In this document: positions 1-64,000 of the stretch, in pieces | Layout of the letters: the number at the start of each line of letters is the position of its first letter | Numbering within the stretch: the first letter of the stretch is position 1 | Source of the DNA: Candidatus Rokuibacteriota bacterium | GTDB lineage: Bacteria > Methylomirabilota > Methylomirabilia > Rokubacteriales > CSP1-6 | Assembly: GCA_016188005.1 (NCBI GenBank) | Contig: JACPIQ010000104.1 | Span: 1 to 64,000, forward strand | Direction: 5' to 3' | Length of the DNA: 64,000 nucleotides | Translations under genes and position numbers: made by a program | Notes under the pieces: generated by a model | Databases searched by the model: none | What the model saw: the letters and a program-made list of their open reading frames with translations, nothing else | Told to the model about the DNA's origin: nothing

Positions 1-63
1 CCTCGGCCCGGCACCAAGCGCCCCTACACACTGACAAGCCGGGTCCTGGCCACGCAAGGCTGA
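1..63 (+). CDS. C-terminal end of an upstream gene, possibly bcrC (partial)
   Basis: From base 1 a frame is open for 20 codons and ends in TGA at 61-63, 13 bases before the bcrB ATG. The visible end contains RPGTKRPYTLTSRVLATQ. In known class I benzoyl-CoA reductase operons bcrC directly precedes bcrB, so this could be the end of bcrC. That is inferred from position only; the fragment is too short to identify. Confidence 0.4.
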   Translation, partial: PRPGTKRPYTLTSRVLATQG

Positions 64-76
64 TAGGGAGGAACGT

Positions 77-1345
77 ATGCCGGCGCAAGTGACGGAACGG
101 CAGTACCAGGGGCAGGTTCACGAGCAGTCGCGTCAGCTCATGTCCGCGTGGATGGACGAGCTGGCACGGGCGGAAGCCGAAGGGGTGGCCACCGGCGCCC
201 TGATGATCTCGGGCAATTGCGTGGAGCTGCTCCGCGCCTGCCATGTCCTCCCCATGTTCCCCGAGGTTACGGCGCTCCAGAACGCCATCCGGAAGAAGTC
301 GCTGCCGCTCATCCTCAAGGCTGAGCAGGCCGGCTACTCCAGCGACAACTGCGCCTACGTCAAGGCCGACATCGGGCTCTTCCTCGAGGGCGGCATGGGA
401 CCGGGCAGGCCGATCCCCTTCCCGACGATCACGGTCTGCAACTACGTGGGCTGCAACGTCTACGTCAAGTGGTTCGAGCACCTGGCTGACATCAGCGGAA
501 GCAAACTCTTCATGCTCGATGTCCCCTTCGCCCGCACGGCCGAGCCCACCGAGCAGGACATCCGCTACGTGACCGCCCAGCTCAAGGAGCTCGTCGCGCT
601 CTGCGAGAGCGTCTCCGGGAAGAAGTTCGACATCGACTACCTGCGGGAGATTCTGGCTCACGCTGCGCGGGCCGAGGCCGGATACGCCCGGACGAAGGAG
701 CTGTGCAAGCGTCACCCGGCACCCTTCGACGCCTACTTCGACGCCATCAACATGATGGGCCCCATCAACGTGCTGCGGGGCACACGGGAGGCCGCGGACT
801 TCTTCGACGTGGCCGTGACGGAGTTCGAGGGGCTCGTGGCCCAGGGGCTCGGGCCCCTGTCCGAGGAGCGCTTCCGCACGGTGGTGGAGGGGCCGCCGCC
901 GTACCCCTTCTACAAGAGCTTCCGCAACCTCTTCGCCAAGTGGGGGGCCGTCGGGGTGGCCTCCACCTATTCCACGGTAGGCGGGATCTGGGAGTTCGGC
1001 TTCCGGCACGACCCCAGGCGGCCGCTGGAGTCCATCGCCGAGCAGATGCTCCGCGAGAATCTCACCAACCGCTCGATCGTAGCCCGCTACGCCCAGATCA
1101 AGCGCTACGTGGAGGAGTGGGAAGCCGACGCCCTCGTCATCCACTCGATCAAGTCCTGCCGGCTCTTCTCGGCGGGGCAGGGAGACATGCGGGAGTACTT
1201 CACGCGGGACCTGGGCGTGCCCACGCTCATGGTGGAGTCGGATCTCGAGGACCCGCGCTACTACGCGGAGGCGCAGATCAGGAACCGGATCGACGCCTTC
1301 TTCGAGTCCCTGGAGCACAAGAAACTCGTTGCCGCGGCTCGCTGA
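77..1345 (+). CDS. bcrB: Benzoyl-CoA reductase / 2-hydroxyacyl-CoA dehydratase family subunit (BcrB-like)
   Basis: A 422-residue protein of the HgdB/BcrB family, which binds an FeS cluster and the aromatic CoA substrate in ATP-driven benzoyl-CoA reductase. The C-terminal part has the BcrB-like pattern of a VIHSIKSCR segment, then GQGDMREYFTRDLG, then a VESDLEDPRYYAEAQ segment. The length is close to known BcrB. The start has a GGAGG box 6 bases ahead. Two BcrA/D-type ATPases lie at 5620-7232 and a phenylacetate-to-benzoyl-CoA pathway lies between and after them. Benzoyl-CoA is therefore the likely substrate. A different acyl-CoA dehydratase role is possible, because the family is broad and the partner subunit is off the edge. 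Confidence 0.8.
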   Translation: MPAQVTERQYQGQVHEQSRQLMSAWMDELARAEAEGVATGALMISGNCVELLRACHVLPMFPEVTALQNAIRKKSLPLILKAEQAGYSSDNCAYVKADIGLFLEGGMGPGRPIPFPTITVCNYVGCNVYVKWFEHLADISGSKLFMLDVPFARTAEPTEQDIRYVTAQLKELVALCESVSGKKFDIDYLREILAHAARAEAGYARTKELCKRHPAPFDAYFDAINMMGPINVLRGTREAADFFDVAVTEFEGLVAQGLGPLSEERFRTVVEGPPPYPFYKSFRNLFAKWGAVGVASTYSTVGGIWEFGFRHDPRRPLESIAEQMLRENLTNRSIVARYAQIKRYVEEWEADALVIHSIKSCRLFSAGQGDMREYFTRDLGVPTLMVESDLEDPRYYAEAQIRNRIDAFFESLEHKKLVAAAR

Positions 1346-1367
1346 GGCGGTCGAGGGGAGCGGACCA

Positions 1368-4106
1368 ATGGCGGAGCGCAGCGGGGCGGCGATCGAGAAG
1401 GTCCCGGTCTACTGCTACCAGTGCGTCGCCGGGCCGGACCTGCTCAAGGTCATCGTCAAGGACGGCGTCGCCGTCGGTGTGGAGCCGAATACCGAGTTTG
1501 CCGAGCAGCACCCGGCCTGCGGGAAGGTCTGCGTCCGCGCCTACGGGCTCATCCAGAAGCTCTACAACCCCGGTCGGGTCCGCTCCCCCATGCGGCGCAC
1601 GAACCCGCGCAAGGGGCGCAGCGAGGATCCGGGATGGAAGCCCATCTCCTGGGACGAGGCGCTGGACATGCTCGGGGAGCGGCTCTCCGCGCTGCGGGCC
1701 CGGGGGCTGGTGGACGAGGCGGGCTATCCGCGGCTGGCGGTGACCTTCGGGGCAGGCGGCGTCGCCCCCGCCTTCCTCGGCACGATGGCGGCGTTCCTGG
1801 CGGCCTGGGGACCGGTGGACCAGGGGATAGGCAGCGGCCAGGGCGTCAAGTGCTATCACTCCGAGCACCTCTACGGCGAGTTCTGGCACCGCGCCTTCAT
1901 CGTGGCTCCGGACACCCCCCGATGCGACTTCGTGCTCTCCTTCGGCCACAACGGTGACGCCTCCAGCGGGGTCGCCGGGGTCTACCGGCACTCCGAGGCG
2001 CGGGTGCGCGGGCTGCAGTGGGTGCAGCTGGAGCCCCACCTGAGCATCACGGGGGCGGGGGCGGTCGAGTGGGTGCCCATCCGGCCGAAGACCGACGCCG
2101 CCGTGCTCTTCGCCCTCCTGCACGCGATCCTGGTGGAGCACGACTGGCGGAGCGTCTGCGACGTGCCCTTCCTCACGAACATGACCAGCTCGCCCTACCT
2201 CGTCGGCCCGGGGGGGTACTTCCTCAGGGACCCGGCCACGAGGAAGCCGCTCGTGTGGGACCTGGACCGCGAGCGCGCCGTGCCCTTCGACGACCGGCTA
2301 TGCGTGCGGCCGGCGATGGAGGGCGAGTACCTGGCGGCGGGCGTGGAGGTGGGCGCCGACGAGGCCGTCACCAGCGTGAGCGAGCGGGTGCGGCCGGCCT
2401 TCGCGCACCTGCTGGCGCACGTGGGGCCGTACACGCCCGAGTGGGCGGCCACCATCGCCGACGTCCCGGCGGACACCATCCGCCGCCTGGCGGCGGCCTA
2501 CCTGCGCCACGCCCGCGTGGGCGCCACCATCGAGATCGAGGGTGCCACCTACCCGCACCGCCCCGTGGCCATCCTGCTCGGCAAGACCGTCACCAACGGC
2601 TGGGGCGGCTACGAGGCGTGCTGGGCCCGCACCCTGCTTGCGGCTCTCGTGGGCGCCCTCGAGGTTCCCGGAGGCATCCTGGGCACCGCGGTGCGGCTCA
2701 ACCGCCCCGCGCAGAACCGCCTCGACTCCGTTCGGCCTGGGCCCGACGGCCTCATGGAGCAGTCGACCAACGCCACGACTCGCGAGGGCTGGAAGGGCTC
2801 GCCGCATATCCGGAACGCCTACCGGACGCTGGTCCCGCTGGCGAACAACTCGCCCTGGTCAGCGGCGCTCGGCCCCGCGCACCTGCCGTGGCTCTTCCTC
2901 GACAAGGACGCTGCGCCCGAGCACTGGCCGGCGCCCACGCTGCCCGAGGTCTGGATCACCTATCGAACCAACCCGGCCGTGTCGAGCTGGGAGACCGGCC
3001 GCATCGAGCGAGAGCTCGAGCGCTTCCCGTTCGTGGCGGCCTTCGCCTACACGCCTGACGAGACCAACTGGTACGCGGACCTGCTCCTCCCGGACGCCAG
3101 TGACATCGAGTCGCTGCAGCTCTACCGCATCGGGGGCACCAAGTACCAGGAGCAGTACTGGCAGCACTCGGGCTGGGCCCTCCGACAGCCGGTGGCGCCC
3201 ACGCCGTTCGACACGCGAGACATGACAGACGTGGCCACCGAGCTGGCTGCCCGTGTCGGCATCCTGGACGGCTATCTCGACGCGGTGAACCGCGGGGCGG
3301 GGACGACGATCCCACTGCGCGACGCGGGGTACGACCACTCGTTCAAGCCCGGCGACAAGCCGGGCGTCACCGAGATCTGGGACCGGGTGTGCCGTGCGGC
3401 GAGCCGCGCCCTCACGGACGGCAAGGTCGAGCTGGACCTGGAGTGGTTCAAGCGCAACGGCGCCTTCTTCGTTCCGTTCTCCACGCGGCAGTACTTCCTG
3501 CACACGGCCATGGTGGCCCAGGGGCTGCGCTACGAGCTGCCGTATCAGGAGCGCATCAAGCGCATCGGCGAGGAGCTCGCCGCGAGGCTGCACGAGCGGG
3601 GCATCAAGTGGTGGGACGTCCAGCTCGAGGAGTACCAGGCGCTGCCCGGGTGGAAGGACTTCCCGGGCATCTGGCGGCAGACAGCGGTGGTGCGCGGACG
3701 CAGCCCGAAGGAGTTCCCGTTCTGGCTTCTGACCAGCCGGAGCATGCAGTACTCCTGGGGCGCGAACGTCTCGCTGCCCATCCTGGCCGACGTGGCGCGG
3801 CACGTGAAAGGGCATTTCGGCGTCATGCTCAACCGCGGGGCGGCGGCCCAGCTCGGCGTCCAGGACGGTGACTTGGTGGAGCTGGAGTCGCCCACGGGCA
3901 AGACCCAGGGGCGCGCGATCCTCCGGGAGGGCGTGCGCCCCGACGTGGTGGTGATCCTGCAGCAGTTCGGGCACTGGGCGACCCCCTTCGCGCGCGACCT
4001 CGGCATGCCCAACCTCAACCAGGTGGCGAGCATGGACCTCGCGCTCACCGATGCCACGGGCAGCGGTGCCGACCTCGTCCCCGTGGCGGTGAGGAGGGCC
4101 TCGTAA
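1368..4106 (+). CDS. padB: Molybdopterin oxidoreductase, PadB-like catalytic subunit of phenylacetyl-CoA:acceptor oxidoreductase
   Basis: A 912-residue DMSO-reductase-family molybdenum enzyme. The ATG at 1368 follows GAGGGGAG. The N-terminal FeS region has C16, C19, C51 and C55 (CYQC, then CGKVC), so the usual third cysteine of the C-x2-C-x3-C pattern is absent and C51 may replace it. The later WVPIRPKTDAAVLFALLHA segment is the molybdopterin-binding WxPxRPGTD region, and the C-terminus has the barrel-like cofactor domain (LNRGAAAQLGVQDGDLVEL). The stop overlaps the ATG of the FeS subunit, followed by an NrfD anchor. This matches PadBCD, which oxidises phenylacetyl-CoA to phenylglyoxylate. 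The substrate rests on the phenylglyoxylate-oxidoreductase genes and ligase downstream. A polysulfide- or thiosulfate-reductase role is the main alternative. Confidence 0.8.
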   Translation: MAERSGAAIEKVPVYCYQCVAGPDLLKVIVKDGVAVGVEPNTEFAEQHPACGKVCVRAYGLIQKLYNPGRVRSPMRRTNPRKGRSEDPGWKPISWDEALDMLGERLSALRARGLVDEAGYPRLAVTFGAGGVAPAFLGTMAAFLAAWGPVDQGIGSGQGVKCYHSEHLYGEFWHRAFIVAPDTPRCDFVLSFGHNGDASSGVAGVYRHSEARVRGLQWVQLEPHLSITGAGAVEWVPIRPKTDAAVLFALLHAILVEHDWRSVCDVPFLTNMTSSPYLVGPGGYFLRDPATRKPLVWDLDRERAVPFDDRLCVRPAMEGEYLAAGVEVGADEAVTSVSERVRPAFAHLLAHVGPYTPEWAATIADVPADTIRRLAAAYLRHARVGATIEIEGATYPHRPVAILLGKTVTNGWGGYEACWARTLLAALVGALEVPGGILGTAVRLNRPAQNRLDSVRPGPDGLMEQSTNATTREGWKGSPHIRNAYRTLVPLANNSPWSAALGPAHLPWLFLDKDAAPEHWPAPTLPEVWITYRTNPAVSSWETGRIERELERFPFVAAFAYTPDETNWYADLLLPDASDIESLQLYRIGGTKYQEQYWQHSGWALRQPVAPTPFDTRDMTDVATELAARVGILDGYLDAVNRGAGTTIPLRDAGYDHSFKPGDKPGVTEIWDRVCRAASRALTDGKVELDLEWFKRNGAFFVPFSTRQYFLHTAMVAQGLRYELPYQERIKRIGEELAARLHERGIKWWDVQLEEYQALPGWKDFPGIWRQTAVVRGRSPKEFPFWLLTSRSMQYSWGANVSLPILADVARHVKGHFGVMLNRGAAAQLGVQDGDLVELESPTGKTQGRAILREGVRPDVVVILQQFGHWATPFARDLGMPNLNQVASMDLALTDATGSGADLVPVAVRRAS

Positions 4107-4741
4107 TGCGCTGGGGCATGGTGATCGACGTCCGGCGTTGCGTGGGTTGCCAGACCTGCACGATCGCCTGCAAGCAGGAGCACGGCCTGCCGTCAGGCCA
4201 GGTGTGGCGCTTCGTCGCCGACTGCGAGGTCGGCGAGTATCCGGACGTGAGGCGGCTGTTCCTCCCCATGCAGTGCATGCACTGCGCCGAGCCGCCTTGC
4301 GTTCGCGTCTGTCCCACGGGCGCCTCCCGCCAGCGCCAGGACGGCATCGTCTGGGTGGAGTACGGCGCCTGCGTCGGCTGCGGCTACTGCGCGGTCGCCT
4401 GCCCTTACCATGCGCGCCACCTGATCCACGAGGCGCTGGGCTACTTCGAGGTCCTCACGCCGCCCGAGCGGGCGACGGCGCGCCCCGGGCGCACGGGGGT
4501 CATGACCAAGTGCACCTTCTGCCAGGAGCGGGTGGATGCCGGCCGGGCTCAGGGCCTCACCCCGGGCATCGACCCGGAGGCCACACCCAGCTGCGCCGTG
4601 GCGTGCATCGCCAACGCGATCACCTTCGGCGACCTGGACGACCCCAAGAGCCCCGTGGCGAAGCTCCGGGCGGAGACCCGGGCCCAGCCGCTCCTGCCCG
4701 AGTGCGGGACCGAGCCCTCGGTCTTCTACGTGGTGGAGTAG
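4106..4741 (+). CDS. padC: 4Fe-4S ferredoxin subunit, PadC-like
   Basis: A 211-residue DmsB/PsrB-type electron-transfer protein with four cysteine clusters: CVGCQTCTIAC near the start, CMHCAEPPCVRVCP, CVGCGYCAVACP, and the split CTFC...C...C set in the last third. It passes electrons from the molybdenum subunit to the membrane anchor encoded next. The start codon overlaps the padB stop (TAATG), which points to translational coupling. No signal peptide is seen, and no Tat motif is evident on PadB, so the soluble part may face the cytoplasm, where CoA thioesters are found. Confidence 0.85.
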   Translation: MRWGMVIDVRRCVGCQTCTIACKQEHGLPSGQVWRFVADCEVGEYPDVRRLFLPMQCMHCAEPPCVRVCPTGASRQRQDGIVWVEYGACVGCGYCAVACPYHARHLIHEALGYFEVLTPPERATARPGRTGVMTKCTFCQERVDAGRAQGLTPGIDPEATPSCAVACIANAITFGDLDDPKSPVAKLRAETRAQPLLPECGTEPSVFYVVE

Positions 4742-4744
4742 GCC

Positions 4745-5623
4745 ATGCAGCCCTCCGGCACCGCCCGCTCCGTGGAGCTGATCCCGGCCACGCCCCAGAG
4801 GCTCTGGGGCAAGCCCGCCGTCGCCAACTTCGCCCTCGGCGGCCTCGGCGCCGGCCTGTACCTGGCAGCGACGGTCGAGGTCTGGCTCGGGGCCCCTGGC
4901 GCTGTCAACGTCGCCTCGTGGCTCGGCCCGGCGCTGGTCGTGGCAGGCTTCATCGCCGTCGCCACCGAGGCGGGGCGCCCGCTGCGCGGCCCCCGCGTCC
5001 TTGTTCGCCTGCGCACCTCCTGGATGTCGCGGGAGCTCTGGGTAGGCGGCGGTTTCATCGTCCTCGCGGGGGCGGAGCTGGTCTTCCGGCTGGTCTGGCT
5101 CCGCTACCCGGCGGCGGCCGCCGCCATCGGTCTCTGCCTCGCCCAGGGATGGATCCTGCGGCACGCCCGTGGCGTCGCCGCGTGGGACGTCCCGCTGATG
5201 CCGCTGGTCTTCCTCCAGTCGGCCATCGTGTCGGGGACGGGGCTGCTGGTGCTGGTCGAGGTGGCGGCCGGCCGCGGCCTCGACGGCGCATTCCTGATCG
5301 CCGCGGCGCTCGGCGTGGTGGCCGGCATGCTGGTCTGGCGGGGCTTCGTGGGCTGGCCCGGAGGGCCCGCGTTCGTCCGCTCCACCGCCGCGCTCAAGAG
5401 CGGCCGGGCGGGCGTCGTGATCCTCGCGGCGGGGTACCTGGCGCCGCTCCTGCTCGGCACACTGGCCGTCACTCTCCCGACCGGCGGGGCGGGCGCTCTC
5501 GCGCTCGGCGCGATCCTGATGGTCGCGGGCCAGGTCTACGCCAAGGCCGAGCTCATCCTGACGGCCGGTCAGCTCCGGCCGATCACGCTCGCGAACCTCA
5601 CGCTTCGCAGGAGGACATCATGA
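4745..5623 (+). CDS. padD: NrfD/DmsC-like membrane anchor, PadD-like
   Basis: A 292-residue integral membrane protein with about eight hydrophobic segments. It starts 3 bases after the padC stop. In the NrfD/PsrC/DmsC families this subunit exchanges electrons between the FeS subunit and the quinone pool. Here it would couple phenylacetyl-CoA oxidation to menaquinone or ubiquinone reduction. The stop overlaps the ATG of the next ATPase (ATGA), which ties the Pad complex and benzoyl-CoA reductase genes into one transcription unit. Confidence 0.8.
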   Translation: MQPSGTARSVELIPATPQRLWGKPAVANFALGGLGAGLYLAATVEVWLGAPGAVNVASWLGPALVVAGFIAVATEAGRPLRGPRVLVRLRTSWMSRELWVGGGFIVLAGAELVFRLVWLRYPAAAAAIGLCLAQGWILRHARGVAAWDVPLMPLVFLQSAIVSGTGLLVLVEVAAGRGLDGAFLIAAALGVVAGMLVWRGFVGWPGGPAFVRSTAALKSGRAGVVILAAGYLAPLLLGTLAVTLPTGGAGALALGAILMVAGQVYAKAELILTAGQLRPITLANLTLRRRTS

Positions 5624-6429
5624 TATTCGGCGCGGGAGTCGATGTGGGCTCGACCCAGACCAAGGCGGTGATCCTCGATGAGTCCCGATCCATCGTGGCT
5701 CGATCGCTGATCGCCACCGGAGCCAATGTGACCCGGGCCGGCGAGAACGCCTTCGTCGAGGCCTGCAAGGCGGCGGGGCTGCCGCGGGAGGCCGTGGGGT
5801 ACGTCGTCGGCACGGGGTACGGCCGGTACAAGGTGACCTTCGGGGATGCCCAGATCACCGAGATCACCTGCCACGCCCGCGGGGCGCACTCGATCTTCCC
5901 GCGCACCCGCACCGTGATCGACATGGGGGGCCAGGACACCAAGGCGATCAAGGTCGGGGCGGACGGCTCGGTCATGGACTTTTCCATGAACGACAAGTGC
6001 GCCGCCGGAACGGGGCGCTTCCTGTCGGCGGCGGCCGAGGTGACAGGGATGGGGCTCGACGAGATCGGCCCCATCTCGCTCGAGGCCAAGAACCCGGTGC
6101 GCCTGACGTCGGTGTGCACGGTGTTCGTCGAGTCCGATATCATGTCCTATCTCGCCCAGCGGAAGACGGTGCAGGACATCCTTGGCGGCGTTCACAAGGC
6201 CATCGCCACGCGGACCATGGCGCTCGTGCGCCGCGTGGGCGTGGAGGAGGAGGTCACCTTCACCGGCGGAGTCTCGCGCAACATCGGGATGGTGAAAGGG
6301 CTCGAGGCCGTGCTGGGCCGCTCGATCAACGTCCACGAGGAAGGGCACTACATGGGGGCCCTGGGGGCCGCGCTCTTCGCGCTGGAGCGCGCCGAGGTCG
6401 CCGCAACTGAAACCGCCGGGAGGGCCTAG
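5620..6429 (+). CDS. bcrA: BadF/BadG/BcrA/BcrD family ATPase 1 (BcrA-like)
   Basis: A 269-residue ASKHA-fold ATPase. Phosphate-binding loops are seen at DVGSTQTKAVI and DMGGQDTKAIK. The two cysteines that bridge a 4Fe-4S cluster across the dimer are C127 (NDKCAAGTG) and C166 (TSVCTVF), the same numbers as in the 2-hydroxyglutaryl-CoA dehydratase activator HgdC. In benzoyl-CoA reductase this module hydrolyses ATP to push a low-potential electron into the aromatic ring. It lacks the long N-terminal part of Thauera BcrA, so it is a compact form. The choice between A and D is by resemblance only. Confidence 0.8.
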   Translation: MIFGAGVDVGSTQTKAVILDESRSIVARSLIATGANVTRAGENAFVEACKAAGLPREAVGYVVGTGYGRYKVTFGDAQITEITCHARGAHSIFPRTRTVIDMGGQDTKAIKVGADGSVMDFSMNDKCAAGTGRFLSAAAEVTGMGLDEIGPISLEAKNPVRLTSVCTVFVESDIMSYLAQRKTVQDILGGVHKAIATRTMALVRRVGVEEEVTFTGGVSRNIGMVKGLEAVLGRSINVHEEGHYMGALGAALFALERAEVAATETAGRA

Positions 6430-6431
6430 CC

Positions 6432-7232
6432 ATGCTCGTGGCCGGGATCGACATCGGATCGGGAACGACGAAGTGCATCCTCGTGGACGGCGACGGCCAG
6501 GTGCGTGGGCGCGCCGCCGTCCGGACGAAGGCGGACTTCGAGAAGGTGGCGCGCGAGGTGCTGGACGCGGCCCAGGCCGAGGGGGGCCTCGCCGGGGAGG
6601 AGGTGGCCTACGCCGCCACCACGGGGCTGGGCCGCTACGCGGTGTCCTTCCGGGACATCCAGATCACCGACCTGACGTGCGGCGCGCGGGGGGCGGCGAC
6701 CGTGGTCCCCAGCACGCGGTACGTGCTCGACATCGGTGCGCAGTGCACGCGCGCCATCAAGCTGCGCGAGGGCGGGAAGGTGAAGGAGTTCCACATGAAC
6801 GAGAAGTGCGCCGCGGGGTCCGGCGGCTTCCTCGAGCGGGCGGCCAAGTACCTCGAGGTCACCGTGGCGGACATCGGGCCGATGTCCATCAGGGCGGACA
6901 AGCCCCAGACGATCTCCAGCGTCTGCGCGGTGCTGGCCGAGTCGGAGATCATCAACCACATCTCGGAAGGCGCCGGGGTGGAGAACATCCTGCGCGGGAT
7001 CCACAACTCGCTGGCGGACCGGGCCCTGTCCATGCTCAAGCGCGTGGGCCTGGACGGCGACGTCACCCTGATCGGCGGCGTGGCGCTCCAGGAGGGCATG
7101 GTGGCGGCGCTGCGCGAGAAGCTGGGCGTGCCGGTCCACGTGCCCGAGAACCCGCATCTCACCGCGGCGCTGGGGGCGGCCCTGCTGGGGCTCCAGCGCC
7201 TCCGGAAGATGTCCATGGCCAGTGCCGCCTGA
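6432..7232 (+). CDS. bcrD: BadF/BadG/BcrA/BcrD family ATPase 2 (BcrD-like)
   Basis: A 266-residue paralogue of the preceding ATPase, beginning 2 bases after its stop. It has DIGSGTTKCILVDGD near the N-terminus and cluster cysteines C126 (NEKCAAGSG) and C165 (SSVCAVLAES). Two different ATPase subunits next to each other are typical of class I benzoyl-CoA reductases, which use an A/D heterodimer, and not of simple dehydratase activators, which are homodimers. This is the strongest sequence argument that the complex is a benzoyl-CoA reductase. Confidence 0.8.
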   Translation: MLVAGIDIGSGTTKCILVDGDGQVRGRAAVRTKADFEKVAREVLDAAQAEGGLAGEEVAYAATTGLGRYAVSFRDIQITDLTCGARGAATVVPSTRYVLDIGAQCTRAIKLREGGKVKEFHMNEKCAAGSGGFLERAAKYLEVTVADIGPMSIRADKPQTISSVCAVLAESEIINHISEGAGVENILRGIHNSLADRALSMLKRVGLDGDVTLIGGVALQEGMVAALREKLGVPVHVPENPHLTAALGAALLGLQRLRKMSMASAA

Positions 7233-7242
7233 GGAGAGCGCC

Positions 7243-7695
7243 ATGAGCCGAAGCGATGTCACTGTCCGGGCCGTGGAGGCCTCGGACCTGCCCGCCATCA
7301 TCCGGATCGACGAGAAGCTCTCGGGCCAGACCAGCAAGGAGTACTGGCAGCGCCGGCTCGAGATCTCGGCGCTGCGACCGCCGTGGATGTCCCTGGTGGC
7401 GGAGACCGACGGGCGGATCGGCGGCTTCCTGTTCGGCTGGGTGGCGGAGTCAGAGTTCGGCATGTCCCAGCCCACGGCGTGGGTGGACCTGATCGGCGTG
7501 GATCCGCCGTACCGGGGGCGCGGTGTCGCGCATGCGCTGATCGACCGGTTCGTCCGGAGCGGCCAGGAGCTGCGGGCGATCCAGAAGGTGGCCACCCTCA
7601 TCGACCTCACGCAGGCCGACGTGCGCGAGTTCTTCCTGCGGCAGGGTTTTCACCACGGGCCCATGATCCAGATGGAGCGGGACGTCCAGTCCTGA
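7243..7695 (+). CDS. GNAT family N-acetyltransferase
   Basis: A 150-residue acetyltransferase-fold protein. The acetyl-CoA binding loop is at VDPPYRGRGVAHALIDRF, the expected R/Q-x-x-G-x-G/A pattern. The ATG at 7243 follows GAGGAGAG; a GTG at 7222 lacks such a box. It sits between the benzoyl-CoA reductase ATPases and the phenylglyoxylate oxidoreductase genes. It may acetylate an acyl-CoA enzyme of the pathway (Pat-type control of CoA ligases is known), but the substrate cannot be read from sequence. Confidence 0.75.
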   Translation: MSRSDVTVRAVEASDLPAIIRIDEKLSGQTSKEYWQRRLEISALRPPWMSLVAETDGRIGGFLFGWVAESEFGMSQPTAWVDLIGVDPPYRGRGVAHALIDRFVRSGQELRAIQKVATLIDLTQADVREFFLRQGFHHGPMIQMERDVQS

Positions 7696-7746
7696 GAGAG
7701 ATCCTGCGCTCCTGCACGGCGAGGGGCGCCGAGGGTGACGGCGAGC

Positions 7747-8304
7747 ATGGTCGAGGTGAGGGTTCACGGGCGGGGGGGACAGGGGGTCCAGGTCGGCTGC
7801 CAGATCCTGGCCGGGGCCTTCTTCCGGGCGGGGCGGCAGGTCCAGGCCTTCGCCGCGTACGGCGGGGAGCGCCGTGGCGCGCCCGTGACCGGCTTCGTCC
7901 GGGCCGACGACAGCCCCATTCGGCTCCGCTGCGACATCGAGCGGCCCCGCTACGCTCTCGTCCTTGATCCCACCATGCTCGACGGCGGGACCCTGGTGGC
8001 CGACGTGCCGTCAGGGGGCACCGTCGTCCTGAACAGCGCCGGGACGCCGGCGGTCACGCCGCCGCAGGGCGTGAGGCTCATCGTGGTGGACGCGACGGGC
8101 ATCGCGGGCCGCGCCGGGCTCGGCCCCATCGTGTCCACGGCGCTGCTGGGCGCCTTCGCACAGGCCACGGGGCTCGTCTCGCTCGAGGGCCTTCTGGCGG
8201 CGGTGCAGGAAGGCAGTCCGGCTCGCCGGGGCGAGAACCTCGAAGCCTGCGCCGCCGGCTATCACGCTGCGGCCGGCGCCACGGCCGCCCCCGCCTCCGC
8301 CTAG
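7747..8304 (+). CDS. padE: 2-oxoacid:acceptor oxidoreductase gamma subunit (PadE-like)
   Basis: A 185-residue gamma domain of the pyruvate-ferredoxin oxidoreductase superfamily, opening with VEVRVHGRGGQGVQVG, the family's N-terminal signature, and followed by AYGGERRGAPV. With the alpha, beta and FAD/FeS subunits downstream it matches the phenylglyoxylate:acceptor oxidoreductase that decarboxylates phenylglyoxylate to benzoyl-CoA. An in-frame GTG at 7735 with GAGGGG ahead is an alternative start adding four residues. Confidence 0.85.
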   Translation: MVEVRVHGRGGQGVQVGCQILAGAFFRAGRQVQAFAAYGGERRGAPVTGFVRADDSPIRLRCDIERPRYALVLDPTMLDGGTLVADVPSGGTVVLNSAGTPAVTPPQGVRLIVVDATGIAGRAGLGPIVSTALLGAFAQATGLVSLEGLLAAVQEGSPARRGENLEACAAGYHAAAGATAAPASA

Positions 8305-8308
8305 CGCC

Positions 8309-9991
8309 ATGCCCCGCGAGCTCGGAGCGCCGCGTCCCCTCGGCTGGTCTGAGCCGGGCCGGACGACGCTCGAGATCAAGACCGGCGGCTGGCGCACGAG
8401 GCGGCCCATGTACGTCGAGGCCACGGCGCCCTGCCGCGCGGCCTGTCCAGCCGGCGAGGCCGTCGCCCGCTGGATCGAGCTGGCGCGGCGCGGCGAACTG
8501 GCGGCGGCCTGGGCTCTGATCCGCGAGGCGAACCCTTTCCCGGCCATCATGGGACGCGTCTGCGCCCACCCATGCGAGTCGGCCTGCAACCGCCGCCAGC
8601 ACGACGGCGGCGTGGCCATCAACGCCCTCGAGCGCTTCGTGGGAGACTGGGGGCTGCGCCACGGCGCCCGCGCGCTGCCGGACCTGCCGAGGCCAGGGCG
8701 GGTGGCCGTCGTGGGCGGAGGTCCGGCGGGACTTGCCTGCGCCCACGCGCTGTCCCGGCGCGGCTACCGGGTGCGGCTCTACGAGGCCGAGGCCGCGCTG
8801 GGCGGCCTCCTGCGGTACGGCATCCCGGAGTACCGGCTGCCGCGCGCGGTCCTGGAGCGGGAGATCGAGCTCGGCATCGGGCCTGGCGTGGAGGTGCTGA
8901 CGGGCCAGCGCCTCGGGGCGAATCTCGCGTGGGAGACGGTGGCGGGTCACGACGCCGTCTTCCTCGCCACCGGAGCCTCGCTGCCGCTCGGCCTCGGCGT
9001 TCCCGGGGAGCAGGCGCAGGGGATAGGCAACGGTCTCGGGTTCCTCCGCGACCTCGCCTGCGGGACGCGCCCCACGCTCGGACGCCGCCTGGTGGTGGTG
9101 GGCGGCGGAAGCACGGCGATGGACGTGGCCCGTTCGGCCCGCCGCCTCGGCGTGCCATCGGTCAGCGTGGTGGCGCTCGAGGGGCGGGAGGAGATGCCGG
9201 CGCTTCCCGAGGAGGTGAGCCAGGCGCTGGCCGAGGGGGTCGAGATCAGGAACGGCCTCGGGGTGGCGCGTTTCGTGGAGGGGGGCGGCCGGGTCACGGG
9301 CGCCGCCGTGGTTCCGGCGCAGCTCGAGCGCGGGGGGGACGGCACGATCCGCCCCCTGTTCCGCCCCGGGCCGTCCGAGGTGATGGCGGCCGACAGCGTG
9401 CTCCTGGCCATCGGGCAGCGGACCGATCTCGCGGCGCTCCCGCCGCCGCTCAGGGGGGCGCGAGGACTGATCGCGGCGGGCAAGGACGGGGCGACGCCGA
9501 CTGTGCCAATCTTCGCCGGGGGGGACGCGGCCTCCGCCGAGCGGACGGTCACGCACGCCGTCGCCGCGGGGATGCGCGCCGCCCGTCGGATCGACGCGGT
9601 GCTCTCCGGAGGGGCTCCGGCAGCGCCGGCTGCCCTGCCGGGGGTCAGGGCCCTGCCGGCTCACGTGGTCGCCTTCGCCGAGATCAACCTCGACTACTTC
9701 CCGCGCGCGCTGAGGGCCGGGCGACCCGAGCGACCGGCCCCAGGGCGGGTCGGTTCCTTCGCGGAAGTGGTGGAAGGGTTCAGCGCGGTCACCGCCCGGG
9801 AGGAGGGGGCGCGCTGCTTCACCTGCGGCCACTGCGTGGACTGCGACAACTGCCTGATCTACTGCCCCGACATGGCAGTGAGCCGGCGGGACGAGGGCGG
9901 CTACCGGCTCTCCACCGACCACTGCAAAGGCTGCGGTCTCTGCGCACAGGAATGTCCCCGCGGGGCGCTCCAGATGGTGAGCGAGCGATGA
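8309..9991 (+). CDS. padH: FAD/NAD(P) oxidoreductase fused to a 2x4Fe-4S ferredoxin domain (PadH+PadF-like)
   Basis: A 560-residue protein in three parts. The first is a GltD-like N-terminal region with cysteines in CRAACPAGEA and CAHPCESACNRR. The second is an FAD domain (VAVVGGGPAGLACAHALSRRG) with an NAD(P) site (LVVVGGGSTAMDVARSARRLG). The third is a C-terminal domain with CFTCGHCVDCDNCLIYCP and CKGCGLCAQECPRGA, two 4Fe-4S sites. It should pass electrons from phenylglyoxylate oxidation to NAD+. In the Aromatoleum enzyme the ferredoxin-like delta subunit and the flavoprotein are separate PadF and PadH; here no separate padF exists and the C-terminus looks like its replacement. The start is 4 bases after the padE stop. 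Confidence 0.85.
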   Translation: MPRELGAPRPLGWSEPGRTTLEIKTGGWRTRRPMYVEATAPCRAACPAGEAVARWIELARRGELAAAWALIREANPFPAIMGRVCAHPCESACNRRQHDGGVAINALERFVGDWGLRHGARALPDLPRPGRVAVVGGGPAGLACAHALSRRGYRVRLYEAEAALGGLLRYGIPEYRLPRAVLEREIELGIGPGVEVLTGQRLGANLAWETVAGHDAVFLATGASLPLGLGVPGEQAQGIGNGLGFLRDLACGTRPTLGRRLVVVGGGSTAMDVARSARRLGVPSVSVVALEGREEMPALPEEVSQALAEGVEIRNGLGVARFVEGGGRVTGAAVVPAQLERGGDGTIRPLFRPGPSEVMAADSVLLAIGQRTDLAALPPPLRGARGLIAAGKDGATPTVPIFAGGDAASAERTVTHAVAAGMRAARRIDAVLSGGAPAAPAALPGVRALPAHVVAFAEINLDYFPRALRAGRPERPAPGRVGSFAEVVEGFSAVTAREEGARCFTCGHCVDCDNCLIYCPDMAVSRRDEGGYRLSTDHCKGCGLCAQECPRGALQMVSER

Positions 9992-11172
9992 CACCCATGC
10001 AGGCGGCCGCCCGCCAGCGGCGGATGCTGCTCACGGGCAACCACGCGGCGGCCTACGGCGCCCTTCTCGCGAAGCCCCAGGTGATTCCCGTCTACCCGAT
10101 CACCCCCCAGACGCCTGTCCTCGAGAAGCTCCTGGAGCTGGCCGAGGCGGGTGAGCTCACCGGCGAGATGATCACGGTGGAGAGCGAGCACTCCGGCATG
10201 GCCGCGTGCATCTCGGCGTCCCTGGCGGGCGCGCGCGTCTTCACGGCCACGGCCTCGCAGGGCATCGCCCTCATGCACGAGATGCTCCACTTCGCGGCCG
10301 GCGCCCGGACCCCGGTGGTCATGGTGAACGTCAACCGGACCCTCGCCTCGCCGTGGGGGTTCTGGGCCGATCAGACCGACAGCCTCTCCCAGCGCGACAC
10401 GGGCTGGATGCAGTTCTACTGCGAGTCGGGGCAGGAGGCGCTGGACACGGTGCTCCAGGCCTATCGCGTGGCCGAGTCCGTCCTCCTGCCGGCCATGGTG
10501 GTCATTGAGGCCATGTACATCTCCCATACGCTGGAGCCCGTGGAGGTGCCCGAGGCGGCGCTGGTGGCGGGGTTCCTGCCGCCCTTCGAGCCCACGCTGC
10601 GCCTGGATCCCGGGCAGCCACGCAGCGTGGGCGGCGTCACCACGCCGGCCCAGTGGCGGCAGAACCGACTCGCCATGCAGGAGGCCATGACGCTCGCCCT
10701 CGGCGCGGTGGCGGAGGCGGGCAGGCTGTACGGCGAGCTGACGGGCCGCGCCTACGGAGCCACCGAGAGCTACCGCACGGAGGACGCCGAGGTGGTGCTG
10801 GTGGCCGCCGGTGGCATGGCCGGCACGGCGCGCGAGGCGGTGGATCGGCTGCGCCAGGCGGGGATCGCCGCGGGGCTCCTGAGGCTGCGGCTCTTTCGCC
10901 CATTCCCTGGCGCCGAGATCGCCGAGGGGCTGGCCGGGGCGGCGCGGGTGGCCGTGGTGGACCGCAACTGCTCCGTCGGCAGTGGCGGGATCTTCTGCCA
11001 GGAGGTGCGGGCGGCGCTCAGCAGCCTGGGGCAGGGGGCAGTGCCGGTGCTCTCCTACATCGCCGGCCTGGGCGGGGTCAATGTCCCGCCCGAGCGCATG
11101 ATGCGAATCGTCACGGACGCGCTCGGCCGCGACGGGATGAGCGCGGGGCCGATCCAGGCGGAAGAGCTCTGA
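9988..11172 (+). CDS. padG: 2-oxoacid:acceptor oxidoreductase alpha subunit (PadG-like)
   Basis: A 394-residue alpha subunit of the pyruvate:ferredoxin oxidoreductase superfamily. It has GNHAAAYGALLAKPQVIPVYPITPQTP near the start (split here: GNHAAAYGA, then VYPITPQTP), the VESEHSGMAACISASLAGAR segment, and a C-terminal transketolase-like domain ending in LGGVNVPPE. It overlaps the padH stop by 4 bases (ATGA) and the beta gene by 1 base. Together with beta it forms the thiamine-diphosphate site for phenylglyoxylate. Confidence 0.88.
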   Translation: MTPMQAAARQRRMLLTGNHAAAYGALLAKPQVIPVYPITPQTPVLEKLLELAEAGELTGEMITVESEHSGMAACISASLAGARVFTATASQGIALMHEMLHFAAGARTPVVMVNVNRTLASPWGFWADQTDSLSQRDTGWMQFYCESGQEALDTVLQAYRVAESVLLPAMVVIEAMYISHTLEPVEVPEAALVAGFLPPFEPTLRLDPGQPRSVGGVTTPAQWRQNRLAMQEAMTLALGAVAEAGRLYGELTGRAYGATESYRTEDAEVVLVAAGGMAGTAREAVDRLRQAGIAAGLLRLRLFRPFPGAEIAEGLAGAARVAVVDRNCSVGSGGIFCQEVRAALSSLGQGAVPVLSYIAGLGGVNVPPERMMRIVTDALGRDGMSAGPIQAEEL

Positions 11173-12059
11173 TGGAGCGCTTCCTGTCCGGGCACTCCTC
11201 CTGCCCCGGCTGCGCGGTGGCCCTGGCCGTCCGCTTCGTGCTGCGGGCGGTACCGGACGACGCCGTCGTGGTGGTGGCGCCCTCGTGCATCGGCCCCATG
11301 ATGGGCCCTGTGCCGCTGTCCTCCGTGACGGTGCCGGTGTTCCACACCGCCTTCGAGACCTCGGCGGCCGCCGCCTCCGGTCTGGCCCGCGCCTATCGCG
11401 CCAGGGGGGAGCAGGCCACCGTCGTTTGCCTGGCCGGCGACGGGGGAACGTTCGATATCGGGCTGCAGGCCCTGTCCGGGGCGGCCGAGCGCAACGAGGA
11501 CTTCGTCTACGTCTGCTTCGACAACGAGGCCTACCAGAACACCGGCAACCAGAAGTCCTCGGCCACGCCGTGGGGAGCTCGCACGGCCTCCACTCCCGGG
11601 GGCAAACGCACGCGCAAGAAGGAGCTCATGGAGATCATCGCCGCTCACCGGATCCCCTTCGCGGCCACGGCCTCGCCGGCGCACCCCGAGGACCTGATGG
11701 GCAAGGTGAGGCGCGCGGGCGCGCTGCGGGGGACGCGCTTCCTGCTCGTCACCTGCCCCTGCGTCCCGGGCTGGGGGATTGGCGATGAGGCGTCGCTGCG
11801 GATCCTGCGCCTCGGAGTCGAGTCGCGCGCCGTGCCACTGTACGAGATCGAGGACGGGACGCGCTACCGCATCACGCACGAGCCGGCGGGGATCCCCGTG
11901 GCCGAATATCTCCGCCCCCAGGCGCGCTTCGCGCACCTGGCGGAGGCGGACATCGCCGCGATCCAGGCCGAGGTGGACTGGCGCTGGGAGGGGCTGGTGG
12001 AGCGCGCCGGCCGCAGGGTGGCCGGAGGGGCGCCCATCGGGGAGGAGTCGCGCGCATGA
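11172..12059 (+). CDS. padI: 2-oxoacid:acceptor oxidoreductase beta subunit, ThDP-binding (PadI-like)
   Basis: A 295-residue thiamine-diphosphate subunit. The ThDP/Mg signature GDGGTFDIG...N is followed by FDNEAYQNTGNQKSSATPWG, typical of this superfamily. Cysteines at CPGC near the N-terminus and in VTCPCVPGW probably hold one 4Fe-4S cluster. It carries out the decarboxylation and CoA acylation that yields benzoyl-CoA. It overlaps both neighbours by a few bases. Confidence 0.88.
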   Translation: MERFLSGHSSCPGCAVALAVRFVLRAVPDDAVVVVAPSCIGPMMGPVPLSSVTVPVFHTAFETSAAAASGLARAYRARGEQATVVCLAGDGGTFDIGLQALSGAAERNEDFVYVCFDNEAYQNTGNQKSSATPWGARTASTPGGKRTRKKELMEIIAAHRIPFAATASPAHPEDLMGKVRRAGALRGTRFLLVTCPCVPGWGIGDEASLRILRLGVESRAVPLYEIEDGTRYRITHEPAGIPVAEYLRPQARFAHLAEADIAAIQAEVDWRWEGLVERAGRRVAGGAPIGEESRA

Positions 12060-13369
12060 CTGATCTCACGCTGGTGGAGCGGCTGTCCCGGCCCGAGCTC
12101 GAGCGCCTGCAGGTGGCGCGGCTGCGGCGCCAGGTGGCGCGAGCCGCCGAGCGGGTGCCGCTCTACCGGGAGCGGCTCCGGGCGGCGGGGGTGACGGCGG
12201 CCGACATCGAGTCGCTCGGGGATCTCCGTCGCCTCCCGTTCACGGTCAAGGCCGATTTCCGGGACACCTATCCCTTCGGCCTCCTCGCCGTGCCCATGGA
12301 CGAGATCGTCCGTATCCACGCCTCCTCGGGCACCACGGGCAAGCCCACCGTGGTGGCCTACACGCGGGGGGACATGGACACGTGGAGCGAGGTCATGGCG
12401 CGGACCCTCATGCTGGGGCGGGTGGGCCGGAGCGACGTGCTCCACAACGCCTACGGCTACGGGCTCTTCACCGGCGGGCTCGGCTTCCACTACGGCGGCG
12501 AGCGGGTGGGCGCCGCAGTGATCCCCATCTCCGGCGGCTTCACCGACCGCCAGGTCATGGCGCTCCGGGACTTCGGGAGCACGGTGCTCTGCTGCACCCC
12601 CTCGTACGGCCTCTACCTGGCGGAGGCCCTGGAGGAGGCCGGGATCGCGCCGAAGGACCTCCGGCTTCGCCTCGGTTTCTTCGGTGCGGAGCCGTGGACG
12701 GAGGGGATGCGGGCCGCGCTGGAGGCGCGGCTCAACATCGTGGCGCTCAACGTCTATGGCCTGTCGGAGGTCATCGGTCCCGGCGTCTCGTGCGAATGCC
12801 CGGAGAAGCAGGGCATGCACGTGGCCGAGGATCACTTCCTGCCTGAGGTGCTGGACCCGCAGACCCTGGAACCGGTGCCCGCCGGGGTGACGGGCGAGCT
12901 GGTGCTCACCACGCTCACCAAGGAGGCCCTGCCGCTGCTCCGGTACCGGACGCGGGACCTGACGACGCTCGTCACGGAGGCCTGCCCCTGCGGGCGGACG
13001 CTGACGCGGATCGGGCGAATCACGGGCCGCACCGACGACATGCTCATCCTGCGCGGGGTCAACGTCTACCCCTCGCAGATCGAGCACGCGCTCCTGCAGG
13101 TGCCCACCCTGGAGCCGCACTACCTGCTGGTGCTCAAGCGCGAGACGGCGCTGGACACGCTGGAGGTGCGGGTGGAGGCGACCGGCAGCGTCGCCGAGGC
13201 GGGGAAGGAGGCCCTCGTCGCTCTCGGCGCCGTGGCGAAGCGGAAGATCTACGAGGTGATCGGCGTCACGGTGGAGGTGACCGTCGTGCCGCCCCGCACC
13301 ATCGAGCGCAGCGTGGGCAAGGCCCAGCGGGTGCTCGATCTCCGGGAGAAAAGGGAGAAGGTGCCATGA
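12056..13369 (+). CDS. padJ: Phenylacetate-CoA ligase (PadJ/PaaK family)
   Basis: A 437-residue AMP-forming ligase of the PaaK family, the usual length for this group and shorter than other acyl-CoA synthetases. The P-loop is IHASSGTTGKPTVVAYT near residue 85, followed by NAYGYGLFTGGLGFHYGGE and the C-terminal hinge TGRTDDMLILRGVNVYPSQIE (given in parts). It activates phenylacetate to phenylacetyl-CoA, feeding PadBCD. ATGA overlap with padI and with the next gene indicates one operon. Confidence 0.9.
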   Translation: MTDLTLVERLSRPELERLQVARLRRQVARAAERVPLYRERLRAAGVTAADIESLGDLRRLPFTVKADFRDTYPFGLLAVPMDEIVRIHASSGTTGKPTVVAYTRGDMDTWSEVMARTLMLGRVGRSDVLHNAYGYGLFTGGLGFHYGGERVGAAVIPISGGFTDRQVMALRDFGSTVLCCTPSYGLYLAEALEEAGIAPKDLRLRLGFFGAEPWTEGMRAALEARLNIVALNVYGLSEVIGPGVSCECPEKQGMHVAEDHFLPEVLDPQTLEPVPAGVTGELVLTTLTKEALPLLRYRTRDLTTLVTEACPCGRTLTRIGRITGRTDDMLILRGVNVYPSQIEHALLQVPTLEPHYLLVLKRETALDTLEVRVEATGSVAEAGKEALVALGAVAKRKIYEVIGVTVEVTVVPPRTIERSVGKAQRVLDLREKREKVP

Positions 13370-14136
13370 GCGACGGCCGCTTCATCAGGTACTCGGACGA
13401 GGGCGAGGTGGTCCGAATCACGCTGGCGCGCCCCCCGCTCAACATCCTCACGATCGACATGATCGAGGAGCTGGGCCAGACCATCGAGGCTGCCGGAGAA
13501 CGCCCCGGCGTCAAGGCGCTGGTCTTCGCGGCCCAGGGGAAGGCCTTCTGCGCGGGAGTGGCCGTGGAGGACCACATCGGCGACCGCGCCAAAGCCATGA
13601 TCGACGCTTTCCACGGCGTCTTCCGGCGGCTCCACGCCGTGGACTGCCTCACCGTGGCGGCGGTGCAGGGCGCGGCGCTGGGCGGGGGCGCCGAGCTGGC
13701 GACCTTCTGTGACGTGGTCGTCGCGACGGAGGACGCGAGCTTCGGTCAACCGGAGGTGAAGGTGGGCGTCTTTCCCCCGATCGCGGCGGCGCACTATCCG
13801 AAGCGCGTGGGGCTGGCGCGAACGCTCCGGCTGCTGCTGTCGGGCGAGACCATCAGGGCGGAGGAAGCGCTCCGCATCGGGCTCGTGGACCGCGTGGTCG
13901 CCCCCGACGCCCTGACGGCCGCCATCGCCGAGGAGCTGGCCCGGGTGACTCCGCAGAGCGCCGTCGTCCTGCGGCTCACCAAGCGCGCGGTGAAGGAGAC
14001 CCTGGGTGTGGGCTTCGAGGAGGGGCTCGGTGCGCTCGAGGAGCTCTACCACACCGAGCTCATGACGACGGAGGACGCGGAGGAGGGCCTGCGCGCCTTC
14101 GTCGAGAAGCGCAAGCCGGTCTGGAAGAACCGGTGA
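13366..14136 (+). CDS. dch: Enoyl-CoA hydratase family, cyclohexa-1,5-dienecarbonyl-CoA hydratase-like
   Basis: A 256-residue crotonase. It has [15 protein letters not shown] near the start, an oxyanion loop at [13 protein letters not shown], then [28 protein letters not shown], and [16 protein letters not shown]. The PPLN, DH, FHxxFR and GVFPPIA features recall dienoyl-CoA hydratases (Dch), which add water to the diene made by benzoyl-CoA reductase. That reaction is the expected next step of this cluster. An ordinary short-chain enoyl-CoA hydratase cannot be excluded without a tree. Confidence 0.8.
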
Positions 14137-14152
14137 GAGAGGGGAGGGGCAC

Positions 14153-14926
14153 ATGAACGGCAGCACGACGCTCAGGGGGAAGGCGGCCCTGGTGACAGGC
14201 GCCGGGCGCGGCATCGGCCGCGCCATCGCGGTGGCCCTCGCGCAGGCGGGGGCGCAAGTGGCGGTGCTCGACATCCTGGCGGACAATGCGGAGAGCGTGC
14301 GGCGGGAGGTCGAGGCGTGGGGCGTGAAGGGGCTGGCGGTGGCCGTCGATCTCACGAAGCGCGCCGAAGTGGAGCGCGCGGTGGCCGAGGTGGTAGGACA
14401 GTTCGGCCAGCTCGACATCGTGGTGAACAACGCCGGCTGGGACAAGATGGAGATGTTCCTCGACAGCGAGGAAGAGACCTGGGACAAGATCATCGCCATC
14501 AACTTCAAGAGCGTCCTCTACGTCTGCAAGGCAGCGCTGCCGCACCTGGTGAAGCGCGGTGCGGGGCGGGTGATCAGCATCGCCTCGGATGCCGGGCGGG
14601 CGGGGTCCACGGGGGAGAGCGTGTACTCTGGCACCAAGGGGGCCATCATCGCCTTCTCGAAGACGCTGGCCCGGGAGATGGCGCGCCACCAGGTCACGGT
14701 GAACGTCGTGTGCCCCGGCCTCACCGAGACGCCGTTGCTCCAGGGAATCCGGGCGCAGTCCGAGAAGACGGCGCGGGTGATCGACGCCGTCACCCGCGCC
14801 ATCCCGCTGGGACGGGTGGGCCAGCCCGAGGACATCGCCGGCGCCGTGGCTTTCCTCGCGTCCCCCGCGGCGGCCTTCATCACTGGCCAGACGCTCAGCG
14901 TCTCCGGTGGCCTCACGATGGCCTGA
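14153..14926 (+). CDS. SDR family dehydrogenase, BadH-like
   Basis: A 257-residue classical short-chain dehydrogenase. Nucleotide binding is at [35 protein letters not shown] precedes the active-site segment, with catalytic S in [11 protein letters not shown] and Y-x-x-x-K in VYSGTKGA. The NNAGWDK...WDKIIAIN and IASDAGRxGSxGExVYS patterns resemble 2-hydroxycyclohexanecarboxyl-CoA dehydrogenase BadH. It probably oxidises the alicyclic hydroxyacyl-CoA made by the preceding hydratase. That would be a different solution from the zinc-type Had used in Thauera. The start follows GGGGAGGGGC. Confidence 0.8.
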
Positions 14927-14951
14927 GCCGCGGCGGGAGGAGGGACGAGCC

Positions 14952-15131
14952 ATGCTGTGCGGACATTCGGGGAAGGGCATGATGATGGCCGGGCTGATCC
15001 TGACCGTGATCGGTGCCGTCATCGTGCTGGTCCGGACTTTCCAGGTTCCGGGGTACTGGATCCCCTTGCTGGTCGGCGTGGCGCTGCTGCTGATCGGCGC
15101 CCTCCGTCGCAGCCATGCGGGCGGCTCCTGA
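14952..15131 (+). CDS. Small two-helix membrane protein
   Basis: A 59-residue protein with two hydrophobic stretches, residues about 9-27 (GMMMAGLILTVIGAVIVLV) and 34-50, and a short basic tail. The start has GGGAGGAGGG ahead. It is in line with the aromatic operon, 25 bases after the dehydrogenase. I do not recognise a family; a small inner-membrane accessory protein is all that can be said. Confidence 0.55.
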   Translation: MLCGHSGKGMMMAGLILTVIGAVIVLVRTFQVPGYWIPLLVGVALLLIGALRRSHAGGS

Positions 15132-15198
15132 GGCGCCACACCCGAGCGCAGGCCGCGCTTCTGATGGAATCACGCCAAACCGAGAAAAGGAGACTGCG

Positions 15199-16050
15199 AT
15201 GAGCGATCGACCGCAGGCCATCGACATCATGTACTACGTGGCGACGCCGGAGTTCATGGCCAAGTGGGCCGACGCCAAGAAGGGTGAGCTCGTCTGCCGC
15301 ATGGAGCGCGCCATCGGCAGCCTGCCCCAGTTCGAGTCCATTCCGACGATGCTCAAGAAGATGGACGAAGCCGGGGTCGAGAAGGTGTTCATCACGCAGA
15401 CCAAGATGTGGTCGTACTGGAACAAGTGGATGTACATGGACACGACGCTCGAGGAGGTGACGCAGTACACCGAGAAGTATCCGGACCGCTTCGTGGGGCT
15501 GGCGGGCTACAACCCCTTCCGCATCAAGGAGAGCCTGGCGGAGATCGAGCTGGCCGTGAAGAAGCACAACTTCAAGGGCGTGTACGTCCACATCTACGGC
15601 TTCGACATCCCGCTGCACGACCGGAAGATGTACCCGCTGTACGGGAAGTGCGTGGAGCTGGACGTGCCGGTGTCGATGCAGGTCGGGCATGTGCTCGAGT
15701 CCATGCCGAGCGAGCACGCCCGGCCGATGTACCTCGACCAGGTCGCCTGTGACTTCCCGACCCTGCGCATCCTGGGCGCCCACACCGGTTGGCCGTGGGT
15801 CGAGGAGCTGATCAGCGTCTGCTACAAGTGGGACAACGTGTGGTTCGGGGTGGACGCCTGGATGCCCAAGTACCTCAAGCCCGAGATCTTGAACTTCATC
15901 AACAGCCGCATGGGCATGGACCGGGCGGTGTGGGGCACCAACGGGCTGCCGTGGAAGGAGAGCCTCGACCAGGTGGACGGGCTGGGCTTGCGGCCGGAAG
16001 CCCGGCAGAAGCTGATCCGGGACAACGCCAGGGAGCTGTTCAAGATCTGA
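15199..16050 (+). CDS. Amidohydrolase-fold (ACMSD-like) protein lacking the HxH motif
   Basis: A 283-residue TIM-barrel protein of the amidohydrolase-2/ACMSD group. The later elements are present: LGAHTGWPW, WFGVDAWMP and WGTNGLPW. At the N-terminus, where the family has D-x-H-x-H metal ligands, it reads AIDIMYYVATPE, and the last aspartate region has N (GTNGLPW) instead of the usual SD. The metal site therefore looks lost or changed. The start follows AAAGGAGA. Being last but one in the aromatic operon it might act on a ring-cleavage intermediate, but this is a guess. Some related decarboxylases and hydrolases tolerate altered ligands. Confidence 0.7.
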   Translation: MSDRPQAIDIMYYVATPEFMAKWADAKKGELVCRMERAIGSLPQFESIPTMLKKMDEAGVEKVFITQTKMWSYWNKWMYMDTTLEEVTQYTEKYPDRFVGLAGYNPFRIKESLAEIELAVKKHNFKGVYVHIYGFDIPLHDRKMYPLYGKCVELDVPVSMQVGHVLESMPSEHARPMYLDQVACDFPTLRILGAHTGWPWVEELISVCYKWDNVWFGVDAWMPKYLKPEILNFINSRMGMDRAVWGTNGLPWKESLDQVDGLGLRPEARQKLIRDNARELFKI

Positions 16051-16064
16051 CGAGGGGAGAGTCG

Positions 16065-16589
16065 ATGCCGCTGCCGACCCAGATTCTGATCGAGGAGCAC
16101 CGCGTGATCCTGCACGCGCTGGACACCCTTGCCCGCGGCGCCGACCACCTCCGTGCCGGCGGGGCGCTGCCGGACGCCTGGTGGGAGGAGCTGGTGGAGT
16201 GGTTCCGCGCCTTCGCGGACCGGAACCACCACGCCAAGGAGGAGGCGGCGCTGTTCCCGGCGCTGGTGAAGCACGGAGTCCCGCAGGAGGGAGGGCCGGT
16301 GGGCGTCATGCTGGAGGAACACAGGCAGGGGCGGGCCCTCATCGTCGCCATGGCGGCAGGGGACCCACTGCAGCGGGCGGACAAGGCCCGGCAGTACGTG
16401 ATACTCCTGCGGCAGCACATCGACAAGGAGAACGACATCCTCTTCCCGATGGCGGACGAGGCGCTGGACGACGGGGCGAAGCGTGCCGTCGGGCGCCAGT
16501 TCGAGGCCATCAAGGCGGAGCAGGGCAAGACCGCCTCCATGGCCTGGGCCGAGGGCGTCGTGAGCCGGTTGGCCGCCGCGCTTGGCTAG
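16065..16589 (+). CDS. Hemerythrin-like HHE cation-binding protein
   Basis: A 174-residue four-helix protein. Metal-ligand-type residues appear in EEHRVILHAL near the start, NHHAKEEAALFP in the middle, EEHRQGRAL, and QHIDKENDILFP near the end, the normal H...HxxxE...H...HxxxE layout. Such domains bind a di-iron centre and sense or bind O2 or NO. Starting 14 bases after the previous gene, it may protect the oxygen-sensitive aromatic reductases, an inference from context. Confidence 0.8.
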   Translation: MPLPTQILIEEHRVILHALDTLARGADHLRAGGALPDAWWEELVEWFRAFADRNHHAKEEAALFPALVKHGVPQEGGPVGVMLEEHRQGRALIVAMAAGDPLQRADKARQYVILLRQHIDKENDILFPMADEALDDGAKRAVGRQFEAIKAEQGKTASMAWAEGVVSRLAAALG

Positions 16590-16694
16590 GGTCTGTGCGC
16601 TCCGCTGGCCGGTGGCGGGCACGGCCTGCCAGGCGAGCGTCAGGCTCGACGAGGCCCGCTGAGAGCCCCTCGCGGTCAAGGGATCCCGCGGAGC

Positions 16695-17135
16695 TCAGGC
16701 GCGGAGGAGGGCGAGGCCGAGCATGACGATGGCCAGCGTCACCAGCACGTTGATCCGCGCCAGCCACGAGGCGCGGCTCCGCGCGGAGGGGTGTGCGCCC
16801 GGGGCGCCGGCGCGGGGGCCCAGAACGAAGTCGTGGAAGGCGCTCAGGATCAGCGCCAGGATGACGAGGCCGAGCTTCCAATGGAAGCGAGGCGAGGCCA
16901 GCAGGAAGGAGTAGAGCCAGAGGTTGACCAGGCCCGTCGCGACGAGCACGCCGATGGCGATCCAGCCCACGGTGCGGAAGCGCAGGCCCAGCTCGTGGAC
17001 GAGCCTGCTCCTGAGCGCGGGATCCTCGAGCCTCCGGGTGACGGGGACGAGCACCAGCGCGATGAAGAACATGCCCCCGATCCAGGTGACCGCGGCCAGG
17101 ACGTGAAGCCAGCGGACGACGAGGGACAGGGACAT
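16695..17135 (-). CDS. CopD-like integral membrane protein
   Basis: A 146-residue protein with four predicted membrane helices, starting MSLSLVVRWLHVLAAVTWIG. The RWLHVLAAVTWIGGMFF opening, with its His and GG pair, is typical of the CopD domain found in copper export proteins and stand-alone homologues. It is divergent to the methyltransferase gene, with 45 bases between the starts. Copper or heme handling is possible; the function is not established. Confidence 0.75.
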   Translation of the reverse strand: MSLSLVVRWLHVLAAVTWIGGMFFIALVLVPVTRRLEDPALRSRLVHELGLRFRTVGWIAIGVLVATGLVNLWLYSFLLASPRFHWKLGLVILALILSAFHDFVLGPRAGAPGAHPSARSRASWLARINVLVTLAIVMLGLALLRA

Positions 17136-17180
17136 GCCGCGAAGGATAGCACAGCCGGGCTCAGGCGCGGCGGGCGCGGG

Positions 17181-17966
17181 ATGCCACGTACCGAGTTCTG
17201 GACCGACCGCACCGTGGGCTGGTACGCCCGCGCCCTGGCGCGGAGCGACTTCGCCGCCAAGGTGGTCGCCGCCATCGGGCCCGCCCTCGCTGGCTGCCGT
17301 GACGCCCTCGACGTCGGCGCTGGCTGCGGCGCGCTGGCGCTGCCCCTGGCGCAGCGCCTCGAGCGCGTGACGGCGCTTGAGCCCTCGCCGGCCATGGCGC
17401 GAGGGCTCAGGCAGGCCGCTGCCGCGGCGGGGCTCGGCAACGTCACCGTCGTGGAGGCGGCGTGGGGAGAGGTCGACGTGGCGCCCCACGACCTCGTGGT
17501 CTGCGCCCATGTGGGCGAGCTGCTGAAGGCCGGCTCGGCCTTTCTCGCCGCCACGCCGGCCCTGACCCGCCGGCTCCTCGTTCTGGTGAGGGACGCGCCC
17601 CGGGCAGAGGACCAGGACAAGTTCTTCTACCGGGAGCTGTACCCGGCGCTGCTCGGCCGGGTCTACGAGCACCGCTCGCATGCCAGCGAGACGCTGGCGG
17701 GGCTCCGGGCCGTCGGCATAGAGCCCCGAGTGACGACCATCGAGTACTCCTCGGACCAGCCCTTCGAGGACCTCGACGAGGCCTGCGACTTCTGGATGAC
17801 CTACATGGGGCTGGAGGGACAGCCGCCCCGGGACTACCTCAAGGGATTTCTGAGTGAGCGTCTCGTAAAGACTGACGGCAAGTGGAGAGCGCCGTTCAGA
17901 AAGACAGCCGTGCTCTTCATCTGGTCACCAGGTCACCCCGTGCGGCGTCCCGGGCGGCCCGGATGA
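17181..17966 (+). CDS. SAM-dependent methyltransferase
   Basis: A 261-residue class I methyltransferase. The SAM-binding loop DALDVGAGCGALALPLA is near residues 38-54, followed by an acidic residue after strand 2 (VTALEPSPAMARGL). The ATG at 17181 has GGCGCGGG ahead, a weak site, so the start is moderately sure. The last 50 bases overlap the end of the convergent URO-D-like gene. The methyl acceptor is unknown. Confidence 0.75.
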   Translation: MPRTEFWTDRTVGWYARALARSDFAAKVVAAIGPALAGCRDALDVGAGCGALALPLAQRLERVTALEPSPAMARGLRQAAAAAGLGNVTVVEAAWGEVDVAPHDLVVCAHVGELLKAGSAFLAATPALTRRLLVLVRDAPRAEDQDKFFYRELYPALLGRVYEHRSHASETLAGLRAVGIEPRVTTIEYSSDQPFEDLDEACDFWMTYMGLEGQPPRDYLKGFLSERLVKTDGKWRAPFRKTAVLFIWSPGHPVRRPGRPG

Positions 17967-18855
17967 GCGGGGGGAAGCTGTAGGTCGGCACGGCGCAGCC
18001 TGGGGCCACGAAGAAGCCCGAGGGCCCGGCCGCCGCCCTGGCGCGTTGCACCTGCTCCCGGATCACCGCGGCCGATACGTAGGGGAAGTTCACGTGGTCG
18101 ATGCCGGCCATGAGGGGCAGCGGCGTGAGCTTGCGCACCTCGGCGATGCCGGGGCCCCCATGGAGATCGGACCAGGACAGTGCATGCACCGGGTAGTCGA
18201 GGAGCCGGTCGAGGTAGAGGGCCTCTCCATGAGCATGCAGTACGTGGCACTCGCCGAGCCCCCGCACCGTCTCCAGCAGGGCGAGGTCGAAGGGGCGCAT
18301 GAAGCGCTCGAACTGCTCCCGCGTCAGGCTCTCGGCCGTGGCCGGCACCGAGAAGAAGATGCCGGCGGCGCCGCGCTGGAGACTCGCCCGGGCATAGGCG
18401 ATGAGGTTGTCGTTGACCACCTGGAGGGCGCGCTCCAGCGCGGTGGGGTGATCGGTCATGAGGGCGCCCATGGCCTCCTTGACGAGGTTGCGGCGCAGCG
18501 TGTTCCACGCGTTGAAGACGGTGTCCACGAAGAGCGCCTGGCCCGACAGCGCCCGGGCGATCAGCTCGACGGCCCTGAGTTGAGTCCCCAGCGGCGTCTC
18601 CAGGGGATCGAAGGGGCCCAGGCGCGCGAGGTCCGCGGGCGTGGCCATGACCTCCAGCCCCGCGGGCATCGGGTAGTCGTAGTCGTTCATGACCTTGAGC
18701 AGATCCAGATCGTAATGGGCGAAGAAATCGAGATGCACCTGGGCCGCCCGCTCGGCGGGCGCGTGCTGGTTGCCGAAGTGGTACCACATGGTGAAGGGGG
18801 GCCGGTCTGGCGCCTTTCCGGCCAGGGCCGCTCGAACACGCTCGATCTTGTTCAT
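17917..18855 (-). CDS. Uroporphyrinogen decarboxylase-family protein (URO-D fold)
   Basis: A 312-residue URO-D superfamily protein. It opens with NKIERVRAALAGKAPDRPPFT, the usual first helix and loop, and has a DYDLLKVMNDYD-like segment and a late HAHGEALYLDRLL stretch. In methyltransferase members of this family (MtaA, CmuA-like), a late His/Cys region binds zinc and the partner is a corrinoid protein. The strict HemE signature is not obvious, so it is more likely a corrinoid methyltransferase or uncharacterised member than the heme enzyme. The start has GGGAGGCC ahead. Confidence 0.75.
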   Translation of the reverse strand: MNKIERVRAALAGKAPDRPPFTMWYHFGNQHAPAERAAQVHLDFFAHYDLDLLKVMNDYDYPMPAGLEVMATPADLARLGPFDPLETPLGTQLRAVELIARALSGQALFVDTVFNAWNTLRRNLVKEAMGALMTDHPTALERALQVVNDNLIAYARASLQRGAAGIFFSVPATAESLTREQFERFMRPFDLALLETVRGLGECHVLHAHGEALYLDRLLDYPVHALSWSDLHGGPGIAEVRKLTPLPLMAGIDHVNFPYVSAAVIREQVQRARAAAGPSGFFVAPGCAVPTYSFPPLIRAARDAARGDLVTR

Positions 18856-18922
18856 GGGGCCTCCCGTGGCCAGAGCCTGGGGGTACGCCTTCCGCATCAC
18901 GGGGTCGTTGACCCGGGTTCGC

Positions 18923-18944
18923 CGTCGTGTCGGCGAGCACGACG
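18923..18944. terminator. GC-rich hairpin, possible terminator of the 19003-19533 gene
   Basis: The arms CGTCGTG and CACGACG pair perfectly around an 8-base loop. It lies 60 bases beyond the stop of the minus-strand gene at 19003 and upstream of the URO-D-like gene. There is no T-run, so intrinsic termination is only a possibility. Confidence 0.3.
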
Positions 18945-19002
18945 CGGCCGGCGTGGACGATTCTAGACCAGGGCGGTGAGGCGGACCAGCGTTGACGCGA
19001 GG

Positions 19003-19533
19003 CTACCGGAGCGTGAGGCCGGCATCCTCGGAGAACTCGATCAGCAGCGCCTGCCCCGGCTTGATCTCCACGTCCTTCTCGAGCGTGAAGCGGCGCGGCC
19101 GGTCCTGGTCGCGGTCGGCGTGGCCGTCGGCGAGGGTGACCTGGAGCCGGCGGCCGCCGGGAGCGACCGGGACTTCCTCGTAGGCGAAGGTGGGGCCGTC
19201 GCCGCGGAGGCCGCCAGGCGAATAGCTCTTCCGGAGCCGGGGTTGGCCGTCCACCGACGAGCGCAGGAAGGCCCGGAGGTCGTCGGCGTAGAAGAAGTAG
19301 ACGACGGCGGCGAAGAGTGGCGGCTGGAGGAGGGTCAGGATCAGCGTGTCGAGGCGGTGCTGCCGCGTCTCGGCGTTCCAGCCGAAACAGGCGGTGAGGA
19401 GCGTGTCGGCCCACGGCCCCATGCCGGGACCCACGAGCAGGAAGGCCACGGTCAGGGCCCCGAGGCCGAACATGGCCAGGAGCAGACAGGGCGCGAACAG
19501 CCGGTGGGTGAAGAACTCCGTCGGCGTCGTCAT
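19003..19533 (-). CDS. Membrane protein of unknown function
   Basis: A 176-residue protein with two hydrophobic segments (about residues 9-34 and 54-73) and a C-terminal soluble domain rich in beta-strand-like sequence. I do not recognise a family. The start MTTPTEFF has GGGAGGGAGAG directly ahead. It is monocistronic; the perfect 26-bp palindrome at 19552-19577 begins 18 bases upstream of its ATG and could be an operator for it. Confidence 0.65.
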   Translation of the reverse strand: MTTPTEFFTHRLFAPCLLLAMFGLGALTVAFLLVGPGMGPWADTLLTACFGWNAETRQHRLDTLILTLLQPPLFAAVVYFFYADDLRAFLRSSVDGQPRLRKSYSPGGLRGDGPTFAYEEVPVAPGGRRLQVTLADGHADRDQDRPRRFTLEKDVEIKPGQALLIEFSEDAGLTLR

Positions 19534-19551
19534 CTCTCCCTCCCTCGCGCC

Positions 19552-19577
19552 CCAGTGTGCCCCCGGGGGCACACTGG
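19552..19577. promoter_or_regulatory. 26-bp perfect palindrome (possible operator)
   Basis: CCAGTGTGCCCCC is followed directly by its exact reverse complement, with no loop. It lies in the 5' region of the minus-strand membrane protein and at the start of a 418-base gap before the radical SAM gene. It could bind a dimeric repressor. A zero-loop hairpin is a poor terminator, so an operator is favoured. Confidence 0.4.
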
Positions 19578-19697
19578 CCGTTATGACGGAGATCATCCTC
19601 GCCCGGCGCGGGCACCCGGGCTTCGCCACGCCCGCCCCCGCCGGAAGCTCGGGTGGCGCGACCTACCTCGGGCGATTCGTGAGCCCGTCCGTTGACG

Positions 19698-19838
19698 GCC
19701 GGGGGGGGAGGTCCTCCCCGTGGAACCGTGGCTTCTGCGCGCTGCCGGAGCCGGCGCCCTCGATCTCGTGGCTCGTTCCGTGGCGTGGCAGCGGGTGGCG
19801 ACTCAGCGTGTTCCGCGGGGAGGACCTCCCGCCCCGGC
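19698..19838. repeat. 141-bp element bounded by 29-bp inverted repeats
   Basis: The left arm (19698-19726) and right arm (19810-19838) are reverse complements at 27 of 29 positions. Each contains an internal near-palindrome, GGGAGG-T/A-CCTCCC. Within the 83-base spacer the arms continue to pair loosely (GCTGCC on both sides). It could be a MITE-like insertion, or a long hairpin in the leader of the radical SAM gene. No clear target-site duplication was seen. Confidence 0.55.
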
Positions 19839-19865
19839 AGCGCGTCGGCAGGAGCTGGCAATTCC

Positions 19866-19894
19866 TTGCGTTGGGGCGGGGGGTCGGGTATGAT
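19866..19894 (+). promoter_or_regulatory. Possible sigma70-type promoter for the radical SAM gene
   Basis: A -35-like TTGCGT at 19866-19871 and a -10-like TATGAT at 19889-19894 are separated by 17 bases. The predicted transcript would start about 50 bases before the GTG at 19952. If used, the transcript starts downstream of the 141-bp inverted-repeat element. Confidence 0.4.
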
Positions 19895-19951
19895 CCGCGG
19901 GACCTCAGCGGGCGTGGGCTCTCCAGGCGCCGCGGGGGTCAAGACAACCAC

Positions 19952-21517
19952 GTGAAGATCTGCCTGATCGCGCCGAGGAATCCCGAGTCCTTCTGGACCT
20001 TCGACCGTATCCTGCCGAGCCTCGGGAAGCGCTGTGCCTTCCCGAACCTCTCGCTGCCCACGGTGGCGGCGCTCACGCCGCCGGGTCACGAGATCGTCTG
20101 CTGCGACGAGAACGTCGAGCCCATCGACTGGGACACTGACGCCGACATCGTGGGGATCACCGGCTACGTGGTCCACAAGACGCGCATGTTCCAGATCATC
20201 GAGGAGTTCCGCCGGCGCGGGAAGTTCGTGGTGGCCGGCGGACCCTTCGCCTCGCTCTGCCCCGAGGAGTTGCGCGGGCGCGTGGACGTGCTCTTCGTGG
20301 ACGAGGCCGAGTACACCTGGCCGCAGTTCATCCGGGACTTCGAGGCGGGCTCGTGGCAGGCGGAGTACCGGCAGGACGAGAAGCCGAGCATGCTGGACTC
20401 GCCGCTGCCGCGCTTCGATCTCCTCAAGGTCGGGCGCTACCGCAGCATGGCCATCCAGTTCGCCCGCGGCTGCCCCTTCAACTGCGACTTCTGCGACATC
20501 ATCGTCATGTACGGCCGCCGCCCCCGGACCAAGTCGGTCGCGCAGGTCATGACCGAGGTGGGGGAGATCCACCGGCTCGGGGTGCGGAACATCTTCGTCG
20601 TGGACGACAACTTCATCGGCAACAAGAAAGAAGCCAAGAGGCTCCTCATCGCCCTCGCCGAATGGCAGACCGCCCGCGGGTACCCCGTGGAGTTCATGAC
20701 CGAGGTATCGCTGAACGTGGCGCAGGACGACGAGCTGCTGGCCCTCATGAAGCGGGCCCACTTCGCGACCATCTTCGTGGGCATCGAGTCTCCGCGCAAG
20801 GCGAGCCTCGAGTCCACCGGGAAGACCCAGAACATGCGGGAGGACATCCTCACCTCGGTCCACCGCATCCAGGCCGCCGGCATCGAGGTCATGGCCGGCA
20901 TGATCGTCGGGTTCGACGGCGACGACGCGGAGATCTTCGAGGAGCAGTTCCGCTTCATCCAGGACGCCCGCATCCCCATCTCCATGACGGGCATGCTCAA
21001 CGCGGTGCCGAAGACTCCGCTCTACGACCGGCTCAAGAAGGCGGGGCGCCTCATCGCCGAGTCTGTGGGCGACCAGTTCGTCTTCACCAACATCGTGCCG
21101 AAGGGGATGTCGCGGCTCGAGCTGTACGAGGGGTACCGGCGGCTCCTCGAGCGGCTCTACGACTACGGCAACTACCGCCGCCGCTCCATGGCGCTGATCC
21201 TGGGGCGGGGGGCGCGCGACGGCTCCCGGCTCGTGGCGGCGCGCGGGGACCTGGCGCTCTTCCTCCGGATCGTCTGGGCCTGCGTGCTCAACGCCTCGCC
21301 CCGGCGCGCCTGGCTGACGGTGTCGATGATCCTCGAGACCGCTCTCCGGCGTCCGCGCCGCGTCCGTGACGCCGTGACGCTGGCGCTGATGCACAAGCAC
21401 CTCTACGAGTACTCCCGCCACACGGCCACGCGGCTGGAGGCGCTGATCCGCGAGCTCCGGGAGCTGCCGGCCGCGGGGCTTCTGCCCCTGGCCGAGGCGA
21501 AGCCCGACCCCTCGTAG
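19952..21517 (+). CDS. B12-binding domain radical SAM protein (DUF4070 / HpnP-like family)
   Basis: A 521-residue class B radical SAM enzyme. An N-terminal cobalamin-binding domain covers about residues 1-140 and lacks the His of the DxHxxG motif, as is usual in this group. The radical SAM core has CPFNCDFC (C-x3-C-x2-C) near residue 170 and VVDDNFIGNKKEAKRLL. A C-terminal DUF4070-like region follows. Hopanoid C-2 methylase HpnP belongs to this family, but many members have other or unknown substrates. The GTG start is chosen because the B12 domain begins there (VKICLIAPRNPESFW). Confidence 0.85.
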   Translation: MKICLIAPRNPESFWTFDRILPSLGKRCAFPNLSLPTVAALTPPGHEIVCCDENVEPIDWDTDADIVGITGYVVHKTRMFQIIEEFRRRGKFVVAGGPFASLCPEELRGRVDVLFVDEAEYTWPQFIRDFEAGSWQAEYRQDEKPSMLDSPLPRFDLLKVGRYRSMAIQFARGCPFNCDFCDIIVMYGRRPRTKSVAQVMTEVGEIHRLGVRNIFVVDDNFIGNKKEAKRLLIALAEWQTARGYPVEFMTEVSLNVAQDDELLALMKRAHFATIFVGIESPRKASLESTGKTQNMREDILTSVHRIQAAGIEVMAGMIVGFDGDDAEIFEEQFRFIQDARIPISMTGMLNAVPKTPLYDRLKKAGRLIAESVGDQFVFTNIVPKGMSRLELYEGYRRLLERLYDYGNYRRRSMALILGRGARDGSRLVAARGDLALFLRIVWACVLNASPRRAWLTVSMILETALRRPRRVRDAVTLALMHKHLYEYSRHTATRLEALIRELRELPAAGLLPLAEAKPDPS

Positions 21518-21524
21518 TCCCCCG

Positions 21525-21725
21525 CTACCGGAGCCTGAGCAGGAGGACGTCCCGGCCCATCTGGGCGTGCTCGTCCTTCTGCGCGTCGTCGTGGATGGAC
21601 ACCGCGAAGTGAAAGGGGCCGAGGGTGACGACGTACTCGTCGCCGCGCCTCAGCCACTCCTGGACGGGGAGCGTTCGCCCGTCCCAGAGATGCAAGAGCG
21701 CGGCCGCGAGGAGCGCCAGCCTCAC
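21525..21725 (-). CDS. Small secreted or membrane-anchored protein
   Basis: A possible 66-residue protein from a GTG at 21725: a hydrophobic N-terminus (RLALLAAALLHLW) then a charged tail ending in GRDVLLLRLR. It is in line with the barrel-like gene upstream and ends 7 bases from the convergent radical SAM stop. No family is recognised and no clear ribosome site is seen. Confidence 0.4.
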   Translation of the reverse strand: MRLALLAAALLHLWDGRTLPVQEWLRRGDEYVVTLGPFHFAVSIHDDAQKDEHAQMGRDVLLLRLR

Positions 21726-21754
21726 GCGCCCCGCGCGGCGCGCGAGGTGCGCGG

Positions 21755-22582
21755 CTAGAAGCCTCGGGTGAGGATGACGATGAGGCTCCAGTCGACCTCC
21801 CTGGCGCTCGTCACCGGGAGGTGGATCCCGGCCCGGAGATTCCACCCCTCGGCGGGTTCCACGCTCACTCCGGGGGTGAGGTAGAGCTGTACCCGCTCCG
21901 TCAGAGGATCGCCCCGGTGGAGGACCGTCACGCTGTTCAGCTCGAGCAGCGCCGCCAGCCACTCCAGCGGGGAATAGGTCACCGTGAGATTGGCCGTGAC
22001 GCCATGCTCCTTGTGCGGCCTTACCGGATCGCCACCCTCCTCCTCCGGCTCCTGCTCCCGCGGGCGGTTGATCTGCCAGCGATAGAAGACATCCGCCTGG
22101 ACGCTCCACGCGCCCAGCCCCTTGCCCGCGGCGAGGAAGGGCGCCACGGCGAATTGCCCGCCCAGCTCCCGCCGCTCGCTCCCGGTGGGGAGGGTCAGGG
22201 CAAGGCCTCCGGCAAGGGCGAACTGCTTGGCGGGCAGCAGCACGGGGGCGTATTTCAGCATGAGGCCCACATCGCCCATGCCGGCCTCGGTGGGCTCCGG
22301 GCCCACGGGGTCGCGGACGACCACCGGAAGCACCAGCTTGACGCCGAAGGACGGCACGGGCGCGTACTGGAGACTGCTCAGGCCGAAGACGTATCCCCAC
22401 TCCGTCTCGGACTTCGACATGGTGAAGCTTCCCTCGACCTCGGTGCCGGGCACGGCGCCCTCGGTGATCAGGGTCGCGGGCAGGCTCACGCTCTCGGCCT
22501 CCTCGCCCCAGGCGGCAGGAGCGTGGGGAGACATAGCAAGGACCAGCGCCAGGAGAGCTGCCGTGACGATTCGTGATGTCAT
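21755..22582 (-). CDS. Outer-membrane beta-barrel-like protein (transporter/MetA-pathway-like)
   Basis: A 275-residue exported protein. It has a signal peptide (RIVTAALLALVLAMSPHAPA, cleavage near AWG-EE) and then alternating hydrophobic/polar strands typical of a 12-strand barrel, for example GDVGLMLKYAPVL, FALAGGLALTLPTGSE and WSLIVILTRGF at the C-terminus, ending in an aromatic residue as barrel proteins do. The ATG at 22582 has AGGAG 8 bases ahead. It resembles the phenol-degradation MetA-like barrel group. Located after NrfD and cytochrome c genes, it may be the outer-membrane part of an electron or solute route, an inference. Confidence 0.7.
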   Translation of the reverse strand: MTSRIVTAALLALVLAMSPHAPAAWGEEAESVSLPATLITEGAVPGTEVEGSFTMSKSETEWGYVFGLSSLQYAPVPSFGVKLVLPVVVRDPVGPEPTEAGMGDVGLMLKYAPVLLPAKQFALAGGLALTLPTGSERRELGGQFAVAPFLAAGKGLGAWSVQADVFYRWQINRPREQEPEEEGGDPVRPHKEHGVTANLTVTYSPLEWLAALLELNSVTVLHRGDPLTERVQLYLTPGVSVEPAEGWNLRAGIHLPVTSAREVDWSLIVILTRGF

Positions 22583-22674
22583 CGAGCTCACTCCTATTTT
22601 AGCAGGAGCTTCAGTGCGTTCCGCCCCGTGTGCGAGTGCTCCTCATCCCCCTCGTTGTCCGAGAGGAGATGGGC

Positions 22675-22698
22675 GATCCGCCATCTCCCCTCCGTTGG
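22675..22698. terminator. Strong hairpin after the NrfD-like gene
   Basis: The arms GGAGATGG and CCATCTCC enclose 8 bases, and pairing extends further outwards with a bulge. It lies 16 bases beyond the NrfD-like stop on the minus strand, before the barrel-like gene. There is no T-run, so it may be an attenuator or an mRNA stabiliser instead of a terminator. Confidence 0.35.
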
Positions 22699-22713
22699 GC
22701 GCGCCCTTGACGC

Positions 22714-24009
22714 TCAGCGAGAGATCGCCGGCTCGCTGGGCGGCGCCGTCCGGCCGAGAAGCACCCAGGCCAGGAGCCCGATCGCGTAGACCGCCAGCGT
22801 CGCCAGGACCTCGAACGGTCTCGGCGCGTACCCCCCGTTGCCGTAGAGCGGGTGTGCGTGGCCGAGGGCCGTCGTGATGACCAAGCTCCATCGCTCGACC
22901 AGTACGGCCACCACGACCAGGAGGGCCGCGAGCCCGATCCGGGCTGTCGTCGGACCCCGTGGCTGCGCGAGCAGGAAGAACGGAGCCATCACCCCTCCCA
23001 GGAGCGCAAACCAGAAGAACGGGGCATAGGCGCCTCTCACCAGCTCCGCGAAGAGATGGGCACCCGCCGGCTCCCGCGTCGCGATGACCAGCTGCATTTC
23101 GAGGAAGAGGCTATACCCCAGGATCGGGACGAGGAGGAGAAGAACGCGTCCCAGCCCGAGGATGATGTGCTCGCTCACCTGGAACCCGAGGAACGCCCGA
23201 CTCACGACCGCGGTGACGACGACGAGCGCCAGGCTGGAGGCCAGGGAGGAGACGTAGAACAGGGCCGCGACGGCGACAGCGTACGCCCCGAGCTCGGCGT
23301 CCAGGAGGCCGATGATCCAGGCCGGGACCGAATGCAGGAGCACGACCGCCGGGACGAGGATCACGGTGAGCTGGCCGAGGGTCGGCCCGCGCGCCGGGGT
23401 CGTGTACGCGAGGGCGAGGCCGAGCGCCACCAGCCGGTAGACCATGCGTGCTGGCAGCCGCGGCGCGAGCGAGAGAAGCAGGTCCGCGCGGGTGGCGAGG
23501 TAGCCGAGGGCGAGGGCGTTGGCCAGGTACGTGGCGAGGATCATCAGGTGGAAGCCCGGGACCCGGGTGAAGCGGATCCCGCTCAGGAGGTGCCAGAAAT
23601 GTCCGAGCTGACCCAGGTCCAGCGCGAGAAAGACCGTCGCCACGAGCAGGCTCGACATCGCGCCCAACTCGGCGATACGGGCCACCGGCCTTGCCCGCTC
23701 ACCTCCGAGGGCGTGCGCCATCGTCCCGACGACGATGGCCCCCGCCCCGGCTCCAATGAAGAAGATGAAGTTGACGAGGAAGAGTGCGCAGGTCACGTGA
23801 TCGCCGATCCGCGCGGAGGCCAGCCCCACTCTCGCGGGAAGGGAGTGGAGGAAGATCGCCAGCGTGAATCCGAGGAGCAGCGAGTATACCTTCCGGCCGC
23901 CGATCAAGGGGAGACAGCATTCCCGTCCCCGGGGCCCGGGCGACGACTCGGACTTGAGGCAGGCGAGCGGGTCAGGCAGCTGCGAGCCCCTGAAGGTGGG
24001 ACGCTCCAT
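22714..24009 (-). CDS. NrfD/PsrC-like polytopic membrane subunit
   Basis: A 431-residue protein with about ten hydrophobic helices beginning near residue 40 (SLLLGFTLAIFLHSLPARVG). This is the layout of NrfD/PsrC/HybB quinone-interacting subunits. The start has GGAGGCGATGC ahead. It follows a di-heme cytochrome c gene on the same strand, with no FeS or molybdenum partner next to it, so electrons could pass directly between the quinone pool and the periplasmic cytochrome. The alternative is a partner complex encoded elsewhere. Confidence 0.8.
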   Translation of the reverse strand: MERPTFRGSQLPDPLACLKSESSPGPRGRECCLPLIGGRKVYSLLLGFTLAIFLHSLPARVGLASARIGDHVTCALFLVNFIFFIGAGAGAIVVGTMAHALGGERARPVARIAELGAMSSLLVATVFLALDLGQLGHFWHLLSGIRFTRVPGFHLMILATYLANALALGYLATRADLLLSLAPRLPARMVYRLVALGLALAYTTPARGPTLGQLTVILVPAVVLLHSVPAWIIGLLDAELGAYAVAVAALFYVSSLASSLALVVVTAVVSRAFLGFQVSEHIILGLGRVLLLLVPILGYSLFLEMQLVIATREPAGAHLFAELVRGAYAPFFWFALLGGVMAPFFLLAQPRGPTTARIGLAALLVVVAVLVERWSLVITTALGHAHPLYGNGGYAPRPFEVLATLAVYAIGLLAWVLLGRTAPPSEPAISR

Positions 24010-24044
24010 GCATCGCCTCCGCCACGGCGATGGCCCCTGCCGGG

Positions 24045-24227
24045 TCACTCGTAGCTGATCGAGAGTCTCCCGAACAGCTCGTTTCGCCAGCCGACCGCCG
24101 AGCCTCGTGCTTCGAAGTCGGTCCCCCGGTACTCGACCCCCGTCTGAACCGTGAACCAGGGGCGCTTCGCCGCACTCCGAGGGCACGCCCGGCACCCAGC
24201 CCTCCGGCCGCGGCGTGCGACCCCCGC
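24045..24227 (-). pseudogene. Possible remnant of an outer-membrane barrel C-terminus
   Basis: After the cytochrome c stop the same frame stays open for 60 codons. Its end reads like a beta-barrel terminus: WFTVQTGVEYRG, then ARGSAVGWRNELFGRLSISY, then E-stop. It has no start codon or ribosome site of its own. It may be the tail of a deleted barrel gene. Nothing else is seen in this 218-base gap. Confidence 0.3.
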
Positions 24228-24986
24228 TCACTTCTCCGGCAGGGTCTGCGAGTAGGCCAGGATGTCGAGGACATCTTGCAGGCTCCACCCCAGCTCCACT
24301 CCGGTGAGCATCGGTGGATCCGACCCTGGCTGGCCGGAACGGACCTTGTGGATGAACTCCCAGGGATTCTCGTTGGCCACCGTCCCCACATACTCGGGTT
24401 CGGCCGGCTTCCCGAAGTTCAGCTTGGTTCCCTCGGGACCGTGGCAGGCGGTGCAAACCATGGCCAACTGCTTGCCATGGGCAACGTCCGCTTTCATCGG
24501 CTTCTTCGTCTTGGCGTCAACAACGCTGGCCAGATCGACCAGCCCGTGCTTCAGGAAGGTGGCGAGGTTGGTCAGCGCAGCCTCATCCAGCACCGGAGAG
24601 AAATCGTGCTTGGGATTGGTGGAGCCCTTCAGGATGGCCTTGAGCTGATCCACGCTCTTGGCCTGGGCGGCCAGGACCCCCGGGAACCCGGTCTTGTGGG
24701 AGCCGGACCCGTAGAGGCCATCCGTCCCCCGATAGTCCCAGCCATGACATTCCTTGCACCGCCACGTATCCAGCCCCTTCCGCTTGTTGGTGGTCTGCGT
24801 CGCCCACAAGGGATGATTGCCGGCGGGCTCCTTCACGCCGGCCACCGCCTTCCACCACTTGTCGTAGAGCTTCCCCCCCACGGCCACGCTGCTCGGCGAC
24901 GGGCCCTGCGCCGCGGCGATGTTCGTGAGGGCGAGTCCGGCGGCCATGAGCCAGACGCAGATCCAAACGATCACGGTGGACTTCAT
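24228..24986 (-). CDS. Periplasmic di-heme cytochrome c
   Basis: A 252-residue exported cytochrome. A signal peptide (residues about 1-26, ending AAA-QG) is followed by heme sites C77-K-E-C80-H81 and C178-T-A-C181-H182. Later methionines (for example in DPPMLTG) may be axial ligands. The start has GGGAGGACGAACG ahead. It sits between a receiver-domain gene and the NrfD-like gene and probably exchanges electrons with that membrane subunit in the periplasm. Confidence 0.85.
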   Translation of the reverse strand: MKSTVIVWICVWLMAAGLALTNIAAAQGPSPSSVAVGGKLYDKWWKAVAGVKEPAGNHPLWATQTTNKRKGLDTWRCKECHGWDYRGTDGLYGSGSHKTGFPGVLAAQAKSVDQLKAILKGSTNPKHDFSPVLDEAALTNLATFLKHGLVDLASVVDAKTKKPMKADVAHGKQLAMVCTACHGPEGTKLNFGKPAEPEYVGTVANENPWEFIHKVRSGQPGSDPPMLTGVELGWSLQDVLDILAYSQTLPEK

Positions 24987-25024
24987 CGTTCGTCCTCCCT
25001 TTCTCCGTCGTGCCCTCGAGACCG

Positions 25025-25405
25025 TCACGGCGACACCGTTCGGGCCAGGGCCAGTTTGACGCTCTCCTCCAGTCGGGCGATGGCGATGGGCTTCTCCAGG
25101 ACCGCCCGCACCAGCCCCTGGGTCTCCGCCGCCCGGACCTCCGGACCGGAGATCGAGACCAGCGCGATGACGCCGAGGTTGGGGAACTCCGACCGCAGCC
25201 GGCGGACCTGGGCGAGCTCCTCCGGCCCGAGCTCCTCCAGGTCGGCGACCACCACGGACACCGGGAGGCGCCGGAGCCGGGACTCGGCCTCCGGCCAGCC
25301 GAGCGCCCGGGCCACCAGGAGCCCGTTCCCCGTCAGGGCCCGCGTCAGGCCCTCTAGGCTCGTTGCATCAGGCGAGACCACCAGCACCGATTCTGGCTGA
25401 ACCAT
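25025..25405 (-). CDS. Stand-alone receiver-like domain protein
   Basis: A 126-residue single receiver domain. The acidic pocket is weak (VLVVSPDA instead of DD), a phosphoacceptor-like D is in VVVADLEEL, S is in ALVSISG, and the conserved K is in VLEKPI. No output domain is present. It comes after the kinase and sigma54-activator genes and ahead of the cytochrome gene, so it may be a phosphate sink or partner of that two-component system. Confidence 0.75.
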   Translation of the reverse strand: MVQPESVLVVSPDATSLEGLTRALTGNGLLVARALGWPEAESRLRRLPVSVVVADLEELGPEELAQVRRLRSEFPNLGVIALVSISGPEVRAAETQGLVRAVLEKPIAIARLEESVKLALARTVSP

Positions 25406-25420
25406 CGGGCCTTCACGGGC

Positions 25421-25436
25421 AGCACAGGTCGGGCCA
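25421..25436 (-). promoter_or_regulatory. Weak sigma54-type -24/-12 match upstream of the receiver gene
   Basis: On the minus strand the sequence is TGGCCCGACCTGTGCT, with GG and GC 10 bases apart and a 13/16-type match to the sigma54 consensus. The predicted start is only about 5 bases before the ATG at 25405. It is weaker than the GGCAC-N5-TTGCW sites elsewhere in the window, but it lies beside a sigma54-activator gene and two direct repeats. Confidence 0.35.
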
Positions 25437-25547
25437 GATTCGGAGGTGGCAAGGCCCCGGCGTGAAACGAGGCGTGAGACCCCTTCCGGAGCGGGAGGTT
25501 GGGCGACACGACTGGGGCGACGCCCGGGGGGAGCTGCAACGTCGGAT

Positions 25548-25592
25548 CGGTCAAGACGACTCGACCGGTGGCCGGGGGCCGGTCAAAACGAC
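25548..25592. repeat. Two 13-bp direct repeats, candidate activator binding sites
   Basis: CGGTCAAGACGAC (25548-25560) and CGGTCAAAACGAC (25580-25592) differ at one base and start 32 bases apart, about three helical turns. They lie 110-170 bases upstream of the weak sigma54-like site, the usual range for enhancer sites of NtrC-type activators. The rest of the 190-base gap shows nothing else. Confidence 0.4.
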
Positions 25593-25595
25593 AGG

Positions 25596-26960
25596 CTACG
25601 GGAGGGCGAACTCCTGGATCTTGCGGTAGAGCGTTTTGAGGCCGATGCCCAGGATCTCGGCGGTCTTCCGCCGGTTCCCCCCGGTCGCCAACAGCGTCCG
25701 CGCGATGGCCTGGCGCTCCAGCTCGCGCAGCGTAGCGCTCGGCGCGCGCTCGCCCGCCTCGGCGGTTCGCTCGTCGCCCCGCACGGCGGCGGGAAGATCG
25801 GGGGCGGTGATGGGCCCCCCCTTCGAGAAGACGAGCATCGATTCGGTGACGTGCTGGAGCTCGCGGACGTTGCCGGGCCAGGCGTAGCGGCAGAGGAGCG
25901 CCAGCGCGTCGCTGGTCACCTCGGGGACCGACTTCCCCCACCGCTCGGCGAAGACGCGGAGGAAGTGAGCCAGCAGCACGGGAATGTCCTCGGCCCGATC
26001 ACGCAGCGGCGGCACGGGGAGGGGAACGACGTTGAGCCGGTAAAAGAGGTCGTCGCGGAACGCGCCCTCGGCGACCAGGCCCTCCAGGTCGCGGTTCGTC
26101 GCCGCGATGACCCGGACATCGACCCGGAGCGTCTCGCCGCCCCCCACCCGCTCGAACTCCTGCTCTTGGAGGACGCGAAGGAGCTTGGCCTGGGTCGGGG
26201 GGCTCATGTCGCCCACCTCGTCCAGGAACAGCGTGCCCCCGTGGGCCAGCTCGAAGCGGCCCTTCCTCCGATCCTGGGCGCCGGTGAAGGCGCCCCGCTC
26301 GTGGCCGAACAGCTCCGACTCGAGCAGCCCCTCGGGCAGGGCGGCACAGGACACCTTCACAAAGGGGCGGTCGGCCCGGCGGCCTCCGTAGTGGATGGCG
26401 TGGGCCACCAGCTCCTTCCCGGTCCCGGTCTCGCCGAGGACCAGCACCGCCGCGTCGGTGGCGGCGACCTGCTGGATCGCCTCTCGCAGGCGCTGCATCG
26501 GCGCCGACCTCCCGAGGAGATGCTTGAGGCCGGCCGTCTCGCGCAGGCGCAGCTTCAGCTCGCGATTCTCCTGGGCCAGCCTCCGGGACTCGAGGGCGTG
26601 GTGGAGGAGCAGCTCCAGCTTCTCCAGGTGGATCGGCTTCGTGAGGAAATCGTAGGCGCCCTTCTTCATGGCCTCGACGGCGACGTCCACCGTTCCGAAG
26701 GCGGTGAGGATGACCACGATGGTGTCGGGGAAGTCGGCGCGCACCCGCTCCAGGACTGCCAGGCCGTCGCCACGGGGCATCTTGAGGTCAGTGAGGAGGA
26801 CGTCAACGGGCTCCGTCGCCAGGAGGGCCAGCGCGCTCGCGCCGTCCGGCGCCGTCAGGGTTCGGTACCCGGCCCGCGTCATGGCCCGGCTCAGGCTCTC
26901 CCGGGTCCGGGCGTCGTCCTCGGCCACGAGGATGACGTGGTCCGTCCGCTCAGCGCTCAT
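25596..26960 (-). CDS. Sigma54-dependent response regulator (NtrC family)
   Basis: A 454-residue activator in three parts. The receiver has EDD near residue 15, phosphoacceptor D58 in LLTDLKMP, and K in LTKPI. The AAA+ domain has GETGTGKE Walker A, the sigma54-contact loop GAFTGA, and LFLDEVGDM Walker B. The C-terminal Fis-type helix-turn-helix is in [20 protein letters not shown]. All functional motifs are intact. It overlaps the kinase gene by 11 bases. It should act with RpoN at -24/-12 promoters, of which several are seen in this window. Confidence 0.93.
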
Positions 26961-28530
26961 GGCTCCTCGCCGCCGGGAGGCGGACGATGAAGGCGGCGCC
27001 GCCCTCGGCCCGGTTGTGGCAGGTGACGGTGCCCCCGTGCTCCTCGACGATCCGCCGGACGATGGGCAGCCCCAGGCCGAGGCCGTCCGCCTTGGTGCTG
27101 ACGAAGGGGACGAAGATCAGCTCCTGCTGCGCCTCGGGGATCCCGGACCCCGAATCGGTGACCGTGATCTCCACCCACTCGCCGTTCTGTCCGACCTCCA
27201 GGCCCAGGCTCCCGCCGGTGGGCATCGCCTGGAAGGCATTGTGGGCGAGGTTGAGGAGCACTTGGCGGAGCTGATCCGGGTCCGCCCTGACCGGAGACAC
27301 GGTCGCCCCCCGGGAGTCGACGCCGACGCCAGCAGCTGCCGCCCGGGGCCCCAGGAGCCCCAGGATCTCCCCGACCAGCGGGACGACCTCGACGTCCTCC
27401 AGCCGGGGCCGGGGCAGACGGGCGAAATTGACGAACTCCTCCAGGGTCCGGTTGATGCGGGTGATCTCGTACTCCACGCCGACGAGGGCGGCCAGGATCT
27501 CGCCCAGGGGAGGCGGCGCGGCCTCCGCCGAGAGCTCGCGGCGGAGGAGGTGGACGTTGATGGTGAGCGAGTTGAGGGGGGTGCGGATCTCGTGCGTCAC
27601 CCTGGCCGCGATCTGGCCGGTCACCGCGATCCGCTCGGACCGGATGAGCTCGGCCTGCGTGGCCTGCAGTCTCGCTGCCGTGTCCTCGAGCTTGCTTGTC
27701 CTCTCCTTGACCTGCCGCTCGAGCTCCGCCTGGAAGTTCAACCGCTCGGCCTCGTGCGCCTCCAGCCGCTCCGTCATGACGTTGAACGCCTGGGAGAGGT
27801 GCCCCACCTCGTCCCCGGAGCGGACGGGAACGCGCGCGGAGAGGTCACCGGCGGCGACGCGCAGGGCGGCCCGGGCGAGACGGCCGATGGGCGAGACCAG
27901 GCGCCGGGACAGGAAGCGGTTGCCCAGGAGGAGAAGCGATGCGCCGCTCAGCGCGAACATCACGTAGAGGCTCGAGATCAGGAACATCCGACGCTGGGTT
28001 CCGTCGATGGCGCGCTCGACCTTCCGCTGGTGTACGGCGTGCAGCTCCTCGACGATTCCCGCGACCCGCTCATGGGCCAGATCGTTGATGGCCACCACCT
28101 CGGCGGCAGTGGGTGGCTGGGCTCGGCCCAGGGCCTCGAGCACCGCTCCGGAGGCGAGCTCGAGCTCAGTCACCAGGGCCCGTAGCTGCGAGAGGCGGAT
28201 CAGCTCCTGGCGCGCCTCGTCGCTGCCCTGGGTCCGCTCGAAGGCATCGTATGCGGCGATCCGCCGCTTCAGCTCGTCGAGGATCTCTGCGGGAGACGGG
28301 TGCCCGGGCGCGGCATTGCCCAGGAGCGCCAGGTGGAGGTGAGCGACGAAGTGGTGAACGGTGTCGTGGATCCGATTGATGGCCTCGACCTCGTGCTGCC
28401 GCTGCCGTCCCTCTTCCACTCCCGCGGAGATGGTCCAGGCCAGTAGCACGGAGATCCCGCCCACCACGAGCACGAGGACGAATCCCGCCCCGATGGCGAT
28501 GTTGATCCGCCGGCCGATTCCCGCGCGCAC
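26950..28530 (-). CDS. Membrane sensor histidine kinase with HAMP domain
   Basis: A 526-residue kinase. It has TM1 at about residues 12-33, a periplasmic helical sensor region to about residue 185, TM2 (LYVMFALSGASLLLLG), HAMP, then HisKA with H in RVTHEIRTPLNSLT, and HATPase boxes N (LLNLAHNAFQAMP), G1 (DSGSGIPE) and G2 (GLGLGLPIVRRI). It starts with GTG, with GGAGGG some 12 bases ahead. It is the cognate sensor of the overlapping NtrC-type regulator. The stimulus is unknown; the sensor region is a plain four-helix type. Confidence 0.9.
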   Translation of the reverse strand: MRAGIGRRINIAIGAGFVLVLVVGGISVLLAWTISAGVEEGRQRQHEVEAINRIHDTVHHFVAHLHLALLGNAAPGHPSPAEILDELKRRIAAYDAFERTQGSDEARQELIRLSQLRALVTELELASGAVLEALGRAQPPTAAEVVAINDLAHERVAGIVEELHAVHQRKVERAIDGTQRRMFLISSLYVMFALSGASLLLLGNRFLSRRLVSPIGRLARAALRVAAGDLSARVPVRSGDEVGHLSQAFNVMTERLEAHEAERLNFQAELERQVKERTSKLEDTAARLQATQAELIRSERIAVTGQIAARVTHEIRTPLNSLTINVHLLRRELSAEAAPPPLGEILAALVGVEYEITRINRTLEEFVNFARLPRPRLEDVEVVPLVGEILGLLGPRAAAAGVGVDSRGATVSPVRADPDQLRQVLLNLAHNAFQAMPTGGSLGLEVGQNGEWVEITVTDSGSGIPEAQQELIFVPFVSTKADGLGLGLPIVRRIVEEHGGTVTCHNRAEGGAAFIVRLPAARSHER

Positions 28531-28627
28531 GCTTCGGTTTGCCCTCCCTGCTGTCTCGGGTCAACCCCTACCTTAGCAGGAAGCTGGCCTGCCAGCCGCA
28601 TGAGCGTATGCGCTTGATTCGTGTGGC

Positions 28628-28770
28628 CTACACCTCCCCGGGCAGGAGCTTGGACCCCGTGACGCCCTTGCGCAGCACCCCGTGGCAGCCGGCGCAGCGG
28701 TCGAGAGGGCGTCCCCGGCCCACGCGGCGGTGAAGAGGAGAACCGTGAACGGGGACAGCGCGCGTCTCGT
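28628..28770 (-). pseudogene. Frame-disrupted c-type cytochrome fragment resembling the NirS/NirN heme domain
   Basis: Read on the minus strand, an AAGGAGG box (28776-28782) lies 5 bases before ACG (28768-28770), where an ATG would be expected. In that frame a signal-peptide-like stretch RRALSPFTVLLFTAAWAGDA follows. Shifting frame then gives LDRCAGCHGVLRKGVTG before a TAG at 28628. CAGCHGVLRKG is very like the heme site of cytochrome cd1 nitrite reductase and its homologue NirN. Missing start, frame change and short length suggest decay. Nothing else is seen in this 283-base gap. Confidence 0.45.
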
Positions 28771-28813
28771 GACGACCTCCTTGGAACGGCGAGCGGAGGG
28801 ACGAGGGTCTCCG

Positions 28814-29683
28814 TTACCAGCGTCGAGCCACGACGTCGATGACCACGCCCAGGAACAGGAGCAGGAGGAACAGGTTCGAGGCGTGGAAGTTCGCGAAGGC
28901 GAGCCGCCGGTCCGCCGGCCGGCTCGCGAGTTGAAGGTTGCGACCCAGCAGGAGTCCGCCGCCGCCGACCACCCCGACGAGATAGGCCCAGCCGAGCATG
29001 CCGAGGGCGAAGGGGAGCAGGCTCGAGGCCAGGAGCCCCAGCGTGTTGAGGAGGATGCTCCGGGCGGTGCGGGCTTCCCCCTTGACCGCCGGGAGCATGG
29101 GGATCAGGGCCCCCGCAGAGTCGGTCTTGTAGGCGATGGCCAGCGACCAGAAATGCGACGGGCTCCAGAAGAAGAGGACGGCGGCGAAGATCACCGGCGG
29201 CAGGCAGAGCTCGGGGCGGGCCAGCGCGCCACCGGCGAGCACCGCGAAGGAGCCGGCCAGTCCCCCGATGACCACGTTGAGCCAGGAGCGCCGCTTGAGC
29301 CAGATCGTGTAGACGACCACGTAGGTGAAGGCGCCGAGCGCCACGTGCAGCGCCACCAGCCGGTTGAGCTGCCAGAGGGCCAGGCTCACGGCCAGGAGCA
29401 TCATCCCCAGCCCCAGCGCCACCACGTGCCAGCCGTGGCGGATGCGGCCCGAGGGCAGCGGGCGGCGCGCGGTGCGAGGCATCCGGGCATCCAGGTCCCG
29501 ATCGAGGAAATGGTTGAGCGCCCCCGCCCCGCCGGCGGCCATCACGGTGACGACGAAAAGGAGCCCGAGCGACGGCAGCGAGAGCCCTGCGGGGGCTGTG
29601 GCCACGTAGCCCAGGACGGCGGACATGCCGATGAAGGATCCAACACGGAGCTTGAGCGACTCGAGGTAGGCGGCGATCAGCAT
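28814..29683 (-). CDS. ctaB: Protoheme IX farnesyltransferase (heme O synthase)
   Basis: A 289-residue UbiA-superfamily prenyltransferase with about eight membrane helices. The first Asp-rich site is NHFLDRDLDARMPRTARRPL, followed by YTIWLKRRSWLNVVIGG; the second region is around YKTDSAG. The family converts heme B to heme O for heme-copper oxidases. It overlaps the upstream heme-copper-like gene by 7 bases, so the two are translationally coupled and the product probably supplies that protein or its relatives. Confidence 0.92.
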   Translation of the reverse strand: MLIAAYLESLKLRVGSFIGMSAVLGYVATAPAGLSLPSLGLLFVVTVMAAGGAGALNHFLDRDLDARMPRTARRPLPSGRIRHGWHVVALGLGMMLLAVSLALWQLNRLVALHVALGAFTYVVVYTIWLKRRSWLNVVIGGLAGSFAVLAGGALARPELCLPPVIFAAVLFFWSPSHFWSLAIAYKTDSAGALIPMLPAVKGEARTARSILLNTLGLLASSLLPFALGMLGWAYLVGVVGGGGLLLGRNLQLASRPADRRLAFANFHASNLFLLLLFLGVVIDVVARRW

Positions 29684-30822
29684 TGGCGCCTCCGCGGGAC
29701 GAGGGGGAGGCCCGTGTTGATCACGAAGGCCAGCCCGCCCAGGATCGCCAGGACGGAGCCTGCCCCCATGATGTTCATGCCCAGGATGACCTGCGCGCTG
29801 GCCCAGGTGAAGCCGAAGGTCTTGCGGGGAGCGCCATGCCCCCCCGCCCAGTGCATGCCGAGCATGATGCCCAGCACCCCGATGCCGTAGAGGTAGGGCT
29901 GCCACCGCGTGAGACGCTCGCTCCACGGGCGGCGGCCGCAGATCTCCAGCAGCATGGGCGCGAGCCCCATGTAGGCCAGCGTCACCGCGCCCACCATGCC
30001 GTGGTAGTGGGCCGGCACGCGCGTGTCCTGGGTGAAGCCGATGATCCCCATCACGCCGCCCACGGCGAAGAGCCCGAAGGAGACCACCGTGCCGCCGAAC
30101 AGCGGACTTGCCCAAGGCAGCGGGCGTCGGGCCGCCATCGAGGCGGCCAGCGCCATGAAGAAGATGGGGACGCCAGCGGCGCCGAGGCCGCCGAAGGTGA
30201 GGACGGTAATGAGGTGGTTGATGAGCAACTCCTCCGGCCGCCACACGAGGTACGAGGCCGCGGCCGCCGTCATGAAGGGCAGAAGAACCCAGAGGAGCAT
30301 CCGGAGGACGCGGCGCGCCGGGAAGGCGGTGCCGAGCGCCACGGCGATGGCGACCATCCACGCCGAGGCCATGCCGGTCACGTGCAGGTACTGGAGGATG
30401 TGGCCACCGCCCCAGACGAGAGCGCGGAGCGAGTAGCCGAACGGGAGCGAGGCGTCCAGGCGCGCCCAGGCCAGCGCGACGGCCGCGACTGAGAGCAGCA
30501 TGGCCACGGCCCCCGCCGCCATGGCGAGCCCCTCCGGAGTCCCTGGGGGCGCCCCGTCGCGCCGCGCGCGCCGCTCCCCCTGGAGGGTCGCCGCCAGATA
30601 GGCCGCGGCCTGGAGGCTCACGCCCGCCGCCACCAGGACCAGGCCGCCCCAGAAGAAGGGCTGATCGATCACCGGGAGATAGTCGTTGAGGTACGGCTGG
30701 CCCGTGGCCAGGAAGGCGGGCACCGCCATGGCCGCCGAGCCCATGCAGGCCAGCCCGAGCGCGGCCCACGAGGCGCCCGCGCTCAGCGGGTAGTTGGCGC
30801 GCCAGGCAACGTAGACCATCAC
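29677..30822 (-). CDS. Short heme-copper oxidase subunit I-like membrane protein
   Basis: A 381-residue protein with about eleven hydrophobic segments. Possible metal ligands are H in GGGHILQYLHV, H in LLINHLITVL and the pair in VPAHYHGMVGAVTLAYMG, which recalls the H-x-H of helix X in heme-copper and NO reductases. It is shorter than classical subunit I (450-550 residues), and no low-spin heme His is evident in the first helices, so it may lack an N-terminal part. GTG at 30822 or ATG at 30819 can be the start; neither has a good ribosome site. Coupling with ctaB supports a heme-copper role. Confidence 0.65.
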   Translation of the reverse strand: MMVYVAWRANYPLSAGASWAALGLACMGSAAMAVPAFLATGQPYLNDYLPVIDQPFFWGGLVLVAAGVSLQAAAYLAATLQGERRARRDGAPPGTPEGLAMAAGAVAMLLSVAAVALAWARLDASLPFGYSLRALVWGGGHILQYLHVTGMASAWMVAIAVALGTAFPARRVLRMLLWVLLPFMTAAAASYLVWRPEELLINHLITVLTFGGLGAAGVPIFFMALAASMAARRPLPWASPLFGGTVVSFGLFAVGGVMGIIGFTQDTRVPAHYHGMVGAVTLAYMGLAPMLLEICGRRPWSERLTRWQPYLYGIGVLGIMLGMHWAGGHGAPRKTFGFTWASAQVILGMNIMGAGSVLAILGGLAFVINTGLPLVPRRRQC

Positions 30823-30935
30823 CAGGACCGTGGTGCGGCCTGCTTGCGCGCCATGGCTCTCGCCCTCCTACCTCACGTGGATGGGAGCTCCGGCTGCCGA
30901 TGGCGACGAGGGTAGGAGGAGATGCAGGCCGCCCC

Positions 30936-30951
30936 TATGATTCACGTCATA
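30936..30951. promoter_or_regulatory. Crp/Fnr-type operator TATGA-N6-TCATA (site 1)
   Basis: TATGATTCACGTCATA is a dyad of TATGA half-sites with the 6-base spacer of Crp-type sites. It lies about 120 bases upstream of the heme-copper-like/ctaB operon. A second copy lies at 35291-35306. The likely binder is the Crp/Fnr regulator at 35802-36503. Confidence 0.6.
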
Positions 30952-31014
30952 AGGAGCGTGGACCTCCGGGCGCCGACCGGGCCCGGCCCGGACGGCGCCT
31001 CACCGCCAGGGGCG

Positions 31015-32079
31015 CTAGTGCCCGCCGCTGCCGTGCTGGCCGGGGGTGAGCACGCGGAAGAGGGCCGGCTGATCGGGCCCGCTGACCTCGATGGCGCCCA
31101 GCGCTCCCTTGTCCATCGCCCGGCTGATGCTGTGGTCGACCAGCAGGAAGCGGCCGGGGACATCCAGCTTCATCTCGACGACGGCGGCGCCGCCCGCGGG
31201 AATGAGCGTCGTCTGCACGTTCGTGTTGGGCGCGCCGCCGATGCCGGCCTCGGGATAGACGCGGTCGAAGATCTCGCCGATGACGTGGAAAGAGGAGATC
31301 AGGTTCGGGCCGCCATTGCCGACGAAGAGGCGCACGGTCTCCCCCACCTTGGCGGTGAGCGCGCCCTTGTCGAGGAGGGCGCCCATGCGGCCGTTGAAGA
31401 CCACGTACTCGGCCTGCTCCTGGCCGAGCTTGGCCGGGTCGAGGGGTTGATGTCCCGGCTGGAGGGTCTTGCCCCTGGTGTAGAACTCGCCCTGCATGAC
31501 GTAGTACTCGCGATCCACGCGCGGGAGCCCCTGCTCCGGCTCCACGAGGATCAGCCCGTACATGCCGTTGGCGATGTGAGTGGGCACGTGCGGGGTCGCG
31601 CAGTGGTAGACGTAGAGCCCTGGGTTCAGCGCCTTCCACTGGAAGGCGCCCTCCTGGCCGGGCCCGAGCTGGGTGACGGCGGCGCCGCCCCCGGGACCGG
31701 TGACAGCGTGCAGGTCGATGGAATGCGGGTTTCCGCTTCCAGGGGCGTTCCTCAGGCGCAGCTCGACGAGGTCGCCAGCGCGCACGCGGACGAAGGGGCC
31801 CGGGACGGTGTCGCCGAAGGTCCAGAAGGTGTACTGCACGCCGCTTGCGAGCGCGCCCTTGTGCTCCCTGGTCTCGATGCTCACCACGACCTTCGCGGGA
31901 CCGGGGCGGTCCACGGGCGGGGGAACGAGCGGCGGCGCCGTGAGGATCGCCTGCACCAGCGGCAGGTCCGTGCCCTCGACGTCCTTCGCCGACGCGATCC
32001 TGCCCGGCTTCGGCGCCACCGCCACGACGAGCAGGCCCGCCGCGGCGAGCCCTGCGATGGCTGCGATCGTCCGTGTCAT
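31015..32079 (-). CDS. nirK: Copper-containing nitrite reductase (NO-forming)
   Basis: A 354-residue exported two-cupredoxin enzyme. By alignment with the classical enzyme, type 1 copper ligands are H119, C160, H168 and M173 ([20 protein letters not shown]). Type 2 copper ligands are H124, H159 and H316. Catalytic Asp122 (IDLH) and His265 (SSFHVIG) are also present. The N-terminus is a signal or anchor ([16 protein letters not shown]). The start has AGGAGG ahead. It reduces nitrite to nitric oxide in the periplasm. It is transcribed alone, with a sigma54-type promoter at 32128-32143. Confidence 0.93.
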
Positions 32080-32127
32080 CTCTGTTGTCCTCCTGGAAGT
32101 CTGGGTTCGGTGTCCGCCAGGAGGTAA

Positions 32128-32143
32128 TGCAAGCGATGTGCCG
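32128..32143 (-). promoter_or_regulatory. Sigma54-type promoter for nirK
   Basis: On the minus strand CGGCACATCGCTTGCA has GGCAC-N5-TTGCA, with GG and GC exactly 10 bases apart. The predicted transcript starts near 32117, giving a leader of about 38 bases before the nirK ATG at 32079. No other signal was found in this 203-base gap. Confidence 0.6.
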
Positions 32144-32282
32144 CCCGCCCGCCGTTTGCATAGCTGTCTGAATCAGGTGCTTGCGGAGCGTGGTGAAGGC
32201 AGTGCGGGAGGAGGTGTGGCGGCAGCGCCGCCCCGGCTGGGGCGGGGGAGGCCCCGGCAGACGGACTTGCAATGTGCCTAGG

Positions 32283-32696
32283 TCAATGGGGCCGCGAAAG
32301 GCTGATGCGATCGGGGGTCCACGGCGGGTCGAAGGTGAGCTCCACCTCTACCTGCTCGACGCCGGGAATGGCCATCACGGCGCCGCGGACCCAGCCTGGC
32401 ATGACGTCGTGGATGGGGCAACCGGGGGTGGTGAGCGTCATGGTGATCCTGACGCCGCCCTCGCAGATCTCGATGTCGTAGACCAGTCCCAGCTCGACGA
32501 CGGACATGCCGAGCTCGGGGTCGAAGACGGTGCGGAGCGCCTGCCTCACCTGCTCGGGCGTGACCCGGGGGCGCTGGTCGGAGCCGCCCGGCACGCCCAC
32601 GCAGCCAGGATCCTCGGCCACCGGGCCCCGCGGGAGCGCGGAGGCGCGGGTCGTCTCCGAGATGGCGATGAAGGGCGCGCGGTCGGAGAGGCTCAT
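32283..32696 (-). CDS. DUF59/MIP18-family iron-sulfur assembly protein
   Basis: A 137-residue protein with a DUF59 (PaaD/SufT/MIP18) domain: FDPELGMSVVELGLVYDIEI, then MTLTTPGCPIHDVMPGWV with the conserved cysteine, then FDPPWTPDRIS. About 40 extra N-terminal residues precede the domain. The family helps in FeS cluster delivery. The gene overlaps the upstream membrane protein by 4 bases and closes the operon starting at 35240, where the upstream products are RIC-like and may repair clusters damaged by NO. Confidence 0.85.
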   Translation of the reverse strand: MSLSDRAPFIAISETTRASALPRGPVAEDPGCVGVPGGSDQRPRVTPEQVRQALRTVFDPELGMSVVELGLVYDIEICEGGVRITMTLTTPGCPIHDVMPGWVRGAVMAIPGVEQVEVELTFDPPWTPDRISLSRPH

Positions 32697-33997
32697 AGAG
32701 CGGAGAGGCCGAGCGTGGTGGCGGGGGTGCCCGTCCTGCGGCTCGGGGCCAGATGCCTCAGCACACGGCCCAGGGACAGCGCGAAGGCCAGCGCCCCGAG
32801 CGTGACGATGGCGCCGGCGGTGCCGATCCACAGGGGATCGCCGGCGCCCACGGCCACGGCCAGCGCCGCGACCCCGACGGAGAGGAAGCCATGGGTCAGG
32901 CTCTCCCCGAGCGCCCACGGCAGCTGCGCCAGCGTCGGCACCGGCGCCTTGCCCACCAGGGGGCCGTAGACGCGATACCACACGAGGAAGGGGACGATCT
33001 TGAAGAGCATGCCGACGATGGTGAGGGAGGCCCACCCGCCGAGGGCGAGCACGCCGTAGGCGAGGGCCAGCCGTGGCCCTGCCAGGAGCCCGCCGGCAAA
33101 GCCGAGCCCCATGATGCCGGTCGGGACGAGGAAGGCCGTGCCGGTGAGGGCGCAGCGGAGTCCCCAGTCCAGCGCCGGGCGCTTCCGGTTCGCCACCATC
33201 CCCGCGACCCAGACCAGGTGGCCAACGGCTGCGGCCGCCACGCCCAGCGCCCCGGGGATCACGAGCACCGGCACGGCGAGGAGTCCGAGCACGACGGCGG
33301 CCCCGCCCAGGGGGAGGCCCCAGAGCTGCAGCGCGCCCGGCCAGCCCTTGGGATCGCGGGCGAGGAGGAACATCGGGTACACGCGCGCCGCCACGCCCAG
33401 GATCATGGGGGCCACCCAGCCGAGCAGCCCCAGGTGGAAGTGGGCGTGCAGGGTCGGGAAGAAGCCGCCCGGCAGGAACTTCCAGATCCGGTCCGCAGCC
33501 AGCCCGAGGCCGAAGAGGACGGTCAGTGCGAGACCGGCCAGTGCCACGGCCAGGAGGCGCGCGGTGAAGCTCCAGACCTTCACGGCGCGGAGGCTGGCCA
33601 GCGCATTGATCAGATGGACGGTGGCGCCGACGGCGACGACCCCCGCGGCCAGCGCGAGCCCGGGCCAGGTCCCGTTGTAGAAGTGGGCGAGCATGCCGGC
33701 GATGCCGGCGGAGAGGATGACGAATTGCCAGCGCGCGAGCCGCTCGCTCCAGATGGGCCGCTCGAGCACGATGGGGATGAGCTGGTAGCTGGCCCCCATG
33801 ATGGTGAGCGTGATCCAGCCGAGCGTGACTGTGTGGACGAGCGCCACCACCCTCGGCTGGTAGTAGTGGCCCGACAGCGGGGCGGCGAACCACACGGTGC
33901 CGGCCGCGGCCAGGACGAAGGCCAGCGAGGCGGTGACCATGTAGCGCAGCGGCAGCGTGGGGGCCGACGCGCCGGCTCCCGGCCGGAGGGGCCTCAC
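32693..33997 (-). CDS. NnrS/heme-copper-like 12-helix membrane protein
   Basis: A 434-residue protein with about twelve hydrophobic helices. His-rich helices include VVALVHTVTLGWITLTIMGA and LHAHFHLGLLGWVAPMILG, which recall heme-binding helices of NnrS and of heme-copper subunit I relatives. It lies in an operon with DUF2249, RIC-like and DUF59 proteins, next to nirK and a Crp/Fnr regulator, so a part in NO tolerance or denitrification is likely. Its exact chemistry is unknown. Confidence 0.7.
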   Translation of the reverse strand: MRPLRPGAGASAPTLPLRYMVTASLAFVLAAAGTVWFAAPLSGHYYQPRVVALVHTVTLGWITLTIMGASYQLIPIVLERPIWSERLARWQFVILSAGIAGMLAHFYNGTWPGLALAAGVVAVGATVHLINALASLRAVKVWSFTARLLAVALAGLALTVLFGLGLAADRIWKFLPGGFFPTLHAHFHLGLLGWVAPMILGVAARVYPMFLLARDPKGWPGALQLWGLPLGGAAVVLGLLAVPVLVIPGALGVAAAAVGHLVWVAGMVANRKRPALDWGLRCALTGTAFLVPTGIMGLGFAGGLLAGPRLALAYGVLALGGWASLTIVGMLFKIVPFLVWYRVYGPLVGKAPVPTLAQLPWALGESLTHGFLSVGVAALAVAVGAGDPLWIGTAGAIVTLGALAFALSLGRVLRHLAPSRRTGTPATTLGLSAL

Positions 33998-34818
33998 CCC
34001 GCGGCGCCCCGGCGCCGGATCAGGATGCGGACCACCCCGGCCTCGGGCTCGTCAGTCTCATGGGCGAAGCCGCGTTCGTCGAGCTGCGGGTAGAGGAAGA
34101 GCGGGCGACGGTCGTGAATCACCTCGATCGTGCCCCCACCGGCGAGCCCATCGAGCTGCTCGAGGACACGCACCATCGGCTGGGGCGGCTCGAGTCCCCG
34201 CACGTCGACGCGCACGAGGTGGCTCCCGCCAGCCGCCGCGCCTCCGGCTCCCGCCCCCTGCGGCGCCGGCCCGCTTGCCGCGGGCTCGCGGTAGAACCAT
34301 ATGCGCCAGTCGGCAGGGCCGAGGTTCTCCGTCCAGTGGGCGAGCCCGCGCTGGCCGAGCACGTCGTAGAGCGGGACCGGCTCGAAGGGGGCGCGGAGCA
34401 CCAGGACGTCACCGTCGCGGAGCTCCTTCACTGCAGCCATGATGCGGGCGAAGGGCTCCTGGCCGCGCGCGATGTCCTCGCGGACGTCGGCGTGCACCTG
34501 CCGTGCCTGTGGCACTGCGGCCAGCGCCGGCGGCATGAGCGACTCGCCCCCGGGCTCCCCCGCGCTCGGCGCGGCAGCGGCGGCAGCGTGCGGGGGCGGC
34601 GCCGCCTCGCCCACCGCACCCCTAAGCACGCCGAGCATCTCGTCCAGCGACACTCCCGCGATGCGCGCGGCCTGCGCCACCGTCACGCGCGGAGCCATGA
34701 CCTTGCGCAGGAGCTCGTTCCTGAGCTGCTGGAAGTGCGGGTGGTAGACGGCCAGCACTTCCACCAGCTGGGGGTGAGCGTCCAGGAGGCAGGCAACCGT
34801 CTCCTCCGCGGAGATCAT
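33994..34818 (-). CDS. DUF1858-DUF2249 multidomain protein
   Basis: A 274-residue protein. Residues 1-70 are DUF1858/ScdA-N-like (CLLDAHPQLVEVLAVYHPHF...VAQAARIAGVSLDEML). A Pro/Ala linker follows, then two DUF2249 modules: GDVLVLRAPFEPVPLYDVL with WRIWFYRE, and VRVLEQLDGLAGGGTIEVIH with RRPLFLYPQLDERGF. DUF2249 modules are common in denitrifier accessory operons. It overlaps its neighbours on both sides by 4 bases. Function not established; a redox- or NO-linked regulatory role is inferred. Confidence 0.8.
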   Translation of the reverse strand: MISAEETVACLLDAHPQLVEVLAVYHPHFQQLRNELLRKVMAPRVTVAQAARIAGVSLDEMLGVLRGAVGEAAPPPHAAAAAAPSAGEPGGESLMPPALAAVPQARQVHADVREDIARGQEPFARIMAAVKELRDGDVLVLRAPFEPVPLYDVLGQRGLAHWTENLGPADWRIWFYREPAASGPAPQGAGAGGAAAGGSHLVRVDVRGLEPPQPMVRVLEQLDGLAGGGTIEVIHDRRPLFLYPQLDERGFAHETDEPEAGVVRILIRRRGAAG

Positions 34819-35240
34819 GCCGCGGGGTCCTCGGCCCGGCGGAGCGCCTCGAGCAGGGCCTCGAGGGTGACGCCCGCCGAGGCTGCGGCCTCGCGGAGCG
34901 TCAGGTGGCCCCCGCAGCAGTGGTTGATGCCCATCTCTCGCATGACGTCGAGCGCGCCGGGATGGAGACGCGAGACAGCCTCCACCGTCTGCTCGCCGGT
35001 GATTGGCGGTAGCGCCTTGGCAATCTCCACTCGCCAGGTCTCGGGGCCCTCCTCCAGGGCGCGCCAGCCGAAGGTTCCGGGGCGCTCGGCCTGGAACTGG
35101 TAGAAGAGCGGCCTGGGGTCGTGATCGTTCACCAGGACGAAAGCCTCGCCGGCTGCCAGGGCGTCGAAGGTCTCGAAGATCCTGGGGTGGCGAATCCGCG
35201 GCGGGACCTCGCGCACGTCGAGAAGCGTCGGGTGAGCCAT
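34815..35240 (-). CDS. DUF2249 plus RIC/ScdA N-terminal (DUF542) protein
   Basis: A 141-residue protein. The N-terminal half is DUF2249 (FETFDALAAGEAFVLVNDHD, PLFYQFQAERPGTFGWRALE). The C-terminal half is a DUF542 domain with the INHCCGGHLTLREAA motif found at the start of RIC/YtfE/ScdA iron-centre repair proteins. It lacks the hemerythrin part of RIC. It is the first gene of a four-gene operon, 51 bases downstream of the TATGA-N6-TCATA site. Confidence 0.85.
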   Translation of the reverse strand: MAHPTLLDVREVPPRIRHPRIFETFDALAAGEAFVLVNDHDPRPLFYQFQAERPGTFGWRALEEGPETWRVEIAKALPPITGEQTVEAVSRLHPGALDVMREMGINHCCGGHLTLREAAASAGVTLEALLEALRRAEDPAA

Positions 35241-35290
35241 GGTCTGTGTCCTCCTTCTGCCCCAGGCTACACACGCTCCGCCGCGCCTCC

Positions 35291-35306
35291 TATGACCGTC
35301 GTCATA
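35291..35306. promoter_or_regulatory. Crp/Fnr-type operator TATGA-N6-TCATA (site 2)
   Basis: TATGACCGTCGTCATA shares 12 of 16 bases with site 1 at 30936-30951, including both half-sites in full. It is centred about 58 bases upstream of the ATG of the DUF2249/RIC-like operon and beyond the end of the 35333-35776 gene, where an activator site would be expected. Confidence 0.6.
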
Positions 35307-35332
35307 CACAGCGAACTGCGGCACGAGCCGAT

Positions 35333-35776
35333 CTAGCGGGCGGGCGGCGGGACCGCGGTGGGCCTGCGGACGCGCCACCACATGTTCAGGACGAAGAGCG
35401 CGGCGCCAGCCAGCTGCCCGAGCCCACCCACCGTGATCGCGAGCCTGAGCGGCGGGGCGGACGAGAAGCCCGCCCACACCTCGCCGACGGCGCGCAGCAG
35501 CGTCCCGGCCGTCATGATCCAGTACACCGCCTCGGCCAGCTCGGGCCGGTAGCGCGTGTCCTCGCGGCCCGGGCGCGGGAACATCCACGTGGCCACCCCC
35601 ATGACGACCATGAGCATGAACCCCACGAGGAGCAGGTGCGCGTGGGCGGTGACCACGAGCCGCGGGGGATATCGGCCGAGCACGAACTCGCCGACGAGGA
35701 TGTAGGCGCCGAGCAGGAGCCCGGCCAGGAGGAAGAGGAAGCTCGTCTTGATGTAGCGGCGGACCAGGGGGGGCAC
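35333..35776 (-). CDS. Four-helix membrane protein of the heme-copper-like small subunit type
   Basis: A 147-residue protein with four helices. The VVTAHAHLLLVGFMLMVVMGVATWMFPRPGR stretch (given here as VVTAHAHLLLVGF and VATWMFPRPGR) has the His pair seen in short NorB/CcoN-like proteins. It is 25 bases downstream of the Crp/Fnr gene and in the same direction. A heme-binding part in nitrogen-oxide metabolism is inferred from neighbours. Confidence 0.7.
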   Translation of the reverse strand: MPPLVRRYIKTSFLFLLAGLLLGAYILVGEFVLGRYPPRLVVTAHAHLLLVGFMLMVVMGVATWMFPRPGREDTRYRPELAEAVYWIMTAGTLLRAVGEVWAGFSSAPPLRLAITVGGLGQLAGAALFVLNMWWRVRRPTAVPPPAR

Positions 35777-35801
35777 GGGACTAGAGGTGACGGCGCACCG
35801 T

Positions 35802-36503
35802 CTACGGCTCCTCGCCCTGGGCCAGCGCGCGGAGCGCCTCGATGTCCGTCAGGATGAGCCGGCCGCCGTCGTCCCGGATCAGCCCGTCCTTGTGCCAGCG
35901 GCTCACGACCCGGATGGTGGTCTCGACGGTGGTGCCGGTCATGTCGGCCAGGCCCTGTCGCGTCAGGTGGAAGGGCAGCGTGATCCCCTGCCGGCTCCTG
36001 GTGCCCTCGCGCTCCCCGAGCCGGACCAGCGTGGCGGCGAGCCGGGCCTCCACGGGATCCACGGCGAGGGACTTGACCGAGTCGTGGGCGGCCCTGAGCC
36101 GCCGGCCGATCATCAGCGCCATCTCCCTGATGACGGACGGGTAGCGGTCCGACAGGCCGGTGATGGCCTCGGCGGGGATCTTGAGGACGACGCTCGGCTC
36201 GGTCACCTGGGCGCTGGCGGGGTAGGGGCGCTTCTCGATCACCGCGACGCCGCCGAAGAGCTCGCCCGGTCCCAGCAGCTCCAGCACCACGTCCTTGCCG
36301 GCGCGCGAGTGCCTCACGATCTTCACCCGCCCCGACTTGACGATGCACAGCGCCAGCGACGGATCGCTCTCCATGAAGACGTACTCGCGGGCACGGTAGC
36401 TGTCCTCGGAGACGACGGCGCTGAGGGCTTCGATCTCTCGCGCGGGGAGCGAGGCAAAGACAGGACTCTGTCTGAGGAAAGCCTGTACCTCGCGAGCGGA
36501 CAT
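35802..36503 (-). CDS. Crp/Fnr family transcription regulator
   Basis: A 233-residue regulator. It has a cyclic-nucleotide-type sensory barrel (residues about 15-120, with GPGELFGGVAVIEKRPYPASA), a dimer helix and a C-terminal winged helix. The recognition helix reads TVETTIRVVSRW, with the Glu and Arg that read the TGA core in Crp and Fnr. It has no Fnr-type N-terminal cysteine set, so an O2-sensing FeS cluster is unlikely; Dnr/NnrR-like NO sensing would fit the neighbours. It probably binds the two TATGA-N6-TCATA sites. Confidence 0.9.
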   Translation of the reverse strand: MSAREVQAFLRQSPVFASLPAREIEALSAVVSEDSYRAREYVFMESDPSLALCIVKSGRVKIVRHSRAGKDVVLELLGPGELFGGVAVIEKRPYPASAQVTEPSVVLKIPAEAITGLSDRYPSVIREMALMIGRRLRAAHDSVKSLAVDPVEARLAATLVRLGEREGTRSRQGITLPFHLTRQGLADMTGTTVETTIRVVSRWHKDGLIRDDGGRLILTDIEALRALAQGEEP

Positions 36504-36654
36504 CGGTCCGAGGATAGCACAGGGGCGCGCGCCACTTCGACGGGCCCGGCACCCGAGCGGCCGGGGGGAGCCGGCGCCTCACGAGGGGCGGTGGTGCCCC
36601 AGCGACCCTCTCGGACCGCTCTCCGTAACGTCCCGGGCTGGCGTCGGTTCCCCG

Positions 36655-36670
36655 TGGCACCGGCGTTGCA
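36655..36670 (+). promoter_or_regulatory. Sigma54-type promoter, near-leaderless, for the P-type ATPase
   Basis: TGGCACCGGCGTTGCA matches the -24/-12 consensus at all defined positions but one. The predicted start is near 36681, two bases before the ATG at 36683. No Shine-Dalgarno sequence precedes that ATG, in agreement with a leaderless message. Confidence 0.7.
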
Positions 36671-36682
36671 CCTCCTTCACCC

Positions 36683-39370
36683 ATGAGCCCGCCCAGCGAG
36701 GCGCGGAGAGGGCTCTCGCCTCACGCCCTCGACCACGCTGAAGTGGTGGCCCTGCTCGGCACCCATGCCGAGGTGGGTCTCGCGCCGGACGAGGCGCGCC
36801 GCCGGCTCGAGCGCGTGGGCGAGAACCGGGTGGGCGAGCACCGCGCCCGCCCGCTGTGGAGGCTCGCGCTCGATCAGTTCCAGAGCCTGGTGGTGCTGCT
36901 GCTCCTGGCCGCCGCCGTCGTCGCGTGGCTGCTCGGCGAGCGGGTGGAGGCCGCGGCGATCCTGGCGGCGCTTCTCCTCGGCGCGGTCATTGGCTTCGTT
37001 TCCGAGTGGCGCGCGCGGGTATCGCTGGCCCGTCTTCGCGCGCTGGCCGTGCCCCAGGCACTATGCCGGAGGGGCGGCGACGTCCTGCGTGTGCCGGCGG
37101 CCCAGCTCGTGCCCGGCGACCTCATCGTGCTCGAGGCGGGCGCACAGGTCCCCGCCGACGCCCGCCTGGTGAGAAGCTCGGCACTCCGCGTGACGGAGGC
37201 GGCGCTCACGGGAGAGAGCCTCCCCGGCGAGAAGGATGCTGCTGCCCGTGTTGCGCCCGACACGCCTCTCGGGGACCGCCGGACCATGGTCTACCTCGGG
37301 ACGGCAGTGGTCGCCGGCAGCGGGCTCGGCGTCGTGACGGCCACGGGGCTCGCCACGGAGCTGGGTCGCATCGGCCAGCTGGTCGCCCTGGCCGGGGACA
37401 GGGCGACGCCGCTCGAGCGCCAGGTCGAGGCCCTCGGGCGCCGGCTCATGGTCCTGGCGCTCGGGATCTGCGCGGTGGTGGGGATTGCGGGGATCCTTCA
37501 CGGCGAGCCGCTGGGGCTCATGCTGGAGACGGCCATCAGCCTGGCGGTGGCCGCCATTCCGGAAGGCCTGCCGGCAGTCACGGCCGTGGCGCTGGCGGCC
37601 GGGCTCTGGCGGCTGGCGGCGCAGGGCGCGCTGGTGCGCCGGTTGCCGGCGGTGGAGACGCTGGGCTCCACCACGGTGATCTGCGCCGACAAGACGGGCA
37701 CGATGACCGAGAACCAGATGAGCGTGGTGCGCATCCATCTCGGCGGCCGCACGCTGGCCGTGGAGGCTGACCCGCGCTCCCCTTCGGGAGAGTTCCGGGA
37801 GGACGGCTTGCGGCTCGACCCGCTCGCCGAGCCTGACCTCGTGACGCTGCTCACCGTGGCGGCGCTGGCCAATGACGCGGCCCTGGAGTGGCGCCCCGAG
37901 GGACTCCGGCTCCACGGCGATCCCACGGAGTCCGCGCTGCTGGTCGCAGCGCTCAAGGCCGGGCTCGACCCCGGCGAGATCGCTCGGGCCTGGCCCCGCC
38001 GGGGCGAGACGCCCTTCGACCCGGCGACGCGACTCATGGCGACGTTCAACGACACCCCTGGGGGTGGCAGCGCGCTGCTCGTCAAGGGCGCGCCGGCCGC
38101 GGTGGTGGAGCGCTCGAGCCGGTGGGAGGCCGCCGGCGGCAGCATCCCGCTCGACCCTGCCGCCCGGGAGGCGCTGCTGGAGGCGAACGGCGCCTTCGGG
38201 CGCGACGGCCTCAGGGTGCTGGCCGTGGCCTGGCGCCCCGAAGGAGCGCTTCCGGGGGGCCCCATCGAGGAGCTGACGCTTCTCGGGCTCGTGGGGCTCG
38301 CGGATCCGGTGAGGCCGGGAGTGAGGGAGGCGATTGCCCGCTGCGCCGCAGCCGGCATCCGCACCGTCATGCTCACCGGCGACCAGCGCGTCACCGCCGA
38401 GGCTGTCGGACGCACCCTCGGGCTGGCGCCGGATGCGATCCGGAGCCGGGTCAGCCCGGAGGAGAAACTCGCGCTGGTCCAGCGACTCCAGGGCCAGGGC
38501 GAGGTGGTCGCCATGACGGGCGACGGGGTCAATGACGCCCCGGCGCTGGCCAGGGCCGACATCGGCATCGCCATGGGCCGCCGCGGCACCGACGTCGCCC
38601 GGGAGGCCGCTGACCTCGTGCTCACCGACGACAACTTCGCCTCCGTCGTCCGGGCGGTGGAGGAAGGGCGCGTCATCTACACGAATCTGCGCAAGGTCAT
38701 CCACTTCCTCTTCTCCTGCAACCTCTCCGAGATCCTGATCATCCTCGTGGGGATCCTGCTGGGGCTGCCGGCGCCGCTTCTGCCCTTGCAGATCCTCTGG
38801 GTCAACCTCGTGACGGACATCTTGCCGGCCGTCGCGCTGGTCCGCGATCCCCCCGAGCCCGACGTGATGCGGCGGCCGCCGCGCGACCCGCAGGAGGCGC
38901 TGGTGACGTGGCGCTCCGGCGGGCGCATGGTGGTGGAGGGGGCGCTCCTGGCGGCCGGGGTGCTGAGCGCCTACCTGTGGGCCGTGTGGCGGGAGGGGGC
39001 TTCGGCTCACGCGACCACCATCGCGTTCGTCGCGGTGGTCGTGATCCATCCGTTCCAGGCCATGAACTGTCGCTCGGACCGGGTGGGGTGGTGGCGGCTG
39101 CCGCCCAACTGGCTGACATGGGCCGCTCTGGGGGTGCTCCTGGGCTTGCAGTGGCTGGCCGTGTCCTGGCGGCCGCTCCGCTTGGTGCTGGGGGCTGTCC
39201 CCCTCTCCGGCGCGGACTGGCTCACGGTGATGGGCGCGGTCGTGTGGCCCGTGCTCTTGCTCGAGGCGGTGAAGGCCTGGCGGCGCTCGGGTGACGGGGT
39301 GGGGTGCCCTCGCCCCACCTCCTCGCCGGCCGGACCGGAGGCGGCGCGCGGAATGCCCCGAAATCCTTGA
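36683..39370 (+). CDS. P2-type cation-transporting ATPase (Ca2+-type)
   Basis: An 895-residue P-type ATPase. It has the N-terminal cation ATPase domain, TGES at 176-179 (actuator), phosphorylated D336 in DKTGTMTEN, and GDGVNDAPALARADIG near 613. Ion-site residues known from the sarcoplasmic Ca2+ pump are present: PEGLP in M4, N-x-x-E in M5 (CNLSEI) and NLVTD in M6. Ca2+ (or Mn2+) export is therefore likely. It heads a co-directional set of stress genes (HPF, Usp, baeRF, MAT, Lon-like) behind a sigma54-type promoter. Confidence 0.9.
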   Translation: MSPPSEARRGLSPHALDHAEVVALLGTHAEVGLAPDEARRRLERVGENRVGEHRARPLWRLALDQFQSLVVLLLLAAAVVAWLLGERVEAAAILAALLLGAVIGFVSEWRARVSLARLRALAVPQALCRRGGDVLRVPAAQLVPGDLIVLEAGAQVPADARLVRSSALRVTEAALTGESLPGEKDAAARVAPDTPLGDRRTMVYLGTAVVAGSGLGVVTATGLATELGRIGQLVALAGDRATPLERQVEALGRRLMVLALGICAVVGIAGILHGEPLGLMLETAISLAVAAIPEGLPAVTAVALAAGLWRLAAQGALVRRLPAVETLGSTTVICADKTGTMTENQMSVVRIHLGGRTLAVEADPRSPSGEFREDGLRLDPLAEPDLVTLLTVAALANDAALEWRPEGLRLHGDPTESALLVAALKAGLDPGEIARAWPRRGETPFDPATRLMATFNDTPGGGSALLVKGAPAAVVERSSRWEAAGGSIPLDPAAREALLEANGAFGRDGLRVLAVAWRPEGALPGGPIEELTLLGLVGLADPVRPGVREAIARCAAAGIRTVMLTGDQRVTAEAVGRTLGLAPDAIRSRVSPEEKLALVQRLQGQGEVVAMTGDGVNDAPALARADIGIAMGRRGTDVAREAADLVLTDDNFASVVRAVEEGRVIYTNLRKVIHFLFSCNLSEILIILVGILLGLPAPLLPLQILWVNLVTDILPAVALVRDPPEPDVMRRPPRDPQEALVTWRSGGRMVVEGALLAAGVLSAYLWAVWREGASAHATTIAFVAVVVIHPFQAMNCRSDRVGWWRLPPNWLTWAALGVLLGLQWLAVSWRPLRLVLGAVPLSGADWLTVMGAVVWPVLLLEAVKAWRRSGDGVGCPRPTSSPAGPEAARGMPRNP

Positions 39371-39379
39371 GGTCACAAC

Positions 39380-39395
39380 TGGCATTGACGTTGCT
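39380..39395 (+). promoter_or_regulatory. Sigma54-type promoter (near-match) for the HPF-like gene
   Basis: TGGCATTGACGTTGCT has GG and GC 10 bases apart and TTGCT at -12; T replaces C after GGCA. The predicted start is near 39406, right at the GGAGGAGGG ribosome site of the GTG at 39418, so the message would carry a very short leader. Confidence 0.55.
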
Positions 39396-39417
39396 CCTCG
39401 ACAATGGAGGAGGGATC

Positions 39418-39771
39418 GTGTCCATCGAGATCAGCGGGATCGACCGGAACGTCGCGCTCCGGAGGCGCGTGGAGAGGCAGATCGGGGCGGCGCTCGGCCC
39501 GCTCCGCGTGGCGCCGGTGAAGGCGCTGGTGTCCTTCTTCGACGACAACGGGCCCAAGGGGGGCCTCGCGCTTCGCTGCGCCGTCACCGTGCGCGTGCCG
39601 TACCGCCCGGCGATCCGCGTGGAGAACACCGCGGCCACGGCCCGGGTGGCCTTCGACGGCGCGCTGGGCGTGCTCGAGCGCCAGCTCGAGCGCTACCGCG
39701 AGCGCGACAGGGACGTGCGCCGGCGGCCGAAGAAGTACTTCGCCGCGAAGCGCCTGCTGGGAGGAGGATGA
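39418..39771 (+). CDS. HPF/RaiA-like ribosome hibernation factor
   Basis: A 117-residue protein with the fold of ribosome-associated inhibitor/hibernation factors: ISGIDRNVALRRRVERQIGA at the start and a basic C-terminal helix (LERQLERYRERDRDVRRRPKK). Members bind the 30S decoding site and silence ribosomes in starvation. It is short-form (no dimerisation tail). The GTG start is chosen because GGAGGAGGG precedes it. It overlaps nothing and leads directly into the Usp gene. Confidence 0.75.
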   Translation: MSIEISGIDRNVALRRRVERQIGAALGPLRVAPVKALVSFFDDNGPKGGLALRCAVTVRVPYRPAIRVENTAATARVAFDGALGVLERQLERYRERDRDVRRRPKKYFAAKRLLGGG

Positions 39772-39774
39772 GCC

Positions 39775-40221
39775 ATGGCGAAGCGAATCCTGGTGCCACT
39801 CGATCAGTCGGCGCTCGCCGAGTCCGTGATCCCGCTGGTGGGGGACGCGGCGCGCGGCGCCGCGGCGACGGTGCGCCTCCTGCACGTGGCGCCGATGCCC
39901 CAGAACCGGGTGGACGACGAGGGCCGGGTGGTGGCGTATTCCGATCAGGAGATGGCGCGGCTCGAGGCCGCGGCGCTGGACTACTTGGGCGGGCTGGGGC
40001 TCGGGCTCTCGGGCGTGCCCGTGGAGTATGCGGTGCGCTTCGGCGAGCCCAAGCAGGAGATCCTCGTGGAGGCGGAGGACTGGGATGCCGACCTCATCGC
40101 GGTGACCACGGCGGGTCGGAGCGGGCTCTCGCGCACCGTGCTGGGCAGCGTGGCCGAGCACGTGTTCAAGAAGTCGGACGTCCCCGTGGTGCTGTTCCAC
40201 CCGCGGCGGTCCAGGGATTGA
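39775..40221 (+). CDS. Universal stress protein (UspA family)
   Basis: A 148-residue Usp domain. It opens AKRILVPLDQSALAESVIPL and ends with the nucleotide-binding G-x2-G-x9-G-S type loop (TTAGRSGLSRTVLGSVAEHVF) and VPVVLFHP. The ATP-binding residues look intact. It starts 3 bases after the HPF-like gene, so the two should be made together under stress. Confidence 0.9.
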   Translation: MAKRILVPLDQSALAESVIPLVGDAARGAAATVRLLHVAPMPQNRVDDEGRVVAYSDQEMARLEAAALDYLGGLGLGLSGVPVEYAVRFGEPKQEILVEAEDWDADLIAVTTAGRSGLSRTVLGSVAEHVFKKSDVPVVLFHPRRSRD

Positions 40222-40251
40222 CAGGTACCCGATGCGGTGCGCGAAGAGACG

Positions 40252-41391
40252 ATGGAGCCGGACATGCAGCTCAAGGCGCGGCTGGCAGAGCTGGCCCGGG
40301 TCAAGAGCGTGGCGCCGCCCGTGGTCAGCGTGTACCTGGACACCCGCTGGGAGGATGAGCACCAGCGCGACCGGGTGCGGCTCTTCCTCAAGAACGAGTT
40401 GAAGAGGGCGCGGCAGGGGGCGGGCCCCCGGTGCGCCGAGCCGGATCTCGGCTGGATCGAGGCCCAGGGCGAGGCCCTGGTGAGCCAGGAGCGCCTGCCG
40501 GCGGCCCGCGGCGTGGCGATGTTCGCGTGCGGGACGGCGGGGCTGCGCGAGGTCCTGCCCGTGCGGGTGCCCTTCGACAACGCCTTCGTGGTGGCCGAGG
40601 CGCCGCATCTCGCCCCGCTCACGGAGGCGCTGGAGGAGGCGCCGCCCTCGCTGGTCGTCTTCGTGGACGGCGAGAGCGCGCGGCTGGTGCCGCTCACCGC
40701 AGAGGGCGCCGGCGCGGAGATCCGGCTCGAGAGCGAGGTGCCGGGCCACCACCGGCGCGGCGGGTGGGCGCAGCTCGCCCAGTCGCGCTACCAGCGGCAC
40801 ATCCAGGACCACCGGGGGCGCCACTTCGAGGCGGTGGCCCAGAGCCTGATCGCGTTGGCCGAGGGCAATGGCGTCGAACGCATCGTGGTGGCCGGGGAGC
40901 CGCGGAACATCACCGCGCTCCGCCAGCACCTGCCCCCGCGCCTCCTGGACCGCGTGGCTGGCACGCTGTCCGCCGCGCGCCGGGAGGCGATGGGCGCCAT
41001 CCTGGGCCGCGCCGCCGAGTTGCTCGTGCAGCTCGAGAAGGCCGGACTGGGCGCGGCCGTGGACGCGGCCCTGACCGAGGCGGCCAAGGGCGGGCGCGCC
41101 GTGGCCGGCGTCGGGCCGACACTCGAGGCGGTGGGCCGGGGCGCGGTGCGGCGGCTGTATCTCCTCAAGGGCTTCCGGGAGCAGGGGCGCGCCTGCGCCG
41201 GGTGCGGGGCCGTCGGGCGGGGCGTCGGGACCGTGTGCGCGGGGTGCGGCGGGCCGGCCGCCGCCGTGGAGCTGGGCGCAGCATGCGTCGACCGGGTGAT
41301 CGCCGCCGGCGGTGGCGCCGACCTGGTCGAGCCTCACGAGGCGCTGGCGCGGGCCGGGGGAATGGCCGCCCTCCTGCGCTACCCGCTCTGA
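40252..41391 (+). CDS. baeRF-type (eRF1/Vms1-like) protein
   Basis: A 379-residue protein resembling the bacterial archaeo-eukaryotic release-factor-like (baeRF) group. It has VVSVYLDTRWEDEHQRDRVR near the start, SLVVFVDGESARLVPLT, RYQRHIQDHRGRHFEAVA, VERIVVAGEPRN, and a C-terminal zinc-ribbon-like pair (CAGCGAVGRGVGTVCAGC). No GGQ motif is seen. Relatives include Vms1-type peptidyl-tRNA cleaving enzymes in ribosome rescue. ATG at 40252 or 40264 may be used. It lies after HPF and Usp, which supports a ribosome-related stress role. Confidence 0.75.
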   Translation: MEPDMQLKARLAELARVKSVAPPVVSVYLDTRWEDEHQRDRVRLFLKNELKRARQGAGPRCAEPDLGWIEAQGEALVSQERLPAARGVAMFACGTAGLREVLPVRVPFDNAFVVAEAPHLAPLTEALEEAPPSLVVFVDGESARLVPLTAEGAGAEIRLESEVPGHHRRGGWAQLAQSRYQRHIQDHRGRHFEAVAQSLIALAEGNGVERIVVAGEPRNITALRQHLPPRLLDRVAGTLSAARREAMGAILGRAAELLVQLEKAGLGAAVDAALTEAAKGGRAVAGVGPTLEAVGRGAVRRLYLLKGFREQGRACAGCGAVGRGVGTVCAGCGGPAAAVELGAACVDRVIAAGGGADLVEPHEALARAGGMAALLRYPL

Positions 41392-41439
41392 CACCGACCT
41401 GGCTGGGGCACCGGAGGGCGCGGAGAGGGAGGCGGAAGC

Positions 41440-41529
41440 ATGGTGGAGGCGATCCGCGATCAATGGGCGGTCGTGGCGGCCGTCGTCCTCCTCGTCGCGC
41501 TCTTGATCTGGCGGCTGGTGCGACGGTGA
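41440..41529 (+). CDS. 29-residue single-helix membrane microprotein
   Basis: A very short gene: the ATG follows GGGAGGCGGAAGC. The product starts MVEAIRDQWA and continues with a hydrophobic helix (VVAAVVLLVALLIWRLV) and a basic end (RR). It lies between the baeRF-like and MAT genes, on the same strand. Position, ribosome site and a clean helix support it. Small membrane modulators of P-type ATPases exist, but a link here is a guess. Confidence 0.5.
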   Translation: MVEAIRDQWAVVAAVVLLVALLIWRLVRR

Positions 41530-41569
41530 GGAGACGGATCCGCGCATAGCCCCGCGGCGGGGAAACGCG

Positions 41570-42766
41570 ATGGCGATCGTCATCGAGGCACTGCAGGATG
41601 CTCCCGTGGCCCGCCGGCGCACCGAGCTGGTGGAGCGCAAGGGCATCGGCCACCCCGACACGGTCTGCGACTGTCTTGTCGAGGCGATCTCGCTGGCGCT
41701 CAACCGGATGTACCTCGCGCGGGTGGGCGCGATCCCCCACTACAACATCGACAAGGCGCTGCTCGCCGCGGGCCAGTGCGCGAAGGGCTTCGGGTGGGGA
41801 GAGCAGACGAAGCCCATGGAGCTCCTGGTGGGGGACCGCGCGACCTTCGAGGTGGACGGGGCGGCGCTGCCCGTGGAGGAGACCGCGCGGACGGCCGTGG
41901 ACGAGTGGGTTGCCGCCCACCTGCCTCACGTGGAGCCGGGCAAGTGGCTCCGCACGCGCAGCCTGCTCCTGCCCGGATCGGCCGAACTGCGCGGGATCTT
42001 CGAGAGACAGGACGCCGAGATCGGCTCCAATGACACCTGCGGCGCCTGCGGCTACGCACCGCTCTCCCCGACGGACCACCTCGTCCTGGACGTCGAGGCC
42101 TTCCTCAACGACGCGGCGTTCAAGACCTCGTTTCCCGACACGGGGCAGGACGTCAAGGTCTTCGCCCTGCGCGAGGGCGACAGCGTCGAGGTCACTGTGG
42201 CCATGCCGCTCCTGGCGACATTCACCGCGTCGGAGCGCGCCTACTTCGCGCGGAAGGACGAGATCCTCGCGGCCCTCGCCCACCGCTTCGGGCAGGCGCC
42301 CCTGTCCATCGCGTGGAGCCTCAACAGCCTCGACCGCCCGGGCCGCGGGATCGAGGGTGTCTACCTCACGCTCACGGGCACCTCGGCCGAGGACGCCGAC
42401 TCGGGCCAGGTGGGCCGCGGCAACCGCGCCAACGGGCTCATCGCGTTCTCGCGGCCCACAGGCGGCGAGGCGGCGGCGGGCAAGAACCCCGTCGCCCACA
42501 CGGGCAAGGTCTACAGCGTGCTGAGCCACCGGCTGGCGCGGCTCGTCCAGGAGGGCTGCCCGGAGCTGCTCGAGGTGTACGTGACCCTGGCGGCGCGGAT
42601 CGGCCACCCCGTGGACCGGCCCTGGACGGGCGTGCAGGTGATCCTGCCGCCCGGGATGGGGCTCCCCGACGTGGAGGTGACGATCCGCGAGGTGGTGGAG
42701 GCCGAGCTGGGGCGGATGGCGGCCTTCCGTGCCGAGCTCGCCCGGGGGGACTATCCCGTCTGCTGA
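41570..42766 (+). CDS. mat: Archaeal-type S-adenosylmethionine synthetase
   Basis: A 398-residue enzyme of the archaeal MAT family (Pfam AdoMet_Synthase), not the bacterial MetK family. It shows VERKGIGHPDTVCDCLVEAI near residue 21, a CGACGYAPLSPTD segment, DTGQDVKVFALREGD and GQVGRGNRANGLIAF. It makes S-adenosylmethionine from methionine and ATP. This form is typical of archaea and rare in bacteria, so transfer is likely. Its place inside a stress-gene set behind sigma54-type promoters suggests a special, not housekeeping, use. Confidence 0.92.
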   Translation: MAIVIEALQDAPVARRRTELVERKGIGHPDTVCDCLVEAISLALNRMYLARVGAIPHYNIDKALLAAGQCAKGFGWGEQTKPMELLVGDRATFEVDGAALPVEETARTAVDEWVAAHLPHVEPGKWLRTRSLLLPGSAELRGIFERQDAEIGSNDTCGACGYAPLSPTDHLVLDVEAFLNDAAFKTSFPDTGQDVKVFALREGDSVEVTVAMPLLATFTASERAYFARKDEILAALAHRFGQAPLSIAWSLNSLDRPGRGIEGVYLTLTGTSAEDADSGQVGRGNRANGLIAFSRPTGGEAAAGKNPVAHTGKVYSVLSHRLARLVQEGCPELLEVYVTLAARIGHPVDRPWTGVQVILPPGMGLPDVEVTIREVVEAELGRMAAFRAELARGDYPVC

Positions 42767-42793
42767 CCGCCGAGAGAAGGGAGAAGAGGAGCC

Positions 42794-43189
42794 ATGAAGC
42801 GTCTGAGCCGGATGGTGTCGCTCGTCGCGGCGGTGCTCGCTGTCGTCGCGCCGCTGGCCGGAGCGGAGGAGATCACGAGGCACTCGGGGACGGTGCTGGC
42901 CGTCGACCCGAGCGCCGGAACGCTCGTGCTGGGCGAGGTGGGCCCATGGCGCCTGGAGCGCGGCGAGACCAGGATCACGCGCCTGGCCATCGCGACAAGC
43001 CCGACCACCGAGTTCAGCCTGGCCGAGCGCGTGGCTGACGGGTCCGGCGGGTTCCCGGGGGCATTCGCGGAGCGGCTGCTGGACCGGGGGCGGGTGAAGG
43101 TGGGCGACTTCGTCACCGTGAGCGGCCGGCGCCAGGGCAAGCGCCTGGCGGCACTCAAAGTGACCGTGTCGACCCTCGACGGGCCATAG
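42794..43189 (+). CDS. Exported protein of unknown function
   Basis: A 131-residue protein with a signal peptide (residues about 1-24, VSLVAAVLAVVAPLAGA-EE) and a small beta-rich domain (SGTVLAVDPSAGTLVLGEVG, VKVGDFVTVSG) like an OB or DUF5666-type fold. The start follows AGAAGGGAGAAGAGG. It ends 4 bases before the Lon-like gene. Confidence 0.7.
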   Translation: MKRLSRMVSLVAAVLAVVAPLAGAEEITRHSGTVLAVDPSAGTLVLGEVGPWRLERGETRITRLAIATSPTTEFSLAERVADGSGGFPGAFAERLLDRGRVKVGDFVTVSGRRQGKRLAALKVTVSTLDGP

Positions 43190-43193
43190 GGAC

Positions 43194-45572
43194 GTGCCCC
43201 GTCGACTGACGGCGGAGGAGCTGCGCGCGGTCTGCGATCCGGGCTCGCTGCCATTCGCGTCCACGGCGGAGCTCCTGCCGCTGGACGGCATGATCGGCCA
43301 GGAGCGGGCGGTGGGCGCCACCGCCTTCGGCATCGGGATGAAGCGCGTCGGCTACAACCTGTTCGTCCTGGGCGCGGCGCGCACCGGCAAGACCTCCACC
43401 ATGCGCCGCGTGCTCAGCCGGGCCGCCGCCACGGAGCCGACCCCCTCCGACTTCTGTTACGTGTACAACTTCGCCGACCCCTATCGGCCGGTGGCCCTCG
43501 AGCTGCCCGCGGGTCGGGGGCGCGAGCTGCGGGAGGAGATGGAGCGGCTCGTGGAGGAATGCCGGTCGCGGCTGCCGCGCGCCTTCGAGAGCGAGGAGTT
43601 CGAGCGCCAGAAGGCGCAGATCCTGGAGGAGGTCGGCCGCCGGCAAGAGGCCGAGATGGAGCGCTTCGACGCCGTGGTGCGCGACGCGGGCTTCGCCCTG
43701 CTGCGCACGCCGCGCGGGCCGGTGCTCGCTCCGGCGCCGCGCGGGGAGCCGCTCTCCGCCGAGGAGTTCGCGGGGCTGCCCGGAGAGACGAAGAGGGAGC
43801 TGGAGGGGCGCGGCGCCGCACTTGGGGAACAGCTGGAGGCCATGCTGCGGCAGCTGCGCCAGCTGGAGCGGGAGGCGCGGCAGGCCCACGCAAAGCTGGT
43901 CGAGGACGTGGCCGCCGCGACGATCCAGCACCTGATCCAGGAAGAGCGCGATCGGTTCGCGGGGCTGCCCGCCGTGGACCGGTACCTGGGCGAGGTCGAG
44001 AAGGACCTCATGGCCCACGCCGAGGAGTTCAGGCGGCTGGACGAGAAGCCCGCGCTGCCGTTCCTGCCCGCCCCGGGGGCGTTCCTCGATCGCTACCGCG
44101 TCAACGTGCTCGTGGATCGCGCCGGAGGGCAAGGGGCCCCGGTGGTGCTGGAGACGAACCCGACCCACAGGAACCTCCTGGGGCGCATCGAGCACCGCGT
44201 CCACCTCGGCACGCTGGTCACGGACTTCACCCTCATCAGGGCGGGCGCGCTGCAGCAGGCCAATGGGGGCTTTCTCATCCTGGAGGCCATCGACGTCCTC
44301 CGCAATCTCTTCGCCTGGGAGGCCTTGAAGAAGGCGCTGAAGAGCCGGGCCGTGCGCATCGAGGAGCCGTTGCAGGAGCTCAGCGCCTTCAGCGCCGGCA
44401 CGCTGGCACCCGAGCCCATCCCGCTGTCCGTGAAGGTCGTCCTCATCGGCAGCCCGCAGCTGTACTACCTCCTCTACGCGCTGGACGAGGACTTCGGCGA
44501 GCTGTTCAAGGTGAAGGTGGACTTCGACGACTCGCTGCCCCGCACCGGGGAGTACGAGGAGCTCTACGCGCGCTTCGTCGGCGCGGCCTGCGCCGAGGAG
44601 GGACTGCCGGCCTTCTCCCGCGAGGGTGTCGCCAAGCTCATCGAGCATGCCTCGCGGCTGGCCGGAGACCGCGGCCGGCTCACCTCCCGCATGGGAGACC
44701 TGCTGGACCTGATCCGTGAGTCAGCGTTCTGGGCGGGTGTGGGCGGGTGCGCTCTGGTGGGCGCCGAGGATGTCGGTCGCGCCATCTCCCGGAAGATGCA
44801 CCGGGCAAACCTCCTGGAGGAGCGCTTCGGTCGGCTCATCCTCGAGGGCACCCACCTCATTGCCACGGACGGTGAGGCCCTCGGACAGGTCAACGGCATC
44901 GCGGTGCTCACGGCCGGGGATCACGCCTTCGGTCGCCCCTCCCGGATCACCGCGCGGACCTTCGCCGGCGAGCCCGGAGTGGTGGACATCGAGCGGGAGG
45001 TCAAGCTCGGCGGGCCGATCCACTCCAAGGGCATCATGATCCTCGCGGGCTTTCTGGCCGGGCGCTACGCGAGGGAGCGCCCGCTGGCGCTGGCGGCCTC
45101 GCTCACCTTCGAGCAGCAGTACGAGGAGGTGGAGGGCGACAGCGCGTCCTCGGCGGAGTGCTACGCGCTGCTGTCGAGCCTCACGGGGATCCCGCTCTCG
45201 CAGGCGCTGGCCGTCACGGGCTCGATGAACCAGCAGGGTGAGATCCAGGCGGTCGGCGGGATCAACGAGAAGATCGAGGGGTTCTTCGACATCTGCCGTG
45301 CCCGCGGGCTCACGGGCCGGCAGGGCGTGCTGATTCCGGAGTCCAACGCCCGCCACCTCATGCTGCGCGAGGACGTGGTGGAGGCCGTCGGCCACGGGCG
45401 CTTCCACGTCCACGCGGTGGGGACCGTGGACGAGGGGATGGCGCTCCTCACGGGGCGGGAGGCCGGGCTGCGCCAGCCCGACGGGGTCTTCCCCGAGGGC
45501 AGCGTCAACGCGGCCGTCGAGGCGGCGCTCCAGGCCAACATCGCCCGGCTCAAGGAGCTTCGGGGCAAGTGA
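43194..45572 (+). CDS. Lon-related ATP-dependent protease (AAA_32 type)
   Basis: A 792-residue Lon-family protease without the LonA N-domain. The Walker A-like loop is GAARTGKTST near residue 64, followed by a long coiled insertion (about residues 120-280), a Walker B/sensor region (GGFLILEAIDVL) and a C-terminal Lon protease domain with catalytic Ser in EGDSASSAE and Lys in GGINEKIEGFF. It degrades damaged or regulatory proteins. A GTG start is used. Convergent with rtcA, 15 bases apart. Confidence 0.9.
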   Translation: MPRRLTAEELRAVCDPGSLPFASTAELLPLDGMIGQERAVGATAFGIGMKRVGYNLFVLGAARTGKTSTMRRVLSRAAATEPTPSDFCYVYNFADPYRPVALELPAGRGRELREEMERLVEECRSRLPRAFESEEFERQKAQILEEVGRRQEAEMERFDAVVRDAGFALLRTPRGPVLAPAPRGEPLSAEEFAGLPGETKRELEGRGAALGEQLEAMLRQLRQLEREARQAHAKLVEDVAAATIQHLIQEERDRFAGLPAVDRYLGEVEKDLMAHAEEFRRLDEKPALPFLPAPGAFLDRYRVNVLVDRAGGQGAPVVLETNPTHRNLLGRIEHRVHLGTLVTDFTLIRAGALQQANGGFLILEAIDVLRNLFAWEALKKALKSRAVRIEEPLQELSAFSAGTLAPEPIPLSVKVVLIGSPQLYYLLYALDEDFGELFKVKVDFDDSLPRTGEYEELYARFVGAACAEEGLPAFSREGVAKLIEHASRLAGDRGRLTSRMGDLLDLIRESAFWAGVGGCALVGAEDVGRAISRKMHRANLLEERFGRLILEGTHLIATDGEALGQVNGIAVLTAGDHAFGRPSRITARTFAGEPGVVDIEREVKLGGPIHSKGIMILAGFLAGRYARERPLALAASLTFEQQYEEVEGDSASSAECYALLSSLTGIPLSQALAVTGSMNQQGEIQAVGGINEKIEGFFDICRARGLTGRQGVLIPESNARHLMLREDVVEAVGHGRFHVHAVGTVDEGMALLTGREAGLRQPDGVFPEGSVNAAVEAALQANIARLKELRGK

Positions 45573-45587
45573 GGACGCGGCCGCGCG

Positions 45588-46676
45588 TCAGGATTCCCTC
45601 CTGTCGAGCATCGCAGGCACGCCCGGGCCGCCGGCGCCGGGGCTGACCGTGACCCGCGCCGGCGGCCCCTCGTCGAGCGAGACCCGTGTCGGCAGGAGTT
45701 GCTCGACGACCCACGCGACCGTCCGGAGATGCTCGGAGATCGACGGGCAGGTGAGCACCGATGGGTGTTGCGCCAGCGCGAGAAACGGCAGGAGCTGATC
45801 GGCCAGGTGATCGTCCACGGCGGCGCCGCTGTCGAGATAGGCGAACAGCGGATCCACGGCGGCGTCGGCCACCGCCTCGGCCCTGAGGCCTCGGCGGCCC
45901 AGCGCGCAGAAGCCGGCGAGTCTGCCCGGCCCGGCGGCGGTGAGCAGGAGGGAGGTCCCGGGCCCCAGCGCGTCGTCGTCGCCGGCGACGGCGATGTCGG
46001 CCTGGAGGCAGCGCTCCTCGAGTCGCGCGAGGGCCCGCCGACGCTGACGCTCGGCGATGGTCACCGGCAGCCGCGACACCGTGGAGATGCCGGCGAGGCA
46101 CGGCGGCCCGGCCGGGGTCTCCCAGCGGAGGGCGCGGAGCCCGCGGGCCGGAGTCATGGCAGCCTCGATCTCCCCGCCACCGGCGGGATACCAGCCCCGC
46201 CGGCGGAGCGAGACGGTGATGTCCACGCCGATCTCGCGCAGCACTGGCAGGAAGACGCCGATGAGATAGTCCACCGTCGGGCTCCACGGCACATGGGTGC
46301 CACCCACGAGCGTGAGGCGCGAGGTGGCCTCCGCGTGCGCCAGGGGGAGCAGGAGCGCCTGGAAGAGCAGTGACACGGAACCTGCGCTTCCCGTGACGGC
46401 GCCCACGTCGAACCGGTAATGCCCACCTCTGAGGATCCGCGGCTCGAAAGAGATCTCCATCGAGCCGAGCGCGTCACCCTGCACCCGTGCATCGCTGATG
46501 GCGGCCAGTGCCCGCACCACCGTCAGGTGCTGTGGCTGGAGGCCCGGTCTTGGCCGGCGCGCCCGGATGCGAGTGATGGTGAGGGGGCGGCAGAGCAGGA
46601 CCGCGAGGGACAGCGCCGTGCGAACGATCTGGCCACCGCCCTCGCCGTGGGAGCCGGCGAGCGTCAGCGTGCTCAG
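45588..46676 (-). CDS. rtcA: RNA 3'-terminal phosphate cyclase
   Basis: A 362-residue RtcA. It has GSHGEGGGQIVRTALSLAVL near the N-terminus, GGTHVPWSPTVDYL, GGGEIEAAM and the adenylated-His segment VDDHLADQLLPFLALA. It forms 2',3'-cyclic phosphate ends on RNA. No ATG or GTG is available at the right place; a CTG overlapping the TGA of the upstream CBS gene (CTGA) is the best start, so translation is probably coupled. In E. coli rtcBA is sigma54-controlled, and a sigma54-type site precedes this operon too. No rtcB is present here. Confidence 0.85.
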   Translation of the reverse strand: MSTLTLAGSHGEGGGQIVRTALSLAVLLCRPLTITRIRARRPRPGLQPQHLTVVRALAAISDARVQGDALGSMEISFEPRILRGGHYRFDVGAVTGSAGSVSLLFQALLLPLAHAEATSRLTLVGGTHVPWSPTVDYLIGVFLPVLREIGVDITVSLRRRGWYPAGGGEIEAAMTPARGLRALRWETPAGPPCLAGISTVSRLPVTIAERQRRRALARLEERCLQADIAVAGDDDALGPGTSLLLTAAGPGRLAGFCALGRRGLRAEAVADAAVDPLFAYLDSGAAVDDHLADQLLPFLALAQHPSVLTCPSISEHLRTVAWVVEQLLPTRVSLDEGPPARVTVSPGAGGPGVPAMLDRRES

Positions 46677-47365
46677 ACCGCGCCGTACCAGTAGGGGATG
46701 TCGGCCTGGACCACCAGGTGGTCCTCGATGCCCCGGACGCCCGGGACGGTCCGCGCCATGGTCCCGATGGCGGACCTCTCGGTCTCGCTGCTCACCAGAC
46801 CCCAGAGGGCCAGGACGCCCTCCCTGGCCTGGACCACGATGGCGCGGCTGGACACCCAGGGCTCGCGGTCGAGCCGGGCCTTCATCTCCGACATCAGCGC
46901 AGCGTCGGAGGCGGTGGCGGCCGTCGGCGCCGGGGCCGTCGAGAGGGCCTTGACGAGATCCCCCCGGCTGACGATCCCCACGACCCGGCCATCCGCGACG
47001 ACGGGCAGGCGGCGGATCCGGTGGCGGTCGAGGATGACCGCGGCGGATTCGATGGGGAGATCGGGGCTCGCCGAGATCACGGCCGTGCTCATCACCTCGC
47101 CCACCGTGGTCCCGACGGCTTTCTGGTACTCCCGGGCGAGCCGCTCGCCGTCCTCGAAGAAGAGGCGCCACCAGGACAGCCGCTCCCGGTGCTTCTGGCG
47201 CAGGATGAGATCGCCTTCGCTGATGACGCCGACCAGCTTGCCGGCATCGTCGACCACCGGGAGACCGCTGACGGTGTGATTCACCATGAGACGGGCGGCC
47301 TCGTGGATGGCAGTCCCGGGAGACGTCGTGATCACGTCGTGGGTCATGACCTCTTCGACCTTCAT
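46673..47365 (-). CDS. CBS-pair and BON domain protein
   Basis: A 230-residue protein with two CBS repeats: KVEEVMTHDVITTSPGTAIH...VVDDAGKLVGVISEGDL and VGEVMSTAVISASPDLPIE...VVADGRVVGIVSRGDLVKAL. A C-terminal BON domain follows (IVVQAREGVLALWGLVSSE). CBS pairs bind adenine nucleotides and report energy state; BON domains bind membranes or partners. The start has GGAGGAGG ahead. It is the first gene of the rtcA operon. Confidence 0.88.
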   Translation of the reverse strand: MKVEEVMTHDVITTSPGTAIHEAARLMVNHTVSGLPVVDDAGKLVGVISEGDLILRQKHRERLSWWRLFFEDGERLAREYQKAVGTTVGEVMSTAVISASPDLPIESAAVILDRHRIRRLPVVADGRVVGIVSRGDLVKALSTAPAPTAATASDAALMSEMKARLDREPWVSSRAIVVQAREGVLALWGLVSSETERSAIGTMARTVPGVRGIEDHLVVQADIPYWYGAV

Positions 47366-47419
47366 GGTCCACCTCCTCCGGGCCGCCGGCCCGGTCCATG
47401 GTTCCCGAGAAGGTTGCAC

Positions 47420-47435
47420 AGCAAGCCTCGTGCCC
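47420..47435 (-). promoter_or_regulatory. Sigma54-type promoter for the CBS-rtcA operon
   Basis: On the minus strand GGGCACGAGGCTTGCT matches TGGCACG-N4-TTGCT at all defined positions except the first. The predicted start near 47409 gives a leader of about 44 bases to the ATG at 47365. Confidence 0.65.
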
Positions 47436-47597
47436 CGCCCGGATGACTCGACGATGGCTCCCGGAGCAGGGCAAGTCAAGGAGAAGGCCGAAGGCCCGGC
47501 AGGTGGGCTGCGGCGGCGATGTCCCAGGTGAGACAGCGGCGCCCCGTCGGGCCGGAGCCGACAGCCGGAAAGGCCGCGAAATCCTGACGGGCCCGAG

Positions 47598-47613
47598 CGG
47601 CACCCAACTTGCT
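47598..47613 (+). promoter_or_regulatory. Sigma54-type promoter pointing to the ligase remnant and GYD gene
   Basis: CGGCACCCAACTTGCT has GGCAC-N5-TTGCT with the exact 10-base GG-GC spacing. The predicted start near 47624 lies about 40 bases before the ATG of the decayed ligase at 47664. The 160 bases between this site and the divergent one at 47420 contain no gene and may hold activator sites. Confidence 0.6.
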
Positions 47614-47663
47614 CGTCATGCGAGAGGGCCCAGACCCAAGTGCTGGCGGGAGGCAGCGAGCGT

Positions 47664-47912
47664 CATGGCCGACGGGACACTGGCCGGGCTCTCCTGGAAC
47701 CGCGTGGACGCGAGCGGGTCATTGCCCGCTCGTTCGATGAGGCGCGGCGGCCGGTGGCTCACGCTCACCTGGGCCGAGGTCGGAGAGCGCGTCCGCGACG
47801 CGGCGCTGGCTCTGCCCGCCCTCGGCAGGAAAACGGGCGAGGCCGTGGCGCTCGTGTCCCGACGCCGCGCCCACCGGGTCTGGGCCGACTGCATCGTTCT
47901 CCGAGCCGCCCG
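47664..47912 (+). pseudogene. N-terminal remnant of an AMP-dependent acyl-CoA ligase
   Basis: From the ATG at 47664 (GGGAGG ahead) the frame reads MADGTLAGLSWNRVDASG, then RGGRWLTLTWAEVGERVRDA, then ALGRKTGEAVALVSRRRAHR and WADCIVL. This is the usual N-terminus of long-chain acyl-CoA synthetases (W...LTWAE, LG...G..VA..S.NR..W...D..IL). After about residue 83 the similarity stops, and the P-loop and the rest of the enzyme (some 500 residues) are missing. It is probably a deletion remnant. Confidence 0.6.
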
Positions 47913-48008
47913 CCTTACGGCGCGCACCCATTCGACATCGAGTCGCTCCACCGCCGGCAGCGCCCGGCGGGGCGCGGGCCCCGGTGGAGCCAGCATGGAG
48001 GAGTCGCC

Positions 48009-48317
48009 ATGGCCACGTATGTCATGCTGACCCGGTTGAACCCCGAGGCCGTGAAGGTGCCGCAAGACCTCAAGAGGCTGGAGCGGGCCGTCGCCGATCA
48101 CGTACGCAGAGACTGCCCGCAGGTGAGGTGGATCTCCAGCTACGCGCTGCTGGGCCCCTACGACTACCTGGATCTCTTCGAAGCCCCCGACGAGGAGACG
48201 GCCGCCAGGGTCCTGGTGATCGCGCGCTCCTACGGCCACGCCCAGACCGAGACATGGACCGCCGTGCCATGGGACCGCTTTGAGAGCCTCCTCTCGACGG
48301 TCGTCGTGGCAGCCTGA
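48009..48317 (+). CDS. GYD domain protein
   Basis: A 102-residue GYD domain protein: ATYVMLTRLNPEAV at the start, LLGPYDYLDLFEAPDEETAA (the GPYD motif that names the family) and a YGHAQTETWTAVPWD end. The fold is ferredoxin-like; the function is unknown. ATG at 48009 has GGAGGAG ahead. It is the first intact gene behind the 47598 sigma54-type promoter. Confidence 0.85.
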   Translation: MATYVMLTRLNPEAVKVPQDLKRLERAVADHVRRDCPQVRWISSYALLGPYDYLDLFEAPDEETAARVLVIARSYGHAQTETWTAVPWDRFESLLSTVVVAA

Positions 48318-48327
48318 CGCCGCTGCG

Positions 48328-49245
48328 ATGCTCTGGGCCGTCGTGCTCGCGGGAGGCGAGGGGGTGCGCCTCCGGCCTCTCACGCGTCGTGTGGCAGGTG
48401 ACGAGCGCCCCAAGCAATACGTGCGGCTCATCGGCCCGCACTCCCTGCTGCGGCAGACCATCGACCGCGTGGCCCGCCTGGTGGTGGCGGAGCGCACGGT
48501 CATCGTGACCCAGCGGCGTCACGCCGGCTATCTCGGCCCCGAGGTGTCCGGGGGCTCGGGGCTCCGGGTCCTGGCCCAGCCCGAGGACCGGGGCACGGCG
48601 GCGGGCATCCTCTTTCCAGCCCACTGGATCTCCATGCGGGACCCCGACGCCACGGTGGCCATCTTTCCCTCCGACCACTTCATCCGCGAGGAGGACCTCC
48701 TCATGGGGTGCGTGGCCGAGGCGGCTGCGGCCGTCGGTCGCGATCCGGGCCGTATCGTGGTCCTCGGAGCCCGGCCGAACGACGCGGATCCAGGCTATGG
48801 CTGGATCGAGCCGGGGAGCGCCCTGGCGGAGGCCGGGACGGCGCTCTACCGGGTGAAGCGCTTCTGGGAGAAACCCACAGCCGAACGGGCGAGGCGATGT
48901 CTCGACCAGGGCTGCCTCTGGAACACTCTCATCCTGGTCGCCCGCGCCTCGCTGCTCCTGACGGCGGGCGCGCGGTTGCTTCCGGCGCTCTCCGGGCGCC
49001 TGGCCCGCATCTCCGCCTTCGCGGGCACGGAGGAGGAGCCGTGGGCCGTCCAGCAGGCCTACGCGCTGGCGCCCCACGCCAGCTTCTCGCGCGCCTTCCT
49101 CGAAGCCGCACCCTTCCTGCTCGCGGTGCGCGCCCTGCCGCCCCTGCTGTGGTCTGACCTGGGAACGCCCGAGCGTGTCCTGAGGATGCTGGAGCGGCTG
49201 GGGCTGGAGCCGCCCTGGCTCGCGACCCTGGCGCGCCCAGCCTGA
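48328..49245 (+). CDS. Mannose-1-phosphate guanylyltransferase-like nucleotidyltransferase
   Basis: A 305-residue sugar nucleotidyltransferase: WAVVLAGGEGVRLRPLT at the N-terminus (pyrophosphorylase loop), ERPKQYVRLIG, then AIFPSDHFI and KRFWEKPT, all typical of ManC-type enzymes. It lacks the C-terminal isomerase domain of bifunctional ManC and is somewhat short. It would make GDP-mannose for surface polysaccharide or glycolipid. It starts 10 bases after the GYD stop. Confidence 0.82.
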   Translation: MLWAVVLAGGEGVRLRPLTRRVAGDERPKQYVRLIGPHSLLRQTIDRVARLVVAERTVIVTQRRHAGYLGPEVSGGSGLRVLAQPEDRGTAAGILFPAHWISMRDPDATVAIFPSDHFIREEDLLMGCVAEAAAAVGRDPGRIVVLGARPNDADPGYGWIEPGSALAEAGTALYRVKRFWEKPTAERARRCLDQGCLWNTLILVARASLLLTAGARLLPALSGRLARISAFAGTEEEPWAVQQAYALAPHASFSRAFLEAAPFLLAVRALPPLLWSDLGTPERVLRMLERLGLEPPWLATLARPA

Positions 49246-49304
49246 CCGGGGTCAGCTCGTGACGGGCGGTCCGAACCTCCTGCGGGTGAGGTGAGGGGGG
49301 GCCC

Positions 49305-51035
<1,731 letters not shown>

Positions 51036-52040
51036 ATGCCGCTCGGCCTCGAGCGAGCCCACGCCCTCGATCTCTTGCGCCAGATGGTCCTCATCCGGCG
51101 CTTCGAGGAGCAGGCGGCCGAGCTCTACACGCTGGGCAAGATCCGCGGCTTCCTCCACCTCTACATCGGCGAGGAGGCCGTGGCCGTGGGAGCCATGCAG
51201 GCGCTCACGGCGGAGGACGCCATCGTGGCGACGTACCGGGAGCATGGCCACGCCCTCGCCCGTGGCATCCCGGCTGGCTCGCTGATGGCCGAGATGTACG
51301 GCAAGGCCAGCGGCTGCAGCCGGGGGCGCGGCGGCTCCATGCACTTCTTCGACGTCTCGCGGCGCTTCTACGGGGGCCATGCCATCGTGGGAGGGGGGCT
51401 GCCCGTCGCCGTGGGGCTGGCGCTGGCCGACCGGATGCAGTCGCGGGCCCGCGTCACGGCGTGCTTCTTCGGGGACGGCGCCGTGGCGGAGGGCGAGTTC
51501 CACGAGTCGCTGAACCTGGCGGCCCTCTGGACTCTCCCCGTGCTCTTCCTCTGCGAGAACAACCTGTACGCCATGGGCACGGCGCTCGAGCGACACCAGT
51601 CGCAGACCGACATCCGGCGCAAGGCGGAAGCCTACGACCTCCAGGCCGAGGCGGTGGACGGCATGGATGTGCTGGCCGTGGAGGAAGCCGCGGGCCGGGC
51701 GGCCTCCCGCGTGCGCGGGGGCCGCGGCCCCTTCCTCCTCGAGCTCAGGACCTATCGCTTCCGCGCCCACTCCATGGCGGATCCGGATCTCTACCGGACG
51801 AAGGAGGAGATCGAGGGCTGGAAGCAGCGCGACCCCATCGCCCGCTACGCGGATCGGCTGCGGGGGCGGGGGATGCTCGATGCCGCCGGCCTGGCGACCA
51901 TCGAGGCCTCGGTGGCAGGCGAGGTCGGGGCGGCCGTCGCCGCAGCCGAGGCGGGGGCGTGGGAGCCCGTGGAGGACCTGACCCGGGACGTCTACACCCC
52001 GCGGACTCCGTCGGGCCCGAGGATGCCGTGGTCAAGCTGA
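51036..52040 (+). CDS. pdhA: Pyruvate (or acetoin) dehydrogenase E1 alpha
   Basis: A 334-residue ThDP enzyme: [38 protein letters not shown] and the ThDP motif [19 protein letters not shown]...NN. The phosphorylation-loop-like segment [17 protein letters not shown] fits E1 alpha. It begins right after the acsA stop and overlaps E1 beta by 13 bases. Acetoin dehydrogenase E1 is the close alternative. Confidence 0.88.
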
Positions 52041-53011
52041 CCTATCGCGAGGCGGTGCGCTCGGCGCTCAGGGAGGCGCTCCGGAGCGACGCGCGCGTCT
52101 TCCTGATGGGCGAGGACGTCGGGCTTTACGGGGGCGCCTTCGCGGTGAGCCGGGGGCTCCTGGAGGAGTTCGGGCCGGAGCGGGTGCGGGACACCCCGCT
52201 GTCGGAGTCCACTTTCGTCGGGGCGGGCATCGGCGCGGCGCTGGGCGGGATGCGGCCCATCGTGGAGATCATGACGGTGAACTTCAGCCTGCTGGCCCTC
52301 GACCAGATCGTCAACAACGCAGCCACGCTGCGCCACATGTCGGGCGGCCAGCTCTCTGTCCCGCTCGTCGTGCGCATGGCGACGGGCGGCGGCCGCCAGC
52401 TCGCCGCCCAGCACTCGCACAGCCTCGAGGGATGGTACGCCCACATCCCCGGGATCACGGTCGTGACTCCCGCGACGCCGGCCGATGCCCGGGGCATGCT
52501 CCTCGGCGCGCTCGCCGAGCCGGACCCGGTGTTCATCTTCGAGAACGCCACGCTGTACCCCACGGAGGGCGAGGTGGACGAGAGCGCGGGGCCTGCGGAT
52601 CTTCACCAGGCTGCGGTGAGGCGGGCTGGCGAGGCCCTGACGCTGATCACCTATGGAGGCTCGCTCCCGAAGACGCTGGCCGCGGCGGATCAGCTCGCGG
52701 CGGAGGGGATCGACGCCGAGGTCATCGATCTTCGCTCGCTGCGGCCTCTGGACGTGCCGACCATCCTGGGATCGCTGGCGAGAACCCACCGGGCCGTGAT
52801 CGTGGACGAGGGCTGGCGGGCGTGCAGCTTCGCGGCCGAGGTGAGTGCCCGGATCATGGAGGGCGGCTTCTTCGATCTCGACGCGCCGGTGGGTCGCGTC
52901 TGCAGCGCTGAAGTGCCCATCCCCTACGCCAAGCACATGGAGGATGCGGCGCTCCCGCAGGCGCCGGCCATCGTCCGGGCCGCCCTGGAGGTGCTTCGCC
53001 GACATGGCTGA
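52028..53011 (+). CDS. pdhB: Pyruvate (or acetoin) dehydrogenase E1 beta
   Basis: A 327-residue transketolase-type beta subunit: [50 protein letters not shown] and [18 protein letters not shown]. The GTG at 52028 is the only start matching the conserved N-terminus, within the end of the alpha gene. It pairs with alpha to decarboxylate the 2-oxoacid and pass the acyl group to the E2 lipoyl arm. Confidence 0.88.
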
Positions 53012-54143
53012 GCTCCTCATGCCCATCCTCGAGGCCGACATGCGCGCAGGCACCCTCGTGGCATGGCGCAAGCAGGCGGGGGACCGGGTGAGGCGCGGGG
53101 ACGTGGTGGCCGACGTCGAGACCGACAAGGGGCTGATCGCGGTGGAAACCTTCCTCACCGGGACCATCGAGAGGATCCTCGTGGAGCCCGGAGCCACGGT
53201 CCCCACCGGCACGGCGCTCGCGATCGTCCGCGAGGACGCGGCGGCGCCGGGCGCCCCGCCGCCCCTGGCGGCATCTGCGGCCGCCTCCGCGGCGCCGGCT
53301 CCGGGCCGCGTCCGCATCTCCCCCCTGGCGCGCAAGGTCGCCGCCGACCTCGGGATCGATCCCGCGACGGTCAGGGGGACGGGCCCTGGCGGAGCGGTGA
53401 CGCGCGACGACGTCGAGCGCGCCCGAGCGCCACGGCACGCAGCGAGCCCGCCGGGGGCGCCCGCGGCTCAGGCCGACCGCCAGGCCAGGCTCCGCCAGAC
53501 CATCGGAGCGGCGATGGGCCGTTCCAAGCGGGAGATCCCCCACTACTATCTTGCGACCACCATCGACATGCAGCGCGCGCTCGGGTGGCTCGCGGAGGAG
53601 AACCTCAGGCGGCCGGTAGCCGACCGGCTGCTGTACGGGGTTCTCCTCATCAAGGCGGTTGCCAGGGCCGTGAGCGAGGTTCCGGAGCTGAACTCCGTGT
53701 GGCGAGGGGATCGGGCGGTCCGGAGCGACGCCGTACACGTGGGCGTGGCCATCTCGCTCCGGGGCGGCGGGGTGGTGGCACCTGCGCTGCACGATGCCGA
53801 CGGCCAGCCCCTGGACGACCTGATGCGCCGGTTCCGCGACCTCGTCCAGCGTGCGCGCACCGGGGGCCTGCGCTCCTCCGAGATCGCGGACCCGACGATC
53901 ACCGTGACGAGCCTCGGCGAGCAGGGGGTCGAGAGCGTGTTCGGGATCATCTTCCCGCCCCAGGTGGCCATCGTCGGCTTTGGGAAGATCGTCGAACGCC
54001 CGTGGTCCGTCGCGGGCGCGATCGTCTCGCGGCCCGTGATGACGGCCACGCTGTCGGCCGACCATCGGATCAGTGATGGACACCGTGGTGCGCGCTTCCT
54101 GGCGGCGGTGGACAGGCTGCTCCAGGAGCCGGACCGGCTATGA
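53004..54143 (+). CDS. pdhC: Dihydrolipoamide acyltransferase E2
   Basis: A 379-residue E2. One lipoyl domain has K in [11 protein letters not shown] (near residue 43). An Ala/Pro linker follows, then a subunit-binding domain ([29 protein letters not shown]) and a catalytic domain ending in [15 protein letters not shown] with the active-site His and Asp. No E3 (lipoamide dehydrogenase) gene is nearby, so E3 must be shared from elsewhere. Confidence 0.9.
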
Positions 54144-54409
54144 CGGCCGGCGAGATCCGGGCGGAGGTCCTGGCAGCGCTCGGCGACATCGCCCCCGAGG
54201 CCGATCTCGCCTCGCTGCGCGCGGAGGTGGGGTTTCGCGAGCAGCTCGATGTCGACTCCATGGATCTCCTCAACTTCGTCGTCGCGCTGCACGAGAGGCT
54301 CGGGGTCGACATTCCCGAGGCCGACTATCCGAAGCTCTCCACGCTCGACCGGTGCGTCGAGTACCTGGCTGCCCGGACAGCCGCCGGGCGGGAGGCTGGA
54401 GGGGCCTAG
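54140..54409 (+). CDS. Acyl carrier protein
   Basis: An 89-residue carrier protein. The phosphopantetheine serine is in [16 protein letters not shown], near residue 40. It overlaps the E2 stop (ATGA). An ACP closing a PDH operon is unusual; it may accept acyl groups for the FAAL-type enzyme at 59193-62003, or act with the E2. Confidence 0.85.
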
Positions 54410-54506
54410 ACGGGCACCGGGGCGGTCGTGCCTCAACCGGGATCGGGAGTCCCAGCCCCGACTGAACCACATGGGGCCAAGTACCTGTGTGCATGGGGTT
54501 CTGGAG

Positions 54507-54522
54507 TGGCACCCGAGTTGCT
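54507..54522 (+). promoter_or_regulatory. Sigma54-type promoter for groEL
   Basis: TGGCACCCGAGTTGCT agrees with TGGCACG-N4-TTGCT at all defined positions but one. The predicted start near 54533 gives a 41-base leader to the ATG at 54574. No CIRCE or sigma32-type element is seen in this 164-base gap. Confidence 0.7.
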
Positions 54523-54573
54523 CCTGGAGCTCCTTGATGGCTTGGGAGGGGACGAGGGAGGGGAGGAGACGCC

Positions 54574-56190
54574 ATGGCTCACAAGAAGGTCCTGTTCCGG
54601 GCCGAAGCCCGCGAGCGCCTGCTGCGCGGCGTCGCCACGCTCACCGATGCGGTCCGCGTGACGCTCGGGCCACGATCGAAGTCGGTGCTCATCGAGAAGC
54701 GCTACGGCAGCCCCATCGTGTGCAACGACGGCGTCACCATCGCCAAGGAGATGGAGCTCGAGGACCCGGTGGAGAATCTCGGGGCGCACATGATCCGCCA
54801 GGCGGCGGAGCGCACTGGCGAGGCGGTGGGCGATGGCACGAGCACCGCCACGATCCTGGCACACGCCATCTTCGCCGACGGCGTACGGAACGTGGTGGCG
54901 GGGGCCAGCGCCATCGACCTCAAGCGGGGGCTCGACCGGGGGGCGCGGGTGGCCATCGAGGCGCTGCGCGGGCTCTCCCGCCCGGTGCAGAGCCGCAAGG
55001 AGAAGGCCCAGGTGGCCACCATCTCGGCCCACAACGACCCCGTCATCGGGGAGCTGGTGGCGGAGGCCACGGAGCGCGTCGGCGCGGAGGGCGTCATCAC
55101 GCTGGAGGAGTCCAAGGGCACGGAGACCCAGATCGAGGTGGTGGAGGGGATGCAATTTGATCGCGGCTACATCTCCCCCTACTTCGTCACCGACGCGGAG
55201 AAGATGGAGGCGGTGCTGGAGGACGTGCTCCTGCTCGTCACGGACAGGAAGCTCGGCGTGATGAAGGACCTGCTGCCGCTGCTGGAGCAGGTGGCCCGCA
55301 CCGGGCAGTCCATCCTCCTCATCGCGGAGGACGTGGACGGCGAGGCGCTGGCGACCCTCGTCGTCAACAAGCTCCGGGGCACGCTCCGCTGCGCGGCGGT
55401 CAAGGCTCCGGGCTTCGGCGACCGGCGGAAGGAGATGCTGCAGGACATCGCCACCCTCACCGGTGGCCAGGCGGTCACCGAGGAGCTCGGCGTCAAGCTC
55501 GAGAACCTCGCGGTGGAGCAGCTCGGCCGGGCGAAGCGTGTCGTCGTGGATCGCGAGCACACCACCATCATCGGCGGGGGCGGCGACAAGGCCGCGATCG
55601 AGGGGCGCAAGCAGCAGCTCCGCGCGCAGAAGGAGAAGACCACCAGCGAGTACGACCGGGAGAAGCTCGAGGAGCGGTTGGCCAAGCTCGCGGGCGGGGT
55701 GGCGGTGATCCGCGTGGGCGCGCCGTCGGAGGCCGAGATGAAGAGCCGCAAGGAAGCGCTCGACGACGCCATCGCCTCGACGAAGGCCGCCGTGCAGGAA
55801 GGGGTGGTTCCGGGCGCCGGCCTGGCCCTGCTCCGCGCCATGGAGGCGGTGGAAAAGGAGGAGCGGAGCGCGGAGGGCGACGCGCGCACGGGCCTCATGA
55901 TCCTCAGGCGCGCCCTGGAGTCGCCCGCCCGGCAGCTCGCCGAGAACTCCGACGTGGACGGGGGCGTCGTCGTGAACGAGATGCGGAAGAGCGCGGGCAC
56001 CCTGGGCTTCGACGCCGCGCGGCGCGAATACGTGGATCTCGTGGCGGCCGGCATCATCGACCCGACGAAGGTGGTGCGGGTGGCCCTCGAGAACGCCGTG
56101 TCCGTGGCGAGCCTCCTGCTGCTCACCGAGGCCACGCTGACCGAGGTGCCGGAGGAGAAGAAGGAACCGGCGATGTCGATGCACGAGTAG
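54574..56190 (+). CDS. groL: GroEL-type chaperonin (lone paralogue)
   Basis: A 538-residue group I chaperonin. The ATP site has [12 protein letters not shown] and the catalytic Asp in [11 protein letters not shown]. The apical segment RGYISPYF and [11 protein letters not shown] are conserved. The C-terminus ends [12 protein letters not shown] instead of the usual GGM repeats. No groES is next to it. Start [17 protein letters not shown] has GGGAGGAGACGCC ahead. It is probably a stress-specific second GroEL, under the sigma54-type promoter at 54507. Confidence 0.92.
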
Positions 56191-56211
56191 CCCACGCGCG
56201 AGGGGAGCCCG

Positions 56212-57336
56212 ATGATCGTCGGCGTGCCGAAGGAGATCAAGCCGGGAGAGCAGCGCGCGGCGCTCACTCCCGCCGGGGCCCACGCGCTGTCCGGGGCCGG
56301 CCAGCGGGTGGTGGTGGAGGCCGGGGCCGGGGCCGGCAGCGGGATCCGCGACGAGGAGTACGCGGCCGTCGGCGCGGACATCGGCGCCGCTGCGGAGGTC
56401 TGGGCCGAGGCCGACCTCGTCCTGAAGGTGAAGGAGCCACTGCCCGAGGAGTACGGGCGCATGCGGCGGGGGCAGATCCTCTTCACCTACCTCCACCTGG
56501 CGGCCGTGCCCGAGCTGACGCGGGCGCTGCAGAGGGCGGAGGTGATTGCCCTCGGCTACGAGACGGTGCAGCGGGCCGACGGGAGCCTGCCTCTCCTGAC
56601 GCCCATGAGCGAGGTTGCCGGGCGCCTCGCCGTGCAGGAAGGGGCGTACTATCTGAGCAAGGCTCACGGGGGGCGGGGCATCCTCCTGGCCGGCGTTCCC
56701 GGCGTGCCGCGGGGCAACGTGGTGGTCCTGGGGGCCGGCACAGTCGGGCTCAACGCCGCCAGGGTTGCCCTCGGTCTGGGCGCGGACCTGTCCATCCTCG
56801 ACGTGAGCCTCGATCGGTTGCGCCACGCGGACGAGGTGTTCCGGGGGCGGGCCGTGACGCTGGCCTCGAACGCCTTCAACATCGCCCGGGTCGTGGAGCG
56901 GGCCGATCTTCTCATCGGCTGCGTGCTGGTGCCGGGCGCCCGGGCCCCCCTGCTCGTGACGCGGGAGCTGGTGGAGCGGATGAAGGACGGGGCCGTGATC
57001 GTCGACGTGGCGGTGGACCAGGGCGGCTGCGTGGCTACGATCCGGCCCACCACCTTGCTCGAACCCGTCTACCGCCTGGGAGGTGTCGTCCACTACGGCG
57101 TTGCCAACATGCCGGCGCTGGTGCCGCGGACCTCGACCTTCGCCCTCACCAACGCGACCCTGCCGTACGTCCTCACGCTGGCAGCCCTGGGACCCGCCCG
57201 GGCCGTTGCCTCGAGCCCCGAGCTGGCCCCGGGGGTCAACGTCTGGCGCGGCAGGATCACTCACCCGGCCGTCGCCGAGTCCGTGGGGGAGTCGGCGGTG
57301 CCCCTGGCGACATGCCTGTCCGAGGAGAAGCGGTGA
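56212..57336 (+). CDS. ald: Alanine dehydrogenase
   Basis: A 374-residue enzyme: MIVGVPKEIKPGEQRAALTP at the start, the pyruvate-site Lys in LKVKEPLPEEY, catalytic His in LFTYLHLA, NAD loop VVLGAGTVGLNAARVALGLG, and VDVAVDQGGCVATIRPTT. It interconverts alanine and pyruvate with NADH and supports redox balance and wall precursors in anaerobic or dormant cells. It is 21 bases after groEL and overlaps the CBS-ACT gene by one base. Confidence 0.93.
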   Translation: MIVGVPKEIKPGEQRAALTPAGAHALSGAGQRVVVEAGAGAGSGIRDEEYAAVGADIGAAAEVWAEADLVLKVKEPLPEEYGRMRRGQILFTYLHLAAVPELTRALQRAEVIALGYETVQRADGSLPLLTPMSEVAGRLAVQEGAYYLSKAHGGRGILLAGVPGVPRGNVVVLGAGTVGLNAARVALGLGADLSILDVSLDRLRHADEVFRGRAVTLASNAFNIARVVERADLLIGCVLVPGARAPLLVTRELVERMKDGAVIVDVAVDQGGCVATIRPTTLLEPVYRLGGVVHYGVANMPALVPRTSTFALTNATLPYVLTLAALGPARAVASSPELAPGVNVWRGRITHPAVAESVGESAVPLATCLSEEKR

Positions 57337-57974
57337 TGCTGGTCCGCGACGTGATGCAGTCGAAGGTGACTGTCATCTCTCCCGCGACGACGGTGCCGGA
57401 GGCGGTGCGCCTGGCCCAGCTGCGCGGCATCCGCCACCTGCCCGTCGTCGAGAACGGGGAGATCACGGGCATGGTGTCCGACCGCGACCTCAAGCGCGCC
57501 ATGCCCTCGGGGGCCACGGTCCTCGAGGCTCACGAGCTGCGCTACCTGCTCGAGCGGCTGCCCGTGTCCGAGATCATGACCCGCGTGGTGATCACCACGG
57601 GGCCCATGTTCCCCGTGGAGGAGGCCGCGCGGCTCATGGTCGCCGAGAGGATCAGCGCGCTGCCCGTCACCGAGGGGGGGCGGCTCGTCGGCATCGTGAC
57701 GGAGACGGACGTGCTGGAGCTCTTCGTGCGGGCCATGGGCGCCCATGAACCGTCGAGCCGGCTGGACGTGGAGCTGCCCGATCGTCCCGCGGCCCTGACG
57801 GAGGTGGTGCAGGTGGTCGAGGCCGCCGGCGCCACGATCTCGAGCGTCATCACCCTGGTCCACCGCGCCGGCCACAAGGAGGCGATCATTCGCGTCGCGA
57901 CCATCAACCCGGGACCCGCCATCCGGGCGCTGGAAGACAAGGGATACACGGTCAGGGATTCCTGGCGGGGGTGA
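57336..57974 (+). CDS. CBS-pair and ACT domain protein (AcuB-like)
   Basis: A 212-residue protein: two CBS repeats (VRDVMQSKVTVISPATTVPE...VVENGEITGMVSDRDLKRA; VSEIMTRVVITTGPMFPVEE...GGRLVGIVTETDVLELF) and a C-terminal ACT domain (DRPAALTEVVQVVEAAGATI). This is the AcuB layout. It may sense adenylates and amino acids and tune the acetyl-CoA and alanine enzymes nearby. TGATG overlap with ald indicates co-translation. Confidence 0.88.
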   Translation: MLVRDVMQSKVTVISPATTVPEAVRLAQLRGIRHLPVVENGEITGMVSDRDLKRAMPSGATVLEAHELRYLLERLPVSEIMTRVVITTGPMFPVEEAARLMVAERISALPVTEGGRLVGIVTETDVLELFVRAMGAHEPSSRLDVELPDRPAALTEVVQVVEAAGATISSVITLVHRAGHKEAIIRVATINPGPAIRALEDKGYTVRDSWRG

Positions 57975-58117
57975 GCTCGCAGCTGGCAGGAGCACCACCG
58001 TCGGAGCCGGGGGCGCTGTGTGCGCCGCCGGGTCGCGGCGGGTCCGGGGGCGAGGGGCCCGGGGTGGGGGCGGAGGGGCCGCGCATCGGCTTCCCGGAGC
58101 GTGAGGAGGTGGCGCGC

Positions 58118-58681
58118 ATGGTTGCGGAGGCCAGTGCCGGAGAAGAGAAGCCGGCCAGGGCCGAAGGCCTCGGCGTGTCGTTCAAGAGCCCGAGGGGGCT
58201 CAGGCTCGCCGGCGAGTTGCTGGTGCCCGAGGGGCCCGGGCCGCACCCGGTGGTGGTCGTGGCCGGCGCGGGCGTCGGAGGGACGGCCAGCCTGGAGAGC
58301 CGGATGCTGGCGCAGGCGCTCTTGGCCCACGGGCTGGCGGCCTTCCTCTTCGACTGGACGGGGTGCGGGGACAGCGAGGGCGACTCTGCGCAGTGCACGC
58401 CGGAGCAGCAGCTGGAGGATGTGCGCGCCGCGGTGGCGGCCCTCGACGCCTTCGACGAGATCGACGCGACGCGCGTCTCGCTGGCCGGGCTCGGCTCGGG
58501 CGTGGTTGCCGCGACCCGCGCGGTGGGAGCGGATCCGCGCGTGCGGGCGTTCATCGTGTTCACGGGCGACCTGGACGCTGCTGCTGCGGGGGCGCCGCCG
58601 CCAAGGGTGCCGGTGCTCAGGCTGGCTGACGCGCGGGAGGCGGCCCGGGCCGCCACGTGGCTGCGGCAGCGGCTGGGGTGA
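58118..58681 (+). CDS. Alpha/beta-hydrolase-fold protein lacking the nucleophile serine
   Basis: A 187-residue protein with an alpha/beta hydrolase core: LRLAGELLVPEG, HPVVVVAGAGVGGT, FLFDWTGCGDSEGD, then LAGLGSGVVAA where the nucleophile elbow G-x-S-x-G should be. The central residue is G, and no late catalytic His segment is seen, so it is probably non-catalytic or a truncated relative. The ATG at 58118 has GAGGAGGTG ahead. An in-frame GTG at 57971 would add a low-complexity leader overlapping the CBS-ACT gene. Confidence 0.6.
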   Translation: MVAEASAGEEKPARAEGLGVSFKSPRGLRLAGELLVPEGPGPHPVVVVAGAGVGGTASLESRMLAQALLAHGLAAFLFDWTGCGDSEGDSAQCTPEQQLEDVRAAVAALDAFDEIDATRVSLAGLGSGVVAATRAVGADPRVRAFIVFTGDLDAAAAGAPPPRVPVLRLADAREAARAATWLRQRLG

Positions 58682-58695
58682 GAGGGAGGGTCATC

Positions 58696-59190
58696 ATGGG
58701 GCTCAATGCTCGACTCAAGCAGTTCCTGGACGACCGCAACATTCCGTGTGTGACAATGCCGCACCGCGAGGCCTTCACCGCGAAGGAGGTCGCCACCGCC
58801 ACCCACGTGGCCGAGCGCGAGCTGGCCAAGGTGGTGGTGGTCCGGGAGGAGGGCGCGGGGCACCTGATGGTGATCCTCCCGCCGGCCTGCCGCATCGACC
58901 TTCAGGCCGTGCGGCGTGCCAGCGGCCGGCGGCATCTGACGCTGGCCACCGAGACCGAGATCGGCTGGCTCTTCCCGGATTGCGAGATGGGGGCCATGCC
59001 CCCCTTCGGCAACCTCTACGGGATGCCGGTCTACGTCGATGCCTGCCTGCAGCGGACGGGCGAGATCTTCTTCCAGGCCGGGAACCATCACGAGGTTGCT
59101 CGCCTCCCCTACCGCGACTACGAGCGGCTGGTGACGCCGGTGGCGGGGGAGTTCTGTCTCCACGAGCGGGAGAAGGACATGAGCGGCTGA
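58696..59190 (+). CDS. YbaK/ProX-type aminoacyl-tRNA deacylase
   Basis: A 164-residue YbaK/EbsC domain: LDDRNIPCVTMPHREAFTAKEVA, AKVVVVREEGAGHLMVILP with the conserved Lys, GAMPPFGNLYGMPVYVD (the G-x-x-P-P-F-G loop) and HHEVARLPYRDYERLV. Members hydrolyse mischarged tRNAs, mostly Cys- or Ala-tRNAPro. The start follows GAGGGAGGG. It adds a translation-quality function to the island. Confidence 0.88.
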   Translation: MGLNARLKQFLDDRNIPCVTMPHREAFTAKEVATATHVAERELAKVVVVREEGAGHLMVILPPACRIDLQAVRRASGRRHLTLATETEIGWLFPDCEMGAMPPFGNLYGMPVYVDACLQRTGEIFFQAGNHHEVARLPYRDYERLVTPVAGEFCLHEREKDMSG

Positions 59191-59192
59191 GG

Positions 59193-62003
59193 TCAGGACG
59201 GACTCGCAGGCTCCTCGCCGAGCCGGCGTGCGATCACCTCCCGCGAACGATCGCGCAGACGGACGAGGGCGGGCCAGCCGCCGCCCTCGGCCGGGATCGG
59301 AGCGCCCACCGCGATGGTGATCGCCCCCCGACGCGGTAGCCAGCTGTCCGCGGGGAGGATCTCCCGAGTCCCGCGGATCGCCACGGGGATTACCGGGCAG
59401 CCGGTCTCGGCTGCCGCCTTGAAGGCGCCCAGCCTGAAGGGCAGGAGCCCAGGGGGGCGCAGGAACGTCCCCTCGGGGAAGACGAGGAGGGAGAGACCGC
59501 CCCGGAGCGCAAGGCTGGCCCTGTCGGCGTCCTCGAGGCTCCTCGCCAGATCCGTGCGGTTCACGGTGAGATGACCGGCCTTGCGGAGGACGGTGCCGAT
59601 GACGGGCGAGCGCAGGAGCTCGCGCTTGGCCACGAAGCGGAACTCGCCCGGGAGCCCCGCCAGGAGCGCCACGGCGTCGAGATAGCTCGAGTGGTTGGCC
59701 ACCAGGACCGCGGGCCGAGCGCCGCCGAGATGTCCGAGCCCCTCCACGCGCACGGGGCAGCCGGCCAGCGCGAGGATGAGCTGGCACCAGAGCCGGGACA
59801 GCCCGTGGGCCGGCCGCCCGCGCGGCACGAGGATCAGCAGCAGCCAGAGCAAGGGCCAGGTCAGCGCGAGCAGTCCGCCCACGTAAGTGCCGTAGAGAAG
59901 GGCGCGCAACTGCTGCGCGGCCCGTGAGGCGCTGGCGAAGGCCCCCTCCAGGAGCAGGCGTGCCCACTGGGCGTGGGCCGATGGGCGGCCTCGCGCGAGA
60001 TCTCCGGCGAGATAGGCGTCCCGCGTGGCGCTGCGCCGCACCTTGCCGCTGGAAGTCTTGAGCACGGTGCCGGGTCCGGCGATCACGACGGCGTCGGGCG
60101 GGATGCCGAGGAGCGTCGTGACCTGCTCGATCACGCTTCGCTCGAGGGGCTCCCTGGCCTCGCGGGCAGTGGCACGGCTCTCTGCCACCACGATCAGCCG
60201 CTCTGTCCCGAGTGCGGCATCCCAGACGCCGAAGGCCGCCACACACCCCTTGCGGATGCTCGGGATGTCGCCCACGACCTCCTCGACTTCCTGCGGATGG
60301 AGGTTGCGCCCCGCCTTGATGATGAGGTCCTTGACGCGGCCCGTGACGAAGAGCTCGCCTTCCGCGAGATAGCCGATGTCGCCGGAGTCGAGCCACCCGT
60401 CGCGGCGGACGGCCCGTGTGGCCTCGGGGTTGCGGAAGTAGCCGGCGGCGATCGACGGGCCGCGGATCTCGAGCCGGCCAGCGGCCCGTTCGGGCAGCGA
60501 CTGTCCGGCGGCATCCACCACCCGCACCTCGTGCCCCGGCAACGGGAGCCCGCAAGAGGCGAACCTGAGGGGGCGGGGATCGGCGGGCGCGGCAGCCAGC
60601 GCCTGGCCATGCCGCTCGAAGGGCCCGCGAGCGACCCGGTCCACCCTGGGGAGCCTCCCGCGGGGCGAGGCCGTGAGACCCACTGCGGACTCGGCCAGAC
60701 CGTAGACGGGGCACATGGCCTCCGGCTTGAAGCCGTAGGCCGAGAAGCGGCGCGTGAAGCGCTCGATAGTCTCGGGGCTCACCGGCTCGGAGCCGTTCAG
60801 CGCGAGCCGCCAGGAGGAGAGGTCGAGCCCCTGGAGCTCGTCGTCGCGCACCGTCCGCACGCAGAGGTCGAAGGCGAAATTGGGCGCCGGGGAGAGGGTA
60901 GCGCGGTGGGCGCAGACCGTCCAGAGCCAGCGCGCCGGCCGCGAGAGGAAGGCCAGGGGCGGCAGGATGGCGATGGGGATGCCGAAGTAGAGCGAGCCGA
61001 GCCACGAGCCTATGAGCCCCATGTCGTGATAGAGCGGCAACCAACTCGCGCCCACGTCGTCGGGGCGGATGGCGAGGGCTTCGCCGATGGCCCGGATATT
61101 GGCCAGGATGTTGGCGTGGGAGAGGAGTACGCCCTTGGGCTGGCCCGTGCTCCCGGAGGTGTACTGGATCAGGGCCGGGGAGTCTCCGCCGAGCGAGAAG
61201 GCGGGCGGGCGGGCGCCAGTGACGGCCAGCCGCTCCACGGTGGTCACCTCTCCGAGCGCCGGCGCGCGTCCTCGCAGGAGCCTCGCCAGGCGCTCCACCT
61301 CGGCGAAGGTGATCAGCAGCCGGGCCTCGGCATTCCTCAGGATGCCGGCCTGCCGGCGCGCATATTCCTCCATCCGATCCGCCCGGAGCGGGGGATAGAT
61401 CGGGACGGGGACAGCGCCGGCCATGAGCGCACCGAAGAAGGCCTCGAAGAAGGCGGTCTCCGTCCTCAGCATGAGCGCCACGGATTGCCCGCGTGCGATC
61501 CCGCGCTCGGCCAGCCCGGCGGCCACGCGGCCGGCGCGGTCGAGGAGGGCCCCGTAGCTGATGGGTCGCTCGGCGCCGCCGTCGTCGCGGAGGAAGATGT
61601 GGATGCGGGCAGGATCCGCCTCCGCCTGATGCCGCAGGACCTCCACGAGGGTGGCGGCCGTGGCCGGTGCGCGCGGCCCTGCCGGCAAGGCGGGGAGCGG
61701 CTCGTGCGCCTCCTCGGGGACGGCAGGCGCCCCGCGCCCCACGGCGCGGGCCAGGTCGCGGGGGGTATCCGCTTCCGCCATCGTGGCGTCGGGCAGGCGC
61801 ACGCCGAAGGCCTGCTCGATGCGCAGCAAGAGTTCGACACGCTCCAGGCTGCCCAGCGCGAGATCGCGGTCGAGGGAGTCATCGAGCCCGGGGACGCGGT
61901 GTGAGGGCAGCGCGCCCAGCTCCTCGCTGAGCGCGCTGACGATGGCGAGGACGCGCTCCTCGAGGACTTCCGCGGGAATCCCCTGGATCTCGGTGACCGC
62001 CAT
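59193..62003 (-). CDS. ACP-like domain + fatty acyl-AMP ligase + PlsC acyltransferase fusion
   Basis: A 936-residue three-part protein. The N-terminal carrier domain has Ser in DLALGSLERVELLLRIE (residues about 10-85). A FAAL-type adenylation domain (about 115-690) has YTSGSTGQPKGVLLSH, WLPLYHDMGLIGSWLG, YGLAESAVGLT and LKTSSGKVRRSA. After two hydrophobic stretches, a PlsC-type acyltransferase follows with NHSSYLDA (H-x4-D) and FPEGTFLRP. It could activate a fatty acid, load it on its own carrier and move it to a lipid acceptor in the membrane. The start at 62003 has a weak ribosome site. Confidence 0.88.
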   Translation of the reverse strand: MAVTEIQGIPAEVLEERVLAIVSALSEELGALPSHRVPGLDDSLDRDLALGSLERVELLLRIEQAFGVRLPDATMAEADTPRDLARAVGRGAPAVPEEAHEPLPALPAGPRAPATAATLVEVLRHQAEADPARIHIFLRDDGGAERPISYGALLDRAGRVAAGLAERGIARGQSVALMLRTETAFFEAFFGALMAGAVPVPIYPPLRADRMEEYARRQAGILRNAEARLLITFAEVERLARLLRGRAPALGEVTTVERLAVTGARPPAFSLGGDSPALIQYTSGSTGQPKGVLLSHANILANIRAIGEALAIRPDDVGASWLPLYHDMGLIGSWLGSLYFGIPIAILPPLAFLSRPARWLWTVCAHRATLSPAPNFAFDLCVRTVRDDELQGLDLSSWRLALNGSEPVSPETIERFTRRFSAYGFKPEAMCPVYGLAESAVGLTASPRGRLPRVDRVARGPFERHGQALAAAPADPRPLRFASCGLPLPGHEVRVVDAAGQSLPERAAGRLEIRGPSIAAGYFRNPEATRAVRRDGWLDSGDIGYLAEGELFVTGRVKDLIIKAGRNLHPQEVEEVVGDIPSIRKGCVAAFGVWDAALGTERLIVVAESRATAREAREPLERSVIEQVTTLLGIPPDAVVIAGPGTVLKTSSGKVRRSATRDAYLAGDLARGRPSAHAQWARLLLEGAFASASRAAQQLRALLYGTYVGGLLALTWPLLWLLLILVPRGRPAHGLSRLWCQLILALAGCPVRVEGLGHLGGARPAVLVANHSSYLDAVALLAGLPGEFRFVAKRELLRSPVIGTVLRKAGHLTVNRTDLARSLEDADRASLALRGGLSLLVFPEGTFLRPPGLLPFRLGAFKAAAETGCPVIPVAIRGTREILPADSWLPRRGAITIAVGAPIPAEGGGWPALVRLRDRSREVIARRLGEEPASPS

Positions 62004-62043
62004 GGCCTCAGCCAGAATGACGCTCGAGCCCGGGATCAGGGGT

Positions 62044-62059
62044 TGCAAGGGAGGTGCCC
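62044..62059 (-). promoter_or_regulatory. Sigma54-type promoter for the FAAL-PlsC gene
   Basis: On the minus strand GGGCACCTCCCTTGCA has GGCAC-N5-TTGCA with exact spacing. The predicted start near 62033 gives a leader of about 30 bases to the ATG at 62003. Confidence 0.6.
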
Positions 62060-62210
62060 CGCGCCGGCATCCCGTAAGTGAGCGAAACGGCTCTCGCGAC
62101 GCGGAGCCCGACCGAGGGGACTCTGGAGTGGATGTCCCACCTGGGGCACGCTCACCCCGCGGCTGGCCCCGGAGGACCCGCCAAGCAGCGGGAAACGGCG
62201 GGAGATCCGG

Positions 62211-62226
62211 TGGCACCGGGCTTGCT
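62211..62226 (+). promoter_or_regulatory. Sigma54-type promoter for the HAD-ATPase gene
   Basis: TGGCACCGGGCTTGCT matches the -24/-12 consensus at all defined positions but one. The predicted start near 62237 is only about 4 bases before the GTG at 62241, so the message may be leaderless. It is divergent to the site at 62044, with some 150 bases between for shared activator sites. Confidence 0.65.
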
Positions 62227-62240
62227 GGGAGCAGTCGGCA

Positions 62241-63974
62241 GTGATCTTCAAGGCGCTGGCCTGCGACTACGACGGCACCCTCGCCTCCGAGGACCTGCTG
62301 GGCCCCGAGGCCCTCGCCGCCCTGGGCAAGGCGAGGGAGGCGGGAGTGCGTCTGCTGCTCGTCACGGGGCGGACCTTCTTCGAGCTGACGCGGGTGTGCG
62401 AGCGGCTGGATCTCTTCGACGCCGTTGTGGCCGAGAACGGAGCAGTGCTGTACTACCCGCGGGCAGGCATGATCCGGGACCAGGCCCCGCCGCCTCCATC
62501 GCGGCTCCTCGCCGAGCTGGACCGCCGCGGCGTCTACTACCAGCTGGGCCGGGTCATAGTCGGCACGGCCAGGAACGACGAGGCGCGGGTGCGGCAGGCG
62601 CTCCTGGACACCGGCGTGACGCTCGACCTGGTCTACAATCGCGCGGCGCTGATGCTCCTCCCCGCAGGCGTCTCCAAGGGCACAGGGGTGCGCCAGGTGA
62701 TCCGCATCCTCGGGCTCTCCTTCCACGATGTGCTCGCGCTGGGGGACGCCGAGAACGACCTGGATCTCTTCGAGGTCTGCGGCTGGGCCGCCTGCCCGTC
62801 CAACGCCGTCGACGGCTTGCAGCAGCGGGCGGACTGGGTATTCCCCGGCACCGACGGGCAGGCCGTCGCGGGGGCCCTCGAGAACGTGATCCTGCCCGAG
62901 AGGCTGCCGGTGGCCAGCTCTCCTCGGCATCGCATCGCGCTCGGCTGGGCGGTGGGGAGCGCGGAGCCGGTGACCATCCCCGAGCGCGGCGTCAACGTGC
63001 TGATCCTGGGCGATCCTCTCTCCGGGAAGTCGTGGATGGTGGGCGCGCTCATCGAGCGACTGCTGGGGCGACGCTACGCCGTATGCGTGATCGACCCGGA
63101 GGGCGATTACCGGGTGCTCCGGCGGCTCGCCGGCGTGACGTGGACGGTGATCCGCGACCGGCGCTCGATGGAGAGGGTTCTGGGGCGCTTCGAGCGGGAT
63201 CCTGCCGCCTGCGTCGTCGCCGACCTCTCCGACCTCCCGCACCACGCCAAGGTCGAGTGCCTCGCGGCGGGACTTGGCGCCATCCGCCGCCTGAGGGAGC
63301 GTTTCGGGCTTCCACACTGGGTGATCCTGGACGAGGCCCACTACTCGTTGCACTCGGCCGGGGTGGCGGCGGACAGGCTGGGCCTCGGGGACAAGGGATT
63401 CTGCCTGGCCTCTTACAAGGGGAGCTGGCTGGCGGACAAGGTTGTTCAGGCCATGGACGTGTTCGTCGTAGCACGGACCACGGCACCTGAGGAGCTGGAC
63501 TTCCTGCATCGGCGCCTCGCGGCCCTCCCCGGAAACGGCGGGGAAGCGATCTGCGTGCTGCCGGAGATCTCCCGCGGCGAGTTCGTCCTCGTCGAGGCGG
63601 AACCTGGCGGTCCTCCGCGCCTCTTGAGCTTCTCGGCCACGCCGAGGGAGACGCCGCATGTGCGCCACCTGAACAAGTACGCCGATCAGCGAGTGGGGTC
63701 CGGGCGAGCCTTCAGATTCCGCCGGCCGGACGGCGCGCTCGCCGCGACGGCCGAGAGCCTCAACGAGTTCCGCGCGGCGGTCGCCTCCATGGACGGGGCG
63801 GTGCTCGCCGACCATGCCCGGCGCGGTGACTTCTCCCGCTGGGTGGAGCATGTCTTCTCAGACCTGCCGCTGGCACTGCTGCTGCGAAAGGTCGAGGCGC
63901 GCTTCACCCGGGGGGAGATCGCCGATCTCCGGCGCGCCGTGGCCGAGCCCATCGAGCTGCGCTACGGGGGGTGA
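62241..63974 (+). CDS. HAD phosphatase fused to a HerA/DUF87-like P-loop ATPase
   Basis: A 577-residue fusion. Residues 1-225 are a Cof/SPP-type HAD hydrolase with DYDGTLAS (motif I), LLVTGRTF (II), the late Lys in VSKGTGV and LALGDAENDLDLF (IV). Residues about 250-420 form a P-loop domain with GDPLSGKSWMVGAL (Walker A) and WVILDEAHYSLHS (Walker B with a DEAH-like box). The rest resembles conjugation/HerA-like ATPases of the DUF87 group. The GTG start is set by the HAD domain beginning there. Role unknown; sugar-phosphate control of an ATP-driven machine is one possibility. Confidence 0.82.
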   Translation: MIFKALACDYDGTLASEDLLGPEALAALGKAREAGVRLLLVTGRTFFELTRVCERLDLFDAVVAENGAVLYYPRAGMIRDQAPPPPSRLLAELDRRGVYYQLGRVIVGTARNDEARVRQALLDTGVTLDLVYNRAALMLLPAGVSKGTGVRQVIRILGLSFHDVLALGDAENDLDLFEVCGWAACPSNAVDGLQQRADWVFPGTDGQAVAGALENVILPERLPVASSPRHRIALGWAVGSAEPVTIPERGVNVLILGDPLSGKSWMVGALIERLLGRRYAVCVIDPEGDYRVLRRLAGVTWTVIRDRRSMERVLGRFERDPAACVVADLSDLPHHAKVECLAAGLGAIRRLRERFGLPHWVILDEAHYSLHSAGVAADRLGLGDKGFCLASYKGSWLADKVVQAMDVFVVARTTAPEELDFLHRRLAALPGNGGEAICVLPEISRGEFVLVEAEPGGPPRLLSFSATPRETPHVRHLNKYADQRVGSGRAFRFRRPDGALAATAESLNEFRAAVASMDGAVLADHARRGDFSRWVEHVFSDLPLALLLRKVEARFTRGEIADLRRAVAEPIELRYGG

Positions 63975-63987
63975 CGGAGGGAGGGCA

Positions 63988-64000
63988 GTGAGGCGCCCGC
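63988..64000 (+). CDS. Possible start of the next gene (partial)
   Basis: A GTG at 63988 is preceded by GGAGGGAGGGCA, a good ribosome site, 13 bases after the HAD-ATPase stop. Only four codons are in the window, so the product cannot be named. Confidence 0.35.

Follow-up and report, generated by a model that had tools for sequence, protein, structure and literature searches.

The window, a stretch of 64,000 nucleotides at the start of contig JACPIQ010000104.1 from a Candidatus Rokuibacteriota genome (assembly GCA_016188005.1, here G000), harbors an inverted-repeat element between two divergently oriented genes, one of which encodes a B12-binding-like/radical SAM/DUF4070 protein. The element and its context comprise the following features:

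19003-19533, minus strand: divergent upstream gene, 176 aa, with no Pfam match
19688-19850, plus strand: whole structured unit, full-length match to covariance model R2 (104.6 bits, E 3.5e-17, model positions 1-163)
19698-19726, plus strand: left (5′) inner arm, GCCGGGGGGGGAGGTCCTCCCCGTGGAAC, pairing with 19810-19838 and co-varying across copies
19722-19814, plus strand: conserved core from GGAAC to GTTCC, 93 nt, its length within ±1-2 in nearly all copies of the genus
19722-19739, plus strand: most conserved block, GGAACCGTGGCTTCTGCG (GACCCGTRKCTTCTGG in distant genera)
19766-19772, plus strand: second conserved block, TCGTGGC
19805-19814, plus strand: third conserved block, AGCGTGTTCC (AGCGTGGTC in distant genera)
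19810-19838, plus strand: right (3′) inner arm, GTTCCGCGGGGAGGACCTCCCGCCCCGGC, with three mirrored double changes relative to the G002 ortholog
19866-19894, plus strand: promoter-like TTGCGT-17-TATGAT of the radical SAM gene, located by eye; context, not part of the element
19952-21517, plus strand: B12-binding-like/radical SAM/DUF4070 protein gene, downstream context

A repeat search recovers the arms described in the initial annotation (29 nt each, at 19698-19726 and 19810-19838, with 27 of 29 positions paired (93%) and 83 nt between them), and the near-palindrome GGGAGG-W-CCTCCC reported inside each arm is seen in both. The excess of structure claimed for this region also holds: folded as RNA, the 157 nt reach −107.9 kcal/mol on the plus strand and −95.2 kcal/mol on the minus strand, far below dinucleotide shuffles (z = −5.75 and −6.30, respectively), none of 200 of which folds as well. 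The structured unit is slightly larger than the 19698-19838 originally delimited, since the covariance-model match extends over 19688-19850; on the opposite strand the same interval scores only 20.7 bits with R2. Within the fold, the third conserved block is the 3′ partner of the first, with a bulged U and an invariant U-G pair. Counted with its CTAG-flanked ends, the mobile element of the best-preserved relatives measures about 219 bp; in the window copy these ends have decayed and no IS630-type ends are visible. Rfam yields no match in the window at gathering scores, nor around the element up to an E-value of 10. The isolated 14-mer GGGGAGGWCCTCCC is not enriched genome-wide over its reversed control, so the palindrome of the arms does not by itself constitute a genome-wide site.

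The promoter-like block at 19866-19894 is nearly identical in three species and receives no score in a strict consensus promoter scan; its position downstream of the element places the latter outside the leader of the radical SAM gene. Relative to the orthologous copy in the congener G002, arm positions 10, 12 and 15 have changed on both sides together, and the only other arm differences, a G-G mismatch and a U-G wobble, both lie in the window copy. A second congener, G001, has the same flanks (89% identity over the downstream 185 nt, 77% over an upstream 103-nt stretch and 91% over the downstream 1 kb) without the element. In its stead G001 shows some 80 unrelated nt and a scrambled junction, with no covariance-model match at this locus (L185), and it keeps the radical SAM gene and the promoter-like block though lacking the element. 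The window copy is atypical, standing between divergent genes instead of at a gene end and not being fixed in the genus. Two other features lie nearby: a different short repeat (CGGGCACCCGGGCTTCGCCACGCCCGCCCCCGCCGGAA..., 19599-19677) that has many matches in both congeners, G001 and G002, with local multiplication beside the element in the latter, and a perfect 26-bp palindrome (CCAGTGTGCCCCCGGGGGCACACTGG, 19552-19577), just upstream of the divergent gene start, that is a possible operator.

The element is not a single-copy feature. In its own genome (5.37 Mb in 140 contigs, 98% complete, 4.7% contamination) a 157-base query matches 24 places with E<1e-6, at 70-89% identity and partial ones included, and dispersed copies number about 25. 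The core is of constant length in nearly all core-aligned copies (93 nt, or 94 with one further base), and its first 18 nt (GGAACCGTGGCTTCTGCG) hardly vary. The arms extend about 60 nt outward from the core and terminate in CTAGTGTCCTGTCTC in the best-preserved copies; partial and deleted copies are also present. Across the genome collection, the pattern is carried by Candidatus Rokubacteria/Methylomirabilota assemblies and by one Pseudomonas koreensis sequence, which we rejected as a chance match because the covariance model does not support it. Model R1, derived from an alignment of 56 copies from ten genomes (A1), matches 29 of 60 genomes of the order, and within the window's family R2 matches 38 of 57 genomes, compared with none of 38 in other families of the order and class. 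Carrier genomes hold from 1 to 30 or more copies, R2 copy counts being lower bounds with 31 candidates scored per genome, and the unpaired core sequence is conserved across 15 genera. Phage and plasmid collections contain no match to the element, and a limited search of the open-access literature found no description of such an element in Rokubacteria. This previously uncatalogued repeat family is confined to a single family of Candidatus Rokubacteria, and it adds a structured repeat family to an uncultured lineage that is widespread in soil and groundwater.

Compensatory changes in relatives are abundant, beyond both shuffled and slid controls. Of the 38 pairs in the A1 consensus hairpin, 30 have undergone double compensatory change; 96.0% of its cells are paired, against 84.1% in shuffles, and its 228 double-change cells (62 in shuffled alignments) are reached in none of 500 shuffles. 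The signal is lost when the partner is slid by 1 to 3 columns. In an alignment of 32 diverse copies (A4), biased towards structure by having been fitted to the model, double-change cells number 244 (61 when shuffled) and the covariation score is 0.594 against 0.143. The initial annotation had named a single copy without compensatory changes as the outcome that would speak against it; further copies and compensatory changes are both present. The pairs that close the core switch jointly, from GGAAC/GTTCC in the window's genus to GGACC/GGTCC in genus g19 and GGGGC/GCCCC in L067, and matches in distant genera have GACCCGTRKCTTCTGG...AGCGTGGTC in common, set within perfect but unrelated stems. The long stem thus differs from copy to copy yet stays self-complementary, closed on the conserved internal loop CCCGU RK CUUCUG / AGCG-U-GG.

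Several copies are orthologous across genera; for example, L151, L154 and L163 (g9), L156 (g4) and L162 (g14) share an MFS gene as neighbor, L152 and L158 precede moeA, and L146 and L161 are located at pilB. At these loci the stems differ by mirrored changes (L151 versus L154 and others), so that the two arms change in step and the hairpin survives. Over the inner 30 nt, arms of different copies match less well than the two arms within a copy (p 2.5e-6); over the outer 30 nt the within-copy match is no better and is near random. The transposon ends thus decay, and the inner hairpin persists.

Mismatches in the stem distinguish the two strands. Read on the core strand, G-U mismatches outnumber A-C mismatches by 36 to 7 in the window's genus and by 29 to 4 in g19 and g22, under a scoring that treats both kinds alike. 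Distant copies give 37 to 21 in a first set and 83 to 40 in a larger set that largely contains the first; the copies being related, none of these counts represents independent events and the associated p-values are inexact. The excess of G-U over A-C indicates that folding takes place on the strand bearing the core (plus in the window). The invariant U-G pair is found on this strand too, as are, in distant genera, tandem GA/GA mismatches next to the clamp, which read TC/TC on the other strand. We take this to mean that the core-strand molecule is under constraint, RNA being the simplest case; a hairpin of single-stranded DNA would also suit both the G-U/A-C asymmetry and the tandem GA mismatches.

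The ends of the best-preserved copies connect the family to IS630-type transposition. Elements ended by CTAGTGTCCTGTCTC occur 11 times in 99 relatives, against none for the reversed pattern. A full-length copy in G002 (L045) has exact CTAGTGTCCTGTCTC ends on both sides, with CTAG at both, and takes the place of the TAG stop codon in a histidine kinase gene. Elements of about 1.15 kb in G020 (L095) and G004 (L097) combine the same CTAGTGTCCTGTCTC ends with a DDE_3 transposase (PF13358); in both, the transposase reading frame reaches the terminal repeat and ends in ...TGH, its stop being the repeat's own TAG. Copies of the window's genus accordingly have their ends in common with an IS630-family element, and in this genus and its near relatives the hairpin lies inside IS630-type ends at CTAG targets that are often the stop codon itself. 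Thirteen genes of the window's genus stop exactly at an element end, eight of them with TAG, against a background of 17 of 63. In distant genera, no IS630 ends were seen in the copies examined. At an orthologous site in two species (L012 1492-1670 and L078 1495-1698) the core is flipped between the arms, showing that inversion happens; we read this as a putatively invertible or recombination-flipped spacer.

A search for an empty site corresponding to L045 returned no empty ortholog, only paralogous histidine kinases, and the flanks of L041 have no clear orthologous site in G001 or G002. The genome of the window encodes one IS630 transposase, without matching ends, and two candidate autonomous elements (L056, L055) were rejected, as they carry only other short repeats. 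Unrelated short palindromic elements with CTAGTGTCCTGTCTC ends are present in other genera and families of the class (L092, L094, L099, L096), so this IS630 type mobilizes several MITE families. The MITE proposed in the initial annotation is hence upheld for the spread of the element in the window's genus and near relatives; transposition alone does not explain the copies, given their in-place conservation and covariation across genera.

Copies lie predominantly at gene ends. Among 60 copies from all groups, the neighboring genes are convergent in 19, tandem in 35 and divergent in 6, with gene boundaries that are approximate because genes were called with a simple codon-bias caller. Of 57 distant copies with both neighbors, 50 have a 3′-side gene running against the core (p 4e-9), and that gene's stop codon mostly lies no more than about 25 nt from the stem or within the stem's outer end. 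Convergent genes that both carry an element have the two arranged as an inverted pair (L223, L082, L085, L072). The host genes, named by reading translations and not by family search, are unrelated and include ftsH, ftsZ, pilB, an RNase E/G-like gene, livH and oppF. Placement close behind stops and rarely between divergent genes is that of a REP-like element, the window copy excepted, and in this respect the REP-like element suggested in the initial annotation stands. Membership in the RAYT/REP system was rejected, since RAYT (PF01797) is absent from the window's own genome; within the family 11 of 57 genomes encode it, in a distribution that does not follow that of the element.

The strand under constraint in distant genera is the antisense strand of the gene whose stop codon the element adjoins, an orientation that does not fit a simple mRNA 3′-UTR hairpin. 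An intrinsic terminator was also rejected, as no U-tract follows the hairpin. Promoter signal upstream of the core is no better than in shuffles. The placement, almost always at the very ends of genes, points to a real job in RNA or single-stranded DNA. In the window's own genome, one copy (L005, C30:164-328) separates the ends of two convergent genes whose C-terminal sequences are nearly identical (..CDGQHKKVEFKA and ..KKIEFKS), and both stops are the element's TAG.

These properties invite comparison with known systems. The attC sites of integrons conserve structure over sequence, adjoin the stop codon and are folded from the strand antisense to the gene. The element resembles attC in all three respects, and unlike attC it has no attC-type boxes at its base (no conserved columns corresponding to RYYYAAC or GTTRRRY at the stem base in A1 and A4) and does not occur in cassette arrays. 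RUP of Streptococcus pneumoniae, a MITE presumably mobilized by IS630-Spn1, and further small MITEs of bacteria are, as here, short intergenic repeats with IS630-family ends, a TA-containing target and a stable hairpin transcript, the last being putative in the present case (PMC2229807). In contrast to RUP, the inner hairpin and core described here are conserved in genera showing no IS630 ends, and the hairpin co-varies in place and outlasts the transposon ends. ERIC, which acts on mRNA stability in an orientation-dependent manner, and Correia/NEMIS are likewise palindromic repeats of 100-200 bp with a terminal TA that form a long RNA stem-loop by pairing of the 5′ and 3′ ends (PMC2229807). 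The present element has no sequence relation to them (no Rfam match), and it differs in its copy-specific stems around a fixed core and in its fixed orientation at stop codons in distant genera. REP/BIME elements are also dispersed hairpins close behind stops, rare in divergent regions and often in inverted pairs, and REPs that lie no further than 15 nt from a stop codon can reduce translation (PMC12306157). Unlike these, the element is four times longer, has a conserved internal loop and belongs to a genome without RAYT. The comparisons with RUP, ERIC and REP are functional analogies only.

Taken together, the sequence comparisons indicate that the family is probably an ancient structured-RNA repeat of REP/ERIC type at gene ends that has been secondarily mobilized as a MITE. 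We infer a role at gene ends, in the manner of REP and ERIC, where the element would work as a folded RNA, serving as a barrier or recognition site; such a barrier may shape transcript 3′ ends or block transcription entering the gene from its 3′ side. In the window's clade, IS630-type ends would have taken over the hairpin and carried it, as a MITE, into CTAG stop codons, so that many present copies, the window copy included, would have been placed by transposition and then retained or lost case by case. Blocking transcription from the 3′ side would be one way to reconcile the antisense orientation, and a strand-specific DNA hairpin another.

The same observations were weighed against other explanations. 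That the family is a plain MITE, a non-autonomous IS630 derivative devoid of host function whose arms are matched by palindrome correction (template switching) and recent amplification, appears unlikely. The IS630-type ends and CTAG/TA targets, the autonomous elements with the same ends in relatives, the flipped core of L012/L078, presence and absence between congeners at the window locus and the partial or deleted copies all agree with it, but it leaves unaccounted for an inner hairpin still matched where the outer ends are near-random, an unpaired core conserved across 15 genera, orthologous copies that different genera retain at the same locus with compensatory change, the G-U over A-C asymmetry and distant-genus copies in which no IS630 ends were seen. 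We consider it improbable that the copies are trans-acting small RNA genes, each transcribing the core strand from its own promoter. In its favor, constraint falls on the core strand irrespective of the direction of the neighboring gene, and the internal loop is structured, with tandem GA, bulged U and invariant U-G; promoter-like enrichment upstream is nevertheless absent, and up to 30 copies per genome with tight stop-codon placement would be unusual for small RNA genes.

A strand-specific single-stranded DNA hairpin, acting as an attC-like or HUH-type recombination or mobility site that inserts at gene 3′ ends in fixed orientation, would explain the antisense folded strand at stops, in the manner of the bottom strand of integron attC, and G-T and tandem GA mismatches are tolerated in DNA hairpins too. 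Yet the stem base bears no conserved boxes, the conserved part being the interior, the neighbors are housekeeping genes (ftsH, ftsZ, pilB, RNase E/G) and Y1/HUH transposases are absent from G000 and from most carriers, making this explanation quite unlikely. Hardly any credence attaches to a cis-regulatory, riboswitch-like leader of the B12/radical SAM gene, one form of the regulatory RNA entertained in the initial annotation. The position upstream of the gene and the strong fold prompted it; the promoter-like block between element and gene and the G001 locus, where gene and promoter persist without the element, led us to reject it, and other copies adjoin unrelated genes and Rfam offers no match.

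A bolder reading, which we advance tentatively and regard as doubtful, is that the family constitutes a new class of elements, folded on one specific strand (as RNA or single-stranded DNA), that would mark gene 3′ ends throughout the family and that one clade made transposon-borne. Its functional strand would face the gene (antisense) at the stop, one per gene even between convergent genes, and might, for example, stop transcription entering the gene from behind. Were the antisense placement at stop codons functional, it would represent a form of gene 3′-end protection without description for REP or ERIC in the literature searched. The family provides a clean test case for the old question of whether palindromic repeats in bacteria represent selfish DNA or RNA with a function, since copy-specific covariation, strand asymmetry, in-place inheritance and the decay of transposon ends can be told apart here. 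Two species have a further repeat of about 185 bp, GGCCGGTCAAAAAG...CCAGATGCAAGGCGGCG...CCGCAGATGGGCCTTTTT (L078 1720-1904 and L017 1700-1885), immediately outside two copies of the element; its ends resemble a hairpin followed by T5.

Follow-up and report, generated by a model that had tools for sequence, protein, structure and literature searches.

Gene content and sigma54 promoters of the island

The window, i.e., the whole 64,000-nt stretch of DNA analysed here (contig C104:1-64000), carries a series of genes preceded by sequences of the form GGCAC-N5-TTGCW, which present the -24/-12 signature of sigma54 promoters with GG and GC 10 bp apart, lie between genes and are oriented toward a gene. 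One of them, GGCACATCGCTTGCA (32128..32142, minus strand), precedes nirK (31015..32079, minus strand), encoding a copper nitrite reductase (TIGR02376, 332 bits, over the cut-off); the other proteins were assigned by Pfam unless indicated. The gene for a Ca2+-type P-type ATPase (36743..39370, plus strand; best NCBIfam match SERCA-type, below cut-off) is located downstream of GGCACCGGCGTTGCA (36656..36670, plus strand). The next promoter, GGCATTGACGTTGCT (39381..39395, plus strand), a near-match to the pattern, precedes an operon (39418..41391, plus strand) encoding HPF (39418-39771), Usp (39775-40221) and a baeRF family 10 protein (40237-41391). Two divergent promoters follow. The first, GGCACGAGGCTTGCT (47420..47434, minus strand), points at the gene for a CBS-BON protein (46673-47365, minus strand), beyond which lies rtcA (45588-46520, minus strand); a 152-bp gap separates these two genes, and the co-transcription of rtcA is putative. 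The second, GGCACCCAACTTGCT (47599..47613, plus strand), points at an acyl-CoA ligase remnant and the gene for a GYD-domain protein (48009..48317, plus strand). The groEL gene (54574-56190, plus strand) and the alanine dehydrogenase gene ald (56212-57336, plus strand) are preceded by GGCACCCGAGTTGCT (54508..54522, plus strand). A second divergent pair, GGCACCTCCCTTGCA (62044..62058, minus strand) and GGCACCGGGCTTGCT (62212..62226, plus strand), serves the genes for a fatty acyl-AMP ligase-PlsC acyltransferase fusion (FAAL-PlsC; 59193..62003, minus strand; Pfam and NCBIfam) and for a HAD phosphatase-HerA-like ATPase protein (62241..63974, plus strand). The window also encodes an NtrC-type enhancer-binding protein (EBP; 25596-26960, minus strand) with a histidine kinase (26950-28530) and a Crp-type regulator (35802-36503). 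The LonB protein of the island is 70-73% identical to a protein on named Rokubacteria contigs, which places the organism in Candidatus Rokubacteria.

The regulon does not stop at the window end, where the sequence-only reading of this DNA had left it. That reading holds inside the window; 58 bp beyond its end there is an eighth exact site (C104:64058), followed by a one-mismatch site (64414) before a gene for Hsp20. Next come genes for a RND pump, a DUF302 protein, archease and RtcB and, after this region, a promoter at 80062 and a histidine kinase-EBP pair (C104:80118); further members lie on other contigs.

The distance from promoter to called gene start is 14-72 bp at the window sites, with the exception of the GYD gene (395 bp, across the ligase remnant). 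Gene starts were the output of a simple codon-usage caller, and the HAD-ATPase start, just 14 bp past its promoter, implies either that the leader is very short or that the start was misplaced.

Exactly seven exact matches to GGCAC-N5-TTGCW are present in the window, where dinucleotide shuffles yield 0.18 on average and never more than 2. The count and strands given by the sequence-only reading were right, while the plus-strand starts of its four exact sites on that strand were off by one (36655, 47598, 54507 and 62211, corrected to 36656, 47599, 54508 and 62212). Across the 5.37 Mb of the genome (140 contigs) there are 39 exact matches versus five for the reversed pattern used as a control. 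Every one of the 37 sites compared with the gene calls falls between genes, an outcome in favour of the earlier reading, which equal density inside genes would have refuted, and a 38th is intergenic too; the intergenic share of the DNA is only 6-11%. Eight of the 39 sites fall inside 32128-64072, where 0.23 are expected (P ~2e-10). The presence of rpoN had been set beforehand as a test, and a single gene was found (C8:168067; PF04552, E 4e-60), alongside 46 hits for the sigma54-activator domain. One-mismatch matches taken alone occur at about chance level, which is what would be expected if the sites were a chance or compositional product of 71% GC DNA. The exact counts, the intergenic placement of every examined site and their conservation in relatives (see below) already refute such an origin, to which we attach practically no probability.

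An inverted repeat upstream of the promoters

A second element, which the sequence-only reading had missed, is the 18-bp inverted repeat TGRGGCR-N4-YGCCYCA. Nine upstream regions of the island contain it, and every promoter of the island has it at a distance of 51-94 bp on the upstream side. The repeat was first spotted by eye and then confirmed de novo by palindromic expectation maximisation (EM; log-likelihood 51.8 versus 27-31 in shuffles); exact dyad counting for a shared motif yielded nothing clear. Leave-one-out p values are ≤0.024 at every island site. The weakest match is that of nirK (32215..32232, 72 bp from the -24 GG, p 0.024). The repeat of the Ca2+-type ATPase, AGGGGCGGTGGTGCCCCA, lies at 36584..36601 (54 bp from GG, p 0.0025), that of the HPF operon, TGGGGTGCCCTCGCCCCA, at 39300..39317 (63 bp) and that of groEL-ald, CGGGGCGGTCGTGCCTCA, at 54418..54435 (72 bp, p 0.0013). 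The two divergent pairs have one repeat each: that at 47529..47546 is common to the CBS (94 bp) and GYD (52 bp) promoters and that at 62142..62159 to the FAAL (83 bp) and HAD (52 bp) promoters.

Scanning contig C104 from end to end retrieved 14 pairs of repeat and promoter (allowing 0-1 promoter mismatches), 13 of them intergenic, whereas the same scan of the reversed contig retrieved none. Among the approximately 27 sigma54 sites on other contigs, the repeat is clear at three and marginal at one, and a further off-island repeat is found at C123:3978, at 104 bp; the repeat is thus rare at sigma54 promoters elsewhere in the genome (4-5 of ~27).

Helical phasing of the repeat and an IHF-like element

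The distance between the repeat and the -24 GG was analysed in 138 composites (repeat plus promoter) of the family and order, a number obtained with one strict pattern and, like the other composite counts, a lower bound. Distances peak at 51-54, 62-65 and 72-76 bp, with longer ones near 83 and 93 bp, i.e., mostly in helical steps of ~52, 63, 74, 84 and 94 bp. The Rayleigh P value is ~1e-18 and the periodicity exceeds that of all 5000 uniform simulations. Phased spacing is a requirement of a DNA-looping EBP, and the repeat, upstream of the promoter at looping-compatible distances, has the placement of an EBP enhancer (UAS).

Upstream of GG, A/T-rich positions at 17-20 and 28-30 bp form an IHF-like element, YAA-N6-GATT, which scores 4.04 of 9 at offset 30 (shuffle maximum 2.85). 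This element is missing at sigma54 sites without the repeat. Five genes of the HU/IHF family are present in the genome, and IHF may act at the A/T element, the central TT of the IHF consensus being not conserved.

The sigma54 sites only implied a regulon; it is the shared and phased enhancer that makes the promoters the set of one activator, and the sigma54 regulon proposed earlier is supported in this form. The helical quantisation, as a looping activator needs, also argues against a scheme with several activators in which the repeat is the site of another protein, such as the Crp-type regulator. The frequent location of a Crp-type gene in the cluster and the presence of several EBPs in the genome would fit that scheme. 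The recognition helix of the Crp-type regulator is of the ordinary type, presumably reading TTGAT/TGTGA-like half-sites, and we consider this explanation very improbable.

Conservation in relatives

In family relatives, whose genomes are draft MAGs, the pair of repeat and promoter is found before HPF, Usp, nirK, Hsp20-archease-RtcB and groEL, so that the conservation upstream of orthologues anticipated for these sites is indeed observed. The HPF promoter is kept as TGGCAT-N5-TTGCT in four relatives (G002, G020, G066 and G053), with a repeat spacing of 63-64 bp, which establishes as real the near-match previously placed at 39380 (here 39381-39395). An enhancer and a sigma54 site precede nirK in G048, G026 and G025; a 78-aa nirK-like ORF in G018 (L304) was treated as a possible fragment and left uncounted. 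The Hsp20-archease-RtcB operon carries the composite in G056 and G020, and the groEL promoter is conserved in G001 with a spacing of 72 bp. Both the FAAL and HAD promoters and their common enhancer are conserved in G001 and G002. In G002, sites 64058 and 80062 are conserved, the GYD-side promoter is identical and the enhancer common to CBS and GYD is perfectly conserved; the CBS-side promoter is degenerate there and kept in L113. In spacer alignments, the promoter and repeat blocks stand out. Among class-level relatives (Methylomirabilis-type), the EBP described below is kept at ~60-62% and composites are near background; we therefore claim the regulon for the family and order only.

A candidate activator encoded outside the window

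The HPF/Usp clusters of relatives adjoin a histidine kinase-EBP pair whose orthologue in the present genome (69-73%) is encoded on contig C103, whereas the window EBP reaches only ~45% with the EBP beside these clusters. The C103 pair consists of a PAS histidine kinase (C103:12155-13798) and an NtrC-type response regulator (C103:13795-15201), and precedes a promoter with sigma54 site and repeat and Usp genes. The kinase, with approximately five membrane segments, has PAS and HisKA/HATPase domains and no GAF domain. The regulator is composed of a receiver domain, an AAA+ sigma54 domain with a GAFTGA loop and a Fis-type HTH. It could not be assigned to a named equivalog (AtoC, NtrC, ZraR, NtrX, NorR or RtcR): of the NCBIfam equivalogs listed for it, none reaches its cut-off, the best being AtoC (462 of 714 bits).

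In 18 of 21 loci of the family and order, an enhancer-promoter flanks the orthologue of the C103 EBP, whose recognition helix, GIDRKTFHRL, does not vary within the family. Family genomes with this EBP contain 4.28 composites on average versus 1.24 in those without it (p 1.3e-5), and 12 of the 14 composite-rich genomes encode it. No orthologue was detected in the remaining two, G016 and G023, drafts that are 93% and 81% complete, which may reflect a draft-genome gap. In G004 and G013 the EBP is present with no strict composite, G013 having a weaker enhancer-promoter beside it. Presence and linkage together point to one activator, the C103 kinase with its NtrC-type EBP, which would be the protein that binds the enhancer repeat.

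Two other EBPs have to be weighed. The one in the window (25596-26960) is the closest to the nirK end, lies next to the oxidase/nirK block together with a kinase of its own, and has an orthologue alongside composites in G002, G011 and G023. These are, however, just three of the 14 composite-rich genomes, and its gene lacks a flanking enhancer-promoter in its own contig, in G002 and in G011. We thus rejected it as the activator for its too few orthologues and lack of a flanking enhancer, and would be surprised if it held this role. Besides the C103 pair, two more histidine kinase-EBP pairs are present on the island contig and could contribute to regulation; the C104:80118 pair itself carries the enhancer. 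Its EBP (C104:81650-83041) might be an autoregulated activator of the whole set, or share the enhancer with a second EBP, as the repeat lies before its kinase at 74 bp, also in G002. Orthologues in only four of the 14 composite-rich genomes make it too rare for a general activator, its recognition helix differs, and the enhancer site suits a downstream cascade better. This alternative is unlikely, if slightly less so than the window EBP or the Crp-type protein. We conclude that the sites are very probably genuine sigma54 promoters of a single-activator regulon driven by the C103 pair, a reading drawn from sequence comparison.

In the mechanism that we propose, the membrane-bound PAS histidine kinase would phosphorylate the NtrC-type regulator, which would then bind TGRGGCR-N4-YGCCYCA, located upstream of the promoter at one of several distances, each an integral number of helical turns. 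A bend at the IHF-like A/T element, which precedes the -24 box by ~17-30 bp, would help to bring the regulator into contact with the sigma54-RNA polymerase. Through its AAA+ domain, the regulator would then open, as a single response, the promoters of nirK, Ca2+-ATPase, HPF-Usp-baeRF, CBS-BON, GYD, groEL-ald, FAAL-PlsC, HAD-ATPase and Hsp20. The output may be a holding state under low energy or low oxygen, in which nitrite respiration goes together with ribosome hibernation, chaperones, the repair of RNA and calcium and lipid homeostasis.

Comparison with known regulons

The DosR dormancy regulon of Mycobacterium tuberculosis includes hrp1, with a CBS fold, and Rv0079, with a role in hibernation. 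It comprises Hsp20, several Usps, the cation P-type ATPase ctpF, the hypoxic protein hrp1, nitrate/nitrite genes and a lipid acyltransferase (PMC4090907), and L-alanine dehydrogenase rises in hypoxic mycobacteria (PMC8044303). The Rokubacteria regulon resembles it in its two-component control and in the genes of its output, which match in Hsp20, Usp, cation ATPase, CBS protein, hibernation factor and N-oxide genes. With the sigma54 promoter and enhancer in common, the survival genes are here probably turned on together by one switch, as with DosR; RtcA, GroEL, baeRF and FAAL-PlsC are additional. It differs in its use of sigma54 and an AAA+ EBP with a far enhancer: the DosR response regulator is of the LuxR/NarL type, whereas the putative regulator here is an AAA+ Fis-type EBP, and the GAF-haem sensors DosS/DosT contrast with a PAS-HisKA-HATPase kinase with approximately five membrane helices and no GAF. 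Because regulator class and sensor type differ, the predicted regulon is DosR-like in output and not a DosR member.

The lxa locus of Burkholderia cenocepacia is likewise a clustered block, induced by low oxygen, with ~50 genes and six Usps; it belongs to another phylum, and no sigma54 control, nirK or RNA repair is mentioned for it (PMC9733578). The parallel drawn earlier with E. coli rtcBA holds for promoter architecture, RNA-repair genes lying in both cases behind UAS-IHF-sigma54 promoters. It fails for the activator, RtcR being a CARF-domain EBP specific to rtcBA, whereas the candidate here is a receiver-domain EBP with a broad regulon (PMC9650030). Comparative genomics of EBP regulons in Desulfovibrio vulgaris similarly describes many EBPs, with one palindromic motif per EBP beside sigma54 promoters, motif and promoter often flanking the EBP gene; that text contains no 'universal stress', and we noted no regulon-wide helical phasing in it (PMC4641369). 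Our literature search found no work on Rokubacteria and sigma54, and none combining sigma54, Usp and hibernation, though RpoN/Usp/HPF literature exists. We give even chances to the view that this is a dormancy/hypoxia programme that evolved independently of DosR, with one sigma54 activator, whole-turn enhancer spacing at dozens of promoters, and nitrite respiration coupled to ribosome hibernation and RNA repair.

The distance quantisation of ~138 natural promoters offers a regulon-wide view of a rule known from single engineered promoters. The DosR-like gene set, with Usp, Hsp20, hibernation factor, CBS protein, Ca-ATPase and nitrogen oxides, suggests a persistence module that recurs among bacteria, which have coupled it to distinct kinds of transcription machinery. 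The membership of nirK links the survival state with nitrite reduction in soil, and the uncultured soil phylum Candidatus Rokubacteria gains a concrete stress regulon open to testing, whose activator and binding site are named and whose promoters follow a defined grammar.

RNA repair genes and other genes of the stress island

Genes encoding archease and RtcB are located shortly beyond the window end (C104:69904-71847, locus L032) and form, together with the RtcA gene of the window, a full RNA repair set spanning about 26 kb. The Hsp20-archease-RtcB operon, with its sigma54 promoter and enhancer, is conserved in the relatives G020 and G056.

Upstream of Hsp20, an exact sigma54 site (C104:64058) is oriented towards an unannotated small ORF (C104:64073-64330) of roughly 70 aa that contains Cys. 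Within the stress island, this bacterial host also carries an archaeal-type S-adenosylmethionine synthetase (PF01941; window 41570-42766), whose gene adjoins rtcA in G020. The GYD gene is separated from a conserved sigma54 promoter by an acyl-CoA ligase remnant (47640-48009). In the segment 62212-62241, the start codon of the HAD-ATPase lies only 14 bp past the sigma54 site, a gap identical in G002, so that its mRNA would be nearly leaderless. Next to nirK, DUF2249/DUF1858/ScdA_N proteins (33994-35240) adjoin a Crp-type regulator and cytochrome-oxidase-like fragments; this region is possibly a nitric oxide handling block.

Enhancer-less sigma54 sites and age of the enhancer

Elsewhere in the genome, sigma54 sites lacking the enhancer (L004, L011, L012, L007 and L009) precede genes for a gas vesicle protein, an ANTAR regulator, a pilin-like protein, MlaA and MlaC, and presumably belong to other sigma54 regulons.

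Methylomirabilis-type, class-level relatives (loci L264, L263 and L261) encode orthologues, at about 62%, of the NtrC-type enhancer-binding protein, and near these a sigma54 promoter is still present with a similar repeat at 99 bp. This retention suggests that the enhancer site has an older origin.
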